In this document: in pieces, positions 1 through 64,000 of the stretch | Position numbering within the stretch: position 1 is the first letter of the stretch | How the letters are laid out: every line of letters begins with the position of its first letter | DNA from: Perkinsus olseni | Lineage: Eukaryota; Perkinsozoa; Perkinsida; Perkinsidae | Assembly: GCA_013115135.1 (NCBI GenBank) | Contig: JABANP010000270.1 | Location: 1-64,000, forward strand | DNA length: 64,000 nt | Reading direction: 5' to 3' | The notes under the pieces: generated by a model | Told to the model about the DNA's origin: nothing | What the model saw: the letters and a program-made list of their open reading frames with translations, nothing else | Database searches by the model: none | Position numbers and translations under genes: made by a program

Positions 1-413
1 CTCCGCCTAGGGTTCGAAGATAAGTTCATTACCTAACCTGACAATCGACGCTTGAATCGTATTGAATGCGACTCGCATTATGCGAGTATCACGTATGCCT
101 CAGTAGAAAATCCGCATTTCCTGCAGGATAAGACTCATCTGATAAGTCGATATGACTTTGTCAACAAATTGTTGATCACTCGGTGCTAATTTGGTAGCTA
201 CAACACATTTTTGCACAGAAATGACACTCGCTAGGGTAGAACCCCCGACTATCAGGATCTTAACAGCGAAGTTTACCGCTAGACCATCGCATTAAACCCC
301 TCGGATAGAATTGCACAATGATGCCAGGAAGAAACCGAACATTGTTTCTTTCCTTTCTTTCCGGGAAGAAAGAATTGGAAAGAAATAATAGTGCTCGGGA
401 AGGAAAAACCCTG
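1..413. other. Non-coding lead-in to satellite array
   Basis: No credible gene is seen. It holds an exact 6-1-6-1-6 triplet at 66-85 (ATGCGA, C, TCGCAT, T, ATGCGA), a 7+1+7 palindrome at 161-175, and an imperfect purine/pyrimidine inverted repeat around 345-388. Confidence 0.6.
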
Positions 414-695
414 CCAGCGAGCACGTTGGGGGAGGGGCCCTGTTGGGCGAGCGAAAAATTACCCACATCCCGGCGCCGGGATACATACGGGATCAGACAC
501 CCCCTCAGCTAACTATGATCTCGCGAATCCACCTAAGGATTTCAACCAAACTTTACAAATACTTTATTATAGCACTTAGCTCTTTTTACGCACTATGCCC
601 ATGTCAAACGAAATGTTTCGACATTCACAACGACTGCAAACCACGACCCACGTCGTGTCTCTCCATCTTGCGCGCTTGCGATCCTTTGACTAAAA

Positions 696-865
696 GCGCA
701 CGCCCGTGCGTCACATTCCACATACTTTTGCGCACGCCCGTGCGTCCCATTCCACCGACTATTGCGCACGCCCGTGCGTCACATTCCTCCTTCTTTTGCG
801 AACGCCCGTGCGTCACATTCCACCGTCATTTCCGAACGCCCCGGGCCACAGCGTCTCACTGCGCA
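696..865. repeat. Five 34-bp subrepeats in A1 (GCGCACGCCCGTGCGTC core)
   Basis: Copies start at 696, 730, 764, 798 and about 832, an exact 34-bp step; the last is degenerate. The core contains GCACG-CC-CGTGC, a short palindrome. The same block recurs at 2945, 5214 and 7499 in A2-A4, and a decayed version is visible in the B monomers. Repeat plus short variable spacer looks CRISPR-like, but the spacers are only about 10 bp and the context is eukaryotic. Confidence 0.9.
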
Positions 866-1184
866 CGCACAATCCGCGGCACATTTCCGAGCGAAACTGA
901 GACTTTTCCGACGACCTGTTCGTGCAATCCTGAGCCCGCAGTACTCCTCGCTGTGTAAACACGTTTCCATAACTCACTTCGCTACTCCTGCGATCTTAAC
1001 AGGCCTTGTATTTTCCGTCTTGAGCCAAGACCCTTGGCCCTTGTCTGGAAGAAGTTTTCATTCAGGGTCTTTTACCAGTGGCAGTTAGCTCCGGGCCGAT
1101 CTTCTTCAAGAGGCCCAGTTCTGAAGTATGAACTGCAAAATGTGCTCAACTGATATGTGTTGCTACATCGCCAACCTCCGAGGC

Positions 1185-1228
1185 GATGGTTCGTCGAGGC
1201 GAGAGCCTCGCCCGAAGGGAGAAGCATC
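1185..1228. repeat. Conserved 44-bp hairpin of the satellite
   Basis: The outer arms are GATGGTT and AACCATC (one mismatch here, perfect in A4 and in B copies). The inner arms are CGAGGC and GCCTCG around a 4-base loop. The same hairpin lies at 2312, 3434, 4581, 5703, 6850 and 7988, once in every monomer. Variant blocks shared between monomers change partner at this hairpin. Confidence 0.85.
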
Positions 1229-1526
1229 TTTCGACTGCCGTGATTCAATTTTTCCTGCGGTTTGAGAGGCCGGGCTCGCCGTTTTCACCGGGGGTGTTAG
1301 ACCGGCGGCTACCTCCAGGTATACGGGCATGCCGCTGTTATAAGTCTTTCCGTCATTGCATCATCGCGCTGAGTGGCGCAATTTCGTGCCACACATGCTC
1401 TGCGTACTTCGGCATGCCATTTTGCTCCTCCGTTCGGACTTATTTAATTTGTCCTATTTTTGTCTTTGTGAACTCAGGAAAACAGGTCAGAGGTCAACTA
1501 TGGACCCTCCCCACGACCTCTTGGTG

Positions 1527-2662
1527 AACACATCCACAATTGGAGTCAAAGACCTCCGCGAGCCAATTGGGGGAGGGTCCTAATTTAGGGCGAGCGCTAG
1601 AAACAACTTCCGGGCATTCCTGGCCGGAACCTATCGTGCTTAGGCCCCCCCGTTCCTATATATTATCTTCGCTCCTACCCATTACAATTTCTCCAAACCT
1701 TCCAAATCATTCAATATGGTCCGTCAAAGTTTATTCCTACTATCCCGGTGCGAATCGAAATGTTTTGACACTCACATTAACCACAAACCATGGTTCCTGT
1801 CACGTCTCCTCCGCTTGCGCACTTGCATTTCTTTGGTCAAAAGCGCGCGCCGCTGCGTCACGGCGTCGCACAAACTGCTCTGCATATAGCGCACGCCCCA
1901 TGTCACAAAGTTGCAATTTCCGCTATGCTCAAAAGGCTCGCTCATTCCTAACGCGGCGACGACCTTTTCTTGCGATTCGTGCTGTTCCGCATATCTCCTC
2001 TGAGATCCTTTGGATTCCTAACCATCCAAGGTTCCTCTTCACTATGTCAGGTATACTTTGAGTTATCTTCTCTCTCCCCTATGTTTGAAAATAAGTAAAG
2101 GCCGGTATGTTCTACAGCCGCTTCCCTGCTACGAAGAAGGCTGTTCCAAGCGGCTACGACTATTGCTCATTTCCATGTGCTCGAATGCTATTTTCGACCG
2201 CAAGTTCGTTATATATCGACCCGCTGGCTCGCCACATGGATCTTAGCAGCATGTGGTCTCAGCCTGGAACTTTCAGACGACGTACATGCGAATCGCTGCA
2301 AGCAATTATGAGATGGTTCGTCGAGGCGTCAGCCTCGCCCGAAGGGAGAACCATCGTTTCGATTGCCGCACGTCAACTAAGTTTTTTGTTTGATGATTCT
2401 GACACTCGGCCACTGGCCGCGTCGATACTCTGAAGTTATCGGCATGCAACTCGGGCGGTTATATTCGTGCTGACAGCAGTGAAAATATTATTGGCTTGTG
2501 CGACTGCGTCTTCAGTACAGTACATGTAGAGTTCCTTCCGCTCTTCAGTCTCTTCTTCCAAGTACGTTTTTATGCACAAGTCGACGAGTTTAAGGCCAGA
2601 CGTCAAGCTTGGACCTTCCCGACGTCTCTAGGTGCAACCTCCACATTTGGAATCGAAGATCT
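1527..2662. repeat. Satellite monomer B1
   Basis: 1136 bp. Its part from about 1960 to the hairpin at 2312 is diverged from B2 and B3, whereas from 2310 to its end it is essentially identical to B2. Confidence 0.82.
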
Positions 2663-3775
2663 CCAGCGAGCACGTTGGGGGAGGGGCCCTGTTGGGCGAG
2701 CGAAAAATACCCCACATCCCGGCGCCGGGATACATACGGGATCAGACACCCCCTCAGCTAACTATGATCTCGCGAATCCACCTAAGGATTTCAACCAAAC
2801 TTTACAAATACTTTATTAAACTACTTAGCTCTTTTTACGCACTATGCCCATGTCAAACGAAATGTTTCGACATTCACAACGACTGCAAACCACGACCCAC
2901 GTCGTGTCTACCCATCTTGCGCGCTTGCGATCCTTTGACTAAAAGCGCACGCCCGTGCGTCACATTCGACATACTTTTGCGCACGCCCGTGCGTTCCATT
3001 CCACCGACTATTGCGCACGCCCGTGCGTCACATTCCTCCTTCTTTTGCGCACGCCCGTGCGTCACATTCCGCCGTCATTTCCGAACGCCCCGGGCCACAG
3101 CGTCTCACTGCGCACGCACAATCCGCGGCACGTTTCCGAGCGAAACTGAGACTTTTCCGACGACCTGTTCGTGCAATCCTGAGCCCGCAGTACTTCTCGC
3201 TGTGTAAACACTTTTCCATAACTCACTTCGCTACTCCTGCGATCTCAACAGGCCTTGTATTTTCCGTCTTGAGCCAAGACCCTTGGCCCTTGTCTGGAAG
3301 AAGTTTTCATTCAGGGTCTTTTACCAGTGGCAGTTAGCTCCGGACCGATCTTCTTCAAGAGGCCCCGTTCTGAAGTATGAACTGCAAAATGTGCTCATCT
3401 GATATGTGTTGCTACATCGCCGACCTCCGAGGCGATGGTTCGTCGAGGCGAGAGCCTCGCCCGAAGGGAGAAGCATCTTTCGACTGCCGTGATTCAATTT
3501 TCCCTGCGGTTTGAGGAGCCGGGCTCGCCGTTTTCACCGGGGGTGTTAGACCGGCGGCTACCTCCAGCTCTACGGGCATGCCGCTCTTATAAGTCTTTCC
3601 GTCATTGCATCATCGCGCAGAGTGGCGCAATTTCGTGCCACACATGCTCTGCGTACTTCGGCATGCCATTTTGCTCCTCCGTTCGGACTTATTTAATTTG
3701 TCCTATTTTTGTCTTTGTGAACTCAGGAAAACAGGTCAGAGGTCAACTATGGACCCTCCCCACGACCTCTTGGTG
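2663..3775. repeat. Satellite monomer A2
   Basis: 1113 bp. Before its hairpin it shares the variants CATCTG and CGCCGACC with A3; after it, it resembles A1. Confidence 0.85.
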
Positions 3776-4931
3776 AACACATCCACATTTGGAGTCAAAG
3801 ACCTCCGCGAGCCAATTGGGGGAGGGTCCTAATTTAGGGCGAGCGCTAGAAACAACTTCCGGGCATTCCTGGCCGGAACCTATCGTGCTTAGGCCCCCCC
3901 GTTCCTATATATTATCTTTGCTCCTACCCATTACAATTTATTCAAACCTTCCAAATCATTCAATATGGTCCGTCAAAGTTTATTCCTACTATCCCGGTGC
4001 GAATCGAAATGTTTTGACACTCACATTAACCACAAACCATGGTTCCTGTCACGTCTCCTCCGCTTGCGCACTTGCATTTCTTTGCTCAAAAAGCGCGCGC
4101 CGCTACGTCACGGCGTCGCACAAACTGCTCTGCATATAGCGCACGCCTCGTGTCACAAAGTTCTAATTTCCCGCGTGCACAAAGACCTCGCTCATTCCTG
4201 CCGCGGCGACGACCTTTTTTCGCGATACGTGCTGTTGTGCATATCTCCTCTGGGCCCCAGAGTCTGGGGTCCTAACAATCGAAGGTTCTCTTCACTATGT
4301 CGTGTTTACTTTGTTTTTGCTCCTATCCCACCTATTTTAAAACACTGACTATACGCCGATGTATTATGCAGCTGCTTCCCTGGTACGAAGCAGGCTGCTC
4401 CAAGCAGCTCTGACAATTCCTCGCTCACATGTTCTTCGAGTGGTAATTTTGAGCGCAAGTTCGCTATATATCTGCCTACTGGCCCACTACGTGGATCTCA
4501 CCTGCACGTGGTCTTAGCTTGGAGCTTTCAAACGACTTATAAGCGAGCTGCAGCATCTTCTTGCCAGCAAGAAATGACGAGATGGTTCGTCGAGGCGTCA
4601 GCCTCGCCCGAAGGGAGAACCATCGTTTCGATTGCCGCACGTCAACTAAGTTTTTTGTTTGATGATTCTGACACTCGGCCACTGGCCGCGTCGATACTCT
4701 GAAGTTATCGGCATGCAACTCGGGCGGTTATATTCGTGCTGACAGCAGTGAAAATATTATTGGCTTGTGCGACTGCGTCTTCAGTACAGTACATGTAGAG
4801 TTCCTTCCGCTCTTCAGTCTCTTCTTCCAAGTACGTTTTTATGCACAAGTCGACGAGTTTAAGGCCAGACGTCAAGCTTGGACCTTCCCGACGTCTCTAG
4901 GTGCAACCTCCACATTTGGAATCGAAGATCT
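3776..4931. repeat. Satellite monomer B2
   Basis: 1156 bp. Nearly identical to B3 up to and including the hairpin at 4581, and nearly identical to B1 after it, so it is a mosaic of the two. Confidence 0.82.
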
Positions 4932-6044
4932 CCAGCGAGCACGTTGGGGGAGGGGCCCTGTTGGGCGAGCGAAAAATACCCCACATCCCGGCGCCGGGAT
5001 ACATACGGGATCAGACACCCCCTCAGCTAACTATGATCTCGCGAATCCACCTAAGGATTTCAACCAAACTTTACAAATACTTTATTAAACTACTTAGCTC
5101 TTTTTACGCACTATGCCCATGTCAAACGAAATGTTTCGACATTCACAACGACTGCAAACCACGACCCACGTCGTGTCTACCCATCTTGCGCGCTTGCGAT
5201 CCTTTGACTAAAAGCGCACGCCCGTGCGTCACATTCCACATACTTTTGCGCACGCCCGTGCGTCCCATTCCACCGACTATTGCGCACGCCCGTGCGTCAC
5301 ATTCCTCCTTCTTTTGCGCACGCCCGTGCGTCACATTCCACCGTCATTTCCGAACGCCCCGGGCCACAGCGTCTCACTGCGCACGCAGAATCCGCGGCAC
5401 ATTTCCGAGCGAAACTGAGACTTTTCCAACGACCTGTTCGTGCAATCCTGAGCCCGCAGTACTTCTCGCTGTGTAAACACGTTTCCATAACTCACTTCGC
5501 TACTCCTGCGATCTTAACAGGCCTTGTATTTTCCGTCTTGAGCCAAGACCCTTGGCCCTTGTCTGGAAGAAGTTTTCATTCAGGGTCTTTTACCAGTGGC
5601 AGTTAGCTCCGGACCGATCTTCTTCAAGAGGCCCCGTTCTGAAGTATGAACTGCAAAATGTGCTCATCTGATATGTGTTGCTACATCGCCGACCTCCGAG
5701 GCGATGGTTCGTCGAGGCGAGAGCCTCGCCCGAAGGGAGAAGCATCTTTCGACTGCCGTGGTTCAATTTTCCCTGCGGTTTGACAAGCCAGGCTTGCCGT
5801 TCTCACCGGGGGTGTTAGACCGGCGGCTACCTCCAGATATACGGGCAAGCCGCTCTTATAAGTCTCTCCGTCATTGCATCATCGCGCAGAGTGGCGCAAC
5901 TTCGTGCCACACATGCTCTGCGTACTTCGGCATGCCATTTTGCTCCTCCGTTCGGACTTATTTAATTTGTCCTATTTTTGTCTTTGTGAACTCAGGAAAA
6001 CAGATCAGAGGTCAACTATGGACCCTCCCCATGACCTCTTGGTG
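4932..6044. repeat. Satellite monomer A3
   Basis: 1113 bp. After the hairpin it carries TTTGACAAGCCAGGC like A4, where A1 and A2 differ. Confidence 0.85.
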
Positions 6045-7216
6045 AACACATCCACAATTGGAGTCAAAGACCTCCGCGAGCCAATTGGGGGAGGGTCCTA
6101 ATTTAGGGCGAGCGCTAGAAACAACTTCCGGGCATTCCTGGCCGGAACCTATCGTGCTTAGGCCCCCCCGTTCCTATATATTATCTTTGCTCCTACCCAT
6201 TACAATTTATTCAAACCTTCCAAATCATTCAATATGGTCCGTCAAAGTTTATTCCTACTATCCCGGTGCGAATCGAAATGTTTTGACACTCACATTAACC
6301 ACAAACCATGGTTCCTGTCACGTCTCCTCCGCTTGCGCACTTGCATTTCTTTGCTCAAAAAGCGCGCGCCGCTACGTCACGGCGTCGCACAAACTGCTCT
6401 GCATATAGCGCACGCCTCGTGTCACAAAGTTCTAATTTCCCGCGTGCACAAAGACCTCGCTCATTCCTGCCGCGGCGACGACCTTTTTTCGCGATACGTG
6501 CTGTTGTGCATATCTCCTCTGGGCCCCAGAGTCTGGGGTCCTAACAATCGAAGGTTATCTTCACTATGTCGTGTTTACTTTGTTTTTGCTCCTATCCCAC
6601 CTATTTTAAAACACTGACTATACGCCGATGTATTATGCAGCTGCTTCCCTGGTACGAAGCAGGCTGCTCCAAGCAGCTCTGACAATTCCTCGCTCACATG
6701 TTCTTCGAGTGGTAATTTTGAGCGCAAGTTCGCTATATATCTGCCTACTGGCCCACTACGTGGATCTCACCTGCACGTGGTCTTAGCTTGGAGCTTTCAA
6801 ACGACTTATAAGCGAGCTGCAGCATCTTCTTGCCAGCAAGAAATGACGAGATGGTTCGTCGAGGCGTCAGCCTCGCCCGAAGGGAGAACCATCGTTTCGA
6901 TTTTCGTACTTCAACAAAGTTTTTTTGTTACATAATTCTCGCAATCGGCCGCTGGCCGCTTCATTACTTTTAGAGTAATAGTTATAAAGTATCGGCGTGC
7001 ATTTTGAGTGGGTCTATTTGTTCTGATAACAGTGGAAGTATTATTGGTTTGCGCGACTGCGTCTTCGAGGCAGTGCAGGTAGGCCTCTCTACGCTCTTCA
7101 GTCTCTCCTTCCAACTATTTTGCGTCTTCACAATTCGGCAAGTTCAAGGGCAGGCGTCAAGCTTGGACCCTCCCGAAGCCTCTGGGTGCAACCTCCACAA
7201 TTGGAATCGAAGATCT
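6045..7216. repeat. Satellite monomer B3
   Basis: 1172 bp. Identity with B2 stops at about 6901, just past the hairpin at 6850-6893; the remainder is a diverged B version. Confidence 0.82.
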
Positions 7217-8329
7217 CCAGCGAGCACTTTGGGGGAGGGGCCCTGTTGGGCGAGCGAAAAATACCCCACATCCCGGCGCCGGGATACATACGGGATGAGA
7301 CACCCCCTCAGCTAACTATGATCTCGCGAATCCACCGTTAAATTTCAACCAAACTTTACAAATACTTTATTATAGTACTTAGCTCTTTTTACGCACTATG
7401 CCCATGTCAAACGAAATGTTTCGACATTCACAACGACTGCAAACCACGACCCACGTCGTGTCTCCCCATCTTGCGCGCTTGCGATCCTTTGACTAAAAGC
7501 GCACGCCCGTGCGTCACATTCCACATACTTTTGCGCACGCCCGTGCGTCCCATTCCACCGACTATTGCGCACGCCCGTGCGTCACATTCCTCCTTCTTTT
7601 GCGCACGCCCGTGCGTCACATTCCACCGTCATTTCCGAACGCCCCGGGCCACAGCGTCTCACTGCGCACGCAGAATCCGCGGCACATTTCCGAGCGAAAC
7701 TGAGACTTTTCCAACGACCTGTTCGTGCAATCCTGAGCCCGCAGTACTTCTCGCTGTGTAAACACGTTTCCATAACTCACTTCGCTACTCCTGCGATCTT
7801 AACAGGCCTTGCATTTTCCGTCCTGAGCCAAGACCCTTGGCCCATGTCTGGAAGAAGTTTTCATTCAGGGTCTTTTACCAGTGGCAGTTAGCTCCGGACC
7901 GATTTTCTTCAAGAGGCCCCGTTCTGAAGTATGAACTGCAAAATGTGCTCAACTGATATGTGTTGCTACATCGCCAACCTCCGAGGCGATGGTTCGTCGA
8001 GGCGAGAGCCTCGCCCGAAGGGAGAACCATCTTTCGACTGCCGTGGTTCAATTTTCCCTGCGGTTTGACAAGCCAGGCTTGCCGTTCTCACCGGGGGTGT
8101 TAGACCGGCGGCTACCTCCAGATATACGGGCAAGCCGCTCTTATAAGTCTCTCCGTCATTGCATCATCGCGCAGAGTGGCGCAACTTCGTGCCACACATG
8201 CTCTGCGTACTTCGGCATGCCATTTTGCTCCTCCGTTCGGACTTATTTAATTTGTCCTATTTTTGTCTTTGTGAACTCAGGAAAAAAGGTCAGAGGTCAA
8301 CTATGGACCCTCCCCACGACCTCTTGGTG
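7217..8329. repeat. Satellite monomer A4, array end
   Basis: 1113 bp. The array stops after CTCTTGGTG, exactly where the next B monomer would begin; unrelated DNA follows. Confidence 0.85.
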
Positions 8330-8699
8330 GATAGGCGACGGGTTTCACCAGAAACAAAAACAGACGCGGTAGCGGGCTCGCCGCACGGAACATTTCCGGG
8401 CGAGCGAGACTAATCCGTCGCCAGCCTGCGCATAAGGCTAAAGGTGCCCCAAAAAAGTGGTCTTTTTTTCTGTTCACCGTCAGAATTTTTTCAAACTTTG
8501 CAAAGAGGTGCCAAATGGTCCAACTAAGACAGCACGCGAATGTTGGTCAAAATCTGTCGAGTAGTTCTCGAGAAATAACTTAAAACATTTCATGTGTGTG
8601 CGTACAACTTAGAGACATCTGCGCAAGATTAGCTCTGTCTCTGCGCACATTGAAACTGTCTCCGCGCAAGATTACGATGTCTCCTCGCGCAATCACTAG

Positions 8700-8762
8700 T
8701 CGAGTAGGCCGAGCGATCGACTGGAAATCTCCTTCACCCAGGTTCGATCCTGGCACACCACA
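8700..8762 (+). pseudogene. tRNA-Ser(GGA)-like remnant
   Basis: GGCCGAGCG resembles a D-arm/A-box, GACTGGAAATC an anticodon loop reading GGA, and CCAGGTTCGATCCTGG a T-arm. The T-loop is one base short (TTCGAT) and no 5' acceptor strand pairs with the CACACCA 3' side. It is better read as a tRNA pseudogene or tRNA-derived repeat than a working tRNA. Confidence 0.45.
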
Positions 8763-9806
8763 TTTCTCATACCAATTTTTGAACGTGCAGCAGGAATCCT
8801 GAGATGATGTTTAGGACGATAGCTGAATTGTTATGATCGATCAGGTAATCTAATATATCGACCATAGGAGACGTTGCACATGTATGACGAATGACGTGCA
8901 TTGTGCGTTCAGTGCACTGCACTTAATTTGTGCATTATTCACTTCATTATGCACTGTGCATTACACGTCGCGGGAGTGCTCAGAAAATGCGGTTCGGACA
9001 GGTTTGCTGGCCGAACCGCCCCCGAAAACAAGAGCGTCGGTTTTCCGTCTTTCTCTACCACCGTTTGCGTTATGCGATCTACCTTGTACCGCCGGTACGT
9101 CGTCCGGTGAGGGAGAAACGAATGACAACCGACAGGACGATTACTTTTAGTTATATTCTCATCGTCTATGCGTTGCTCGCACCCGCATCCTTGGTCCAAG
9201 ATAATCGCAAAACCTCATTACAAGAGATCTGAGTATATTGCGGGTGGGAGTGATTCGAGAAGATCTGTAGTTGTGTAAAATCCGGGCAACAGTCCACGGC
9301 CGAAAATACAACCACCGAACAGGATCCGCACGGGGCCTGCCTTTGGGCTTGGTCCAAAAGAATTACTATTGCACAAGAGTAACATGGAAAGGTGAGGTCT
9401 GAGTGAGATGGGCCTTTCTGGGGGTTGGGTTGACTCACTGGGTGGTGATGGTATAGTAGTACCACGTAGCCTTCTCTGGTATACTTCTGCCCGTTAAGTA
9501 AAAGTTGGTATGATAGCGGCTGGAAGAGAGGACCTGTAGTTGTGTAGAATCCAACCACAAGTTCGTGTTTGATTCTGAATCCACCGACACCCCCCAAGCA
9601 TCTCATATCCTGGAAAGATGTTGCACATGGGCGTATCTTTATCATCATCATTATGAAACCGTCAAAAGATTCTTCTACACAGTGCGCTTTATTCCCACAG
9701 CTCCCGTCCTTGTCCCTCTTCTTTACAACCACACCAGTCTGGTTTGCGGGTCTTGATGTATCGTAACTCACGACGGAACCTTCTGTCTTGCGCACCGTAG
9801 TAGGCA

Positions 9807-9960
9807 AGCATGTCTGTACTACTTACTATTGATTGGCCTGTGCTTGCGGGCGTTTGTCTGCCTGTTTGGCTGGTTAAGGTTGATAAACGTTTCACTTCTG
9901 ATCTTGAGTCGTGTAAAATTCCGTTTCCACTCAAAAAAAACAACCACACCAGTGAATACC
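9807..9960. repeat. Dispersed repeat, also at 52020-52150
   Basis: The run GCAAGC(A/T)TGTCTGTACTACTT, then ATTGATTGGC, GGTTAAGGTTG or CTAAGGTTG, and a TTTTCACTCAAA-like tail, is shared with 52020-52150. A partial third copy lies around 51895-51975. Function unknown. Confidence 0.65.
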
Positions 9961-10006
9961 TAGCGCGAATCGTGCTAATTTCGTTTTTACAGTTTTTTCA
10001 TCACAA

Positions 10007-13000
10007 ATGCCCGATAAGGCCCCCCTGGTCGATACCCGGAATCTGTCCAACGCCATCTTAGCCTGCAGCGGAGCGATCGCCGGAGCTTCGGCAAAGACGA
10101 TAGTCGCTCCCTTGGAGAGGGTGAAGATAATGTAATACGTTCGGACCGTCAATCGCCTCGAAATTTCGGATTTTGCCGCAAATTTTCGAGATTTTTTGGC
10201 GCGCAGAAATTCAAGTACGCAGCGGGGCGATCGCTGGTGTTCTGCGAGAAAAATTTGCCGCTCCTTGAGAGGGTGGAGAAAATCTGATACGTTCCGGCCT
10301 TTAATCTACTCGAAATTTCGAAAATTTCCCCTTAAATTTTCGGTAAATTTTCTCCGTGCAGAATTTTTGGTACGGAGCCGAGCGATCGCTTGGGCACCTG
10401 TTATCAGTCTTGGTCGCTCCTTTGGTGTAGATATTGTTTTACCGTGGGACCGGCCGTGGTGATCTCTCACTCGCCTCTAAATTTCGCATTTTTTCTGGAA
10501 ATTCTCGCTGAATTTTACGCATGCGAAATTATTACCAGATAATTCACGTTTTGCGACAATTGTGGAGGCATAGGTTTTTTACACGGCTGTGGAACGTCGG
10601 GGAGAATCGAAAAAAACTGATGAGAAATCAGTATTTTTCTGCCACGAACAAGCTATCTTTGAGCCTGAGAGCGTCGTTCGGGACACGGACCGCCTGAAGT
10701 ACAAAAATTCGATCACCGGCTGAGACACTTCCAACCGGTATCTTCCTTATCGCCGTACATGAAAAATCTGAATTAGCAATTTTTCGAAGTTTTTACTGCC
10801 TGCCGGATTCGAGATGTACCGACTGAGTGCGCCCCGTAAGTAGGTAGAAATTTGGTATGTAACGAAGGAAATGGCACATGCAAGAGTGAGACCGCCGTTC
10901 TCGCGGCGCATGGCATGAGTTCGGCCGCTGAACTATCATATAATAGCGATAAGTTTTGAGGTATGATTGCATATGGAAATACTTACTGCCCAATTTTTCG
11001 TTGTAAATTTCTTTTACACTCTTCACGCTCACTTGCCGGGGTCGTCTGCTTTCGCGGGCCTGCTCACTGTCAGAGGAACTTGCAGTAGGCGTGACCATTC
11101 CGTTTGCTTGCCCGTGACTTGCGTGGCCGTTTCCAAATAGGAATACCTCAATTTGAGCTACAATGGTGGTGCACCTGTTACCCGCGAAATGGCGTCAATC
11201 ACGATGTGATATCCTCGAAAACCGTGATATCGTAATGGCCTTTCCCACGTGATGTGGACCACTCTTTTAAAAGTATTGAAAATCTTTTCTCTCGAGAATC
11301 CAACAGGGTTTCTGAGGTTTACATTCTTCCCCGCCAGTTCCGCGAAGTTGAATGGGCGATGTGTCTTTCACTAGCGGTTTCCACTTCGCGGGTGCATCTC
11401 CGATCACGGCGGCGGAGCGAAGCACTTTTCACCGTCCCTTATTAGTAGTGCTGGTTTCCCACAGATTCCAAGCGAGCCACACTATGCAGTATCGTTGGTC
11501 TAATGTTTGGCGCACACTACTGGACATTCAAAAAAGGGACGGTCTGTCGGGTACTACGGGGAAGTGTGGAAACGGACGTGTTCAACACGCCCAATTTTAC
11601 AACACGCCGTGTTGTAAAATTGGATTCGCCTCATTTTTTGTCGACAACTAAAATCTTTGTCTTCTACAGTGTCGCCGATCCTGTCCACTTTCTCCCTATT
11701 CGAGTAAGAACATGATTGACTTTTTTCACGACCCGAAAGTATGCGTCATGGAGGAATGGGTGGAAATTATCGGGAAAACAGCAATTGGAAAATTTCGTTG
11801 GAAAATTTTCCCAGAATTTTTTCTCGTTCTTCTAGGTTTATGGAAGGGCCACATCGCTACTTTGGTTCGTATAATGCCCTATTCTGCTACTAACTTTACT
11901 GTTTTCGACAGACTCTACCGCAGGCTGCAAGGTAAGGGCGGGCTCCAGTAGTGTTATAACCCGTACGAGAGTTGAAACTCTTGAGCGTCTGCTAGTGTTC
12001 ATGCCAGATCGTTCAGATTCACCGTACATAACTCAGCATGTTCCAGCGATGTTGATACGTTTCTTCAGTGGCAGCGTCTCTGGTGCGGCTGCCATTTGTG
12101 TTAGCTATCCCGCAGATGTAATGGGCGCTCGAAAATTCGCTATTTCCACCGCCGTTTTTTTCTGTAAGGTTCTGCGATCTCGTCTGGCAGTTGATGTCAA
12201 TGGCGAGTACTCGTCTTATTCTCGTGCTGTTAAGAAAATAATGCGTAAGTTTACCCAGGGTGTTCGCTCGTTGTTTATGGCATTGATTGGTAATTCTTCG
12301 CCCGGGCTCTCCATTCCCCACCAGAGAAGCTACGTAGCTCGGGAGTTGCCGAGGGCGTTGCTTCTTCACTTGGTCTTTTTTGATGTATTCAGGAAATCGG
12401 TTTTCGAGATTGTCAATTCTCATAAGATTTTTTTGCTAACTGATATGAATGACGCCATCGTAAAATCACTGAGGGTCAGCCGCGTCGACTAGCCGCGTTT
12501 GTGAAACTTGCGAGATCTTTTCAAGTGTCAATTTTGCTATTTTTTTGCCACTACTGGCGAGACAGCAACATCGATTGTTCAATAACGAACCGCCAGACTC
12601 ATTGCCGATGGAGAAGTCTCATCGGCGGATAATCAGAGTTAGCTGATAGAGTTTGGATTGTAAACGTTGGGAGCCTGTCGAACAGGTATCCCGTCAAGCT
12701 GTTTCTTTCCTAAAACGGTTTTGCGAGGAAGATTATTATCGTTCATTATACCTACTATGTGGATAATATAACTTTCCCTCCTCAGATACCCAGGGTATCC
12801 GAGGTTTCTACTCGGGGGTGGGGGCGTCTCTGATCGGCATTTTGCCTTATGCAGGGACATCCTTCATGTGCTTTGAAACACTGAAGAGCTACATTTGCCA
12901 AAATAAGAATCATTGGTCGACCCTCGACAAGCTCGCCTGTGGCGCCATCGCCGGACTGGTCGCGCAAACCTCTACTTACCCTCTCGAAGTCGTACGGCGA

Positions 13001-13201
13001 CGGATGCAAGTGCACGGCAGCAACGCTTTCGGCGGCCGTGGTGTTTTCGAATCGATGATATACGTCGCTCGGACGGAAGGTGTTCGAAATGGTCTGTACA
13101 AAGGAGTTACTATGAACTGGATTAAAGGCCCTCTTGCTGTTGCTATAAGTTTTACCGTAAATGATTGCATTAAAGAATTTATGGCGAAGAAAGAAGATTG
13201 A
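10007..13201 (+). CDS. Mitochondrial carrier, SLC25A42-like (CoA/dephospho-CoA type)
   Basis: Six exons give a complete 289-residue protein: 10007-10131, 11465-11550, 11836-11931, 12047-12117, 12169-12244, 12786-13201. Every junction is GT..AG and all phases agree. Three carrier repeats are visible: APLERVKII then GLWKGHIATLVRIMPYSATNF; SYPADVLRSRLAV then GFYSGVGASLIGILPYAGTSF; TYPLEVVRRRMQV then GLYKGVTMNWIKGP. The last repeat, with VVRRRMQ and MNW(I/V)KGP, is characteristic of the SLC25A42/A16 branch, whose SLC25A42 member exchanges coenzyme A and related nucleotides across the mitochondrial inner membrane. Substrate is inferred from family resemblance only. Length fits the family (about 300). 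The introns are 1333, 285, 115, 51 and 541 bp. The start at 10007 is the first ATG in frame. Intron 1 carries decayed copies of exon 1 and intron 5 an exon-like decoy. Confidence 0.9.
10065..10460 (+). repeat. Decayed tandem copies of carrier exon 1 in intron 1
   Basis: The exon 1 segment from GCAGCGGAGCGATCGC through GGAGAGGGTGAAGAT recurs, mutated, from 10219 and again from about 10374, together with the AT-rich intron start that follows it. The GCGATCGC landmarks at 10073, 10227 and 10382 give a period of 154-155 bp. The second copy has stops and lost the exact carrier motif; the third is barely recognisable. This is local tandem duplication of exon plus flank followed by decay. Confidence 0.75.
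11591..11623. repeat. Perfect 16+1+16 palindrome in carrier intron 2
   Basis: CCAATTTTACAACACG, one C, then its exact reverse complement. A further 6+1+6 palindrome (CGTGTT-C-AACACG) lies just upstream at 11577-11589. It lies wholly inside the intron 11551-11835. Confidence 0.9.
12245..12492 (+). pseudogene. Exon-like carrier segment inside intron 5
   Basis: An open frame runs straight on from exon 5 through the donor and reads TQGVRSLFMALIGN, then RELPRALLLHLVFFDVFRKSV. The first part parallels the true exon 6 start TQGIRGFYSGVGASLIG, and the second resembles the end of a carrier repeat. It cannot replace exon 6 in the 289-residue model without losing the third repeat. It may be a decayed duplicate exon or an alternative exon that truncates the protein. 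Confidence 0.45.
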
Positions 13202-14750
13202 ACTATCTGGCGAGGTTTTGAGTTAGAGTTACAGCGTGGGCAGGGTTTTTTGTCGTCAATGGGAAAGAAGATTATCCGCAGGAACAGACTCCGCCCGAAG
13301 GAAGCCTGCAGTGGTTTGTCGGTACAATGTAACTATCAGCTGATTTCAAACCACCTGATGCTCACGACTGTTCATGGAGCCCGAGAACGGCTCAGCTGTC
13401 ACGGCTGACAGTAGCCCAGCCTCATTGCCAGTCTTTACATGTACTTGGTGAAGTTTTGTCCAAGCTTGCTTGAAGACGCTGTTCTGTTTTCTTCTCGACC
13501 TATAACTGTCCGGGTGTTTTTCTACTCATTCACAAATTGATGATACCTACTAGGCATACTCACCATACCATGAATTGCGGAAACGACGCCTCGCTATAAA
13601 AGACAACTCGTAAAGCTACTATCCCTGTGTAACATGAATCCGTTCAAGTCTCATCTGCGCATGACTCTGTGTCACACTCATGCTTAGTAATCATAACTAG
13701 TCTGTCAATAACTGTTTCTTACCAATAGCCGTTATTAATAACTGCGTGATGTACACAGTGAGAACCTAGTTGTATCAATACATCAGTTCGGGTCCATGAG
13801 ATTATGCCTTCCAACTTGAACAGCAGAAATTGAGTCATCCACTAGCGTCGAGCTGAGCTAAGGTTCCTGGTAGCAACTCTACGCGGAAGGATCGGCGCGA
13901 GCAAAATTAACACGCAGCGTCTATGAGCGCAAGAAGGGCCTGTGCGTACCGAAGAGAATGCAATAAAGTTATTATAGTTCTGTGAAGTAAGATGCGAGAA
14001 TAAGCCAGGAGCTAGCGACAGGAACAGCCGTGAGGTTATGGCTGTAATGATGGCGGATGCGACCTCGACCCAGCCCTCCGCTTCCTGGATGTGGAAGTAG
14101 GATACTACAGACTGCTGACTCGACCCGGGGTGAGCCCTGGCGGCTTCCAAGTTGGAAGCTCCAACTGCTAGTTGGCGGCAGACACAGGCTGATTCCTGAT
14201 TGCTGGCTCCGACACTGATGGAGGTCAAAGCGCAGGTCAAAGCTGAGCCACTCCCTGGTCACACTTTCAACCCATGCATGATGGCAACTTCGACTGTTGC
14301 GTATTCGCCCAACTACCGTCCGGGTGAGGCGAGCGACATATCACCCACCGTCGGGCGATGATTCAATTTCCCGGATTACCCTTCCGAAAGGTGCTATCAA
14401 AAATAGGGAATTACTCGTAATGAAGTGCCTTTGCCATGACGCCATTGGCAATGCCAATTTGGCATCATGTCCTGCAAGGATCATCCTCGAAGGATGTATT
14501 CTCCACCAACATAGTAGTCAGGGTATCATGCCCCTGGAACCTGGAACTGGAGCATCGCTCTCGTGTGGCTGCGCAGCTGCCTGACTATAGTCTTCACCAC
14601 GGGAGTTATTATTGCCCGGCGGGCAGTGCTCGTCCAATATATATATCCATTATAATGGTGGATGAGGCGTTCGGTCACCGGGGGTCATAGGGGTCGGACC
14701 GAACCTCGGTGGCTCAGCCACCGTGGCTGTGCAGCGTGCACTTTAGAGTG
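13202..14750. other. Intergenic, old LTR fragments and triplet cluster
   Basis: No gene is supported. 13687-13850 is related to the LTR-like block at 42170-42390 (AACTAGTC, TTAATAA, CACAGTG landmarks; both end in a shared TCATCCACTAGCGTCGAG). 14036-14300 is related to 40437-40700 (GTAATGATGGCG ... GGATACTA). Triplets lie at 14145-14164 (one mismatch), 14445-14464, 14613-14632 (one mismatch) and 14709-14728. Confidence 0.55.
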
Positions 14751-14874
14751 CAGTAGCCATTCGCCGCCTGGGACGGCCTCGTGGTCATGTCACTGTAAGA
14801 TTCATCATTGCTACGGAGCGTGCTCCCAACTTGATGCATTTAGTTCTCCCCCCTCTCACTCGGCGTCTGAACGA

Positions 14875-15519
14875 ATGTCCTGCCTTCTGCGATTCTTGGT
14901 CATCTCTGGTTTCTTTGCCATACGGATCGATTCCACCGGAGGTTATGAGATTTTCTGCAGAGACGGCTTAGTAGGCGTGCTGTCCACTACTGAATGCTTT
15001 TTGGAGGAGAACAATGCTGTGACCCGTGCATTCACCTACGAAGTTACAAGCAATGGTGATGGCACCTTGCGCACATCTACCCAGGACTGCAAGGTGCAGA
15101 GGACAGGACAAGAGATCCAGTTCCCGTCCGGCTGTCCACTCGACCATCTGGCCCGCAGGCGCAGACCGAGCTCTTACAACAAGACTGGCAATGGTGCCAG
15201 AGTTCTCGAGAGAGAATACGATCGGCCGTTTCGCAAAGTGGGGAGGTTAGCACAGAGCTCCATAGTGTCTCAGAACGAAGCACAGGGGCATACGTACACG
15301 TCTGATTCCCCACCTGCATCGTTAGAGATCAAGGAAAGTGGCGAAATGACTTGGGTGCAAGCTGCTGGTCCTGTTACGAAAATAGAGTGGTTGAGAACGG
15401 CATTGCAGCCAGACATAGCTGCAAGTCGTTACTTTAAACTCTCTGATGGGACAATAGGATTCTTTACCGCCGACCAAGTGGTTACGCTAGGAGAGAGCAT
15501 CACTGTTCTGAAGAGGTGA
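14875..15519 (+). CDS. Predicted secreted protein, intact copy A
   Basis: 214 residues starting MSCLLRFLVISGFFAIRIDS, which reads as an N-terminal signal peptide; I chose this ATG because upstream in-frame sequence is not shared well with the paralog. The mature part has paired cysteines (YEIFCRDG, TTECFLEE, QDCKVQ, GCPLDH), a basic stretch LARRRRPSS, and ends TLGESITVLKR. No catalytic motif or known family is recognised. The role is unknown; an extracellular or surface protein of a lineage-specific family is the natural reading. Its paralog at 43395 is frameshifted. One exon, with no intron needed. Confidence 0.7.
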   Translation: MSCLLRFLVISGFFAIRIDSTGGYEIFCRDGLVGVLSTTECFLEENNAVTRAFTYEVTSNGDGTLRTSTQDCKVQRTGQEIQFPSGCPLDHLARRRRPSSYNKTGNGARVLEREYDRPFRKVGRLAQSSIVSQNEAQGHTYTSDSPPASLEIKESGEMTWVQAAGPVTKIEWLRTALQPDIAASRYFKLSDGTIGFFTADQVVTLGESITVLKR

Positions 15520-15901
15520 AGTGCATGCATGTATATTGGAGCTTCTAATTCATCAGCGCGTCACTCTGCTTTTAGGAACTCCTCTACAATGCTAAACCAC
15601 CAAGAAATCAGGTGAGGCCTGTCTTGGCCTCTTTGTCGGTCAATGAGGCATAATCATATCCTTAGGAACGTGGAGCCGCCTATCAACGATGAAGAACCTC
15701 CGCCCAAGTAGTTATGTTAATGACACTCATCAGTTTGTGAGCCCTCTTCTCTTACGAGGGCGTACTTCGTACTTCGAGACCTCAAAAGGGTTAAGATATG
15801 CTTGCTGTCTTTTTCACAGTATGACGTTCCTTGAAGTGTCTCTTCGGAAGTGACCATAACTTTTTCAGAAGAGATGACGATTATATGCACCTCATCTGCG
15901 C

Positions 15902-15921
15902 TTTCGTCACGAAAGTTTCGT
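15902..15921. repeat. 6-1-6-1-6 triplet absent from the paralog
   Basis: TTTCGT-C-ACGAAA-G-TTTCGT. Copy B at 44429-44434 has a single TTTCGT with matching flanks (CTGCGC before, GTTTTTTCTCAG after), so copy A is longer by exactly 14 bp. Confidence 0.92.
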
Positions 15922-16341
15922 GTTTTTTCTCAGCTATTGGTCTGCAATCGCGATGGAAACCAGGCAGAGCTCATCCAGCATTGAGGACACTGGCGTGGTA
16001 AACGTTGAATATACAATCGGTGCACTCTTCCTGTCAAATGAGATTCAAAATTTCCATTGCAACAAGGAGAGCAGAAAAAATCTTTCGTAGTGCGTATGCA
16101 TCCAGATGATGTACCATCAGTGGCCGTGATATAGCCCTATAGCAGCGTGACTATAATATAGTATGAAAAAGTAGCCGTGAGGGGCCGGGAGGAAGTGGTT
16201 CCGAAATCCGAACCCTGTGAGCTCAACTCATTAATATGGTATATATCATACCTTCGATTGTCGGGAGGATCAGTCGTGAGCTTCTTCCAAACTCAACTTT
16301 CATGATTCACGCTATACAACTCGTATGATACGAGCCTGTAT

Positions 16342-16917
16342 ATGCTATATTACGTCTCGCATCCTCAGGATTATCCTGCAGAGTACGGCTCCTTCTATCA
16401 CGGCAACTTGGAGACCACCTCCTGTAAATTCCGCGAAGCAATCTATGAGGCAGTTGGCCGCTCTCCGAGGCTCAACATAGAAGTGACTGCCACTACCGTG
16501 TCAACAAGTAGCGTTGTTTGCCCCAGGATTGGAGTCCGACCAGCCTTCGAAATGTTGTAGGAGATACTAAGCGAGTCATGGTGGATTCTGTTCTTCTCCT
16601 GCAGTTTCTATCCAGCTGCAGTTAGCCTCCATTACTTGCCCGGCGGTCCCATAAAGAAGCTTGATCGTGCTCATGTTTTTGATCCATTCGCAATGGAGAC
16701 GTCAAGATTCCGTCATCAGCTTAATAGGCTTCACTCGGCTCTCCGTTGGGTGGAAAATCCTAGAGACAAGTTTTTCAAAAATGATCCTGCCATGAAAGGG
16801 TCGATTGAGGGGATCTGCTCGGCCGTGCTCACCTTTGTTAAAGAAATATTTACCTTCGAAGAGTTGTGCCGAGCATATACCAATTTTCTCGAGGAATATC
16901 TGCGGGCCGACACTTGA
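16342..16917 (+). CDS. Unknown protein, gene 2 of the duplicated block, copy A
   Basis: Two exons join cleanly: 16342-16556 and 16605-16917, with a 48-bp GT..AG intron. The spliced product reads MLYYVSHPQDYPAEYGSF at the start, passes GVRPAFEMFFYPAAV across the junction, and ends NFLEEYLRADT; about 175 residues. A 5' exon is likely: both copies have an acceptor-like TTTTTCAG or TTTCTCAG near 15870/44393, followed by short hydrophobic frames. No known domain is seen. The palindrome at 16314-16333 sits immediately before this exon. Copy B at 44855-45430 keeps the same structure, with conservative differences, which supports real coding. Confidence 0.55.
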
Positions 16918-17184
16918 ACACATTTTGACCGGCCTTGGATAAGTCGATGTGAATGAACATTCGTCTTGCTCGAACACAGGCTGTTTTGTCATTTATCAAT
17001 TAGTGCTCTCACTCTTTCTTCTTTGGTTACTTCGGAGTTGATGTGCCAAGAAACGCATGATGATGTCCATGATGATGTATTTGTTGTATGTCGCTTTTGA
17101 GGAGTCCATGTGTTGCATTCAGTCTCAGGAAAGATGGGGCTGATTACCTCGTCTGGAAGCGCTCTGTGCTGGAGGTGCGCAAAA

Positions 17185-18689
17185 CCAGGAAGTAGAGGAT
17201 ACCTCTGCAGTGCCATTTCCAGACCGGAAATTCCAGCCTCTAGATTTCTCGCACTGTCTCTTGCTGGTGCAATCCGAGATCACTCTCAATACCATCCGAT
17301 TGCGCGGACTCGTCGCCGACGAGCCGTCGGGGTCATCCGCTTTAGGAGGATTACTAATCCTGGATTGGTTATATATCAACGCAGATCAAAGGTCAAGGGG
17401 GATCAAAAATCTTATAGTTCGGCTCTCAATCGAACCTCAGCTACACTGATTCACGCAGACAGCCGTTTCAAGGTACGAGACTCGGGGCCTATTTCATAGG
17501 CGCCCGAAGGATGTAGGTCCCTTAAGGAGAGGGATCTAACCTCAGGAGACTTAATTTAAGTCACTTGAAGAAGGGGGGGTTGAACTCGAGGCTGCCCTGC
17601 CTTAATAGATCTTTAAAGAGCCTTTAGGTGAGGAGCGTTAGTGAAACGCACTTAGCTTCCTAAAGGTTCTATTTCAAGGAAACTTAAGAAACCTCACTTT
17701 AAGGCGCCTAAAAGGCGCGTGGCTACTAAAGGTTGCATGGGCGCGTGCAGCTGCGAGTTCCACCCCCGAAGAGGGGCCGAATTCCTTTCGACGAACTTGT
17801 CAGCCTTTCGCGGAAACGGTTAGAAACTGGCGGTTTGGAGCTGGAAATTTCGTGGCTGTACGGCCAGGGTCGCTGCTTTTCAATGGAGTTCACTACTAGA
17901 GCAAGCTGAGCCCTACAAAGTTAACCTATTTCTGTAGTCTTAGTGACGATGCAGACCACCCAACTAATTATATATGCTGCAGTTCTCCCAATTCTGCTCA
18001 ACTCAAAGGTAGGTCTCGGAATGAAATCTAATATGTGCGCTTGCGCTCGGCCTTTGGAGATTGAGGAGAATATAGACTCCTCTACAGGGTGTTCCAATTC
18101 GATACGCGAATCGCTTAAATAGGTATACTACGTGTTTGAGGCTGAAACGTGAGTATGACATGCAAGAATGTATCCAAAACTAAGTCTTCTGATACTAGCT
18201 AATCGATCGGCCGTTTCAGTTACCTGAGGGCGCGCGGAAAAAATTCCCAGCAGAAAGCCATGCCAATTCGTTATGCAACTCAGTTCTTGTAACTCGAAAA
18301 AGAAACTAACAGCTCTTCCACAGCTGTGGACCAATCGGCCAACGATAAGGTCGCCATTATTGGACAGAAGAAAAAGGGAACGAAAACACCACTGATTACA
18401 CACATGCCGGTGGCACCATATTCACCAGAGACAGCTCACCAGCCGGACTCCCATTCTGAAGGGCTTTCCGACGGAAAACTTTCCGTCCCAGTAGTAGCCG
18501 TATACCCCGCTCCCAGGAGCCCTGGAATACCACCAGCTTGGTATGCTGCCAACGCATACCATACAAACCACCCTGAACAAGTTGTTTCCAGTTGTTCGAG
18601 ACAAGTGGAAGCTCTTAACCAGACACACAGGTATCGATTGGACTGTCCTTGAACACGAGCAAACCATGATTTAGTTATCACGCCTTCCT
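17185..18689. other. Intergenic, no gene seen
   Basis: Short frames only, none with a motif. A GGGGCCTATTTCAT block at about 17486 resembles the ends of the MITE-like repeat at 18690. A one-mismatch triplet lies at 17549-17568. The stretch 17500-17720 is rich in CCTTTAAGG-like words. Confidence 0.5.
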
Positions 18690-18876
18690 GGGGCCTATTC
18701 AAGTGCTTTTCGCTTCCGGTTCCGAGTCCGAGGGAAATTTACCGGGAAACGAGTCCGAGGAGTACTTTTCCGAGACATCATCTCTTCGAGTGCTCGGGCT
18801 AATTTTACGGGTATATTCTCCGATTTCCGACTACGGGTCAGAATTCCAACTGTTTAAGTGCCCCTCTACATAAAGT
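18690..18876. mobile_element. Left part of an older MITE-like repeat
   Basis: GGGGCCTATTCAA at 18690 is matched, inverted, at 32243-32255. Between them lies the BEL/Pao insertion; removing it leaves about 700 bp rich in CTCGGA/TCCGAG words on both sides. CCTGG flanks both ends and could be a target duplication, but it overlaps the palindromic end and is weak. Confidence 0.4.
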
Positions 18877-18967
18877 TGTTGGGAGCCGGAAGCACGCACC
18901 GAGTTATTGTTGACAGTTCGAGTCCCATCTGCGGGTGACCCAGAGTTACGCCCATTATCTGTAACCA
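18877..18967 (-). repeat. 3' LTR, distal fragment
   Basis: 91 bp identical to 31322-31412, starting TGTTGGGAGCCGG on the plus strand and breaking off after GTAACCA, where the hAT sequence begins. Confidence 0.92.
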
Positions 18968-19320
18968 GAGATCGGCAGGCGGGTCCCGACGAAGTCGGGG
19001 CCCGAAGCCCGAAGGCAATTCGGCCGGGTTTCGGGCGAACAGCAGCTTTTTTCGGGCCTTTTCGGTCGGGCTTCGGGGGTTCGATAAAAGCCCGAACTGA
19101 TTGAAAGCCTGAATCTGAGGCATTACGCATTACTCCTCGTTGTGACGGTCTTTCAGCCCGCTGTATGATACAAGTTCCTGCATGCTGTTTACGACGAGTG
19201 CATGTTGTTTGTCACCATTCTCACTTTACGGAGTTGTCTCTGATAATCGAGCTTTGTTTCCGACGTACGTGGTGTCGCGTTCAGCTGGTGGTCAGTGAGA
19301 CAGCTGGTGGACAGAACTAG

Positions 19321-19340
19321 TGGTCACTGACCACTGGTCA
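19321..19340. repeat. 6-1-6-1-6 triplet within the hAT non-coding end
   Basis: TGGTCA-C-TGACCA-C-TGGTCA, exact. The neighbouring text has extra CTGGTGGTCAGTGAG repeats. It is the only exact triplet inside a mobile element other than the Ulp1 element. Confidence 0.9.
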
Positions 19341-19585
19341 GTGAGATCGTCTTACTGAGATGTAAGTTACATCACGTAACCCTGCCGCGCCGAAAAATCC
19401 GTCGCTCCCATCATCGATAGACTTTCAACACAACCATTCAAGCGAGATCGGGCGCGTAATGTCATGCAGCTACTAGCCGTGATAATATGCAATACAATGC
19501 ACGACTATGAGAGAAGGCTTATATCAATGATACCAACATAGATACGATGCGAACGAAGACGTCCTCCAGCCATACAAGCTCGGCG

Positions 19586-22442
19586 TTACAGTATCTTCTG
19601 TGTCGTCTTGCATACCAGAAGCTGCTCCAGCGTACTTGTCTTCAGGTTCGCCCTTCTCAACCCTATGATGGACTTAGCTTGCGAAAAGACCGACTCACAC
19701 CTGGCCGTTGATAGGGTAAAATATTTGGTTATTCGAGAAGCGAAATAGAGATTAGGGAATTTGTCACGAGCGCCCTCCCAGAATACATCATAATCTACTT
19801 GATGCTGGCCAAGCTTCATGTACTCCTCGCACTCCGCGGTAACCGCTGCAGTCAGGGCGTCAGCATCCATTTGTGGCTGCTGTGGTTCTTCCCAAACAGG
19901 CAAGGCAGTGATATCGATGACATCGTCCCAGATATTCTCCTGAAACTGCGGGTGACTCGACTCTGATGTACTGGAGATGTTGGCCTCTGTGCCTTGCGAG
20001 GACTCGCCATCCCTCGGCGCCCCAACATCTGCGGTAACCTGCTTACGGTACCCCGATAAGAACCCCCAGTTGAAAAGGACCCATTCGATGTTCTCTCTGC
20101 TGAGTCGATCAGGATCTTGGACATTGCCAGGCGCGCTTTCTCTGAATTCCTTAACAATTAGAAGATTCTCGACGCCCTTGACTCTCATGCGCGGGTCAAG
20201 AAGACAGCCGATGAGGCTGTCTGTGGAGAGCCGCCAAATCACCTATCACAAATTAGAAGGATAATACTGTATCACGCAAATTTTCCCACTTTCTGGCGGA
20301 AGGCATCGCGCATCAGTAGCCTCGCCTGTATGATCTCTGGCATGTCTTCCTCGCCTTCTGTATTGAGGAGTCTCCAGCACTTCTCAAGCTGCCTGTAACA
20401 GAAATCCAATAACTGTGACCTACCAACTATAATTTACGCTATGGTATCCATGAATACGAATGGTCGCACCGCTTGCATTCTGTCCGTCGCGATAGCGAAT
20501 GGATGCAACAACTCGTCGATAGCCTCCAGCAGACACTTACGGCTGAGCAGACCCTCGAAGGACCTAGACGAGGAGCTGCCGCGATGATGAAACTGGCTGA
20601 AAGAGACCCACCTTAGCCTGTCGTGCTGTGAAAATACTTTGATGATGCCTTGCCATGACCGCAGCACGGAGCGCAACATCTTGAGGGTCGAGTTCCACCG
20701 GGTTTCATTACGGAGACTGAGCCTGAATTCTCAATAGTGCTGTCAGCCTCGGTGCTCGCAGGAAGTTTTTGCTGAGCAAAGCTCGGACTAAGTCATACAG
20801 TGTGAGTCATACTGGCTCATCCCTGCGGCTCTCAGAATTTTTTCCCGGACCTACCGTGTGCATTTCTCGATATTCGCGATCTCGTTGTTCATCTTGGTGC
20901 GACGCGCTACAGCGACAAGTCTCGTCACGGTCGTCAGGATCCCCGCGATTGATGAGGTTCTCTCGGCTGGTAGCGGCCTCATCATATCGTTCAGACGGAG
21001 TGAAGGGTCCGACAGACTAAGCTCGCCGGTTTCTGCGTTCCCCTCGGCTATGGCACCCTTCTTGGTCGGTGCTACGGCTGGAGCAGTTCGCACGCAAGAC
21101 CGCTTACTCCTGGCTTGTCTCTGAGCTTCATTATTGCCTCCGGTGGCCGCAGCTCCAGTCGAGGGGTACGTTGCAGCTTTTACCGCTAACTGTAGAAGGT
21201 GCGCAAAGCATGGCACACTTGCAGCACCAAAAGAAGCTAGAGCTTTGATATTGGCTTGGCACGAATCGCTCAGGAATAGAACTTCATCTCTGCCTATTCC
21301 ATAGTCGTCGAGAACCTGTTCAAGATCATCTTGACAAGATGCGAACTCGGAAGTCTCGCCGACCATAGAGAGATGTGGCCTTTACCAGCAGAGCCCTTAT
21401 TACCGACTGCAGTGTTTCTGCTATATCCTCTCCTTGCCCAGACTCGAGTTTTCTCAGTGCTAGGAGTACGGGCTCAGCATTGTCATGGTATTGATTCTCC
21501 AGGGCAACGGTCACAGCGAGGACCTCCTCGCCTTTGTGATACGTCTTCCAGGCATCAAATTGCATCTGAAGAACGAGACGTGCCACCGCAATATCACCGT
21601 TATACTCAATGCGAAAAAGCGCTTCTCCAGTTGAGCGAAGAATGTTGAAGCCGAAGGATCCGAATTACCTGGAGAGGGCGATTCTGAGACCTCAACCGTT
21701 CTTTGACATTCTCATGAACAGCATCGTAGCGCTTATTCACCTTATCAGCAACATTCTTCGCACTTGGCAAGGAGCGGGTGGCGTCGAAAGGCCGACCGTT
21801 TCTCGCACCCAAGTCACTGGCGAGCTGGACTAGTCTTTGGAACGGCTCGGACTCAGTCACAGTGAACGGGAGGCACTGGGAAACGACCAGATCCACGCAT
21901 GCCTCATAAAGCTTAGCACGCTGCTCAGCAGCTAGGGGAGCGGGGTCCTTGATGAACTGCAGAACTGACGGGACTCCCTCACTAGAATGGCACGCTTGTT
22001 GATGGCGGGTTAGCGTGCTAGTATTGCCCTGCTTCGTTTTAAACACCGTTCTGCACTTGCTACAGACAGCGTACTCTTTGCAAACTGTATTTGTAGCCCT
22101 TACTCGCACTTTGAGAAACCCATCAGCCGACCAGATTGCCGACCTTGAGCGGCTAGGAATGAACGTGTCGAAGAGAGACTCATTGAGCTTCTTTCCAATC
22201 AGCGGTTCCGATACTCCTGTGCCCTTTGCTTTCTCTTCGCCATCTTCACTGATGATGCTCTCCTCTTGCGCTTCAACGTCTCCATCATCCAGACTGAAGT
22301 CATCTAGTACCCTGCCCACATCAATCGTCTCGCTGCCCCTCTCCTTCACGACGCTCGAGAAAGCGACTCTGCTGCGTTTAGTCGGAGGAGATGAGCGAGA
22401 GAAACTCTGAACGGGTAGCTTTGGCGTGGCCTTGTTCTACTA
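19586..22442 (-). pseudogene. hAT transposase, broken
   Basis: The frame order on the minus strand is: about 22440-21606, 21586-21326, 21366-20851, 20679-20434, 20242-19586. Near the N-terminus a BED-type zinc finger is visible (CSKCRTVFKTKQG, then LTRHQQACH; about 22068-21985). Mid-protein text FRIEYNGDIAVARLVLQMQ and ALASFGAASVPCFAHLLQLA (the hAT CxxH-like region) fits the family. The C-terminus has the dimerisation signature STARCESVFSQAKSIIGLRR (about 19730-19640). Adjacent frames overlap or need one- or two-base shifts, so either short introns or frameshifts separate them; the missing 5' end argues it is dead. It would cut and paste hAT DNA in the nucleus. Confidence 0.8.
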
Positions 22443-22444
22443 GG

Positions 22445-22778
22445 CATACTAGTCAACACAATATCCAGACCTTATACCAATAACCAATGATCCTTATCAA
22501 TAACCGAGTGATATACACAGTGTAAACCCAATCGTATCCGCAGAACAAATAGATACCTCAGAGGAGTACACAGATAACAACCCAGATATAACTTCTACTT
22601 AATACTCAGTCTTATACAGACTCACACAGCGTCTAGCTACGCGGCTAACACATATAGAGACAGAAAGGATACTCAGAGACAATCACACAGAGCAATATCA
22701 ACACAGATCAGTACTCAGGAGCGCCACAGAATGACGCGCACGCCAGTTAATTGTCAAAGTGCGCAGAGTGTCCCAACA
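22445..22778 (-). repeat. 3' LTR, proximal fragment
   Basis: 334 bp matching 31411-31744; one difference seen (GAGTGATATAC here, GAGTGAGATAC there). With the 91-bp fragment it rebuilds the full 423-bp LTR with a 2-bp overlap. Confidence 0.93.
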
Positions 22779-22796
22779 AAACTCCCCCGGGATAGG
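22779..22796 (-). promoter_or_regulatory. Candidate polypurine tract
   Basis: On the minus strand, CCCGGGGGAGTTT directly precedes the LTR start TGTTGGGA. Position fits plus-strand priming; the tract is short. Confidence 0.5.
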
Positions 22797-22956
22797 GGTT
22801 ACAATCCCTATATGGAAGCAAAACACGCAGTAGCCGACGCATAAAAATACAATGCAAAATAAATACTCAGGAAGCACTTCAGGACTCACACCTTAATGAG
22901 TAAGGGCTCATGATTACTCAGTGCAGTCAACAGTAACTTCACATAGGAAAACTCAC

Positions 22957-25900
22957 TTACTGAGGAGTACGACTACGACTCCTCTCAATCCTCTCCATCG
23001 ATCTCTCCAACTCACTAATCTCTTCTTGTAACTGACGCAGCCTACTTCTTGCATCTTCGGGGCTCAACCCAGGTCTCGCCTCAATGGACTCAGCCGCACT
23101 CACTCTCCTTGTACTAGAGGAGCTTGACGACACCCTGGGATTAGTCAACGAGGCCAGTGGTTGACTCAGATTCAAAAACTCAGGGACTCTGGCAGAGGAC
23201 ACAGTACCCGACCCAGCCACCGACTCCGAAGCAGACTCGTAGTCATCATCGTCAGTCGTACCCAGGTACTCAGCTGACACAGTAGGGTTCTCAGAATCTT
23301 CTGAGAAATCCCTATGATAGATCGTACTCAAATTCACACTCTCCCGAGACGGAATATCAGGGGGCGAAATAGTAATAGAACGCAGATCTTGCTCCAATCT
23401 ATAACCCAGCCTGGTAGCCACATCACGAAGAGACCGTTCAACCTCAGGACGCAGGTGCGTAAACGCCGTTTGAGTAAGGCAGAACCGAGCGTTGTACAGA
23501 CTTCTCCAGTAATTCACCCACTGAGAATTCTGGACACACTTGTTGTTAGATAACGCAGCTGGACGACCTTCACAATATACCGAGGAAGTAAATCTAGACC
23601 CAGTATAACTCTGCATCTCACCCTGGAAGTAGTAGAAATGTTGATACTGCTTAGCACTCCGATAACCCCCAGAAGGATGCTCAGATATCTTCAGTCGAGA
23701 GGAAGGCGCCTTATTGCAGAGAATACAAGCCAAGTACCCAGTGTGAGGATGCAACTGACCCTCCGCTAGTACCCAGTTATCATTATTCCAGGACTGCTTC
23801 CAGTACTCAGTATCCAAGTCAGAGTACTTCAAGTCCATACCCAGCCTCATTCCCTCGGCTGTAGCCTGCCATATGGCATACAGGACCCTAGCAAACCACA
23901 ACGCCCAGTTAATAGCTTGCTTATGCTCAGTACTACCCAGATGGGATACCCTGTCTGCCCTCGGCACCTTGGCTGAAGCCAGCTGTCTGCCCTCTTTGTC
24001 GACCCAGATCGTTGGGGAACACACCCAGCACTGACCCAGGCATAACCCAGAGGTAGCACGCAGAACCTTCTCCATAGACTGACGCAGGGGGGACCCAGTG
24101 ATCATAGCAGTAAGCATCACAGTCGCACTCAACGCTGGATCCAATATAGGCGTTTTAACATAAATATCTTTAAGGCACCCAGCACTACTACGCTCACCGT
24201 TAAGACCCACTCTACGCAGCTGTAAGACGGCCATAGGCAGATACTCTTCTCCTTCTTTCCTGCACTCAGCGTTCAACTCAGCACCATTAGCCTGGTTCTC
24301 ATTGTTGGCCGTAAACTTACCGTTGTCAAAGATAGTCATCAGACTCTCCACTCCAGTACCCTGCGCATTCTCGGCTCGGACACTGTAGTGCACCAATATG
24401 GAGACCCAGGAGCCCTCTATCGAGGACATACACAACTTCTCAAACGCTTGACGAATCTGGCCGTTACTCAGGTCACCCGAAGGCATTGGATGCAGAATCT
24501 CAAACCCTGAATCAGTGACATTTCGTTGATCCAAAGGACCCAGCGAATACTCAGAGACTTCAAAGGAATTAATTCCAAAATTACACCCAGAGCTGAGGAC
24601 ACCATTGAGGAACACAGTCGTACGCTCATCACAGTCTACTTCACAGTACTGAGCGAACTCTGAGACACCAAAGTTAGGGTAATGAACGACCGTGTCTAGC
24701 TCGGCGTCACACTTTCTTGCACTCTTGGTATCTTGCCATTCCTCAACTCGTTGTGCAGACCGTCTAGTAAGCACACCATCGGGCCGAATATTCAGCTCAA
24801 CCCAATCACTGTTCTTCTCTTTTGGAGAAAAACACCGAGAACGCAGTAGAGGAACACAATCAACACCAATGTCCTCCCCCGGGGTAGGCAATTGCCTACT
24901 ACTCAGAGGAAAACTCTCTAAGGAACCCTCCTTAGAGTTCCAATACAAAGGCCGAACTTCATAAGTGTGTTTAAACAACTGTTTCAAACGCAGCATATGA
25001 ATCAGCAGATCTTGTCCTGAACCTTCAAGCACCCAGCCTGCCTCTGTGTCCCCAAAGAGAACCACAGAACCTACAGGCAACACAGAACGCTTGTGAGACT
25101 GAGTAGAGTCAGCGGCGCGCACCAATTTCAGCACGTTCGAAGTCGAGTCTACAACGTCTCTACCATTCATATCTACCGTAACTTTCACACCCTGGATGGT
25201 CTTCACCGGATAGGGTCCCTTCCAGCCTACGTCAAGCTTATGCTTGCGAGGTTTTGAAAGAAACACCATATCACCAACTGCTAAAGACGGAGCAACAGAC
25301 TTGGAAGCACGAGATTGCTGTTCTACTCTCGAACGCTCTCTCAAATTCTCCCAGACATGTTGGAACTCTTTACGCAGTTCTCTACGCTGAAGCTTACGCT
25401 GCTTAGAGGCTACTTCTACTGAAGGTGGCTTAGGCAACTCAGCAACAGGAGAAGTCGTACACAAATCGTCACATAACCTTTCCAGAGTGGACACTGTAGG
25501 ATACCGTGGGGGACGAGCCATCATCAACTCAAAGGGAGGCATACCAGACTCAGGGCTCGAATCATCTTTTAGCTTTCGAGAGTTCAGAGCCCAAAGAACA
25601 TCCGGTAATAAATCGTACCAACTCGACGAAGAACCCTGATGTGAACGTTCTAGTTCCAACAGACAACTCCGCAGTGCACGATGCAATACTTGATGAGGAC
25701 GCTCATACCCACCACCTAAGTGAGGACTATATCTAGGAATTAGTTTATGTCTAATACCCAGCTTGTCACAGCACTCAGAAAACACTTTACTCACAAATTG
25801 CTTTCCGTTATCAGTCACTAAGATATACGGAGCACCCAACAATTTGCACACATCCTTGAACGCAGAAGTAACACTCTGAGCAGACATATCTCTCAGAGGT

Positions 25901-28900
25901 CTTGCGCTCATAAAACGACTATATAAACAAGTCACAGTCAGTAAATACTTGTAACCAGAAGAACTCTCAGGATAAGGTCCAGTTATATCAGCACCTATCA
26001 GATACCAAGGGCTAGGAACCACTTTGCGTAACCCAGGTTCTAACACAGTGTTAGCCTTTCCTTTTACCAACCGACATATGTCACAACCTTTCACATAAAC
26101 ACGCACTTGCTTACCCATGCTCTTCCACCAGTAGTGGTTGAGTAGGGCTTGCAGTGTAGCAAGCACACCAGGGTGCGCTCGCGCTTTATGATAGCGCTCG
26201 ATCAGCGCGCTAGTCAACGGATCACCCTTTGGCAACACTAATTGTTTATAGAGTTTACCCTGAGTATCCTGTCTGACTACTCTATACAGTAACCCAGAAT
26301 TTTCATCCAGAGAATACTGACCATTCCACAACCGTTTCGTGCGAATGTCAACATCAGAGGACTGATCATTCTGTAACTGCGAGACTATCCTAGACAACCG
26401 AGAATCAGAGGTCTGTGCTAGTTTCACTCTACTAACCCAGGCATGCTCATCAGTTACTAAGCTAGAATCACCACAACCACAGGCTTTAACTCTCCACGCA
26501 CGTAACCTCGTTAACAACCTCTTGTGCTTATTCAGGAGCTCGTCAACCGTTGTATTTATAGTTACCGTGGAGGTTACCCTGTGCACCTTGACAACCTTCG
26601 GAACAGCTGCTGCTTGGGACTCAGCCTCCTTAGCTTTGTCACTCGCAGCAATATACTCATCATGAGTAAAATCGACCGAAGGACCCCACGGAGCATCTCG
26701 AGTGAAATCACCAGCTAACCACCACCGTGCCGTACTTGTCATCTGTGAAGTACCAACAGCATTAGGGTAGTAGCCACGAGATATAGCATCCGCAGTGTTC
26801 CACGCAGTATCTATATGACGCAGAACCACATCAGTATTCAATAAGAACCCACGCAACGATTCGACTGTTTTTCGCTCCCAGGCCTTCATGTCCTTGGACT
26901 GAAGGTCCTTATGGAGACGATAGCAGTTGATCTGTGAGTCAGATAACAACAATGCTCTACACTCAGACTTCTCCTTAGGGTCAACGCTGTTCCAGACTTC
27001 TTGTATACACTCACGACCGTGGACCAAAGCAAGCATCTCCTTTCTCACAATACTCCACTTGGCGAACTTTTCTTTATCAAAGAGACCACCTCTAGCAACC
27101 ACACGTATACCCTCTGGTGAACGCACATCAACACCCCAAGCATACTGACTTGCATCCACATACACTAACAAGTTCTTACAGTCCACCAGCCGAGGAACCT
27201 TAGTAGTCTCCGCAGCCTTCTCGACCTCTTTCATCCAGTCAGCAGCCTCAGTACACAGGTCCTTAGGCAGGATAGTATCCCAGTCATAGACAGCAATCTT
27301 ACGCATAATCAGTCGACCTTTCATACTCAACTCTAATAAAAACCCCAAAGGGTCATAGAGAGAGTTCAGCATAGCCAGCACTGATCTTCTCGTAGTGGGT
27401 GGAACTGACGGAGCTTGAAACCCAACCTTCAGAACATCTTCTTCTGCACCCAGCCAGGCAACACCAAGCACCTTCGCTGCTTCCTTCTGATTATACCACA
27501 CAGTCTTCTGCACAGCCACAGGAAAACCGTCTTCTTCAAAACGCTGAACCAAGGCGTGTTGCTGCGTGATAATATCTTTACCATCACCCACCAATAACAT
27601 CAAGTCATCCATGTACGGAAGGACCTCAGAGTCAAACTCACTCTGTCTTGACAATCTATAGAGAACCTCACGCACATTCGCTGTCAACCAGGACGGACTC
27701 ATTGCCAAACCAAAGGGTAATACATTAAATAAATAACTCTGGCCGCGCCAATAAATACCCAGATATGGTTGGTCACAGTCTCTCATCTGAATACGCAGAA
27801 ACGCTTTACTCAGATCCATAGTCGCCCACTTCTTAACCTGACGCCATCTCAGAATAATATCCGAGATGCGTAACATATCGCACTCAGTAGTCTTTAGATA
27901 AGGATCCAAAGACTGACCATTAATCACAGGACGGACTGGAGTAGTCGGGTGCCCAATACGCACAACCGGATGGTGAAATAAATAATGCTTAACCTCACTA
28001 TCAGGTACTCTCCGAATAAACCCAGACTTCACCCAGCCTTCAAACTGTTCATCATACTTCTCTAATAAGTCAGCTCCACCACGCTTACGCAGAGAAAACT
28101 CCAGTCTTTCTGCACGCTTCACTGCAGCGTGATAGGACCTCGGAGGCCTATCCTTAGACTTCCAGTCTAACGCAGCCATACGACCCTGATAGAGCTTAGT
28201 CTCGTAAACCTTGGAACCCTTCTTAACCGTATTGACAATGTCACCCTCTGTAGACAGTATCTTATCAGGCAGAAGATGAGCATGTTGACAACACACCGAT
28301 AAATCTTCGTCCAACCCAACCATCTTCTCAGCTTGCTCGTCATCCACCACACAGTGTTGCTCATCATTACACAGCACCGACCGAGTGACAGCAAACCCGA
28401 GAATCTTGAATTGGTTTCTCCCAATGATGATACCAGGCTTACCAATACCACCCATTAGGATAAATGTGAGCAGCTTCCAAACAATATTACCCTGCTTGGA
28501 GACCTGCTTCACAAAGCATTTCCATGCTTTACTCATATAACGCACCGTACCATCAGCAAGCTTAACCCTCACCTTGGACGGAGTGTTCACTATATTACCA
28601 GCACCATGGGATACCAGTGACTCAGCAAAGTCTTCACGAATGAACCCAACCGACGCACCAGTATCCAATAACCCTTTAACCTTGACCAATTCATGAGGTG
28701 AATAAACCTCAAAGGACGCAGTAAGAAACCCATCTTCAAGTTCCATATTAGCTATAGTCTGGGCTTCACAAGAGATAGTCGACAGCTTCTGCTCAGTTGG
28801 CGACTCTGTCGGCGATTCAGTCTGCGACCCACCATTACCTCCCCCCGCTACAGAGGCAACAGTCTCTGTAGTTGGAGCAGAGGTCTCATAAACCATCTTA

Positions 28901-30990
28901 GTAGTGTACTCACCTACCGGTTGCTTGGGCTTTGGAGGCTCAGATCCAGCAGGTTTCCCACCATCTTTTCCAGTAGAATTCTTCATAGATAACACTTGAG
29001 ACCACGGTCTGCGACATAGCCAAGATACATGACCAGTCTGACCACACCTTTTGCATCTCAGAGAACTTCTAGGCACAACACAAAACGCAGCACGATGACC
29101 CTCCTTCCCACAGTTAAAGCACCTTCTAGACCTCATAACATAGTCCGCAGTACAAAACGGAGAAGTATGACCACTCTTGCCGCATCTCATACAATTGTTC
29201 TTGGACTCAGCAGACACAGTGTTACTCTGCTGATAACCACCTGACCTTGTCTGGTTACCCTTGTCACTCTTGTCACCATCAGGAGTAGTAGGAGTAACCG
29301 TCTTCTGATTATTATCAGTCTCGACCCAGTTAACATCCGCGTTAGAATACCCAGTGGTCTTGTCAGATTTCCAAATAGCATTGTAATTTCTGACAAAGGT
29401 CTCATACTGTTTCCGATCCAGAGGATTAGAAAAGTACTCAGTAACCCTAGTAACCAGTGAGTCGTAGTTAAGATCACGATCAAAATGTTCACGCAAAAAC
29501 TGAACATCAGCCTCCGGTAACGCAGATCTCATACGGGTCATCTTCGTAGCATCTACCATTACAGTTGAAGTCTCAATCTCGACACTGAAGAAAGTACTCT
29601 GCAACCGATATAAAAACTCAGGCAGGGACTCCTTAACCGACTTCTTAAGAGACTCCATCTTATCACTCTCAGCTTCTGGAGCATACTCAGACCGAAATTG
29701 TTCATCGAACAAATTCCACAGAGTATAAAGCAGTTCAACTTGATCACCATCCAGGAAATTATCAGCACCCAGACGACTCATCATCTTGTCATTGAGCTGC
29801 TCATCCAGACACTCTAACATATACAGTACATGGACGCGAGCAATATTAAGAGACGCTTTATTCAAGTGCTCAATAATCTCACGCTCCACAGTAGCCCAGG
29901 TACGCTCATCAGCAGCACCCTTATAAGGGCCACCCTTTAACTTCTTCACTTGAGAAACCAGCTTAGCAGAGGCCTGGTCAACACGGTCTTTAACAAAATC
30001 AAGTTGACCCAGCGTAAGATCTTCATCACCACCACTAACTGGTAAATCAGAGGGCCTTTCACGCTGCCATGACGGAGGTAACGACCAGAACGAAGCCAGA
30101 TACCCTCTCGTAGGAATACGATAACCCAAATTGTGCCTGGCCTGAGACTTCACAGGATTCTCTTGAGCAACATTACCAAGCCTAGAACCCAGGGAAACCA
30201 CAGTAGGCGCCTTCTTCGAACCAACAGTCACAGGAGGCGAACCAAACCTAGGACCCTCATACGGCGGAGTTCTACCGTAAGGATCGCCTTGTAACCTAGG
30301 GTCAGCTTTATAGGCTGGCCCAGAATTTCTCACAGAACTCAACCTCGGAACTTGCCAATCGTCAAACCCAGGACGTCTCTGAGTGGGAACCGTATAGTTG
30401 GTCTTACCCACCGCTGAAGCTTTGACTCGTTGAGCACGTTCCGTAACAAACCTATCAGCAGCCATACCACCAGCAAAGGATACAGTATCATTTGCAGAGC
30501 TTTTACGAGGGGTACCCACTGAAGGAGTGTGTGCTGGTAGCCTAGACTCCATTGTAGACTCACCAGGAACACCATTACGCATATTGTCAATTCCAGATGA
30601 CAGAGAGTCCAACCGAGAAAATATAGTAGCATTAATATCGTCTTGGTCAGATCTATGAGTCTGTAATAACTTTAACGACTCTAACATAGCACCCTGATTA
30701 CCCACCAATTGCGCCAACATATCGTTGATATTAGTAGATTCAGGACCCAGTGGAGCCGACTGACGAACATTCTTTGAAAGCAAAGAACTTGTACCAGAAG
30801 GAATTTTACCCAGAGACGGATCAACTGATTTAGACTCAGGTTTTGGGACAGTATCACGCTGGAGCCCTTTGCCCTTATCCTGCACAGATTCACCACCCTG
30901 AATAATACCTTCCTCCTCACTTTCTTCCGATTCCTTGCTAGGAACTTCCTCTTGCAAAGTCGTTTCAGCAGGAGTAGAATCATTGGACAC
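22957..30990 (-). CDS. BEL/Pao Gag-Pol polyprotein with long C-terminal extension
   Basis: One uninterrupted 2677-codon frame. Domain landmarks, residues approximate: three CCHC knuckles at 597-660 (CMRCGKSGHTSPFC, CFNCGKEGHRAAFC, CKRCGQTGHVSWLC); aspartic protease LLDTGASVG near 774; reverse transcriptase PFGLAMSP and YMDDLMLLVG near 1124; Pao-type SLYDPLGFL after it; RNase H YVDASQYAWGVDVR near 1274; integrase zinc site YHKARAHPG...CDIC at 1597-1640, then core acidic residues in GADITGPY, LVTDNGKQF and GYERPHQ near 1663-1760. Beyond the integrase about 650 further residues follow with no recognised fold, including LACILCNK and a C-terminal coiled coil RQLQEEISELERSMERIERS. The product would reverse-transcribe and integrate the element. 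The frame begins on GTG; an in-frame UGA at 31024-31026 separates it from a further upstream open stretch. Confidence 0.92.
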   Translation of the reverse strand: MSNDSTPAETTLQEEVPSKESEESEEEGIIQGGESVQDKGKGLQRDTVPKPESKSVDPSLGKIPSGTSSLLSKNVRQSAPLGPESTNINDMLAQLVGNQGAMLESLKLLQTHRSDQDDINATIFSRLDSLSSGIDNMRNGVPGESTMESRLPAHTPSVGTPRKSSANDTVSFAGGMAADRFVTERAQRVKASAVGKTNYTVPTQRRPGFDDWQVPRLSSVRNSGPAYKADPRLQGDPYGRTPPYEGPRFGSPPVTVGSKKAPTVVSLGSRLGNVAQENPVKSQARHNLGYRIPTRGYLASFWSLPPSWQRERPSDLPVSGGDEDLTLGQLDFVKDRVDQASAKLVSQVKKLKGGPYKGAADERTWATVEREIIEHLNKASLNIARVHVLYMLECLDEQLNDKMMSRLGADNFLDGDQVELLYTLWNLFDEQFRSEYAPEAESDKMESLKKSVKESLPEFLYRLQSTFFSVEIETSTVMVDATKMTRMRSALPEADVQFLREHFDRDLNYDSLVTRVTEYFSNPLDRKQYETFVRNYNAIWKSDKTTGYSNADVNWVETDNNQKTVTPTTPDGDKSDKGNQTRSGGYQQSNTVSAESKNNCMRCGKSGHTSPFCTADYVMRSRRCFNCGKEGHRAAFCVVPRSSLRCKRCGQTGHVSWLCRRPWSQVLSMKNSTGKDGGKPAGSEPPKPKQPVGEYTTKMVYETSAPTTETVASVAGGGNGGSQTESPTESPTEQKLSTISCEAQTIANMELEDGFLTASFEVYSPHELVKVKGLLDTGASVGFIREDFAESLVSHGAGNIVNTPSKVRVKLADGTVRYMSKAWKCFVKQVSKQGNIVWKLLTFILMGGIGKPGIIIGRNQFKILGFAVTRSVLCNDEQHCVVDDEQAEKMVGLDEDLSVCCQHAHLLPDKILSTEGDIVNTVKKGSKVYETKLYQGRMAALDWKSKDRPPRSYHAAVKRAERLEFSLRKRGGADLLEKYDEQFEGWVKSGFIRRVPDSEVKHYLFHHPVVRIGHPTTPVRPVINGQSLDPYLKTTECDMLRISDIILRWRQVKKWATMDLSKAFLRIQMRDCDQPYLGIYWRGQSYLFNVLPFGLAMSPSWLTANVREVLYRLSRQSEFDSEVLPYMDDLMLLVGDGKDIITQQHALVQRFEEDGFPVAVQKTVWYNQKEAAKVLGVAWLGAEEDVLKVGFQAPSVPPTTRRSVLAMLNSLYDPLGFLLELSMKGRLIMRKIAVYDWDTILPKDLCTEAADWMKEVEKAAETTKVPRLVDCKNLLVYVDASQYAWGVDVRSPEGIRVVARGGLFDKEKFAKWSIVRKEMLALVHGRECIQEVWNSVDPKEKSECRALLLSDSQINCYRLHKDLQSKDMKAWERKTVESLRGFLLNTDVVLRHIDTAWNTADAISRGYYPNAVGTSQMTSTARWWLAGDFTRDAPWGPSVDFTHDEYIAASDKAKEAESQAAAVPKVVKVHRVTSTVTINTTVDELLNKHKRLLTRLRAWRVKACGCGDSSLVTDEHAWVSRVKLAQTSDSRLSRIVSQLQNDQSSDVDIRTKRLWNGQYSLDENSGLLYRVVRQDTQGKLYKQLVLPKGDPLTSALIERYHKARAHPGVLATLQALLNHYWWKSMGKQVRVYVKGCDICRLVKGKANTVLEPGLRKVVPSPWYLIGADITGPYPESSSGYKYLLTVTCLYSRFMSARPLRDMSAQSVTSAFKDVCKLLGAPYILVTDNGKQFVSKVFSECCDKLGIRHKLIPRYSPHLGGGYERPHQVLHRALRSCLLELERSHQGSSSSWYDLLPDVLWALNSRKLKDDSSPESGMPPFELMMARPPRYPTVSTLERLCDDLCTTSPVAELPKPPSVEVASKQRKLQRRELRKEFQHVWENLRERSRVEQQSRASKSVAPSLAVGDMVFLSKPRKHKLDVGWKGPYPVKTIQGVKVTVDMNGRDVVDSTSNVLKLVRAADSTQSHKRSVLPVGSVVLFGDTEAGWVLEGSGQDLLIHMLRLKQLFKHTYEVRPLYWNSKEGSLESFPLSSRQLPTPGEDIGVDCVPLLRSRCFSPKEKNSDWVELNIRPDGVLTRRSAQRVEEWQDTKSARKCDAELDTVVHYPNFGVSEFAQYCEVDCDERTTVFLNGVLSSGCNFGINSFEVSEYSLGPLDQRNVTDSGFEILHPMPSGDLSNGQIRQAFEKLCMSSIEGSWVSILVHYSVRAENAQGTGVESLMTIFDNGKFTANNENQANGAELNAECRKEGEEYLPMAVLQLRRVGLNGERSSAGCLKDIYVKTPILDPALSATVMLTAMITGSPLRQSMEKVLRATSGLCLGQCWVCSPTIWVDKEGRQLASAKVPRADRVSHLGSTEHKQAINWALWFARVLYAIWQATAEGMRLGMDLKYSDLDTEYWKQSWNNDNWVLAEGQLHPHTGYLACILCNKAPSSRLKISEHPSGGYRSAKQYQHFYYFQGEMQSYTGSRFTSSVYCEGRPAALSNNKCVQNSQWVNYWRSLYNARFCLTQTAFTHLRPEVERSLRDVATRLGYRLEQDLRSITISPPDIPSRESVNLSTIYHRDFSEDSENPTVSAEYLGTTDDDDYESASESVAGSGTVSSARVPEFLNLSQPLASLTNPRVSSSSSSTRRVSAAESIEARPGLSPEDARSRLRQLQEEISELERSMERIERSRSRTPQ

Positions 30991-31023
30991 AGAAGGAAAT
31001 AACTCATCGGGTGGAGATGAGAC

Positions 31024-31320
31024 TCATCTGGTCTCGATGAGACTGGCCTCATCGAGACTCATCATCGCATCACGCTGACCGATAGAGCCAGTAGGGTCAA
31101 CAGGAGGAGCTTCACCATACAACTTCTCATAGGCCTCACGATATAAAGCAGACTCAGTTTCACTATAAACATTGATACCCTGCTCACTCCCCATGAGAAG
31201 CGCATAGACATCTTCACGACGCAGAGGCACAGACAGCCCTCTTAGATAACATAAACCCTCCCATTTATCACGCTTTAACTGACCCAGAAGCGGAGGCGTC
31301 CAACAAGGAGCTGCTACCAA
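31024..31320 (-). CDS. Putative Gag N-terminal leader, ends in UGA in frame with the polyprotein
   Basis: The open frame reads LKRDKWEGLCYLRGLSVPLR, then REAYEKLYGEAPPVDPTG and ASLIETR before UGA. It is in the same phase as the 2677-codon frame, which resumes VSSPPDELFPSVSND. The first ATG is at 31194 (MGSEQGINVY). UGA lies inside a 7+1+7 palindrome at 31015-31029. Either the stop is read through, or this copy has acquired it, or initiation is downstream. No independent function is claimed. Confidence 0.5.
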   Translation of the reverse strand: MVAAPCWTPPLLGQLKRDKWEGLCYLRGLSVPLRREDVYALLMGSEQGINVYSETESALYREAYEKLYGEAPPVDPTGSIGQRDAMMSLDEASLIETR

Positions 31321-31321
31321 T
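31307..31321 (-). promoter_or_regulatory. Candidate primer binding site
   Basis: Minus-strand TTGGTAGCAGCTCC directly follows the 5' LTR end CCCAACA. TGG at the expected start fits pairing with a tRNA 3' CCA; the tRNA is not identified. Confidence 0.45.
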
Positions 31322-31744
31322 TGTTGGGAGCCGGAAGCACGCACCGAGTTATTGTTGACAGTTCGAGTCCCATCTGCGGGTGACCCAGAGTTACGCCCAT
31401 TATCTGTAACCATACTAGTCAACACAATATCCAGACCTTATACCAATAACCAATGATCCTTATCAATAACCGAGTGAGATACACAGTGTAAACCCAATCG
31501 TATCCGCAGAACAAATAGATACCTCAGAGGAGTACACAGATAACAACCCAGATATAACTTCTACTTAATACTCAGTCTTATACAGACTCACACAGCGTCT
31601 AGCTACGCGGCTAACACATATAGAGACAGAAAGGATACTCAGAGACAATCACACAGAGCAATATCAACACAGATCAGTACTCAGGAGCGCCACAGAATGA
31701 CGCGCACGCCAGTTAATTGTCAAAGTGCGCAGAGTGTCCCAACA
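31322..31744 (-). repeat. 5' LTR
   Basis: 423 bp, TG..CA ends inside an 8-bp inverted terminus TGTTGGGA/TCCCAACA. It is followed on the plus strand by AAGT, the target duplication shared with 18873-18876. Confidence 0.93.
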
Positions 31745-32255
31745 AAGTTCCCGAGCTCGGAGAAAATAAGATCTCACTTGGAAAATTCAAAGTTGCACGT
31801 TTCGTGGATACGCGCAGCACAGCTTTCAAGATGCGCTATGAGATGCGCCTTGAAGATGCGACAGTCATCTTGATCTTCAAGATGCGTTAAATGAGATTGT
31901 TACTGAACGGCAGACTGTGAGTATATTTGATTAGTTTTGCTACTGTAGTGTGATATGTGTGGTATGGACATTCGGAAGGGGTGTAGTGTTCACTCGGAAA
32001 GGCTGGGGCTCGGAATCAGTACCCGTTTCTTGTCGGAAAATTTGTCCTCGGAAACTGATCCCGTGAGCCCCACTCGAATAGACCTCGGATTTCCGGCTCG
32101 TAAGAGCGCAACTCGGATTCGGAAAAGTTCCGCCGAGCGCTCGGGCCGAGCACTCAACTCGCGAATTCACTTGAATGCATCATTCTATCCCGAGTTCGGA
32201 AGGGATGCCCTTCCGACTACTCACACTCGGTAAAAGGGGCAATTGAATAGGCCCC
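31745..32255. mobile_element. Right part of an older MITE-like repeat
   Basis: Non-coding, with many CTCGGA words and an 8+3+8 palindrome at about 32200-32218. Ends in the inverted copy of GGGGCCTATTCAA. Around 31810-31890 AAGATGCG recurs several times in both orientations. Confidence 0.4.
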
Positions 32256-32335
32256 TGGTCTCAGGCTTCGACCGAATTCTCCTGCGTCTTCCTCCATCCT
32301 CCCGGTCTTTCCCAGCTGCTGCCATAAGGGTACTT

Positions 32336-32452
32336 CCAATTCTGTACGACCCCAATACTGTACGACAGGCTGATCTCGCTCGCCCTAAATTCGCCCCCCA
32401 ATACTGTACGACGGATTGAGATATTCAGACGCCCTCGCCAATACTGTACGAC
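32336..32452 (-). repeat. Left terminal inverted repeat, four 15-bp motifs
   Basis: CCAATTCTGTACGAC at 32336 and CCAATACTGTACGAC at 32352, 32398 and 32438. Between the second and third lies CTCGCTCGCCCTAAATTCG, the inverse of the satellite's AATTTAGGGCGAGCG. Confidence 0.9.
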
Positions 32453-32465
32453 TGAACGATTCAAA

Positions 32466-35400
32466 CTCTTCTTACGTGAAGTTCCCTCTAAGAATCAGAT
32501 ATTTACACTTTTCTGTCCCACCACACAATGACAACGCATGATATTCCTGCGAAAGGACTCCTCTGAGGAGTTCAGAGCTCACTTATCCGATAAGTCTTAT
32601 CGCGATCGATGGAAAGGGCACGGTCCGTGCCGCATGGAGATCCCCGACGGGGATTCCCCGTCTTCCGGAGCGCAAGTTGCGGTCATGGCCCAGGAGAGCA
32701 GCTCAGCTGGCCTCGCAGTGGTAGTGAGGGTGGCGGGGCGTATGTGATGGGCCATCACTGATGGCTTTTCCCTTAAGCATAATACAGGCCTTCGTTGTTC
32801 AGTTGACGCTTCGTTTGTCTGAGCCACCCTCTTACTTGGATTTCCTGCGGACCACTGCTTCCTGTCACAGCGTGATTTCCATTGAGTCAGATGGATGACA
32901 ATCAAGACGCCGCACACGAAGAATGACAGCAACACTCTGCATGCTGGGGAGGACTGGCGAACGAAGGAGCGGGGGACGGCTGAGGACTTGCTCCTTATCC
33001 AGAACTGAGAGGGGTGATAGCGTGTGCAGTGCACTGGGTATTATGAACGTGTGCATTGAAAGCTCTGATTGATGATCAATCATTGATCACGGCTCCGAGA
33101 ATTTCGCGCTCTCATGCCCTGGTGACTTCGCTGCGCTTTTCTACATGATGGCCTGCCATACTCTGGGTCCTCTCACTTGAGGGGCGAATGACGGGTGTCT
33201 CTTGTCTCAGAGTTAGTCCAAGTCCGAGTTCCTCGGCATCTACAGCTAGCTCGACTACCGGCTCTGATATCAATGCTGGTGGTAGTGGTCGCGGCGTAGG
33301 CGACTACCGCCCTGTGTAGACGGGCCACACCGCGAGGAGACCGACTCTCGCCAGCAAGGCAGTCCAGTGGACGGGAGAACAGCAGCCGCAGTCGTGGACG
33401 GAGATGGCGGTCGCGGCAGGCGTCATGTAGCGCGGGGAAGTTTAGAGGGACTTCATCGACTAAGTCGATAGGACGTGATGATGAAAGTCGATTCGACTTT
33501 CATCATCACGTCCTCATCGTTCGTTCCGCTCTCGTGCTTGCATTTCTTCGTGACGTCACTGCCGTCACTAGGATACGTTAGAGTCTAACGGTTAGACTAT
33601 CACTGACTGACTAAAAAGTTCTACTTAAATGATCATTGAGCATCGCTCAAAGGTTCACAGTATCCAACTTGACTAGAACTAGTAGTTACTGTAACTGGAG
33701 CGCGCGACAGGGAACAACCCTCGAGAACAAATTTGTGAATGCAGGAGATTGAGTAAACACTTGGAATTCTATGATCGTTACTACTTTTCAGTCGGTCAGT
33801 AAGTACTTTCATACATAAAGGGGCGCGCGCCTATACGCGCGAATAAGGGGAAATTTGTGACATTGACATTAACAACCTGTTATTAACAGCCTTCCGATCG
33901 CGCCTACATATACCACCACGATCCTCCTTCTTTAAAGAAGGAAGATCGTTAGACTAACTGTTGAATTAACCAACTTCAACCATTCAGAGGTTTCCTTCAA
34001 CTCTGCCTCTATCCACTCTGCGGCAGAGTGACGGTAGAGTGACGTGCAGCTTCTGACACCTTTCAATCAAAATTCTCCCATCAGATGGGGCCCATCTAGA
34101 TTCGCAGAATCAGCTTCATTATTCTCCCATCTCAGCACGTGATAAACCAATGTATTACAACACTTCTGTAATCTCTCCGTAGCATTCTTAGCACTTAACC
34201 ACGACACAAAATTATAGAGCGAGACACTCAGTGCACAACTCTTAGATACTCTTCTCTCCGTAGGAGAGTGCTACAAGTATATGAGACCTCCAATCCTTTT
34301 TCAAATCATTGAAGACACTCGTCGCTCGCCCTATCGTCTTACCGTCGGTAAGACGGAATCGTAAGACGGTAAGTTACCGACTTCTCTAGTAGCCTTCATC
34401 TTTGAAGTAAGTGCGCAGTGTATCAAGACATACGGTAGGCTAACCTCTCTATAAACCGGATAGATACTCTCTCGATCGTCGAGACTCGTTCTTCTTTTCA
34501 TCTATCTCCCCTCGATACATTTCAACCTTTCTGCTCTTCCTCGGTGCCCTCTTCGAAAGAGGCTCTTGCGCTCAATAATCATCTCACTATGACGATTTAT
34601 CCCCTCGCTTGTATCCACAAGGCTTTCTCAGAATGGAAATCACCCCAGCAAATTCCGCAAGTCCATCGGATAGAGCCATCCATCTATCGCTCAGCGATAA
34701 TCGCTGGAACTCATCTATCAAAACCTGATCGCAGCATCCTCAATTTATCACCATATTCATCCAAAATCAGAGTGATTGAACGGGCACATGGAAATTTCCG
34801 GGCACGGAAATTTTCCGAAAAATTTCCATCTGTTTTTTGGGGTCGAAAAATAGTGGAAAAATGCTCTTTTTAGGTATATTTCGGTTATATTGGCGAACTG
34901 GACGGATTTCGGCTTCTACCAACGTTAAGTGATTCGGTTCGTTCACGATTAAGAAAGATCAATTCAATATTCGACTGTTCGAAGAACCGGGAGAGTCGGT
35001 TTGCAACGCGAACCATGGTTGCGCTGTTGCAACTCCTTGCCAAAACTTGAAAACTTGCAATGCTTTCATTGCTAGTAGCACGCATGAACATATGAAGAAT
35101 AGTAGGAAGAAGACTCATCGTTAGCTCAATATGATTCAGAGATTTTTGAAACTCTTACTGTGAGGATCTACTGGGTCTTACGACTATGTACGATGGCTTG
35201 CGTCTATAAGGGTCACATCAAACACTCATTGCTCAACAGCGCGGCGAGTCATGTGCGCGCCCGCATAATCGATTGCTCTTCTGCGCAATGCGCAACATTG
35301 CCCGTCTATTCACAGCTTTGTTTTCATGGCTCCCCTAGACGCTAGAAGCTACTTCCGCAGAGTGCAGGTACCCAGCGATGACCCTGCGACGTGACTTCAT

Positions 35401-35976
35401 GTCGCCCCAGATGGTACGGGTTGAATCAGCCTGGCCGATGAGGAAAGAGCACTCGCCCGAACGGGCGAGCGAATTTTGTTAGTTGGAGTATTTTTCGGGA
35501 AAATTCCCAAGTATTTTTCGGTAATTTTCCATTTCGGGAATTTAGTCAAATGCCCGGGCATATCGAACACTCTGTCCAAAATACATCCAGCCCTGTTAAC
35601 TAGACTTTCCTCCTTTATTCCGTTCTGGACGATGACCTTATACGCGAAAGCCTGCACCGCTGCGACAGCCTTTTTTGTATTCACCTCCAATCCAGCATAA
35701 TAACTGTAGCTTGTAACTCATACGCTGAGCTTCACTTTGCCTTCCAGTTCTTCATCGCTTCGCTAATTTTTTGGGTTTATCAATGTATTGGAGAACGGGA
35801 GCGTTTGTCGATCGCGATAACGATTCACTGAGCGGATTAGCTGGAGTGCTACAGTGGATGGTGGATTGTGTTGTGCAGATCTGTAATTGCGCGGAGTCCG
35901 CCCGGGGGATCAGCTTGCTTCGTTCGAATCTAATTGACTCGATTTAGTTATATTTTCCCACCTCTGCGTCACAAAT
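32466..35976. other. Non-coding, palindrome-rich 5' half of the Ulp1 element
   Basis: No protein gene seen over 3.5 kb. Exact triplets at 32582-32601, 32641-32660, 32745-32764, 33068-33087, 33577-33596 and 34686-34705; one-mismatch triplets at 32618-32637 and 33870-33889. Also a 10+1+10 palindrome at 34335-34355 (CGTCTTACCG-T-mirror) and CCTTCTTT/AAAGAAGG near 33926. 34780-34900 and 35480-35540 are runs of GGAAATTTTCC-like text. Confidence 0.6.
33471..33513. repeat. Perfect 21+1+21 palindrome
   Basis: Begins GGACGTGATGATGAAAG, single central T at 33492, then the exact reverse complement. Preceded by ATCGAC-TAA-GTCGAT. Could form a cruciform or an RNA hairpin. Confidence 0.92.
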
Positions 35977-37390
35977 ATGAATACCACCCCGCCTCCTCAT
36001 GCCTCTGGGACACCTCAGCTGCATGAAGATGCGGACCAGCCTGGCATGGTGGCCCCCGTGTCTACTGCTGACGAAACCGCGAGCCCGCGGCTGGAAATAG
36101 TTCGTGGAGAGCGTCAGGGGACAACTCTTTACGCTTTTGAAGGGTACCTCTACCATCGAAATGCTGCGGGGAATAGCGATCGCGCACCTGCTCGAGAAAG
36201 GGGCTCCCTCGTGAGGCTCGGTACCTCGAGAATGACGCGATATTGCGCAGGGTTTGCCGCTTCAAGGTAGATTCAGAAAGCCTTGGGAGCTGGTTCGATA
36301 AAGTGAGGGCGTCCATCAGGAGGATAGTTAAAGATATGCCTCGCGAAGTCGACGAGTCGGAGTCTCTCGAGTTTCCTACGATTGAACCTGCCGCTGACGC
36401 GAAGCGCAAGGCTGACTTCGAGACCGACGGCGGGGGAGTGAACCAGCGGAAGCGCGTTGCAGCTGTAACTTCCTGCGACGCGGGTGATTCTCCGCCGGAT
36501 TCGGAGCCATCGAACGACGACGCCGGAATTCTCGTAGCGCCTGACGTATATACCTTGGACGATGGTTTGCTACACATGTTCAATGAGGCGGCATCTGCTT
36601 TTGCGGGGAGCCCTCCAGCTGAAGCTTCTCTCGTGGAGGCTCCTACAATGCCAAATCAAACTAAGACAGGATCTCAGGATATCACAGCGGAAGCAGCTTC
36701 GCAGAAGTCAGGGTCAGATGGAACTGGGCATAAGAGCGACAAAGGACGCAATTTGTTCCCTACGTGGCGTGTTCTCCCAGGGAGGGAGTGGGTACTACTT
36801 TGCTGTTGACGACTGAGGATCGAGATAATCTACTTGGTGAGGGCTCGAGCATTTCCGACCAGGTGATAGAGGCTTGGATGACTCGTATTGAACGCAAGTT
36901 CAAACGAAAGGTCAATCAAGCTCAGGCAGTGTGGCTATCGCCTGTCGGGTTTTCACCTGTGCCTGACAACGATCTGGTTGTGTTGCAGCCCATATCTGAT
37001 GGTGGTTGTCACTTTACCTGCACTGCGAGGATTAATGGTGACATATTTTATTTCGATAGTTCATACGGGGAGCAGAGCAGGATATCAGATTACATGAAAA
37101 AAAGGCTGAGGGAGCTCTACGGAACCGGTGCAAAGGTGATTTGCCCCTCCGTTCAACAGCAAACCGTCGGCAGTAATCTTTGTGGGGCGTTCGTGCTGGC
37201 ACGCCTGACGGCCTATGCTGCGTCGCCTCATCAACAACCAGATAAGTTCCTATTTCGGGAATCTGAGATGAGGCAGCACATCTTCGACTGCTTGGAAGAT
37301 GAAAGTAGGCGATCTCTCGTCTTCCCGAGACTGCGTGGCAAAATTCCGACTGATGTTCTCTTGTCGAAGCGATTTTCTTGTACATTGTAA
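35977..37390 (+). CDS. FLYWCH-like / Ulp1-like cysteine protease, frames broken or spliced
   Basis: Three successive frames: from ATG 35977 to about 36200, about 36177 to 36800, and about 36780 to 37390. The first has EIVRGERQGTTLYAFEGYLY, resembling the front of a FLYWCH finger; the second continues RRVCRFKVD and then a low-complexity linker with basic patches (NQRKRVAA). The third is Ulp1/C48-like: histidine in GGCHFTCTAR, aspartate in YFDSSYG, glutamine in VQQQTVGS and cysteine in NLCGAFVLAR, in the right order. Such proteases remove SUMO-like tags; in transposons the role is unclear. Frame joins need an intron or frameshift near 36200 and 36780; I could not fix exact splice sites. It lies between the element's inverted ends. 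Confidence 0.68.
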
Positions 37391-37728
37391 TTCTTTGTGT
37401 GCGCAACTTCGGCTTACGCATGAGAGCGCGTATAGCCTCTGTCATGTCTTTCGTAGGAACTGCAATAGAGGCAGTATACGTCTCTTGCAGCGCCAATGAT
37501 CTCACGCTACGTAAACTTCCAAGTTTCAGTCTGGTTTTGAGTTTCGCTATTGCGTTGTGTTGGTCAATGCATTCAGTGGCAGGCAGCGGTTACGCGAATC
37601 CTTCATTCGTCTAACATGCATTACTTCAGGAAGTGTACGGCGCTTAATATTGCTATTGTTACTCTTGTTACTGCGTTAATAGAGCGAACGAAAGCGTTGT
37701 GTTTAGCGACTGGGCTTCCACCCCGAAA

Positions 37729-37747
37729 GCCCTGGAAGTTCCAGGGC
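37729..37747. repeat. 9+1+9 palindrome beside the right terminus
   Basis: GCCCTGGAA-G-TTCCAGGGC, 17 bp inside the first 15-bp terminal motif. It has no counterpart at the left end. Confidence 0.85.
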
Positions 37748-37763
37748 TTGCGCGCCATTTCTC

Positions 37764-37880
37764 GTCGTACAGTATTGGAGCAGGCCACAAGTCTGCTTTT
37801 CACGTCGTACAGTATTGGGGGGCGAATTTAGGGCGAGCGAGATCAGCCTGTCGTACAGTATTGGGGTCGTACAAAATTGG
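37764..37880 (+). repeat. Right terminal inverted repeat, four 15-bp motifs
   Basis: GTCGTACAGTATTGG at 37764, 37804 and 37850, and GTCGTACAAAATTGG at 37866. Spacing mirrors the left terminus exactly, and the segment between the second and third motifs is also conserved. Confidence 0.9.
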
Positions 37881-37887
37881 GGGATTC

Positions 37888-39073
37888 GCCATAAGAGCGT
37901 CCGGCCTCGGTCCGAGCTGCAGGTTTTTTTTATTTTTTCCGAAGTATCCAATAGTGAGCCTCGAACGGAGGAAAATACACAAATGTTATGCCTATCCGGC
38001 ACTACAATAGACCCCTGCGGTTACCGTGACACGGTATAAAATGAGCAGACCAAGAAATTTCGAGGCCGCGCAAAGTGATCAACTCTAAATTTTCGAGATC
38101 GATATTGAGTGGCGAAGTCCGGTTCGGTCAATTAGACCTCAAGAACGCGCATGATTTCCTACCCCAACCGTGCGTAGTGTAAAGTGGCAAGATCACTGGA
38201 TCGTGAGTCACGATTCGTGACGCGCTGGTCCGTTGTGCTAGTTCTTCCTAGCTATACTTGAGATTTAGTTTTATAATTGGATTCGTAGTATCCTGGTTTC
38301 GTCGTGCCTATCAGTCATGGTAATGAGTAATTATGTTGGCGAGCGTGCTGACTCGGTTCTCCACCCGATCGTTCATCCGGTCGTTCTTAATAGAAACTTT
38401 TTATTGGCCGCATATCACACCGTCCAATTTGGGCGTGCCATCCTCAACTGTCTCCGAAGGGGAGTCCGACGGCCACGGATTAGATTGGCAGGCGAGTCTA
38501 GTTGACAAGTTCCGGGCGGGAAGCTGCGATCGAGCCGCTTTTTGCAGTGACTGTTAGCCTGAACGGCGTTGTGAAGTGGGCATAGCAAGGGCGTTGAGCA
38601 ACGGGGACGCTATAGCGCGCCGATGGCCGTAAAGCTATGTCGCAACGCGATAGCGTCAGGGCCCTGCGTACGGACGTACCCTGCATCACCGGGTGGGCAC
38701 GATACCCTCGATTTCTCTCAGCGGATGCTATCCCACATCAGTCCAGGTGTTCCAGGCTGCCGGCTGGAACTTCCAGCTGCCGCTACTCACAGCCGGTACT
38801 TCCGATTATACGAAAGTTCCGGTCATGGTCCGAAACAACGGCGGTTGACGCGCACGGTGACCCGGCTAGCTTGAGAAAAGTCGCACGGCTCTGAGCTATT
38901 ATTTCGATCGATTGTACGCATCACGGCTATTTGTTGCACGTTGCCGTCACCCCCCTTCGTCCTCAGTGTCCTCTCCGTTAGATGGATGAGATGATGCTTC
39001 ATTCGAAGATTGAGGCCTCGCAGTAGTTGGTCCACCCGTCACTCAATCAGCTCCTTAGAAACTCTTTTTCTCG
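37888..39073. other. Intergenic, no gene seen
   Basis: Short frames only. A 7+1+7 palindrome GCTGGAA-C-TTCCAGC is at 38763-38777. Pyrimidine-rich text precedes the ATG at 39074. Confidence 0.5.
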
Positions 39074-39931
39074 ATGACCAACTTCATTCCGATTCGCCTA
39101 TTGACCGCCCTACCCATGGTTGTCAACGCCACTCTAAACGTCGGCTGGTTTTTTTACAAGGGGAAGGATTACGATGCGTTCTTCGTCGTGAATGAGAATC
39201 AGACCGCCGAGAACTTTGCCTTCAACGCTCACACTAGGCGAGGCCCGGGTATTATCCAAAGAACCTCCTCCTCGCATAATCTCGCTTTTCCTGACCTTGA
39301 AGGAGCTCTTCCTGTGACTAAGGTCAAGGGCACTGTCTACTCGATCGGTTTTCCCCTAGATGTTCTTCACAACTGGTACACCAGAATCGCAGAGAGTTTG
39401 TATACTGCTGGTCACGTCGACTCCATAAATGGGTTCCCGCCTGCCGGCATTCAGCCTGGCGACTTGGTCACTATCACTCAAACATCGGGTGACACTTATA
39501 CCACCAACTTCCGAGACGAGACCATCGAGTTTCGGAGGAGGTCAATGGACCTGCAATACCTGAAGCCAGGTTTATTCGAGTACGACGAGCCGGTGGCCCC
39601 CCACCTCAAGCTGTCTGTCTATGTACGTTATGATGAAACCCGTCGCGATGTAGCTCGAGGGTCTGTGGGTGTACTGGTTGCTTGTGATGGGAGGCCTACT
39701 AGCCGCTTCCACTTCAGGCTAGTGCAAGACGACAACGACAAGCCATATCAGCGCTACAATGTCGAGTCGGCTGGTAGAGGTACCTTCGATCAGTTCAGAC
39801 AAATGGTGAAGTACGTCTGCCCAACCAAACACTTGAAGCCCGTCGACTTCACGAACGTCGTCATTGCCTCCGGCCGTACGATCTACGTGCCATTCGAAGG
39901 AGGCCGTATGGCTCTAACCAGAGTCAAGTAG
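39074..39931 (+). CDS. Predicted secreted protein, unknown family
   Basis: 285 residues from an ATG in good context, single exon. The start MTNFIPIRLLTALPMVVNATLNVG is a plausible signal peptide. The body is soluble with beta-rich text (VKGTVYSIGFPLDVLHNWY, GDLVTITQTSGDTYTTNF, LKLSVYVRYDETRRDV, RFHFRLVQDDND). Cysteines are few (VACDGR, KYVCPTKH). It ends RTIYVPFEGGRMALTRVK. No known domain recognised. The uninterrupted frame, codon use and signal peptide argue for a real gene; a secreted lineage-specific protein is the only role I can infer. Neighbours are a transposon and non-coding DNA, so context does not help. Confidence 0.75.
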   Translation: MTNFIPIRLLTALPMVVNATLNVGWFFYKGKDYDAFFVVNENQTAENFAFNAHTRRGPGIIQRTSSSHNLAFPDLEGALPVTKVKGTVYSIGFPLDVLHNWYTRIAESLYTAGHVDSINGFPPAGIQPGDLVTITQTSGDTYTTNFRDETIEFRRRSMDLQYLKPGLFEYDEPVAPHLKLSVYVRYDETRRDVARGSVGVLVACDGRPTSRFHFRLVQDDNDKPYQRYNVESAGRGTFDQFRQMVKYVCPTKHLKPVDFTNVVIASGRTIYVPFEGGRMALTRVK

Positions 39932-41554
39932 TTCGCATCGACCCGACGGCCCCGCAGTCAGCATTGCAGAATATCCGATCTTATGGATCTTTCTTATCAC
40001 TCCTTTTCTTCTTTGAAGCACCTCACTCGCACGAAGTCCTGTGTGAGATTTTTCCGTTGGAGAGAAGCTACTGCTCGCTTTTGTGCGTCCGTGAGAATCT
40101 TCATGTACTCTTCTTAGATAGTCTTATTGTGATACGATGCTCATGATCATCACGAGGCTTCATGTCCAGCTGATCTCTGAGAGGTTTCACCTATTTCCAG
40201 ATTGTTTTCATGCCGAGGGCCTTCACTGATTCTTCCTTCTCACTGTCACGTATTGCTAGTTGACGGGTAACTTGTGATACTTCACAGAGGTGGTCAGTTT
40301 TCGGTGGTGTTTTGTCGCTACGGCTGCCAAGCTTCTTGGAAATCCGTGATGATAAATACTTCTCGAGGAGGCGAACGTAGTGTCGGGTTATCAAGGCTGT
40401 GGCTGTAAATTACAGCGACTACAGTAAACTACAGTTACAGCCTGTAATGATGGCGTATTCGAGATCGGGTTAGCCCTCCGCTCCCTGGATGTGGATGTAG
40501 GATACTAGAGACCGCTGACTCAACCAAGAGTGGGTTTGGAGTCAGGCAGCTCCTATTGAAGAGTGGCGGGCGCTAACTTCTTGTTAACAGCAAACACTGG
40601 AAACTACCCAGTTGACACTGATGAATAGCAAACAGGTCAGAGCGGAGCCACACAGTGTTCACACTTCCAACCCCTGCATCACGGGAATTTTGGCGACTGT
40701 GCGTCTCATTCCTTCCAGCCCACCCTCCCACGCCGGGGTGGAGGTGATGCGCGAGTCAGCGTTTAGCTGCGCGACTCGCCATCATCTCGCAGTACTGGCT
40801 TATAGACCTCTCAACAGCTCGCGGCCCCATCGCGGAAGCGGAGGTCGGTCTGTGGCTTTCGTCTGATGACATTTGATGCGATTATCTGCTGTTGTGACTA
40901 TGTGCGCCTGTAAGTGAGTAGCCATTTGTCTTTGCAGTAATTCTCCAATACTTTCCGATCTGTTCTGCTCCTCGCTCCTTCTGCGAGTGATCATCTCCTC
41001 CGTAGTATCAACTACTACTATCATCAGAGTATAGCTTTGGTTATTCTATCGCTTGTCCAGTTGCTCATCCCCAACTCAACTATAATATCAGTAGAAGGTC
41101 TGCATCAGATGATCTAATCCAGATCCGGGAGTGTGACGTTACTGGGTCATCATGGCTGCCAAGTTGGCAGTGCCAACAACAGTACAGACTCCTGTGATGT
41201 GCCAGCGCAATGAGTGTATTCACTTCCTCTCTCTCTAGCTCACAAAATTGTCTTTTCTCTTCACTTTTCTCTCACCCTAGTGACTAGGGCCTAGTCTATC
41301 CCTCATTGGTTATTGAGGGGTTTGGAATACCGCCGCGCCGCGGCGGCCGCGGTATCACCGCGTCGGGCTGAGTCCAACTAAACCGGCGATCGACTGCGTT
41401 TGGCTGACAGTGTCAGCCTGACACGATGCGTCTCGCAGACGCATGAGCGCTGTCAAGACCATGCATGCTAGGAACGCCAATAAGATCACGCCTTTCCTGA
41501 TAAACAAGCCGCCGAGGATGATGGTCGGAATGAGCTCATCTACGCGTGGTATGT
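39932..41554. other. Intergenic with repeat and triplet cluster
   Basis: No gene supported. 40437-40700 is a diverged copy of 14036-14300. Exact triplets at 41157-41176, 41276-41295, 41332-41351 and 41404-41423; 7+1+7 GCTGTAA-A-TTACAGC at 40402-40416. A short AG-rich stretch near 40980. Confidence 0.55.
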
Positions 41555-41849
41555 CCTACCACCTCGCAAAAACTAACAACACTGGAGTACCACACCTTTC
41601 AGAATAAACCACGATCTTGCGCACACGGCAAGGAATCAACGATCAACTACAAGCCTCTGCACGAGACGATGATATATGATCGACTAACTGATGAGTATCT
41701 CAAGGGATCTACGGATTGCTGAAATGATGTCGCTCTGAGCCTTTTTTACAGAAGCATAGAACCGTCACGCGCCCAAAAATTGCAGTTACTGCAATCTTCG
41801 ACTAAAGCGAAGTGCTCACCATCTCGACAAATGCTCTCGCCATATACGA
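41555..41849. repeat. Direct repeat, left copy (bracket of duplicated block)
   Basis: 295 bp related to 46035-46326, same orientation, starting CCTACCACCTCGCAAAAAC and ending CATATACGA. They lie 4.5 kb apart and enclose copy B of the two-gene block. The left copy alone contains the palindrome TTGCAGT-T-ACTGCAA at 41780-41794. Confidence 0.85.
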
Positions 41850-42118
41850 TAAGTCGTACCGCCGGTACCCGGTACGGTCGCGGGCACGACCCACAATTAG
41901 CAGGTTCGAACAGGTATGCTCCCAGGAAGAAATGGCGGTGATGCACCGGTGCTGTCGCCGCTGCAACATGTACTCGACCAAATTCTTGAGTAGGGGGCCG
42001 ATCTCGAAGCAGCGAATCAAATCACAGCCGGGGACATCGACACTGTACGTGAGCCTGACTCAGGCTGCCTGAGTGGCGGTATCAGATCGATATGCTGTAT
42101 CATCAGCACCTATACTAA

Positions 42119-42390
42119 GAGTTGGGAGCCGAGAGTACCAGCTGAGTCATCAACCGACTCAGAGTTCCGTCCATGCTCAGTAACCATAACTAGTCAGTAC
42201 AATGACTGCTTCTTATTAGTAACCGTTGCTAATAATAAAGTGATGTAGACTGTGTAAATCCCCTTGTCTCAGTATATCAGCCGATACCACAGTTGCTCAC
42301 GTAGTGACTTGTAGGGATTATGTCTTCTAAGTCAGACAACAACAATGGAATCATCGGATGATTATCATCCACTAGCGTCGAGTTGAGCTA
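42119..42390 (-). repeat. LTR-like fragment, relative of the BEL/Pao LTR
   Basis: Plus-strand GTTGGGAGCCGAGAGTACCA parallels the BEL/Pao LTR text TGTTGGGAGCCGGAAGCAC, followed by CTCAGAGTTCCG and GTAACCATAACTAGTC matching the LTR's order. No internal domain adjoins it. Probably a solo LTR remnant of a related family; 13687-13850 is another piece. Confidence 0.6.
42350..42369. repeat. 6-1-6-1-6 triplet inserted relative to 13835
   Basis: ATCATC-G-GATGAT-T-ATCATC. The related sequence near 13835 runs GAGTCATCCACTAGCGTCGAG with a single TCATC, so the insert here is 14 bp. Confidence 0.88.
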
Positions 42391-43269
42391 AGGTTCCATA
42401 GTTGTACATTTGTACAACTACCGCCCCGGGCGGTCCGCCCGGCTAAGGCGAGCGACGTATCACCTACCGTCGGGGCCCGACGGTCGGGCGGTAGTTCAAT
42501 TTCCCGTTTCACCCTACTCAATCATGCCGTCAACAATGAGGAATTACTCGTGGAATAGTGACATTCTCATCTGCATTAGTTTACAAGGATGTACTCTCCC
42601 TGGTTGGCCAACATAGTAACTGGAGCATCCGATGCTCAGCATCGCTCTAGTGTGGCAGCAACTGCCTGGCTCTAGTCCTCACCACGGCTGAAATTCCCAA
42701 TGACGAGGATGGGATGGATAGATGCAGCTGACTGGCCAAGGTAGCCGGGGCAAAGCGAATTGCGTTGCCCACAGCAGAACTGGTGTGGTCGGACCACAGT
42801 GGTCCATATGTCACAGACTGTGACTCACCACACTCCAGTCAGCGGTTATCTACTAGGACTAAGAATGTCTATCAACACTCTCTCTGCAGACTTACCTCGG
42901 AATATCGTTGAAGACAAACTCTAGTCCTACCTCGACATCGAGGGATTGGGCTGGGAGGGGCGCGAAAATCAGCCAAAGTCAGGCGAGCACCAAACAACCA
43001 ATATCATACGTTGATAACTGGTAGCGCTTGAATATCTGCACTAGCTTCGTTTGTGCGGAAGATGCTCCAACGGCTCATTGCACAACCGATCGTCGTCTTC
43101 GTTGTGCGGGCCCCGCACAACGAAGACGACGATCGGTTTTCCACCCCCGGGGTGGAAAATTCCTCTACTCCCCCGAATTTCACTCTCGTCGATCAGCCTT
43201 AGTCGATCACTGCCAAGTTATTATTGCCCGCCGAGTATATATCCACCATGACGGTGAATGAGGCGCTTG
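42391..43269. other. Intergenic, densest triplet region
   Basis: No gene supported. Exact triplets at 42421-42440, 42469-42488, 42624-42643 and 42785-42804; a partial one at 42811-42830. Two long palindromes follow at 43082-43157. A GGCGAGCGACGTATCAC block at 42447 matches 14323. Confidence 0.6.
43082..43136. repeat. Perfect 27+1+27 palindrome
   Basis: Begins AACCGATCGTCGTCTTCG, central C at 43109, then the exact reverse complement. Overlaps a second palindrome at 43135-43157 (TTTTCCACCCC-C-mirror). Confidence 0.93.
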
Positions 43270-43394
43270 CAGTAGCCATTCGCCTCTGGGGAATGCCTCG
43301 TGGTCGTGTCACTGGAAGATTCATCATTGCTACGGAGCGTGCGTCAAGCTTGGTGAATTTAGTTCTGCCCCCCTCTCACTCGGTGCCTGAACGA

Positions 43395-44041
43395 ATGTCC
43401 TGCCTTCCGCGGATCTTGCTCATCTCTGGTTTCGTTACCATACGGATCGAGTCCACCGGAGGTTATGAGATTTTCTGCAGAGACGGCTTAGTAGGCGTGC
43501 TGTCCACGACTGAATGCTTTTTGGAGGAGAACAATGCTGTGACCCGTGCATTCACCTGCGAAGTTACAAGCAATGGTGACGGCACCTCGCGCACATCTAC
43601 CCAGGACTGCAAGGTGCAGAGGACAGGGCAAGAGATCCAGTTCCCGCCAGGCTGTCCACTCGACCATCTGGCCCGCCGGCGCAGACCGAGCTCTTACAAC
43701 AAGACTGGCAATGGTGCCAGAGTTCTCGAGAGAGAGAATACGATCGGCCGTTTCGCAAAGTGGGGAGGTTAGCACAGAGCTCCATAGTGTCTCAGAACGA
43801 AGCACAGGGGCATACGTACACGTCTGATTCCCCACCTGCATCGTTAGAGATCAAGGAAAGTGGCGAAATGACTTGGGTGCAAGCTGCTGGTCCTGTTACG
43901 AAAATAGAGTGGTTGAGAACGGCATTGCAGCCAGACATAGCTGCAAGTCGTTACTTTAAACTCTCTGATGGGACAATAGGATTCTTTACCGCCGACCAAG
44001 TGGTTACGCTAGGAGAGAGCATCACTGTTCTGAAGAGGTGA
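43395..44041 (+). pseudogene. Predicted secreted protein, copy B, frameshifted
   Basis: Paralog of 14875-15519, starting MSCLPRILLISGFVTIRIES. An extra GA dinucleotide in the run CTCGAGAGAGAGAATACG near 43732 shifts the frame; the broken frame ends at 43772 (RFAKWGG) while the remaining C-terminal part is intact in another frame to 44041. Substitutions before the break are mostly conservative (LISGFVTIRIES against VISGFFAIRIDS), so the frameshift looks recent. No intron can explain it because the flanks are otherwise identical to the intact copy. Confidence 0.82.
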
Positions 44042-44854
44042 AGTGCATGCATGTATATTGGAGCTTCTAATTCATCAGCGCGTCACTCTGCTTTTAGGAA
44101 CTCCCCTACAATGCTGAACCACCAAGAAATCAGGTAAGGCCTGTCTTGGCCTCTTTGTCGGTCAGGGAGGCATAAGTATGTCCTTAGGAACGTGGAGCCG
44201 CCTATCAACGATGAAGAACCTCCGCCCAAGTAGTTATGTTAATGACACTCATCAGTTTGTGAGCCCTCTTCTCTTACGAGGGCGTACTTCGAACTTCGAG
44301 ACCTTAAAAGGGTTAAGATATGCTTGCTGTCTTTTTCACAGTATGACGTTCCTTGAAGTGTCTCTTCGGAAATGATCGAATCATAACTTTCTCAGAAGAG
44401 ATGACGATTATGTGCACCTCATCTGCGCTTTCGTGTTTTTTCTCAGCTATTGGTCTGCAATCGCGATGGAAACCAAGCAGAGCTCATCCGGTATCGAGGA
44501 CACTGGCGTGGTAAACGTTGAATATACAATCTGTGCACTCTTTCTGTCAAATGAGATTCAAAATTTCCATTGCAACAAGGAGAGCAGAAAAAATCTTTCG
44601 TAGTGCGTATGCATCCAGATGATGTACCATCAGTGGCCGTGATATAGCCCTATAGCAGCGTGACTATAATATAGTATGAAAAAGTAGCCGTGAGGGGCCG
44701 GGAGGAAGTGGTTCCGAAATCCGAACCCTGTGAGCTCAACTCATTAATATGGTATATATCATACCTTCGATTGTCGGGAGGATCAGTCGTGAGCTTCTTC
44801 CAAACTCAACTTTCATGATTCACGCTATACAACTCGTATGATACGAGCCTGTAT

Positions 44855-45430
44855 ATGCTATATTACGTCTCGCATCCTCAGGATTATCCTGCAGAGTACG
44901 GCTCCTTCTATCACGGCAACTCGGAGACCACCTCCTGTAAATTCCGCGAAGCAATCTATGAGGCAGTTGGTCGCTCTCCGGTGCTCAACATAGAAGTGAC
45001 TGCCACTACCGTGTCAACAAGTAGCGTTGTTTGCCCCAGGATTGGAGTCCGACCAGCTTTCGAAATGTTGTAGGAGATACTAAGCGAGGCATGGTGGATT
45101 CTGTTCTTCTCCTGCAGTTTCTATCCAGCTGCAGTTAGCCTCCATTACTTGCCCGGCGGTCCCATAAAGAAGCTTCATCGTGTTCATGTTTTTGATCCAT
45201 TCGCAATGGAGACTTCAAGATTCCGTCATCAGCTTAATGGGCTTTACTCGGCTCTCCGTTGGGTGGAAAATCCTAGAGACAAGTTTTTCAAAAATGATCC
45301 TGCCATGAAAGGGTCGATTGAGGGGATCTGCTCGGCCGTGCTCACCTCTGTTAGAGAAATATTTACCTTCGAAGAGTTGTGCCGAGCATATACCAATTTT
45401 CTCGAGGAAGATCTGCGGGCCGACACTTAA
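44855..45430 (+). CDS. Unknown protein, gene 2 of the duplicated block, copy B
   Basis: Exons 44855-45069 and 45118-45430 with the same 48-bp intron as copy A. Differs from copy A by a handful of residues (for example NSETTSC against NLETTSC, SPVLNIE against SPRLNIE, REIFTFEEL against KEIFTFEEL). Upstream, where copy A carries a 14-bp insert, copy B keeps a hydrophobic run (CAFVFFLSYWSAIA) in one frame, but that frame has no ATG; a spliced first exon is possible. Confidence 0.55.
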
Positions 45431-46034
45431 ACACCTTTTGACCGGCCTTGGATAAGTCGATGTGAATGAACATTCGTCTTGCTCGAACACAGGCTGTTTT
45501 GTCATTTATCAATTAGTGCTCTCACTCTTTCTTCTTTGGTTACTTCGGAGTTGATGTGCCAAGAAACGCATGATGATGTCCATGATGATGTATTTGTTGT
45601 ATGTCGCTTTTGAGGAGTCCATGTGTTGCATTCAGTCTCAGGAAAGATGGGGCTGATTACCTCGTCTGGAAGCGCTCTGTGCTGGAAATGCGCAAAAGTT
45701 GTCTTGACTCTATCTCCCTATACCTAACAGAAATGTCCATTCCCTCTCTTCCTGTTCACCTTGTCCTGCTCGATCAACCCTCATTGGTCATTGCCGTTTG
45801 GCGTACAACTACAACTCAAGAGGCGCGTCTGTCACAAAACATCAGAGTCATATACCCATCTCAGCTCAAGGCCCCCCTTCTATGACGAGGTCCCGTCCTC
45901 ACCATAGAGTCAGAGGGCGTTTTCGAAGCCGTAGATGTGCCTTAGCCGCGACAGCTCCCATTCCTCTATTGAGTTCCCGTCAACATTACGCCAAGGTGCT
46001 CCCACATTAACACGCGGAAGTTTCACGTTGAAAC

Positions 46035-46326
46035 CCTACCACCTCGCAAAAACTAACAACACTGGAGTACCACACCTTTCACAAGAAACCACGATCTTGC
46101 GCACACGGCAAAGAATCAACGATCAACTACGAGCCTCTGCACGAGACGATAATAAATGATCGACTATCTAATGAGTATCTTACAGGATTATCTGAAGGGT
46201 TATAAAATGATGAAGCTCTGAGCCTTTTTTACAGAAGCATAGAATCGTCACGCGCCCAAAAATTGCAGCAATGTTCGGACCACGTGAAGTGTCCACCATC
46301 TCGACAAATGCTCCTGCCATATACGA
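46035..46326. repeat. Direct repeat, right copy
   Basis: 292 bp partner of 41555-41849. Lacks the short palindromic insertion at TTGCAG (reads TTGCAGCAATG). Confidence 0.85.
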
Positions 46327-46447
46327 ACGGCTAGAAAAGAACAAGCGTTGAGGAATTGCAAGTTGTATCAAGAAAGCAAGTGTGCAGCAGTAGTAGGGCC
46401 CTTACTCAGCATGGACCAGATGTATCTTATCAGAAACACTGTACTTC

Positions 46448-47448
46448 TTACTGTCGCGGTGTAGGCGCGCGATCATCGCCGATTTGAGCTGAAAAAACAG
46501 AAAATTCGGGAAAAAAACTGAAAATTACACGAAAGGCTTACTTGATGCCATAGATAGTTCTCGAGCTCTCGAAGCCGGGACTCCCCACGATGGGGAGCTA
46601 GAGGTGTCAGAAAACTTGAGATCGCTCCCCCCGAGACGTTGACGCAGACAGGCGGCCTCGTTCTTCAACTTCTCTATTTCGCCTCCCTGCTCTTCTAACT
46701 GCGACCGAAGTTCGGCGATCTCGTCATCTAAAGATACGAAAATTTCAGAGACGCACAGAACGCACGGCGGGAAACAACGGTAGAATCAACTTGAAAATTG
46801 CCAGTAATCCAAAGTACCGCAAAAAGATATTCATATGCTTTAAGGTACCAGAGAAAGTTGCAGCACTCCTGATTTCCGCGAAAAAAATAAATTGCTGATG
46901 TATTTCCGAAAGACGCGAAGTACTGAACGATTTTCGCGGAAAAAATTGGGGAAAAACCGAAATATTGAACGATTTTCGCAGAAACCTGAAAAAATTGAGA
47001 AAAAAAACAGAATATTGAATGATTTTCGAGGAACAGAAAAGACGTCTTCTACAAAGTTTTCGGAAAACAGTTGAACGACCCCAGGAAAAAGACGATGATT
47101 CTGTCAGATACTCGGTCAGACCAAAAATTCTCGAATAATACCTGAACGCCCCTCGGAAAAACCACTCAGAATTTCCGGTGAAAATTCAGAGTGATTTCAG
47201 CACTTGGAAGATTTTCCAAGAAAAATTCGGGAATTCTTTCAAGTGAGAATTTTCCCACTCTGACGAGGGACTATTTTCGTTGAGAAAAATAATTTCTCCG
47301 CCGAATTCCCAGAGACCCTCGAATTACCTTTCTTGGCGAGCTCGTTGGCTTGGTCATCAACCTTAGAACGTATCTTTCCCATTTCAAGATTCACCTTGGC
47401 GATAGCCTCTGTGACGCGGTTTACGTACATAACAATTTTAGGATCCAT
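46448..47448 (-). CDS. Small coiled-coil protein
   Basis: Three exons, minus strand: 47448-47328, 46727-46542, 46488-46448. All junctions are GT..AG with agreeing phase, and the product is 115 residues from MDPKIVMYVNRVTEAIAKV to DDRAPTPRQ. Residues about 8-75 form a heptad-rich coiled coil (MGKIRSKVDDQANELAKKDD, EIAELRSQLEEQGGEIEKLK), followed by a Ser/Pro-rich tail (SDTSSSPSWGVP). Likely a scaffold or adaptor; no specific family recognised. Intron 1 (600 bp) has three degenerate copies of a 50-bp block around TATTGAACGATTTTCGC; intron 2 is 53 bp. Confidence 0.75.
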
Positions 47449-47949
47449 AATTATAATAATAGCAACGAAAACTAGAAAATATTAACTGAAAAAACACTAG
47501 GGTCGAGCGGAGCGAAGTTCCCTTTTCTTCGGAAAAATTAACGGGGTGCTCAAGAAACTGCATCCGCAGACTTTCAAGAGAACTCCCAGGATTGAATTTA
47601 GCGCGTAAAAAAGAGAACCAAAATGTCTGAAAAAATAAGAAAAAACGAAAAAATGCTGTGGCGAATTTAACAAGAAAAAACCTGGAGATGACCACGCCTG
47701 GCGTGACCGATCAGCCGACGCGGAATTTTCGAATATCGGGCTACAATTAGAAAAGGAAAAATCAATTAGCGGCACTAGCGAAAATAGCATGCCACAAAAC
47801 TGCTAAATAGTTGTGGTAGTCGAAATCCTCGCGCTCGCCATAGTGATCGATTACCCGCGCGAATTCGATGTCCCCGTAAAGTCGTTTGGGATGGCCGATG
47901 CCGAGCGTTCCCTGTATTCTTCTTTCGTCAGTTGCGATTGTTATTCCTA

Positions 47950-49182
47950 ATGAGAGCCTCCTTTTTGCCATGCCTTCTGCTGTACTCTATTCGATCTGTA
48001 AATGCTTCCAACCCTCCTAGAAAGGCCTTCGCGAGAATGTACGTCACATCGGAGAACCTTACCGCGGGAACGTACGCCGCGGTGAACGACGAAGGTGCTC
48101 GATTGAGCCCTGATCTGCCTGACGTGACCGACCTCGAAGTGAAAGTCGTCGATGGCGAAGAGGGGCAGCTGGTCAGCTTGAGCGCAATCGTCAATGGAAC
48201 TTTCATCAGCAGCGGACACGAGTGGCCGGTGGTGTGGTATGGGAAGTCCTTTCTGAACCTGTCCAGGTTGGGTCATATTCCTGTCTCCAAATCGCCAGAT
48301 TGCTTCCGATTCTCAACCAAGTGCGTCGGGCCTGATTTTGCCCGTCTGCTTTACTTGCAATCTAATAAGCCACCTGGAGGCGATCCGAGCGTTATCTTTT
48401 GCATCAACGGTTTGGAGCTATTAGTTGGGATTGGTGCGGTACGGGTATGGAGGAAATGGCAGGCTTCTACTCACGGTTTCAGAACGATTCTTGGGGCATC
48501 GACATCCAGTGGAAGTGACGATAATAGATGGCGGACAGTTCCACCACCTTTGCCGAAGAGGAAAGAACGCCCTCGTGATTTTGTCGCTGATGTGTCTTCG
48601 AAAGGGACTAGAAAGAAGAAACGTAAAGATGTTCGTTCCAACGGAGTTCATTTGGTAACGCAAGGAAGCGACCAAAATTTAAATCCTTCTACTGAGACTT
48701 TAAATTCGGAAGCCTCCTTTCTACCCTCTTCTGTCGTTGCCTCTAGTCGGCACGGGACGGTTGGTAGTGTCCTGGTAGCGTTAATGTCAAGCACATTGCC
48801 CGATGGTGAGTATGTGGTGGTTAATACCGAACTGGATCTGCTCAGGAGCGTCCTAGCGGAAATTGAAACCGTACCACCGACCGATTACCGTTGGGTGAGG
48901 CTGTCGTTCGACGTCAATGGTGCTCCTGTTACCTTGGAGACCATAGCCCTCAGTTTTGATGGCTGTCTGGAACTAGATTTTTCCGACGAGTTCAACTCGC
49001 TGGCGCTTCTTCTGCTTCAGTCAGCTCTAGAGGTCCGCGAGATTTTACCGGAATCTTTTCGCTTACTTCGGGAGCCTGGAGATGGTTGGTCCCTGGTGTT
49101 TCACGTGAATCCAGATACGAGCGGTACGGTGGTGGAAATTAGGGCACCTCTATTAGTGTCTTCTGCAGACGCTGGGCAGTAG
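47950..49182 (+). CDS. Secreted protein with internal basic, NLS-like motifs
   Basis: 410 residues, one exon, from ATG 47950. MRASFLPCLLLYSIRSVNA is a clear signal peptide. The N-terminal part (20-180) has VTSENLTAGTYAAV and GQLVSLSAIVNGTFISSG; an FTFFxx-type repeat is not seen. A hydrophilic hinge at about 195-230 has PLPKRKERPRD and KGTRKKKRKD, which look like nuclear localisation signals. The C-terminal half (265-410) repeats the N-terminal style: GEYVVVNTELD, YRWVRLSFDVNGAPVTLET. The two halves may be distantly related. No family recognised. Signal peptide plus basic clusters is a pattern seen in nuclear-targeted effectors of parasites; that role is speculative, and the basic patch could equally be a processing site. 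Confidence 0.75.
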   Translation: MRASFLPCLLLYSIRSVNASNPPRKAFARMYVTSENLTAGTYAAVNDEGARLSPDLPDVTDLEVKVVDGEEGQLVSLSAIVNGTFISSGHEWPVVWYGKSFLNLSRLGHIPVSKSPDCFRFSTKCVGPDFARLLYLQSNKPPGGDPSVIFCINGLELLVGIGAVRVWRKWQASTHGFRTILGASTSSGSDDNRWRTVPPPLPKRKERPRDFVADVSSKGTRKKKRKDVRSNGVHLVTQGSDQNLNPSTETLNSEASFLPSSVVASSRHGTVGSVLVALMSSTLPDGEYVVVNTELDLLRSVLAEIETVPPTDYRWVRLSFDVNGAPVTLETIALSFDGCLELDFSDEFNSLALLLLQSALEVREILPESFRLLREPGDGWSLVFHVNPDTSGTVVEIRAPLLVSSADAGQ

Positions 49183-49417
49183 GACTCCACGCGGGCGAGT
49201 TTACTGGTCTTGGATGCCAAGTCCATGCAGATGTGAAGAGACCGACTGGTTGAGAACGACACAACACCCGGGTTAGGCCATCTGGAATCCAATCTTCTAT
49301 CTGCTGTTTTCCGTCTATCATCCGCCACTTCCTATAGGAGCAAGGTAGGTGATAAGCTGCGTATTAACACCACAACGTTCTCAACGTCCGTCTTAAAGTG
49401 GCATCTTGCGTTCTTCT

Positions 49418-49696
49418 ATGAAATTCATCACTTGCTTGGAAAACGCTGGCGGTTGTTGGGGAGCTTTCACCGCAGCTCTCATCCAGCTCCAAGTGGTCGG
49501 TCGCCCTAACGTATCAGGGGATGAACTTGGTAATGCGCAGCTTGATAAATTTTATGAACATGAATTGTCTTCGATTCTCTTTAATAAGTGTGTAGGTGTC
49601 ACTGAGAGGTGTTGGGTTCGTTATAGGCCTTTAATCAGGGTTTGGATGGATATTTTCTTCTCACGGACTTTGCAGGATCAGAATGACATTTTTTAG
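49418..49696 (+). CDS. Possible short ORF or exon, unknown
   Basis: 92 codons from ATG: MKFITCLENAGGCWGAFTAA at the start, DIFFSRTLQDQNDIF at the end. The N-terminus could be a weak signal sequence. No homology recognised; a further small frame (49786-49914, MLAAFTAETNRLAIEELANW) follows. These could be exons of one gene. Confidence 0.3.
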   Translation: MKFITCLENAGGCWGAFTAALIQLQVVGRPNVSGDELGNAQLDKFYEHELSSILFNKCVGVTERCWVRYRPLIRVWMDIFFSRTLQDQNDIF

Positions 49697-49914
49697 CCCC
49701 AGTCGTTTCGGTGAGTCTGGCCGCTTTCCCCGAAACTCCCCGAACACATCTTGACGGCATTTTCTAAGCTTGCTATTGTCCATCAATGCTGGCTGCGTTC
49801 ACTGCCGAGACCAATAGACTGGCTATCGAGGAGCTTGCGAATTGGGAGGTAGTGGACGATTGGCTCGGGTTTGGTGACTCAGCAAGCGTCGTTCACAGTG
49901 GCTCTTGTAACTAG

Positions 49915-50991
49915 TCCAATAACGTCAATACGTGAGCAAGGCAGACAGTCATAAGAGGATCCCTGGACCAGGGGGAACGGAATTCCCTCACGGATCGATG
50001 GGCACAGTGCCCGCTGCGGCCGTTGATGGAGAGTCGTCCTCGTCTGAGTCCGTCATTCGCCGAACTTCTTCTTTCATATGTTCCAAGGGCGCCGGATTTT
50101 CGCCCTGCGATTATCTATTCTATGTGTGACATAATGCAACAGAAAGGACTGTGGTGGAATCGTTGAGAAGGAGACAGCGTGACGTTGTGCGCAGTAGATA
50201 AAGTGGACAGATTAGCTGTATTAGCTAGCGGCCCGCATTCGCGCCAAGTCAGCGCGTGGCCCCCTCTTTACTTGGCCTCCCGACTCCCTATGCCGAGTTC
50301 CGAAGTTAGAACTGAGGAGAGACGACGACACAATTTCGTATCTATAGTACTTTATGTAAATTCTGACCGTTATTTAAAAGTGACTATGTTGAATGATGAT
50401 CCGAAAATTGTTGGTATTTTTCAAGAAAAAGGGATTTTTTCCTAAGGGATTCCATGCCGGTTCATACCGCGCATTTGACCCTTGTTAAATGGCAATAATT
50501 TTCGGACGGGTTTACCAAATTGTCTGAAAATCCGACTTCTTTTCTTGCCCAGCTTTTCTGCGATCGGGCAGGTCCTAACCGCGGACTCGGTCACTTTCTG
50601 GCTAGCTATGGCAGGAGCCATGAGACAGTACTGTAGACCAAAGAGGGACAGCTGTGTATAAATTACCATCACTCATGTCTTGTAGGACCGTGCCTGATCC
50701 CGGTGTCGTTTGTCACATAAATTTTGTGGTAATGAGCCCTATAGAGGTGCTTTATACTCGGGATTAATACGGTCGTACTTGGGGTATCGTGGAGGCGAAG
50801 AATAGCGACGTTGACACGACGCCCTCGAGGCTTGGCCATCTATTCTGATAATAGATGGTCAACTCTGGCAAAGAGAAGTTATGGAAGAAAAGGCGTAAAC
50901 GTCGTTATCAGATCTCCGTTTGAATTGGTAGACAATAATGTATTATAGCCTATCAAAGCATTTAGTAGCTGTAAATAAGGCCCCCTTTCAG
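49915..50991. other. No gene assigned
   Basis: Short frames without motifs. A 9+5+9 inverted repeat (CCATCTATT...AATAGATGG) lies at about 50837-50859. Confidence 0.4.
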
Positions 50992-51171
50992 TTGGACGCC
51001 ACGCAGGGTATCAAGGCTCGATTGGCCAGGAAGCTGGAAGCTGAGCTCGAGAAGGTTATAACGGGAGCATCCTCCTAGGGCCGGGGATCACCACTCGTCT
51101 TCTTCGGGCAGGTGGAAAGGGTAGCTGATGAGTTGTTAAAGAATCTCTCCTCGGATGTGCTCGACTCGAAG
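50992..51171 (+). CDS. Two consecutive exons of an unidentified helical protein
   Basis: Exon 50992-51054 (LDATQGIKARLARKLEAELE) and exon 51112-51171 (VERVADELLKNLSSDVLDSK), both phase 0, joined by a 57-bp GT..AG intron. The text is amphipathic helix. The start and the continuation were not found; the terminal exon at 52651 is also phase 0 and may belong. Confidence 0.5.
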
Positions 51172-51431
51172 GTTGCTGTTGTTTTGCATGGGAAAAACAA
51201 ACAACAGCAGCAGCCGGACGATTGCCATGTATCACGAGCTGGAAAAACGGCTAGTCATCTCTCGTTCTCTGTGGTAGTGTGTTGGGGAGGCGCGTGAAGC
51301 TGATGGCAATAAAGGTGGGAAGCTGGCAGGCAAACGACAGAGCGCAACTACTCAAACCGCGGAGTAAGGCTGCTTTTACCTCTTGGATGATTTTTCGGTA
51401 ATTTTCCGGGGAGTTTTCGAATTTTTGGGAC

Positions 51432-51560
51432 CAGGTACGTGATGGTGAAGAGGGCTAAGACCGAGCAGACGTTGTCGAAAGCGAAGCCACCGGGAAGCGC
51501 GACTAGAGCGAACGCGGGGACCATGGTCACGTAATTCACCGGGCTGCAGTGGCGAAGTCA
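51432..51560 (-). CDS. Exon-like membrane segment
   Basis: Minus-strand frame VNYVTMVPAFALVALPGGFA continuing FDNVCSVLALFTITYLVPK, preceded by an acceptor-like CTGCAG. Strongly hydrophobic with a helix-breaking PGG, as in transporter helices, but one exon is too little for a family call. Confidence 0.35.
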
Positions 51561-52019
51561 TTCTCGGGACTTCCGATATTATAATCTACTCATTGGTCTA
51601 AATTCTTTTACAGTGAATTAATCCTCACCCTGAATTTTTATGCGACTTTTTTTCGGCGGAATTTTTTGCATACCAAAAATACATCACTATGGAAGCCTAT
51701 AAATTTTTCTACTGATGATATTGATTTCATCTTCGTATGATATTTCTGGTAGCAAAGTTGATGGTAAGAGAGACGGCGCCATCTCCACTGGATGGGAGTC
51801 TGGGCGGGGACGTATCGGGTACTCGCAGGTTTACTCAAATTTGAAGTCTACTCGCAGCTATTCCACCCGAGTGACCCTTTCTTTTCTTTTTTTAAGGTCG
51901 ATGAGCGTTTCCCTTGTAATCCGTGTAATCTACCGTATCAGAGGTGTTTAATTTCGTTTCCACCCCAAAAAAAGCTCCATCAGATCGGACAGCATTTACA
52001 GAGCTAGACGGCGGCGTGG

Positions 52020-52150
52020 TCGGCAAGCTTGTCTGTACTACTTGCCATTGATTGGCTATTTGTCTCTTAGACTGGCTAAGGTTGTTGATGAAGGTTTCCG
52101 TTGTGTTTCGTGTAATCTACCATTGACGTGAATAATTCGGTTTTCACTCA
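52020..52150. repeat. Dispersed repeat, second copy
   Basis: Partner of 9807-9960; shares CTGTACTACTT and ATTGATTGGC and the TTTTCACTCAAA tail. Confidence 0.6.
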
Positions 52151-52650
52151 AACAAGTTTCTACTATTTCCGCTACTGTTATACGGTAGGCTGCTACTACG
52201 GCGGAACTACTACTATGGCTGCTGCTGTTATACGGTTCTCCTTCCTCTTTGCAGGTTGCCTAAGACGACGGCGTGTCTCACTGGAAGTGTCGGGAATAAG
52301 GCGGTCAGTAGAGAGGTCCGTAAACATTTGGAGATTGTAGGAGCTCAGGATGTAGTTAACGGGGCGAAGCGGTGGAAATGTGGTACTATATCTCACAGAG
52401 TTGGATTTCAATTTGATTGCTTGAAAAGTTTAAGTGGTTAGAGTTGATAATGATTTTAGAGGCTATGACTGATTTCAAGTGTCACGTAATAAGCGGTAAA
52501 TCGAAGGCACGCTGTAGAGCCTAACGTTCTTGAAAACTTATCGGCAAATGACCTTGAGCGTAGTTCTCCTGGATGAGAAAACATGAATCACTTTCTTTGA
52601 GAATCAGTGGCGGTCGCCTGAGTCGTATCGTGGTCGGTCTTCCCGCACAG

Positions 52651-52791
52651 GTTCGAATCCCGGGTATGCACGAATTCCGTGATTTACCCGAAGACAAGCG
52701 CCAGCAAATGCTCACCGTGCTGAGCGCAGTGGTGTCGACTCTGGCCGAGGAGCATGTTAAGGCGGCCATGCATCCTCAGAAGAAAAACTGA
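52651..52791 (+). CDS. Terminal exon, unidentified protein
   Basis: Begins right after an acceptor CCGCACAG and reads VRIPGMHEFRDLPEDKRQQM, LTVLSAVVSTLAEEHVKAAM, ending HPQKKN and UGA. Helical, soluble. The exon starts GTTCGAATCC, which mimics a tRNA B box; I take this as coincidence because the codons make sense and no tRNA cloverleaf forms. Confidence 0.5.
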   Translation, partial: VRIPGMHEFRDLPEDKRQQMLTVLSAVVSTLAEEHVKAAMHPQKKN

Positions 52792-54982
52792 GAAAAAGTC
52801 GCGCGCCACGAAATTCTGTAGTATCTTTTCGTCACTGTCATCATACAGTAATTCATGACTGCATATGGTAATTTCACCCTTTTCATGATTGCGTTTTAGT
52901 TTTTAATTTTTTTGGTAAATTTTTGGGGTAATTTTTAGGGGTAGCGGTCGCTACGGTCATCCAGGGGACTGTCTTCCCTCAGTTCAAGACCGCTCCCAGG
53001 AACGTTAAACTTGATCCTTGAAACGCTCCTGGAATTCTATTGAACGCCCTTCTTGATTTTGAAGTGAAGAGCACCGTGTTGATGGCCGGGGGGGGGAGTA
53101 TGAATGCTTGCCATACCCACTTTCCCCCAAATCTGCTCCAATGGCCAGCCGTCGTCGACGAGCTTCGAATCTGAGTGAGCCCCTGCCGCAAGATCAGGTG
53201 AAACGGTTTATGTATAGTTCTCTCGCCGCACCGACCTGATGCTTCAATCTCAAATTTTGGGTTTTTTTCCGATTTTTTTCAGGGCAAATCTCATCAGTTC
53301 TCGGAGGTTTTGGAGCCACCCAAGGAAATCCGAAAGGAGGAAGCTGAAAGGCCGGTTGAATCTTCTGTAGTGGGGTAAAAATTACGGAAATTTCCGAAAT
53401 TTTTCGTATTTTTGGGGCAGCTCTAGGCGTTCCATGATTGAAGAGAGTAACGTAACGGAGTTGATTATTTCTGAACGGATGATGACTGTTGGGACTTTCT
53501 TGTTTGAACGCTGCTTTTCCTAGGCGATATTTGCATGCCATCTCGATACCCTGTTTCCGGGCGGAATCGTGGTTACTAGTACTAGTCAGTATTACGAGTG
53601 TTACTTACTTACTGTGTACGTAGTTACTAGACTAGTAATACTAGTTACTTAGTGTACTTGTTATATCACTCAGGTTACTAATGTTAGTTTGTGTACTAGT
53701 CAGTATTGGCATTAATATTGCCTCAAGTTTGCCTTAGCGCAAAATGCTCCCAGCGCTCATCACCGAAACTCGCATGAAATTAGGCTCAACCAGCAGCATT
53801 ATGATTGGATATTCTATATGGCCCGATTTGGTATCAGTGGAACATATCCAGGATATCTTTTTTTCTTTGCTGTGCGGTAGTCGACCACTGTCGTTGATAG
53901 ACTGTTATGATTCATCACAATTGGTCCTTAGCGCGGCTCAGCGCCGCCGCCGCCGGGGCCCTCGGAGAAAGCCAACCCATCGGTCGTAGCCGCGATATAC
54001 AAACCCTTGGATGTGGTAAGGGAGGATATCCAAGTGGAGGCGCTGGAGGTAGTAATGAGCTGGATGTGAAAAGCGCGCGCCATCGTGATCGATTTGCTTC
54101 GAAATTCAACGGGTGACGCATCATCATGAGTGTGACGGCGACGAAATGCGTGGGAGTATTAAAGGCACAGGAATGATGCTTGTCGTGGGAATCGAACTCG
54201 GGTGGAAGGTGCACCCGACGTCTCCGTCGAAGAAGGCAGTGGCAGGGATGAGCGGAAAGAATATCTATGTACAGCAGAAAGCGACTAGAGCTGATGGTAA
54301 TGAGGGAAATGACCGCTGCGCCACGAAATTATTATATCACGGAATAATGCTGTTCATCAATTTGGCGACTGAAACCGGAGGTGGTGAAAGTGCGGACGCG
54401 CGAGGAATGCCTCGCTGCCTCTCATGGGGTGGCTTTACATTGGGCAACTTTGATGAGCGTCCACATGTGAAACGGTTGATCGATTTGGGTATCAGGTATA
54501 GCATCATCATCGTCGTTGAGGGCAGTACCAATGAAGCATTTCCAGAGCTTGCATATGAACCAGTCTGGTGGACCGAATAATCGATCAGGTGATCGATTTG
54601 ACGTTGGATTCGAATCTTGCTTACCTGACTCCGTTACTCTCGAAGTTCGAATGTTTGACTCGTGAGAAATTACGAAATTCACGAAATTTCTACCATAAGT
54701 TTCCTTTTCAAAGTTTCGTTCGCTCGAGTCATCGTAGGCGAATTGGAAGGAGCTTGCAAATTGAAAGCGAGTTCAGTCGCTTAAAGCGACAAAACCAGGA
54801 CCAGGAAAACTACCAACGGTGCTCACGCATTCCGTTGTTAGAGTTTGGGAGTGAGTTTTTGCGTGTATATACTCTGACAGGGTGAAAGGGTGAACGTGAC
54901 CGTTTCTTGAAAGAACGGGCGAGCGAAATGGTAGGAGTGGTGTTGAGGTACTGATACGAGGGATCTTCTGGTTCGATGTGAA
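52792..54982. other. No gene assigned; repeats and scattered frames
   Basis: A triplet lies at 53625-53644 (TACTAG-A-CTAGTA-A-TACTAG) in a CTAGT/TACTT-rich stretch (53570-53710). A 25-bp block at 54307-54331 recurs inverted at 55747-55771. The palindrome AATCGATCAGGTGATCGATT is at 54579-54598. A frame at 54113-54580 is long (155 codons) but its N-terminal part lacks an ATG and has no motif. Confidence 0.4.
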
Positions 54983-55065
54983 TTGGCTGCTGCCTCGGAT
55001 GAGGGTATGAGGAAGCTAATCGAGTTACAGGAAAGAATGGAGAAGCATAGGGATGTTATAGAGGT
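54983..55065 (+). CDS. Exon-like helical segment
   Basis: Reads LAAASDEGMRKLIELQERME then KHRDVIE, followed by GT. Amphipathic helix typical of a coiled coil. Downstream a short exon ending GCGCAG|GTAAGG (55188) and one at 55281-55367 ending AAAAAG|GTAAAA look spliced, but frames could not be fixed. Confidence 0.35.
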
Positions 55066-56084
55066 GGAAGTCTTCGGGTTGACTTATTCTGTATCTTGCA
55101 TGCTCGAGCTGAAGATATTTTTAGATGTCAATGAAGTCCACTTTAGTTGCTATTGCAATCAACAGGCTCCTGTTTTGCGCGCAGGTAAGGTAGAATTCCC
55201 ACAACCCGGTCCTCTCGCTTTTTCCTGATTTTCCGCGGAAAAATTTCGAGGCGCAGTGACGAAATCCGTCCTCTCAGAGCATCTATGCGGGTGTGTGTCT
55301 GGTTCGAATCGGGTTGCAGATGGAAGTCGAGGAACCCTGCGAAATTTCCAATTGCTCGGAAAAAGGTAAAATTTACGTTTTTTTCCTCTAAAAATTCCGG
55401 AAAATTTGATAAAATTTCGAAAGAGTTTAGATACGCTTTTTGGTATCTTATTCGGCCTGCTGTTGTGCCCGCTGGCCCTGACGGCTGCAATTTTGAGACT
55501 GATTGAATTACAAGAGTAATAAAAACGGAGATGGGGAACGATCCGGGGATGGCTTGATGAAGGTGGTGGACGCTCAACCGCGAGCGCAGATCGTCAGTAA
55601 TACTGAGCATTGTGGCGGTGGGAGTGGCAGCCATCTTGTATACGATCTGTCTGATCACCACCACTCTTGGCTACGGGGAGAGGTAGGCCATCGGTGACTT
55701 TTTCGCGCGCCCGGAAATTGGTCAGTATCGGGAGTATCGTCTGATGTAATTTCGTGGCGCAGCGGTCATTTATGAGCATCTTGTGATTTTGGAATCGCTG
55801 TGGGGATTCTAATTGAGTGTAGAAGGACGTGGTGGATATGTGATGTGCATCTTAGCTTAATCGATCGCGTGATCGATTTCAAAATTGAGGTGGTTATGTC
55901 AGGTTATTGCCGGCCTACTGCGGCGCGGCGGCTTTGATTATTACGCTCGTGGACGGCCGAGGAATTTATAATTGACTTATAATGATGCATCACATGAATC
56001 AAGCTAGCTGTGTATCTTGAGGTCGAGCTTGCGTGTTATGAGGTGTAAAGATACTTTAATGGGGGGCCGCAGCGTGTTGCTATC

Positions 56085-56434
56085 ATGGCTGAATCGTCTC
56101 CGTCGCAAGTGGTCACGATAACCCCTTCGGAGATCTCCTCGGAGCCCGACGGTGCTGGGAGGACCGCGGAAGATTTGCCACATTTTATGTCGATCCTTTA
56201 CCCGGGTTCTCTGAAAAACGCAGACATGGAAAAAGTAGTAAAATGGGAAAATATTGATGATAATCTCGCTCGCCCAGTATTTATGAAACGGTCGTGTGAC
56301 CTCAAAATTCTGTTAGGTGATTGATAAGAATTTGGAGGGACTTCGTAGAACGGCGGATGGCCGGCTGAAGTTGCGGTTGCATCCGAAGATGCCGAGCACG
56401 ATAAAGTCGTCTGGTGAGCTGGGGGAGGGCGCAG
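56085..56434 (+). CDS. Unidentified protein, first two exons
   Basis: Exon 1 56085-56276 from an ATG (MAESSPSQV, then RTAEDLPHFMSILYPGS, WENIDDNLARP), a 40-bp GT..AG intron, then exon 2 from 56317 (VIDKNLEGLRRTADGRLKLR, LHPKMPSTIKSSGELGEGAG) ending at a candidate donor at 56435. The join is in frame (NLARP-VIDKN), about 103 residues so far. Without the intron the frame stops at once, which supports the splice. Function unknown; downstream exons not identified. Confidence 0.55.
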
Positions 56435-57503
56435 GTTCGAATCCCAGCTGGTCTATTTTCAGCTTACGAGACGTGTAACTTTTTGTTCAAGGCGCAAAAG
56501 CATAGAAGTGGAAAAGTGACGTAATAAGGCCGTGGGGGAGTTCCGTTAAGAGCTCGTCTGACTTGCAGACTGTGAATCGGAGTCTTCGATTTCACTGAAA
56601 ATTCACGAAAAAATCTAGAAAAATATACGGTAAATTCACGGAAAATTGAAAGATTTTTCAGAGAATCCGAGGACAGTACTCGTTTATTCAGAGAACTCGA
56701 TATCGAGCTGATCTACTAATCGGCAGACTTTTTTTTCTTAATCATGAGTTGGAGGGCCTTATTCGCGAAATTGATTAATCATGAGTGACGTCCCTAGCTA
56801 CCCATGCGATGCCCCAAGCGCCAAACCGCTTTCTTCACTCGTGAATGTGATACTCTCGAGCGCGAAAGAATGGTCTTACTGAGGGAATAGCCTTTCGAAA
56901 GTTATACTGGACGAGATCGTTTCACTTCACAGCTTCAAAAGTGGTGAGCGGTTATAGTGAAGCTTTCGCGAAGAAAGTAGACTGAGAATTATCTGCAGAG
57001 TTTACTATTACTCTGAGAAGAGACCGAGGCTAGAGGTGTGGGGCTTCTGAGCTGGTGCACGACAGTGCTTTGTGAGTGGCGTCAAATGCAATAGATTGTT
57101 GGATGCACGCTATCTGCAGCAGCTTCGCATGCCACACTAACAAACAGTTGTTGGCCTCGAAACGAAGAATTCGGGATGCTCCGCGAGATCTGTTCTTTTG
57201 AGGAGTCCGTGGGTTCGAGCTAGGCTTTCAGTTTACTGTGTGTCGACCCGCTGCGGAATGGGGCGCCAAGCAGGGGCTTGAAGTTACTCGAGCGTTCTTT
57301 TCAACGGGGAAATGGCGATGGCGTTCGACGTCGCAATTAACTGTTTTTGGCCCAGGTACAAGTTGATCGGGTTGATAACGGAGGCACATGCCTTTGCGGA
57401 CATGTGTGACTTCATGTTTACTCCGCCTAAGGAGACGAGGGATACATTTATATACACAGCGGCGATATCTCAGATATGCCGTCCCCAACCGTGAGTGGAA
57501 AAA
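56435..57503. other. No gene assigned
   Basis: A 60-codon frame from ATG 57312 (MAMAFDVAINCFWPRYKLIG) ends just before the tRNA and may be an exon. 56435-56460 resembles a tRNA 3' half (GGTTCGAATCCCAGC then a T-rich end) but lacks the pairing 5' half. Confidence 0.35.
57497..57503 (-). terminator. Pol III terminator of tRNA-Ile
   Basis: T-run on the minus strand immediately after the discriminator base. Confidence 0.7.
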
Positions 57504-57576
57504 TAGTCCCGGCGGGGGTCGAACCCACGACCTACGGCTCATAAGACCGTCGCTCTAACCACCGAGCTACAGGACC
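57504..57576 (-). tRNA. tRNA-Ile(UAU)
   Basis: 73 nt, all arms fold: acceptor GGTCCTG with CGGGACT (two wobbles), D-arm GCTC/GAGC, anticodon stem ACGGT/GCCGT with loop CTTATGA giving UAU, T-arm GTGGG/CCCGC with loop TTCGACC, discriminator A. A run ATTTTT directly downstream fits a Pol III terminator. No intron. It decodes AUA. Confidence 0.92.
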
Positions 57577-57616
57577 GTCGGGATTTGTGTAGCGGTGACT
57601 GGGGTGGTCGCATTGC

Positions 57617-57760
57617 AGGTACAATTTCGAAGGCAATGCGTATGCTAAGAAGAAGAAGGATAGCTCGGCTGCTGCTGCGGCGGCTGAGACCGATGAGAAT
57701 GTTGAAGGTGGGCTCGTCACTAGGCTCACCGGTTCCCTACGTGCGCGTCTACCCGGACGG
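57617..57760 (+). CDS. Exon-like segment, unknown
   Basis: Plus frame FEGNAYAKKKKDSSAAAAAA followed by ETDENVEGGLVTRLTGSLRA. The Lys- and Ala-rich text with an acidic follow-on looks like a linker of a real protein. Boundaries unknown. Confidence 0.3.
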
Positions 57761-58187
57761 TCTTCTTGTCGGCACAACGAAAGTAAACTTGTCGAATATC
57801 ATCCCTCTTGAATAAGGACACGTCGGTGGTAGTCTGCCTAAGCCGGTTTACGGCGATGGCCCTAAGACAAGAAAAGTCCGATCGAATTAGTCTTTTTGCG
57901 GAATGAGGGAGGTGAATAAGTTTACGTTTCTCCTGTGGGAAACAGGACTCGTAGAAACAGTCTGCATCATTCTTTGTGTACGGCCGTTGTGTAACAGTTG
58001 GTTACGTTTTTGTTGGTATGATGTAGTTTACCGTTCCTTCCTATCTCAGAAGAGGCAGGCAGCGGTCACCATCCCAACCCGAAAGTGCCTGTACATAGAT
58101 TTGGAGATACCAATCCTGTACGAATTACTGATGAAACAATCGATCAAGCGATCGATTTTGGTGTCGTCAGGTACCCACTGAATCTAG

Positions 58188-58573
58188 CTGGGCTGCTGGC
58201 AGCGGGGAAGACCCGGTGCCTTTGGAGCTACTCAAGGACGTTCAGAAAAAATTCGAAGAAAGGTGAGATGGTCTGTGATGGCCGAGACCGCAACCATCTA
58301 CGGCTTAGCTGTTTTCCCGCCGCTGATGTGCTCGCTTCGAGGATTGGTGTGCGACTATACCAGTTTTTTTCTGTGGGGAAAACGCAACCTCGCTCGCCTT
58401 ACATTGAATTTGCTTGTGACGGGAGATGTCGTTTCTATGATGACGGCAGATTAGTTAGCCCTTACCGTAGTGCGCTTCGGCTGTCACCTTGCCGCGCGGG
58501 GGCGATGAAGCTTGTTCTGCTTGGTTTTACGCAAATGGAAAATATCATTCGCTCAAAATTTAAGTTCGCATGA
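58188..58573 (+). CDS. Unidentified protein, last exons
   Basis: Exon 58188-58262 (AAGSGEDPVPLELLKDVQKK FEE), a 46-bp GT..AG intron, then 58309-58573 (CFPAADVLASRIGVRLYQFF, then IEFACDGRCRFYDDGRLVS, ending RSKFKFA). Phase agrees across the junction. An upstream frame with NPVRITDETIDQAIDFG (58090-58160) may be the preceding exon; it covers one of the AATCGATC palindromes. No family recognised. Confidence 0.45.
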
Positions 58574-59192
58574 GCATAGCCAAGGACGTGAAGGTATCCT
58601 TTCAGACCTATCTGGCTCCGTGCAAGCCTCGACGAGCAGCTTGGTCTCCTGGGATGGACGACACAGAAGTTATCAGGATACCCCTGGAAGCTCAGCTTCG
58701 CGCTGCGCGCTGTAAGATACTCTTCTTCCTCGTCTACCGGACGATCTTTATTAACACTTCGTTGCTGCACCATTGACGGCGCCGAAGCATTCTGGTGTGG
58801 TTCTTCTAGCTGCAACTCGACAATGAACGTTATGGTGAATGTGCACTCAAACCTTTCGACCTGTCGCCAGGCCTCGCCTTCGTCTTCGTCCATCCATCCG
58901 CCTTTCCTTTTCGATTTTTCCGAAGGGATTCTCCTCCTGAGAGTTGATATTCAACCCTATGAGGCTTGCGCTCAGAATCCTTCCTTCCATCTGGCGAGCG
59001 ACTGTTAGTCTGATTCCGTAGAAATCCCTGGCGGTTTCGTAGTAGTGTTCAATGTGGTAGGTATCTTATCTCTATCTGAACGGTCCATGGAGGAACTGTT
59101 ATGTGAGATTTGGGTATGACCCGAAACTGAACCTCGAGGCTGTTAAGTACCAAGTGAGTATCTCGTTCGGTGGTGATCAGTCGAGCCCGCGT

Positions 59193-59212
59193 AATCGATC
59201 AGGTGATCGATT
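59193..59212. repeat. Palindrome AATCGATCAGGTGATCGATT
   Basis: 8-bp arms around AGGT. Near-identical copies at 54579-54598, 55859-55878 (spacer GCGT side) and 58138-58157. Four within 4.7 kb. Confidence 0.85.
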
Positions 59213-59473
59213 TCCGAGATCCTCATTTCCGCAGTCCAGCGGCCGCGCGCGAACATCCTAGTGTAGCAGCTGCGACGGAGACCAAGCCTGACGTTCACTT
59301 TAGAGTAAGAAAAATCTGTTGTGCTGTCCGTTGAGGAAACGTGAGTTGGTTTAAGATTGCAAGATGCATCGGTTGTCTTTTAGCGTCCACCTGCTAACCG
59401 ATCTCAAATTTATCAGCTTTGCGACATAGAAGACTCCGCCATTCAAGGCGTGCTAGAACACGAGGTGAGAAAA

Positions 59474-59522
59474 ATACGGGCCGGCGGGATCGAACCTGGG
59501 TCTTTATGCTTGTGACCCCTTT
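59474..59522 (-). pseudogene. tRNA 3'-half-like fragment
   Basis: Minus strand: ACCCAGGTTCGATCCCG, GGCCCGT, then ATTTTT, as in a tRNA T-arm, acceptor and Pol III stop. The T-stem has mismatches and no D-arm or pairing acceptor strand is found upstream. Confidence 0.4.
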
Positions 59523-60790
59523 GGTCTGGATAATGCGGCTTCTGCATCTCAGGTGAAGACGAACAAGCTCGGCAAAGCTCTTGACCCGACCAGTGGATGG
59601 ATGGCAAAGTCAACGATGTCCTCTATACGAACACAGCTCAAGGTAGGCGGAGTTTTTCACCCACTTCTGCGAACGATTATGGCGGCATCGGCCTGTTGTT
59701 GTTCTCGTGTAAGGTACGCAGCGAGGCTATGAGGAGGTTGGAGACTCCGGCGGGGATGGCGACTGATTGAGAGAGGTTGATTCATTTAAACGTATCTTCA
59801 CCTGAGCTAGCATCGGGTTGTCTTCAATGATGGGAGCGTGGGGGGCCGGGTAGTGTAGCGTTGTCGTCGTGCATGCCGAGCCGGCCTGGAGTCATCTTAT
59901 TAGGATTCCCAACTCTAGCGCATGGCTGCTATTTGCATATCGGGATGAGCTGCCAACCGACGGCGGTAGCACTGCTCAACGGTCTTTATTAACGGCACCG
60001 CCGGCGTTGTATTGGGTGCTGTGGTTGGCTCTGGGTTTGCTATACCCGGCAATATTCCCGTTCGAGACGATAGCGGTGGACTACTACGTCGGGGATTGGG
60101 GTATGACCCAGCAGCGAGCGGGTGAGTTGAGTTGGATAGCTGGCCCGTGCGTTGGATATGCCATCGGCAAGGCAGCAGTATTGGCGTGTAACACATCCAC
60201 CGTGTAAAAATGCGCATATTGATACGCATTCAAGAACGTACTCTTTCTACCGCGTGCATCACGGATCTTGCTTCAGTTAAATTTCTGATTTCAAGCTCGA
60301 GCCAGTTGGCTCAAACTGGTGCGTGCATTTTTCAACAACTTGTATTCCGCCGATATGACAAAATTGGGCAAAATCCTGCTGTTGTATTTGAAAACTAGCT
60401 TGCCGCCCTCGGTATTTGATACATGACGTATGACGATAGTCACTGGCTTTCGAATCCGAGCTGGGCAACGGTCAGCTCAAACTGATCAGAGACATTCGGG
60501 CTGAGTGCAAATGGCGGCTGATCCTGCAGGGTGGTTCAAAGAAAGGCAGCCCTCTTCAAGGCAGGAGATAAAAACAGCGTCATTGTCGACTCCAAAAAGA
60601 GTCACTCTCTAGTGTTCGCAGCGTTTACCACTTTCCGAGCTCGGCGACCCAGTGCGCTACGGTGAACTCCAGCTGTTCACTTGGCTAGAGTGCATCAGTC
60701 GATTGTCCGGGGCTCTCCTTTAACGAAACTCATTCTTGATTCATTCCTCGTTTTCCGCGCCGAGGACGACGTCTTTCATGACTGCAGGGG
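59523..60790. other. No gene assigned
   Basis: A 112-codon plus frame at 59869-60207 has a hydrophobic middle (ALYWVLWLALGLLYPAIFPF), but competing frames on both strands are as long and no splice context decides. GAGCCA-GT-TGGCTC lies near 60301. Confidence 0.35.
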
Positions 60791-61270
60791 ATGAAGCTCT
60801 TAGAAGGCGATCCCTGGTGTTCGGTAAGACTCGAAATTATCCGTTGTCAATTGAACGGCCAATGCCAGCTCAAGCTGAGCTGCTCAACTCGGCTGATTGG
60901 GGCACTGACCAAAGGTGTGCAACCGAGTATATTACCACTGGCGATACTGGCTCGTTATTGTGACGCACCTCGCGAGCATGAGCTTGCCTATGAGTCGGGC
61001 GGCTCGATCGGCCCGGGCCGGCTTGCCTCCTTCGGCCCTCGCAAAGTCGTCTTACGGAATGGAATCTACTATATCATAGCCGGGAGGTTCCGATGTTTTC
61101 AGTGCAACCTATCACAGCCGAACTTCCTTGGCAGGCTACCTAGAGACCTTGTTTCGGTCATTCCCGCTTTCCTGACATACAGGAAGGCAGTGAGCTCCGA
61201 GTTTCTCTCTGAGATACGCTGTCTTGCGGTGAGCAGCGGGGCGGCTGCGTTCGCGACTGTGCGCACATAG
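60791..61270 (+). CDS. ORF of 159 codons, possible transposon-derived fragment
   Basis: Starts on ATG (MKLLEGDPWCSVRLEIIRC). The C-terminal half is the better part: PRKVVLRNGIYYIIAGRFRC, FQCNLSQPNFLGRLPRDLVS, VIPAFLTYRKAVSSEFLSEI. A CxxC pair followed by LP..LVSVIPAFLTYRKAVS resembles text I associate with transposon-linked zinc-binding proteins, but I cannot name the family with confidence. It may be one exon of a longer protein. Confidence 0.4.
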   Translation: MKLLEGDPWCSVRLEIIRCQLNGQCQLKLSCSTRLIGALTKGVQPSILPLAILARYCDAPREHELAYESGGSIGPGRLASFGPRKVVLRNGIYYIIAGRFRCFQCNLSQPNFLGRLPRDLVSVIPAFLTYRKAVSSEFLSEIRCLAVSSGAAAFATVRT

Positions 61271-64000
61271 TGCCAGCAGTCGCACCATCTGTGTCGTCGC
61301 GCCCAATACCATTTGCACTGCCAGGAGTGACACTTCTCCTCCGAGGGGGGTCGGCCGCCGCACTTCAGTACCGTGTGTATCCCGGATGGCGGATTCTCAG
61401 AGTTTGGGGATCTGGGGGAGCGGGGTGACTCTCGCGGCTCCGTTCCGCCGCGCATTTCTACTCTCGCTCGCCGGAATCACTGGTTTGGTGTGGTGAGGCA
61501 CCTTTGTGCACGCTCTCCTACTAACCCCCAGGCGCACTGGAGAAGGAGGCTGGGGTATTCTATATGTTAGTCCGTTACATCGCCTCCAAGGACAGCTAGA
61601 CCTTTGTAGCGCTGAGAGGAGGCGATAGCTGATCAAGTGTGACTTCGAGTACGGGGATCTGGCATGAAGTTGGGTTCCCGTGGATGTCCTGGCAACTTAC
61701 TTATTGCATCCATCGCGACGGACGTATGCGAGCACAACGGAGTCGCTCAGGCGTATGCTGCAGCACACATCGAAATTCTACACGAGATTGAGTCCGACTA
61801 TCAGAAGTGAAAATCCGACAGGCATGCGGGCTGTGTCATCCGACGGCTGTCCCGCGGGCCTGCAGCCACTCCAACGGCTGAGCCCCTTCGAATGGGATAT
61901 CCCAATTCCGCAAGATGAGCACACATATGCTATGATGATGATGCTCAGCTTTGACTTGTGTTCTCAACCGAACAACCGTGTGTGAGGAGCTCCCGGGAGG
62001 TATGGCTCCCGAGCTGCTCTCGCCGGGCAGATCGGAGAGTTCTCTGGACAGAGTTACTGAACGGCATCGCAAACTTGATTGACTCTTAGGTATGGTCGTC
62101 TCCACTCGTCCGTTCTGGCCACTTCGCTCCCCGCTGTCCTCTACTGTGCTGACAACCGTGAAGGGTAATCAGCAGCTGCTGTTGCTGATCCGCCTCTCCT
62201 GCTGACTCGTACTAATGCTATCGTGTAAGGTACGCAGTGAGGCTATGTGGATGTTGGGTCCCCAACGGAGTCCGCTATCGTCGCCGAGAGTATTACGGCA
62301 ACGGGAACCGATTGAACGGTTTTTTTTTCAAATGCATATCAATCTCATCCAGCCTTGCGTTGTTTCAATGATGATGATGATAGTGGGAGGTTCGAGTACA
62401 GTGTTATTTGTCGTTCATGACGAGCTCTGCCGGGCCGTGCCTGGAAGAGGACGATGATGGTGGTGATGAACACGAATTTTGCTCGTTGAAGTACGCGACA
62501 GTGAAACTCCGTTGTTCCGTCTTAGAGGATAGCAGTGTATCGAACTCTCGAGTTACTATTGAACGACAAAATACTACTTTGAAGTTCCTAACCTGTGGTC
62601 GTCTAATAACGATCCTATTCGAGAACTAACTGATGTACTCCAGGTTCCCCAGGCTCGTAGCACACTAGCTTCATGAGTGAAACGGTCGAGTGATACATGA
62701 AGGAACGAAAGATGATGCTGACGTCGTCGTCATGTTTCAGGTCGGGGTCCTCAGGCAGTGAGTTCTTGACTCCTCGAGTGGAAGTAAGTCCACTACCATT
62801 ACAAAGCCTGCTTTCTTGCTGTCGATTTCTCGGGTGAGTTTTTGTGTCTGGCCTGAAGCGTCTTGTGGATTCTCAGCCCGCTGAGCCACCGTCGTCGGAG
62901 ACCTCCCCCACCGTTCCCTTGCTCAGTCAGCTACCACCTCCCATCACAGTCGATGGGAGTCCGAACAGGAGAAGCTTTTGGACAAGCTGCCTCAAGTAGG
63001 CCTTCCGTACCCTCGCGGCGAGGGTACGGTGACCCGGTCACCTGTGTTACCCCACACACCAGGCGAGGGCCTCGCCTTGTACCGCCTGGGGTCACCTAAG
63101 TGAGGTGAATGATCGTACCTCATGGAAATGATATTAATTCGAAGTGGTTCCGAGCTCCACGCATTTGGGCCTTGACCAGCGAATTGGATCGTCAGTGAAG
63201 CAGCACATGAAGAAAGGGCTGGTCATCCATCGCTTATCCTGATACAGTAGCCTTTATTGCCCTTCGAAGTAGAGACATGGGGAGGAGTAACGGCTTGGTT
63301 CCGGGGTTGAGCAGGTGACGTGCCTTGTTTGACCCCGCATCCGTAACAATGATAGGAAGTAGGATTGACAGTCGACGACTAACGTCGTGTCAACGATAGT
63401 TTTTCAACTACTGGAGTTTCGTTTGTGAATCACAGCCTGTCATGTATATCATTTCGCCACTCAATACCACTTTCCACATTTCATGCGTACGAGACTTAGA
63501 GAAACGCTGGACTTCACGTATTACCATTCTGTGCAACCATTAGTCTCCTGTACCTCTCAGGGAGGGCTTCCCTTTGATATGGCTATGAATTACGACTTAT
63601 AATGAGTATACTAACAGGCTCCCCGTGATGGTCAGATATGTCGTCGACCCGAGACGGATCTTCCATCGCTGCCTCCTCCACCTCCTCATCTGCCTCTACA
63701 TCCCAGGGGCATACTTCGCTGACAGCGTCCTGGCTGCGTACAAGACGCAGGTGTGGCGTCTCGCTAGAGGACAGCTATATAATGACGCTCGATTGTTAGA
63801 TCCTAGAGTACCTCAGAATCGACCACGAGCGCTTGGCTTTGCTGTTCTCCTTGCCATCATTGACTGGCGTCCTGTGTGGGCCTTTTGGTGTGATGGTAGC
63901 CAAGTAAGCCCAACACAGTGGGGCTGTCAATATCATCGTTTTTACTCGCCATGTTGGTGATCGGAGGTTCAGTAGCTTCGGTAATATATGATATATTCAT
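61271..64000. other. No gene assigned; palindrome trio near 63.0 kb
   Basis: Short frames only, the longest 111 codons at 63625-63960 (starts MMVRYVVDPRRIF, one hydrophobic stretch, no family). Three perfect odd palindromes at 63006-63028, 63028-63042 and 63061-63077. Confidence 0.4.

What the first reader, a model, noticed from the sequence alone, without database searches (positions are those of the whole stretch)
66..53644. A recurrent 20-bp pattern: X-n-X'-m-X with 6-bp X (21 exact cases)
Three 6-mers in a row, the middle one the reverse complement of the outer two, separated by exactly one base each time. Exact cases start at 66, 14445, 14709, 15902, 19321, 32582, 32641, 32745, 33068, 33577, 34686, 41157, 41276, 41332, 41404, 42350, 42421, 42469, 42624, 42785 and 53625. 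One-mismatch cases start at 14145, 14613, 16314, 17549, 32618 and 33870. Each X is different (for example TTGGCA-A-TGCCAA-T-TTGGCA; TCCCCG-A-CGGGGA-T-TCCCCG), so this is not a dispersed element sequence. A random 20-mer fits with probability 4^-12, about 0.004 expected in 64 kb. The fixed 6 and the fixed single spacers suggest one enzymatic process, for instance a 6-nt staggered break repaired with two template switches. Mechanism is inference; I recall no description of it.
Basis: seen in the sequence. Interest (0 to 1): 0.96.

Follow-up and report, generated by a model that had tools for sequence, protein, structure and literature searches.

The report
Uniform scars of departed hAT transposons
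This genome, predicted to be that of the shellfish parasite Perkinsus olseni, is peppered with tiny palindromic insertions that are likely the scars of jumping genes that moved away, nearly all of one identical form, so past jumps could probably be counted from a single sequence.

Summary
The window holds 27 exact X(6)-N-X'-N-X(6) sites (0 in 100 shuffles); no other 6-bp geometry gives more than 1. Twenty other 10-kb stretches of the same 61.5-Mb genome hold 58 more.

The two "free" spacers are complements of the flanking bases in 78 of 84 sites, so the unit is 22 bp: for an 8-bp target T, T without its last base + reverse complement of T + T without its first base. Related copies show a 14-bp gain at one T.

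This is what hAT excision predicts when flank hairpins with a one-base offset open long and re-anneal through the target duplication. Support: a weak T2/A7 target bias; resident hAT elements with 8-bp duplications and empty sites; and six long footprints holding both opened hairpins of the same T, four with filler copied from the flanks.

Known in kind (hAT P-nucleotide footprints); unusual in uniformity and number (about 16,000 exact copies estimated). Not shown: element and scar at the same site, the enzymes, or which hAT family made which scar. The 6-nt break with template switching is replaced.

The parts
65..86 (.). exact 22-bp scar, T=AATGCGAG
4248..4269 (.). exact scar, T=CTCTGGGG (in 2.27-kb tandem repeat)
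4387..4408 (.). one-mismatch scar, T=GAAGCAGC
6517..6538 (.). exact scar, repeat copy of 4248
6656..6677 (.). one-mismatch scar, repeat copy of 4387
14144..14165 (.). one-mismatch scar, T=CTTCCAAC
14444..14465 (.). exact scar, T=ATTGGCAT; near a 22-bp (not 14-bp) gap against L005
14475..14496 (.). one-mismatch scar, T=CAAGGATG; near a 16-bp (not 14-bp) gap against L005
14708..14729 (.). exact scar, T=GGTGGCTG
15901..15922 (.). exact scar, T=CTTTCGTG; clean empty sites at window 44344-44514, L005 and L006
17309..17330 (.). one-mismatch scar, T=CTCGTCGG; 14-bp gain against L006
17347..17368 (.). one-mismatch scar, T=AGGATTAG; 14-bp gain against L006
17548..17569 (.). one-mismatch scar, T=GACTTAAA
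19320..19341 (.). exact scar, T=GTGGTCAG
19359..19380 (.). one-mismatch scar, T=GATGTAAC
21320..21341 (.). exact scar, T=TCAAGATG
32581..32602 (.). exact scar, T=ACTTATCG
32617..32638 (.). one-mismatch scar, T=GGCACGGA
32640..32661 (.). exact scar, T=ATCCCCGT
32744..32765 (.). exact scar, T=GTGATGGC
33067..33088 (.). exact scar, T=GATTGATC
33455..33499 (.). long two-hairpin footprint, T=ATCGACTT; 15-nt filler is the reverse complement of the right flank
33576..33597 (.). exact scar, T=CGTTAGAC
34076..34097 (.). scar with one mismatch in the 22-mer, T=TCCCATCT
34685..34706 (.). exact scar, T=TATCGCTG
38200..38221 (.). exact scar, T=ATCGTGAC
41156..41177 (.). exact scar, T=CTGCCAAC
41275..41296 (.). 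exact scar, T=CCCTAGTC
41331..41352 (.). exact scar, T=CGCCGCGG
41403..41424 (.). exact scar, T=GCTGACAC
42052..42073 (.). exact scar, T=AGCCTGAG
42349..42370 (.). exact scar, T=AATCATCC; 14-bp gap in L005 and L006
42420..42441 (.). exact scar, T=ACCGCCCG; 14-bp gap in L005 and L006
42468..42489 (.). exact scar, T=CGTCGGGC; 14-bp gap in window 14316-14418, L005 and L006
42623..42644 (.). exact scar, T=GAGCATCG; its relatives align without a clean 14-bp gap
42784..42805 (.). exact scar, T=TGTGGTCC; clean empty site in L024
43086..43159 (.). two abutting odd palindromes (arms 25 and 11, one-base centres) around a 40-bp gain against L024; hairpin-type footprint without a recoverable 8-bp T
53624..53645 (.). 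exact scar, T=TTACTAGT
60867..60888 (.). one-mismatch scar, T=AGCTCAAC
63010..63076 (.). long two-hairpin footprint, T=CCCTCGCC; only 5 nt of the filler matches a flank
19586..20242 (-). reading frame with hAT C-terminal dimerisation domain (PF05699), a resident hAT fragment

Best explanation
Each 20-bp pattern is the core of a 22-bp scar that was likely left when a hAT-type DNA transposon moved out of an 8-bp target. An inserted element would be flanked by two copies of the target T = aXb. The transposase is predicted to nick one base outside each element end and cap both flanks as hairpins with a one-base offset, as I recall for hAT transposases. The hairpins would then be opened 8 or more nucleotides from their tips, which exposes single strands that both carry the inverted target. 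These two strands would anneal over the 8 bases, be trimmed, filled and ligated, giving aX - b'X'a' - Xb: exactly the observed form, a net gain of 14 bp, with arms equal to the target duplication minus one base. Shown here: the 22-bp rule, the 14-bp gain at empty sites, the target-base bias, resident elements with 8-bp duplications and hAT features, and rare long footprints with flank-templated filler. Inferred: the order of cuts, the annealing step, the enzymes, and the element family behind each scar. The high number would follow from elements of roughly constant copy number hopping over a long time, one scar per hop.
For: Spacers equal the complement of the neighbouring bases in 78 of 84 sites; the 6 exceptions fail on one side only. 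Exact 14-bp gaps at one copy of T in relatives of 15902, 42350, 42421, 42469, 42785 and L028:8401. Among 56 distinct gaps of 5-61 bp between related copies, 14 bp is the commonest length (16 gaps; the next, 6 bp, has 7), and 14 of those 16 rows (13 sites) are scars with at most 1 mismatch. Full form 78 against 0 in shuffles; P-nucleotide forms with middles of 4-7 bases 5 in all, near shuffle level. T at position 2 / A at 7 of the target: 37% of 228, z 4.1. Six long footprints with both hairpins of the same 8-bp T beside 109 simple scars (98 distinct 22-mers), 0 in five shuffles; in four the filler is the reverse complement of one or both flanks (two extra bases in one), so hairpins opened up to 33 nt from the tip. 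hAT dimerisation domain: 21 matches, all over cut-off. Complete element L030:982-2845 with that domain and 8-bp duplication GTCTGATG. A family with ends CAGGGTGGCTGAAA: 108 ends against 11 for the reversed pattern, perfect 8-bp duplications in 9 of 12 copies read. Of nine insertions tested (eight of... seven of the ten copies read, C29 and L030), seven have junction-spanning matches without an insertion, 83-100% identical. Scars of 0, 1, 2, 3 mismatches: 78, 41, 53, 93 against 0, 0, 3, 40 expected. Ac/Ds footprints centre on the complement of the base next to the element (PMC5873905 passages).
Against: No site was found where one copy still has the element and another has the scar (0 of 9 insertions; that search scored 40 of 57 candidates). 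Scars far outnumber visible elements: in 234 kb, 72 exact scars against two elements with 8-bp duplications and matching ends. The CAGGG family is called hAT from its ends (recalled motif) and duplication; no transposase was tied to it. The target bias is weak (37% against 25%). Repair is not wholly uniform: other gap lengths exist between relatives, including five of 7 bp; 3-base middles (21 against 9.6) and bare 6-bp tandem copies (211 against 117) are about twofold over shuffles. Relatives of 42624, 4249/6518 and L008:1731 show no clean 14-bp gap; near 14444 and 14475 the gaps are 22 and 16 bp. Two of six long footprints have mostly unexplained filler. Footprints in Candida, yeast, plants and human cells are described as heterogeneous. 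A likely Ku exon is present, so lack of classical end joining does not explain the uniformity.
Confidence: 0.88

Rival explanations
1. Some other element with an 8-bp duplication (for example the 5.6-kb inverted-repeat element at 32329-37887, superfamily not identified) makes the scars by a hAT-like flank-hairpin excision, and the hAT elements are bystanders.
For: That element has a perfect 8-bp duplication; 8 contigs hold both of its ends, and two other copies, C224 and C159, show perfect 8-bp duplications. No scar was tied to a named family.
Against: Flank hairpins and complement-centred footprints are documented for hAT, while the Mutator-like Muta1, with 8-9 bp duplications, mostly excised precisely in yeast (PMC5225508 passages). 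The CAGGG ends are more numerous (108 against 17 matches).
Confidence: 0.08
2. Programmed elimination: a domesticated hAT transposase cuts out elements on a schedule, as in ciliates, so nearly every insertion ends as a scar in the sequenced genome.
For: Scars outnumber visible elements (72 to 2 in 234 kb; compare) and are uniform.
Against: The scar adds 14 bp, unlike precise elimination; intact elements with empty sites elsewhere are present; scars of all mismatch classes accumulate, and copies differ in having them, as expected of ordinary mutations. Constant-copy hopping would explain the ratio.
Confidence: 0.05
3. One reading: a 6-nt staggered break repaired by two template switches, without any transposon.
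For: Explains an inverted middle copy between two direct copies.
Against: The inverted copy is 8 bp and includes both neighbouring bases; single-base offsets on both sides, long two-hairpin forms and flank-templated filler point to hairpin ends, which this model lacks.
Confidence: 0.02
4. Sequencing or assembly artefact.
For: Short palindromes can arise as chimeras.
Against: Scars are shared between repeat copies (L011, L028 and window pairs), occur with mismatches as if decaying and keep one geometry.
Confidence: 0.01

Closest known systems
Ac/Ds (hAT) excision footprints in Candida albicans, with yeast and plants compared (PMC5873905, passages read; the yeast and plant papers it cites not read)
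   Same: Palindromic P-nucleotides centred on the complement of the base next to the element; attributed to hairpin-capped flanks
   Different: There 28 footprint types among 128 clones, P-nucleotides at most 3 nt in Candida; here almost one type, with the full 8-bp target inverted and hairpins opened up to 33 nt from the tip
TcBuster (hAT) footprints in human cells (PMC3499496, passages read)
   Same: Small insertions complementary to the flank, attributed to hairpins
   Different: A few bases and deletions up to 50 bp; no uniform full-length form in the passages read
Kat1 of Kluyveromyces lactis and Hermes (PMC4763223, passages read)
   Same: hAT-type enzymes that cap the flanking DNA with hairpins
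   Different: Kat1 is a domesticated enzyme whose breaks lead to gene conversion, not to scars
DNA transposon excisions in rice (PMC4423477, passages read)
   Same: Genome comparison that reads past excisions
   Different: 86 of 94 excisions had deletions and/or filler; few hAT events; no single dominant scar in the passages read

Membership tests
hAT transposon excision footprint | 8-bp target duplication at the site | tested here: met
   Unit is built from an 8-bp T in 78 of 84 sites; one T in empty relatives
hAT transposon excision footprint | Centre base complementary to the base next to the element end (one-base-offset hairpin) | tested here: met
   81 of 84 on each side
hAT transposon excision footprint | Target preference nTnnnnAn (recalled consensus) | tested here: met
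   T2/A7 37%, z 4.1, but a weak bias
hAT transposon excision footprint | P-nucleotides templated by flanks beyond the target when hairpins open far out | tested here: met
   Filler templated in 4 of 6 long footprints, one of them with two extra bases; 2 of 6 mostly unexplained
hAT transposon excision footprint | Resident hAT elements with 8-bp duplications in the same genome | tested here: met
   L030, domain and duplication; CAGGG family, no transposase tied to it
hAT transposon excision footprint | Same site seen with element and with scar | tested here: inconclusive
   0 of 9 insertions had a scar-bearing relative; 7 had empty ones
hAT transposon excision footprint | Transposase of this organism makes flank hairpins | not testable with these tools
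   Needs biochemistry
Mutator-like element footprint | 8-9 bp duplication, excision mostly precise (as for Muta1 in yeast) | tested here: not met
   The scar is an inverted-target form, not a precise excision (PMC5225508 passages)
Programmed DNA elimination | Scheduled germline-to-soma loss | not testable with these tools
   Only one assembly; the 14-bp gain argues against precise removal

The most novel reading that the evidence does not exclude
Perkinsus resolves transposase-made hairpins by one near-deterministic route: both caps are opened far from the tip and re-zipped through the inverted target duplication, so every hAT departure stamps the genome with a self-identifying 22-bp tag whose 8-bp core records the target. 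Tens of thousands of such tags, of all ages, form a readable odometer of transposition in a single genome.
Probability: 0.55. Interest if true: 0.76.

Novelty: new variant of a known kind. Interest (0 to 1): 0.64.

Why it matters
hAT footprints are usually described as varied, which hides past excisions. Here the repair outcome is so regular that a past excision can be recognised from sequence alone, with no relative and no element left behind. That would allow counting and dating of transposon hops, mapping of target preference without an assay, and a test of which nuclease and joining route turn hairpin ends into one product. It also warns that a genome with few visible DNA transposons may have hosted very many jumps, and it offers 14-bp presence/absence markers for populations of a mollusc parasite.

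Tried and rejected

Resident elements by 8-bp duplication plus inverted ends: two scans showed no excess, but both required the bases beside the two duplication copies to differ, which dropped real insertions. Repeated without that filter on 234 kb (satellite stretches L017, L020, L028 left out), the scan finds two elements with CAGGG ends, L010:7838-8784 and L023:6984-7559, besides one tandem array in L024 and one weak pair in L009.

Lack of end joining as the reason for uniformity: not supported, a likely Ku exon is present (my reading). One match to the SNM1/Artemis-type domain PF07522 was found; its role is untested.

The hAT fragment in the window as a source element: the 3.48-kb insert in the left retroelement LTR that carries it lacks an 8-bp duplication and has no second copy, so it was set aside.

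Same-site element and scar: 0 of 9.

Guess that partial footprints would be common: not borne out, apart from the twofold excesses told under evidence against.

Structure prediction was not used; Rfam was searched once (one tRNA).
Full report
OBSERVATION. All 21 exact and 6 one-mismatch cases listed are present; the window has 27 exact and 12 one-mismatch cases. Over arms 4-10 and spacers 0-4, the 6/1/1 geometry stands alone among 6-bp arms (27; others 0 or 1), and 100 first-order Markov shuffles give none. Twenty 10-kb stretches of the same genome (18 chosen by contig number, at contig starts; 2 chosen because they had matched the window) hold 58, with 0-3 at other 6-bp geometries; the one large count elsewhere in that grid that is not the same sites read short, 286 for arm 4 at 3/4, is a satellite array (283 in L017). 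The source is a 61.48-Mb, 968-contig assembly, eukaryotic by its content. A hAT transposase from it is 95% identical over 74% of its length to a Perkinsus olseni protein and 69% over 73% to a P. chesapeaki one, so the organism is probably P. olseni or very close; no record names it.

THE TRUE UNIT. The base before the first X is complementary to the second spacer, and the base after the last X to the first spacer, in 78 of 84 non-redundant sites (81 of 84 each; chance 1 in 16 for both). With T = aXb the unit is aX-b'X'a'-Xb, 22 bp: the 8-bp target inverted between two target copies that have each lost the base nearest the middle. Symmetrised over exact and one-mismatch sites (114), T at position 2 (A at 7) is 37% (z 4.1) and T at position 1 is 13% (z -4.1); outside the 8 bp the largest deviation is z -3.1 at the adjoining base. 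nTnnnnAn is the hAT target consensus as I recall it.

IT IS A GAIN OF 14 BP AT ONE TARGET. Relatives within the genome lack exactly 14 bp at 15902 (three relatives), 42350, 42421, 42469, 42785 and L028:8401. For 42624 and L008:1731 the relatives align without a clean 14-bp gap, and for 4249/6518 the diverged repeat copy has a 4-bp gap. In a survey of gaps among related copies (at least 80% identical; satellite arrays L017, L020, L028 and loci overlapping the window left out), 56 distinct gaps of 5-61 bp include 16 of 14 bp, the commonest length; the next, 6 bp, has 7. Of the 16 rows, 14 (13 sites) are scars with at most one mismatch; near the scars 14444 and 14475 the gaps are 22 and 16 bp instead. 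Copies of one region that are 94-97% identical (L026, L063, L064) differ by whole scars.

MECHANISM. hAT-type transposases cap each flank as a hairpin; the passages read say so for Hermes and Kat1 (PMC4763223), and Ac/Ds footprints centre on the complement of the base adjoining the element (PMC5873905, passages). With a one-base offset the left flank becomes L-aX-b'X'a'-L' and the right flank R'-b'X'a'-Xb-R once opened. Both open strands then carry the inverted target and can pair over 8 bases; trimming and filling give exactly aX-b'X'a'-Xb. The annealing step is inferred. It predicts rare products in which opened ends are joined without that pairing. These exist: six cases with aX-b'X'a' and b'X'a'-Xb of the same T separated by filler, beside 109 simple scars (98 distinct 22-mers, because some loci are related copies), and none in five shuffles of the 264-kb set. 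In four of the six the filler is the reverse complement of one or both flanks, continuing outward from T: 15 nt at window 33455, 8 nt at L020:4324, 4 nt plus 25 nt (sharing one base) at L023:4245, and 16 nt plus two extra bases at L006:3369. In window 63010 and L010:6082 only 5 and 3 nt match. So, on this reading, hairpins were opened 8 to 33 nt from the tip. A 40-bp gain near 43109 contains two abutting odd palindromes with arms of 25 and 11 but no recoverable 8-bp target.

HOW UNIFORM. With the target copies intact, the full form occurs 78 times (0 in shuffles). P-nucleotide forms with middles of 4-7 bases occur 5 times in all, near shuffle level; 3-base middles 21 against 9.6 and bare tandem 6-mers 211 against 117 are over it, and may hold other footprints or simple repeats. 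This scan cannot see footprints that deleted part of the target.

THE ELEMENTS. The hAT dimerisation domain gives 21 matches over cut-off, one in the window. L030:982-2845 carries that domain, begins TAGAGACGGGCAAA, ends in an imperfect inverted copy and has an 8-bp duplication GTCTGATG; TAGAGATGGGCAAA has 39 matches with at most one mismatch, against 9 for the reversed pattern. A family of about 0.6-0.95 kb with ends CAGGGTGGCTGAAA has 108 matches against 11; it is called hAT from its ends (recalled motif) and duplication. Of 12 copies read, 9 have perfect 8-bp duplications and 3 do not (C102, C92, C24). Of nine insertions tested (eight of this family and L030's), seven have junction-spanning empty-site matches elsewhere, 83-100% identical, none a scar; the search scored 40 of 57 candidates. 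In 234 kb two such elements lie among 72 exact scars. At C24 the right junction carries the inverted target, the target and a few bases of inverted flank, as a one-ended cut would leave; this reading is tentative.

NUMBERS AND AGE. Exact 22-bp scars per 10-kb stretch are 0-10, mean 2.6; scaled up this is about 16,000 genome-wide (bootstrap 8,300-24,600), with the caveat that the stretches are not a random sample. Scars with 0, 1, 2, 3 and 4 mismatches number 78, 41, 53, 93 and 402 against 0, 0, 3, 40 and 289 in shuffles. The roughly flat excess suggests continuous production over a long time, in which a small, constant population of cut-and-paste elements could suffice; that is inference. Scars cluster: 42% of spacings in the window are under 200 bp against 11% expected (exact and one-mismatch sites), cause unknown. 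They lie inside reading frames of 150 codons or more in 10 of 72 cases, while such frames cover 35% of that DNA.

WHAT IS KNOWN. Nine searches of the paper library, seen as listings, and passages of five papers returned hAT footprints that are short and varied, and rice excisions with deletions or filler in 86 of 94, but no near-uniform full-target scar and nothing on such scars in Perkinsus. The library lacks most subscription papers, including a yeast study of hairpin repair, so a description elsewhere cannot be excluded.

VERDICT. Real, not chance, very unlikely an artefact. Best filed as a new variant of a known kind: hAT excision footprints with an exceptionally regular outcome. Shown: geometry, 14-bp gain, target bias, flank-templated long forms, resident elements with 8-bp duplications. 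Inferred: hairpin resolution by 8-base annealing, the maker family, and the steady-state history.

Noticed in passing
window 32329-37887: 5,559-bp element with long inverted repeats and a perfect 8-bp duplication GCCATAAG; 8 contigs hold both ends. Of the other copies, C224 and C159 show perfect 8-bp duplications, C424 six of eight bases, C945 and C237 none, C769 and C657 end at the contig edge. One frame (36734-37387) looks to me like a Ulp1/C48-type cysteine protease, but Pfam gives no match; superfamily unknown.
   Followed up: partly
window 18876-31752: BEL/Pao-type LTR element with a 2,677-aa open frame; its left LTR is split by a 3.48-kb insert carrying a hAT fragment without an 8-bp duplication, no second copy found.
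   Followed up: partly
window 326-8063: Four tandem copies of a ~2.27-kb unit, each with a 34-bp sub-repeat array.
   Followed up: no
G000:C24:125366-126061: A copy of the CAGGG family whose right junction holds inverted target, target and inverted flank bases, as expected of a one-ended cut that was rejoined to the element.
   Followed up: partly
L064 near position 1573: A 7-bp gain at a self-complementary CTGCAG target, giving two target copies with one base between: possibly the short product when X pairs with itself.
   Followed up: no
C159/C424, C945/C237, C559/C612: Pairs of contigs with the same element beside the same flank, so alternative haplotypes or recent duplicates seem to be assembled separately; useful for element-versus-scar comparison.
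   Followed up: partly
window 32581-34706 and 41156-42805: Dense clusters of scars, five within about 460 bp at 42349-42805; insertion hotspot or local hopping, not resolved.
   Followed up: no
window 57504-57576: tRNA-Ile with anticodon UAU on the minus strand.
   Followed up: no
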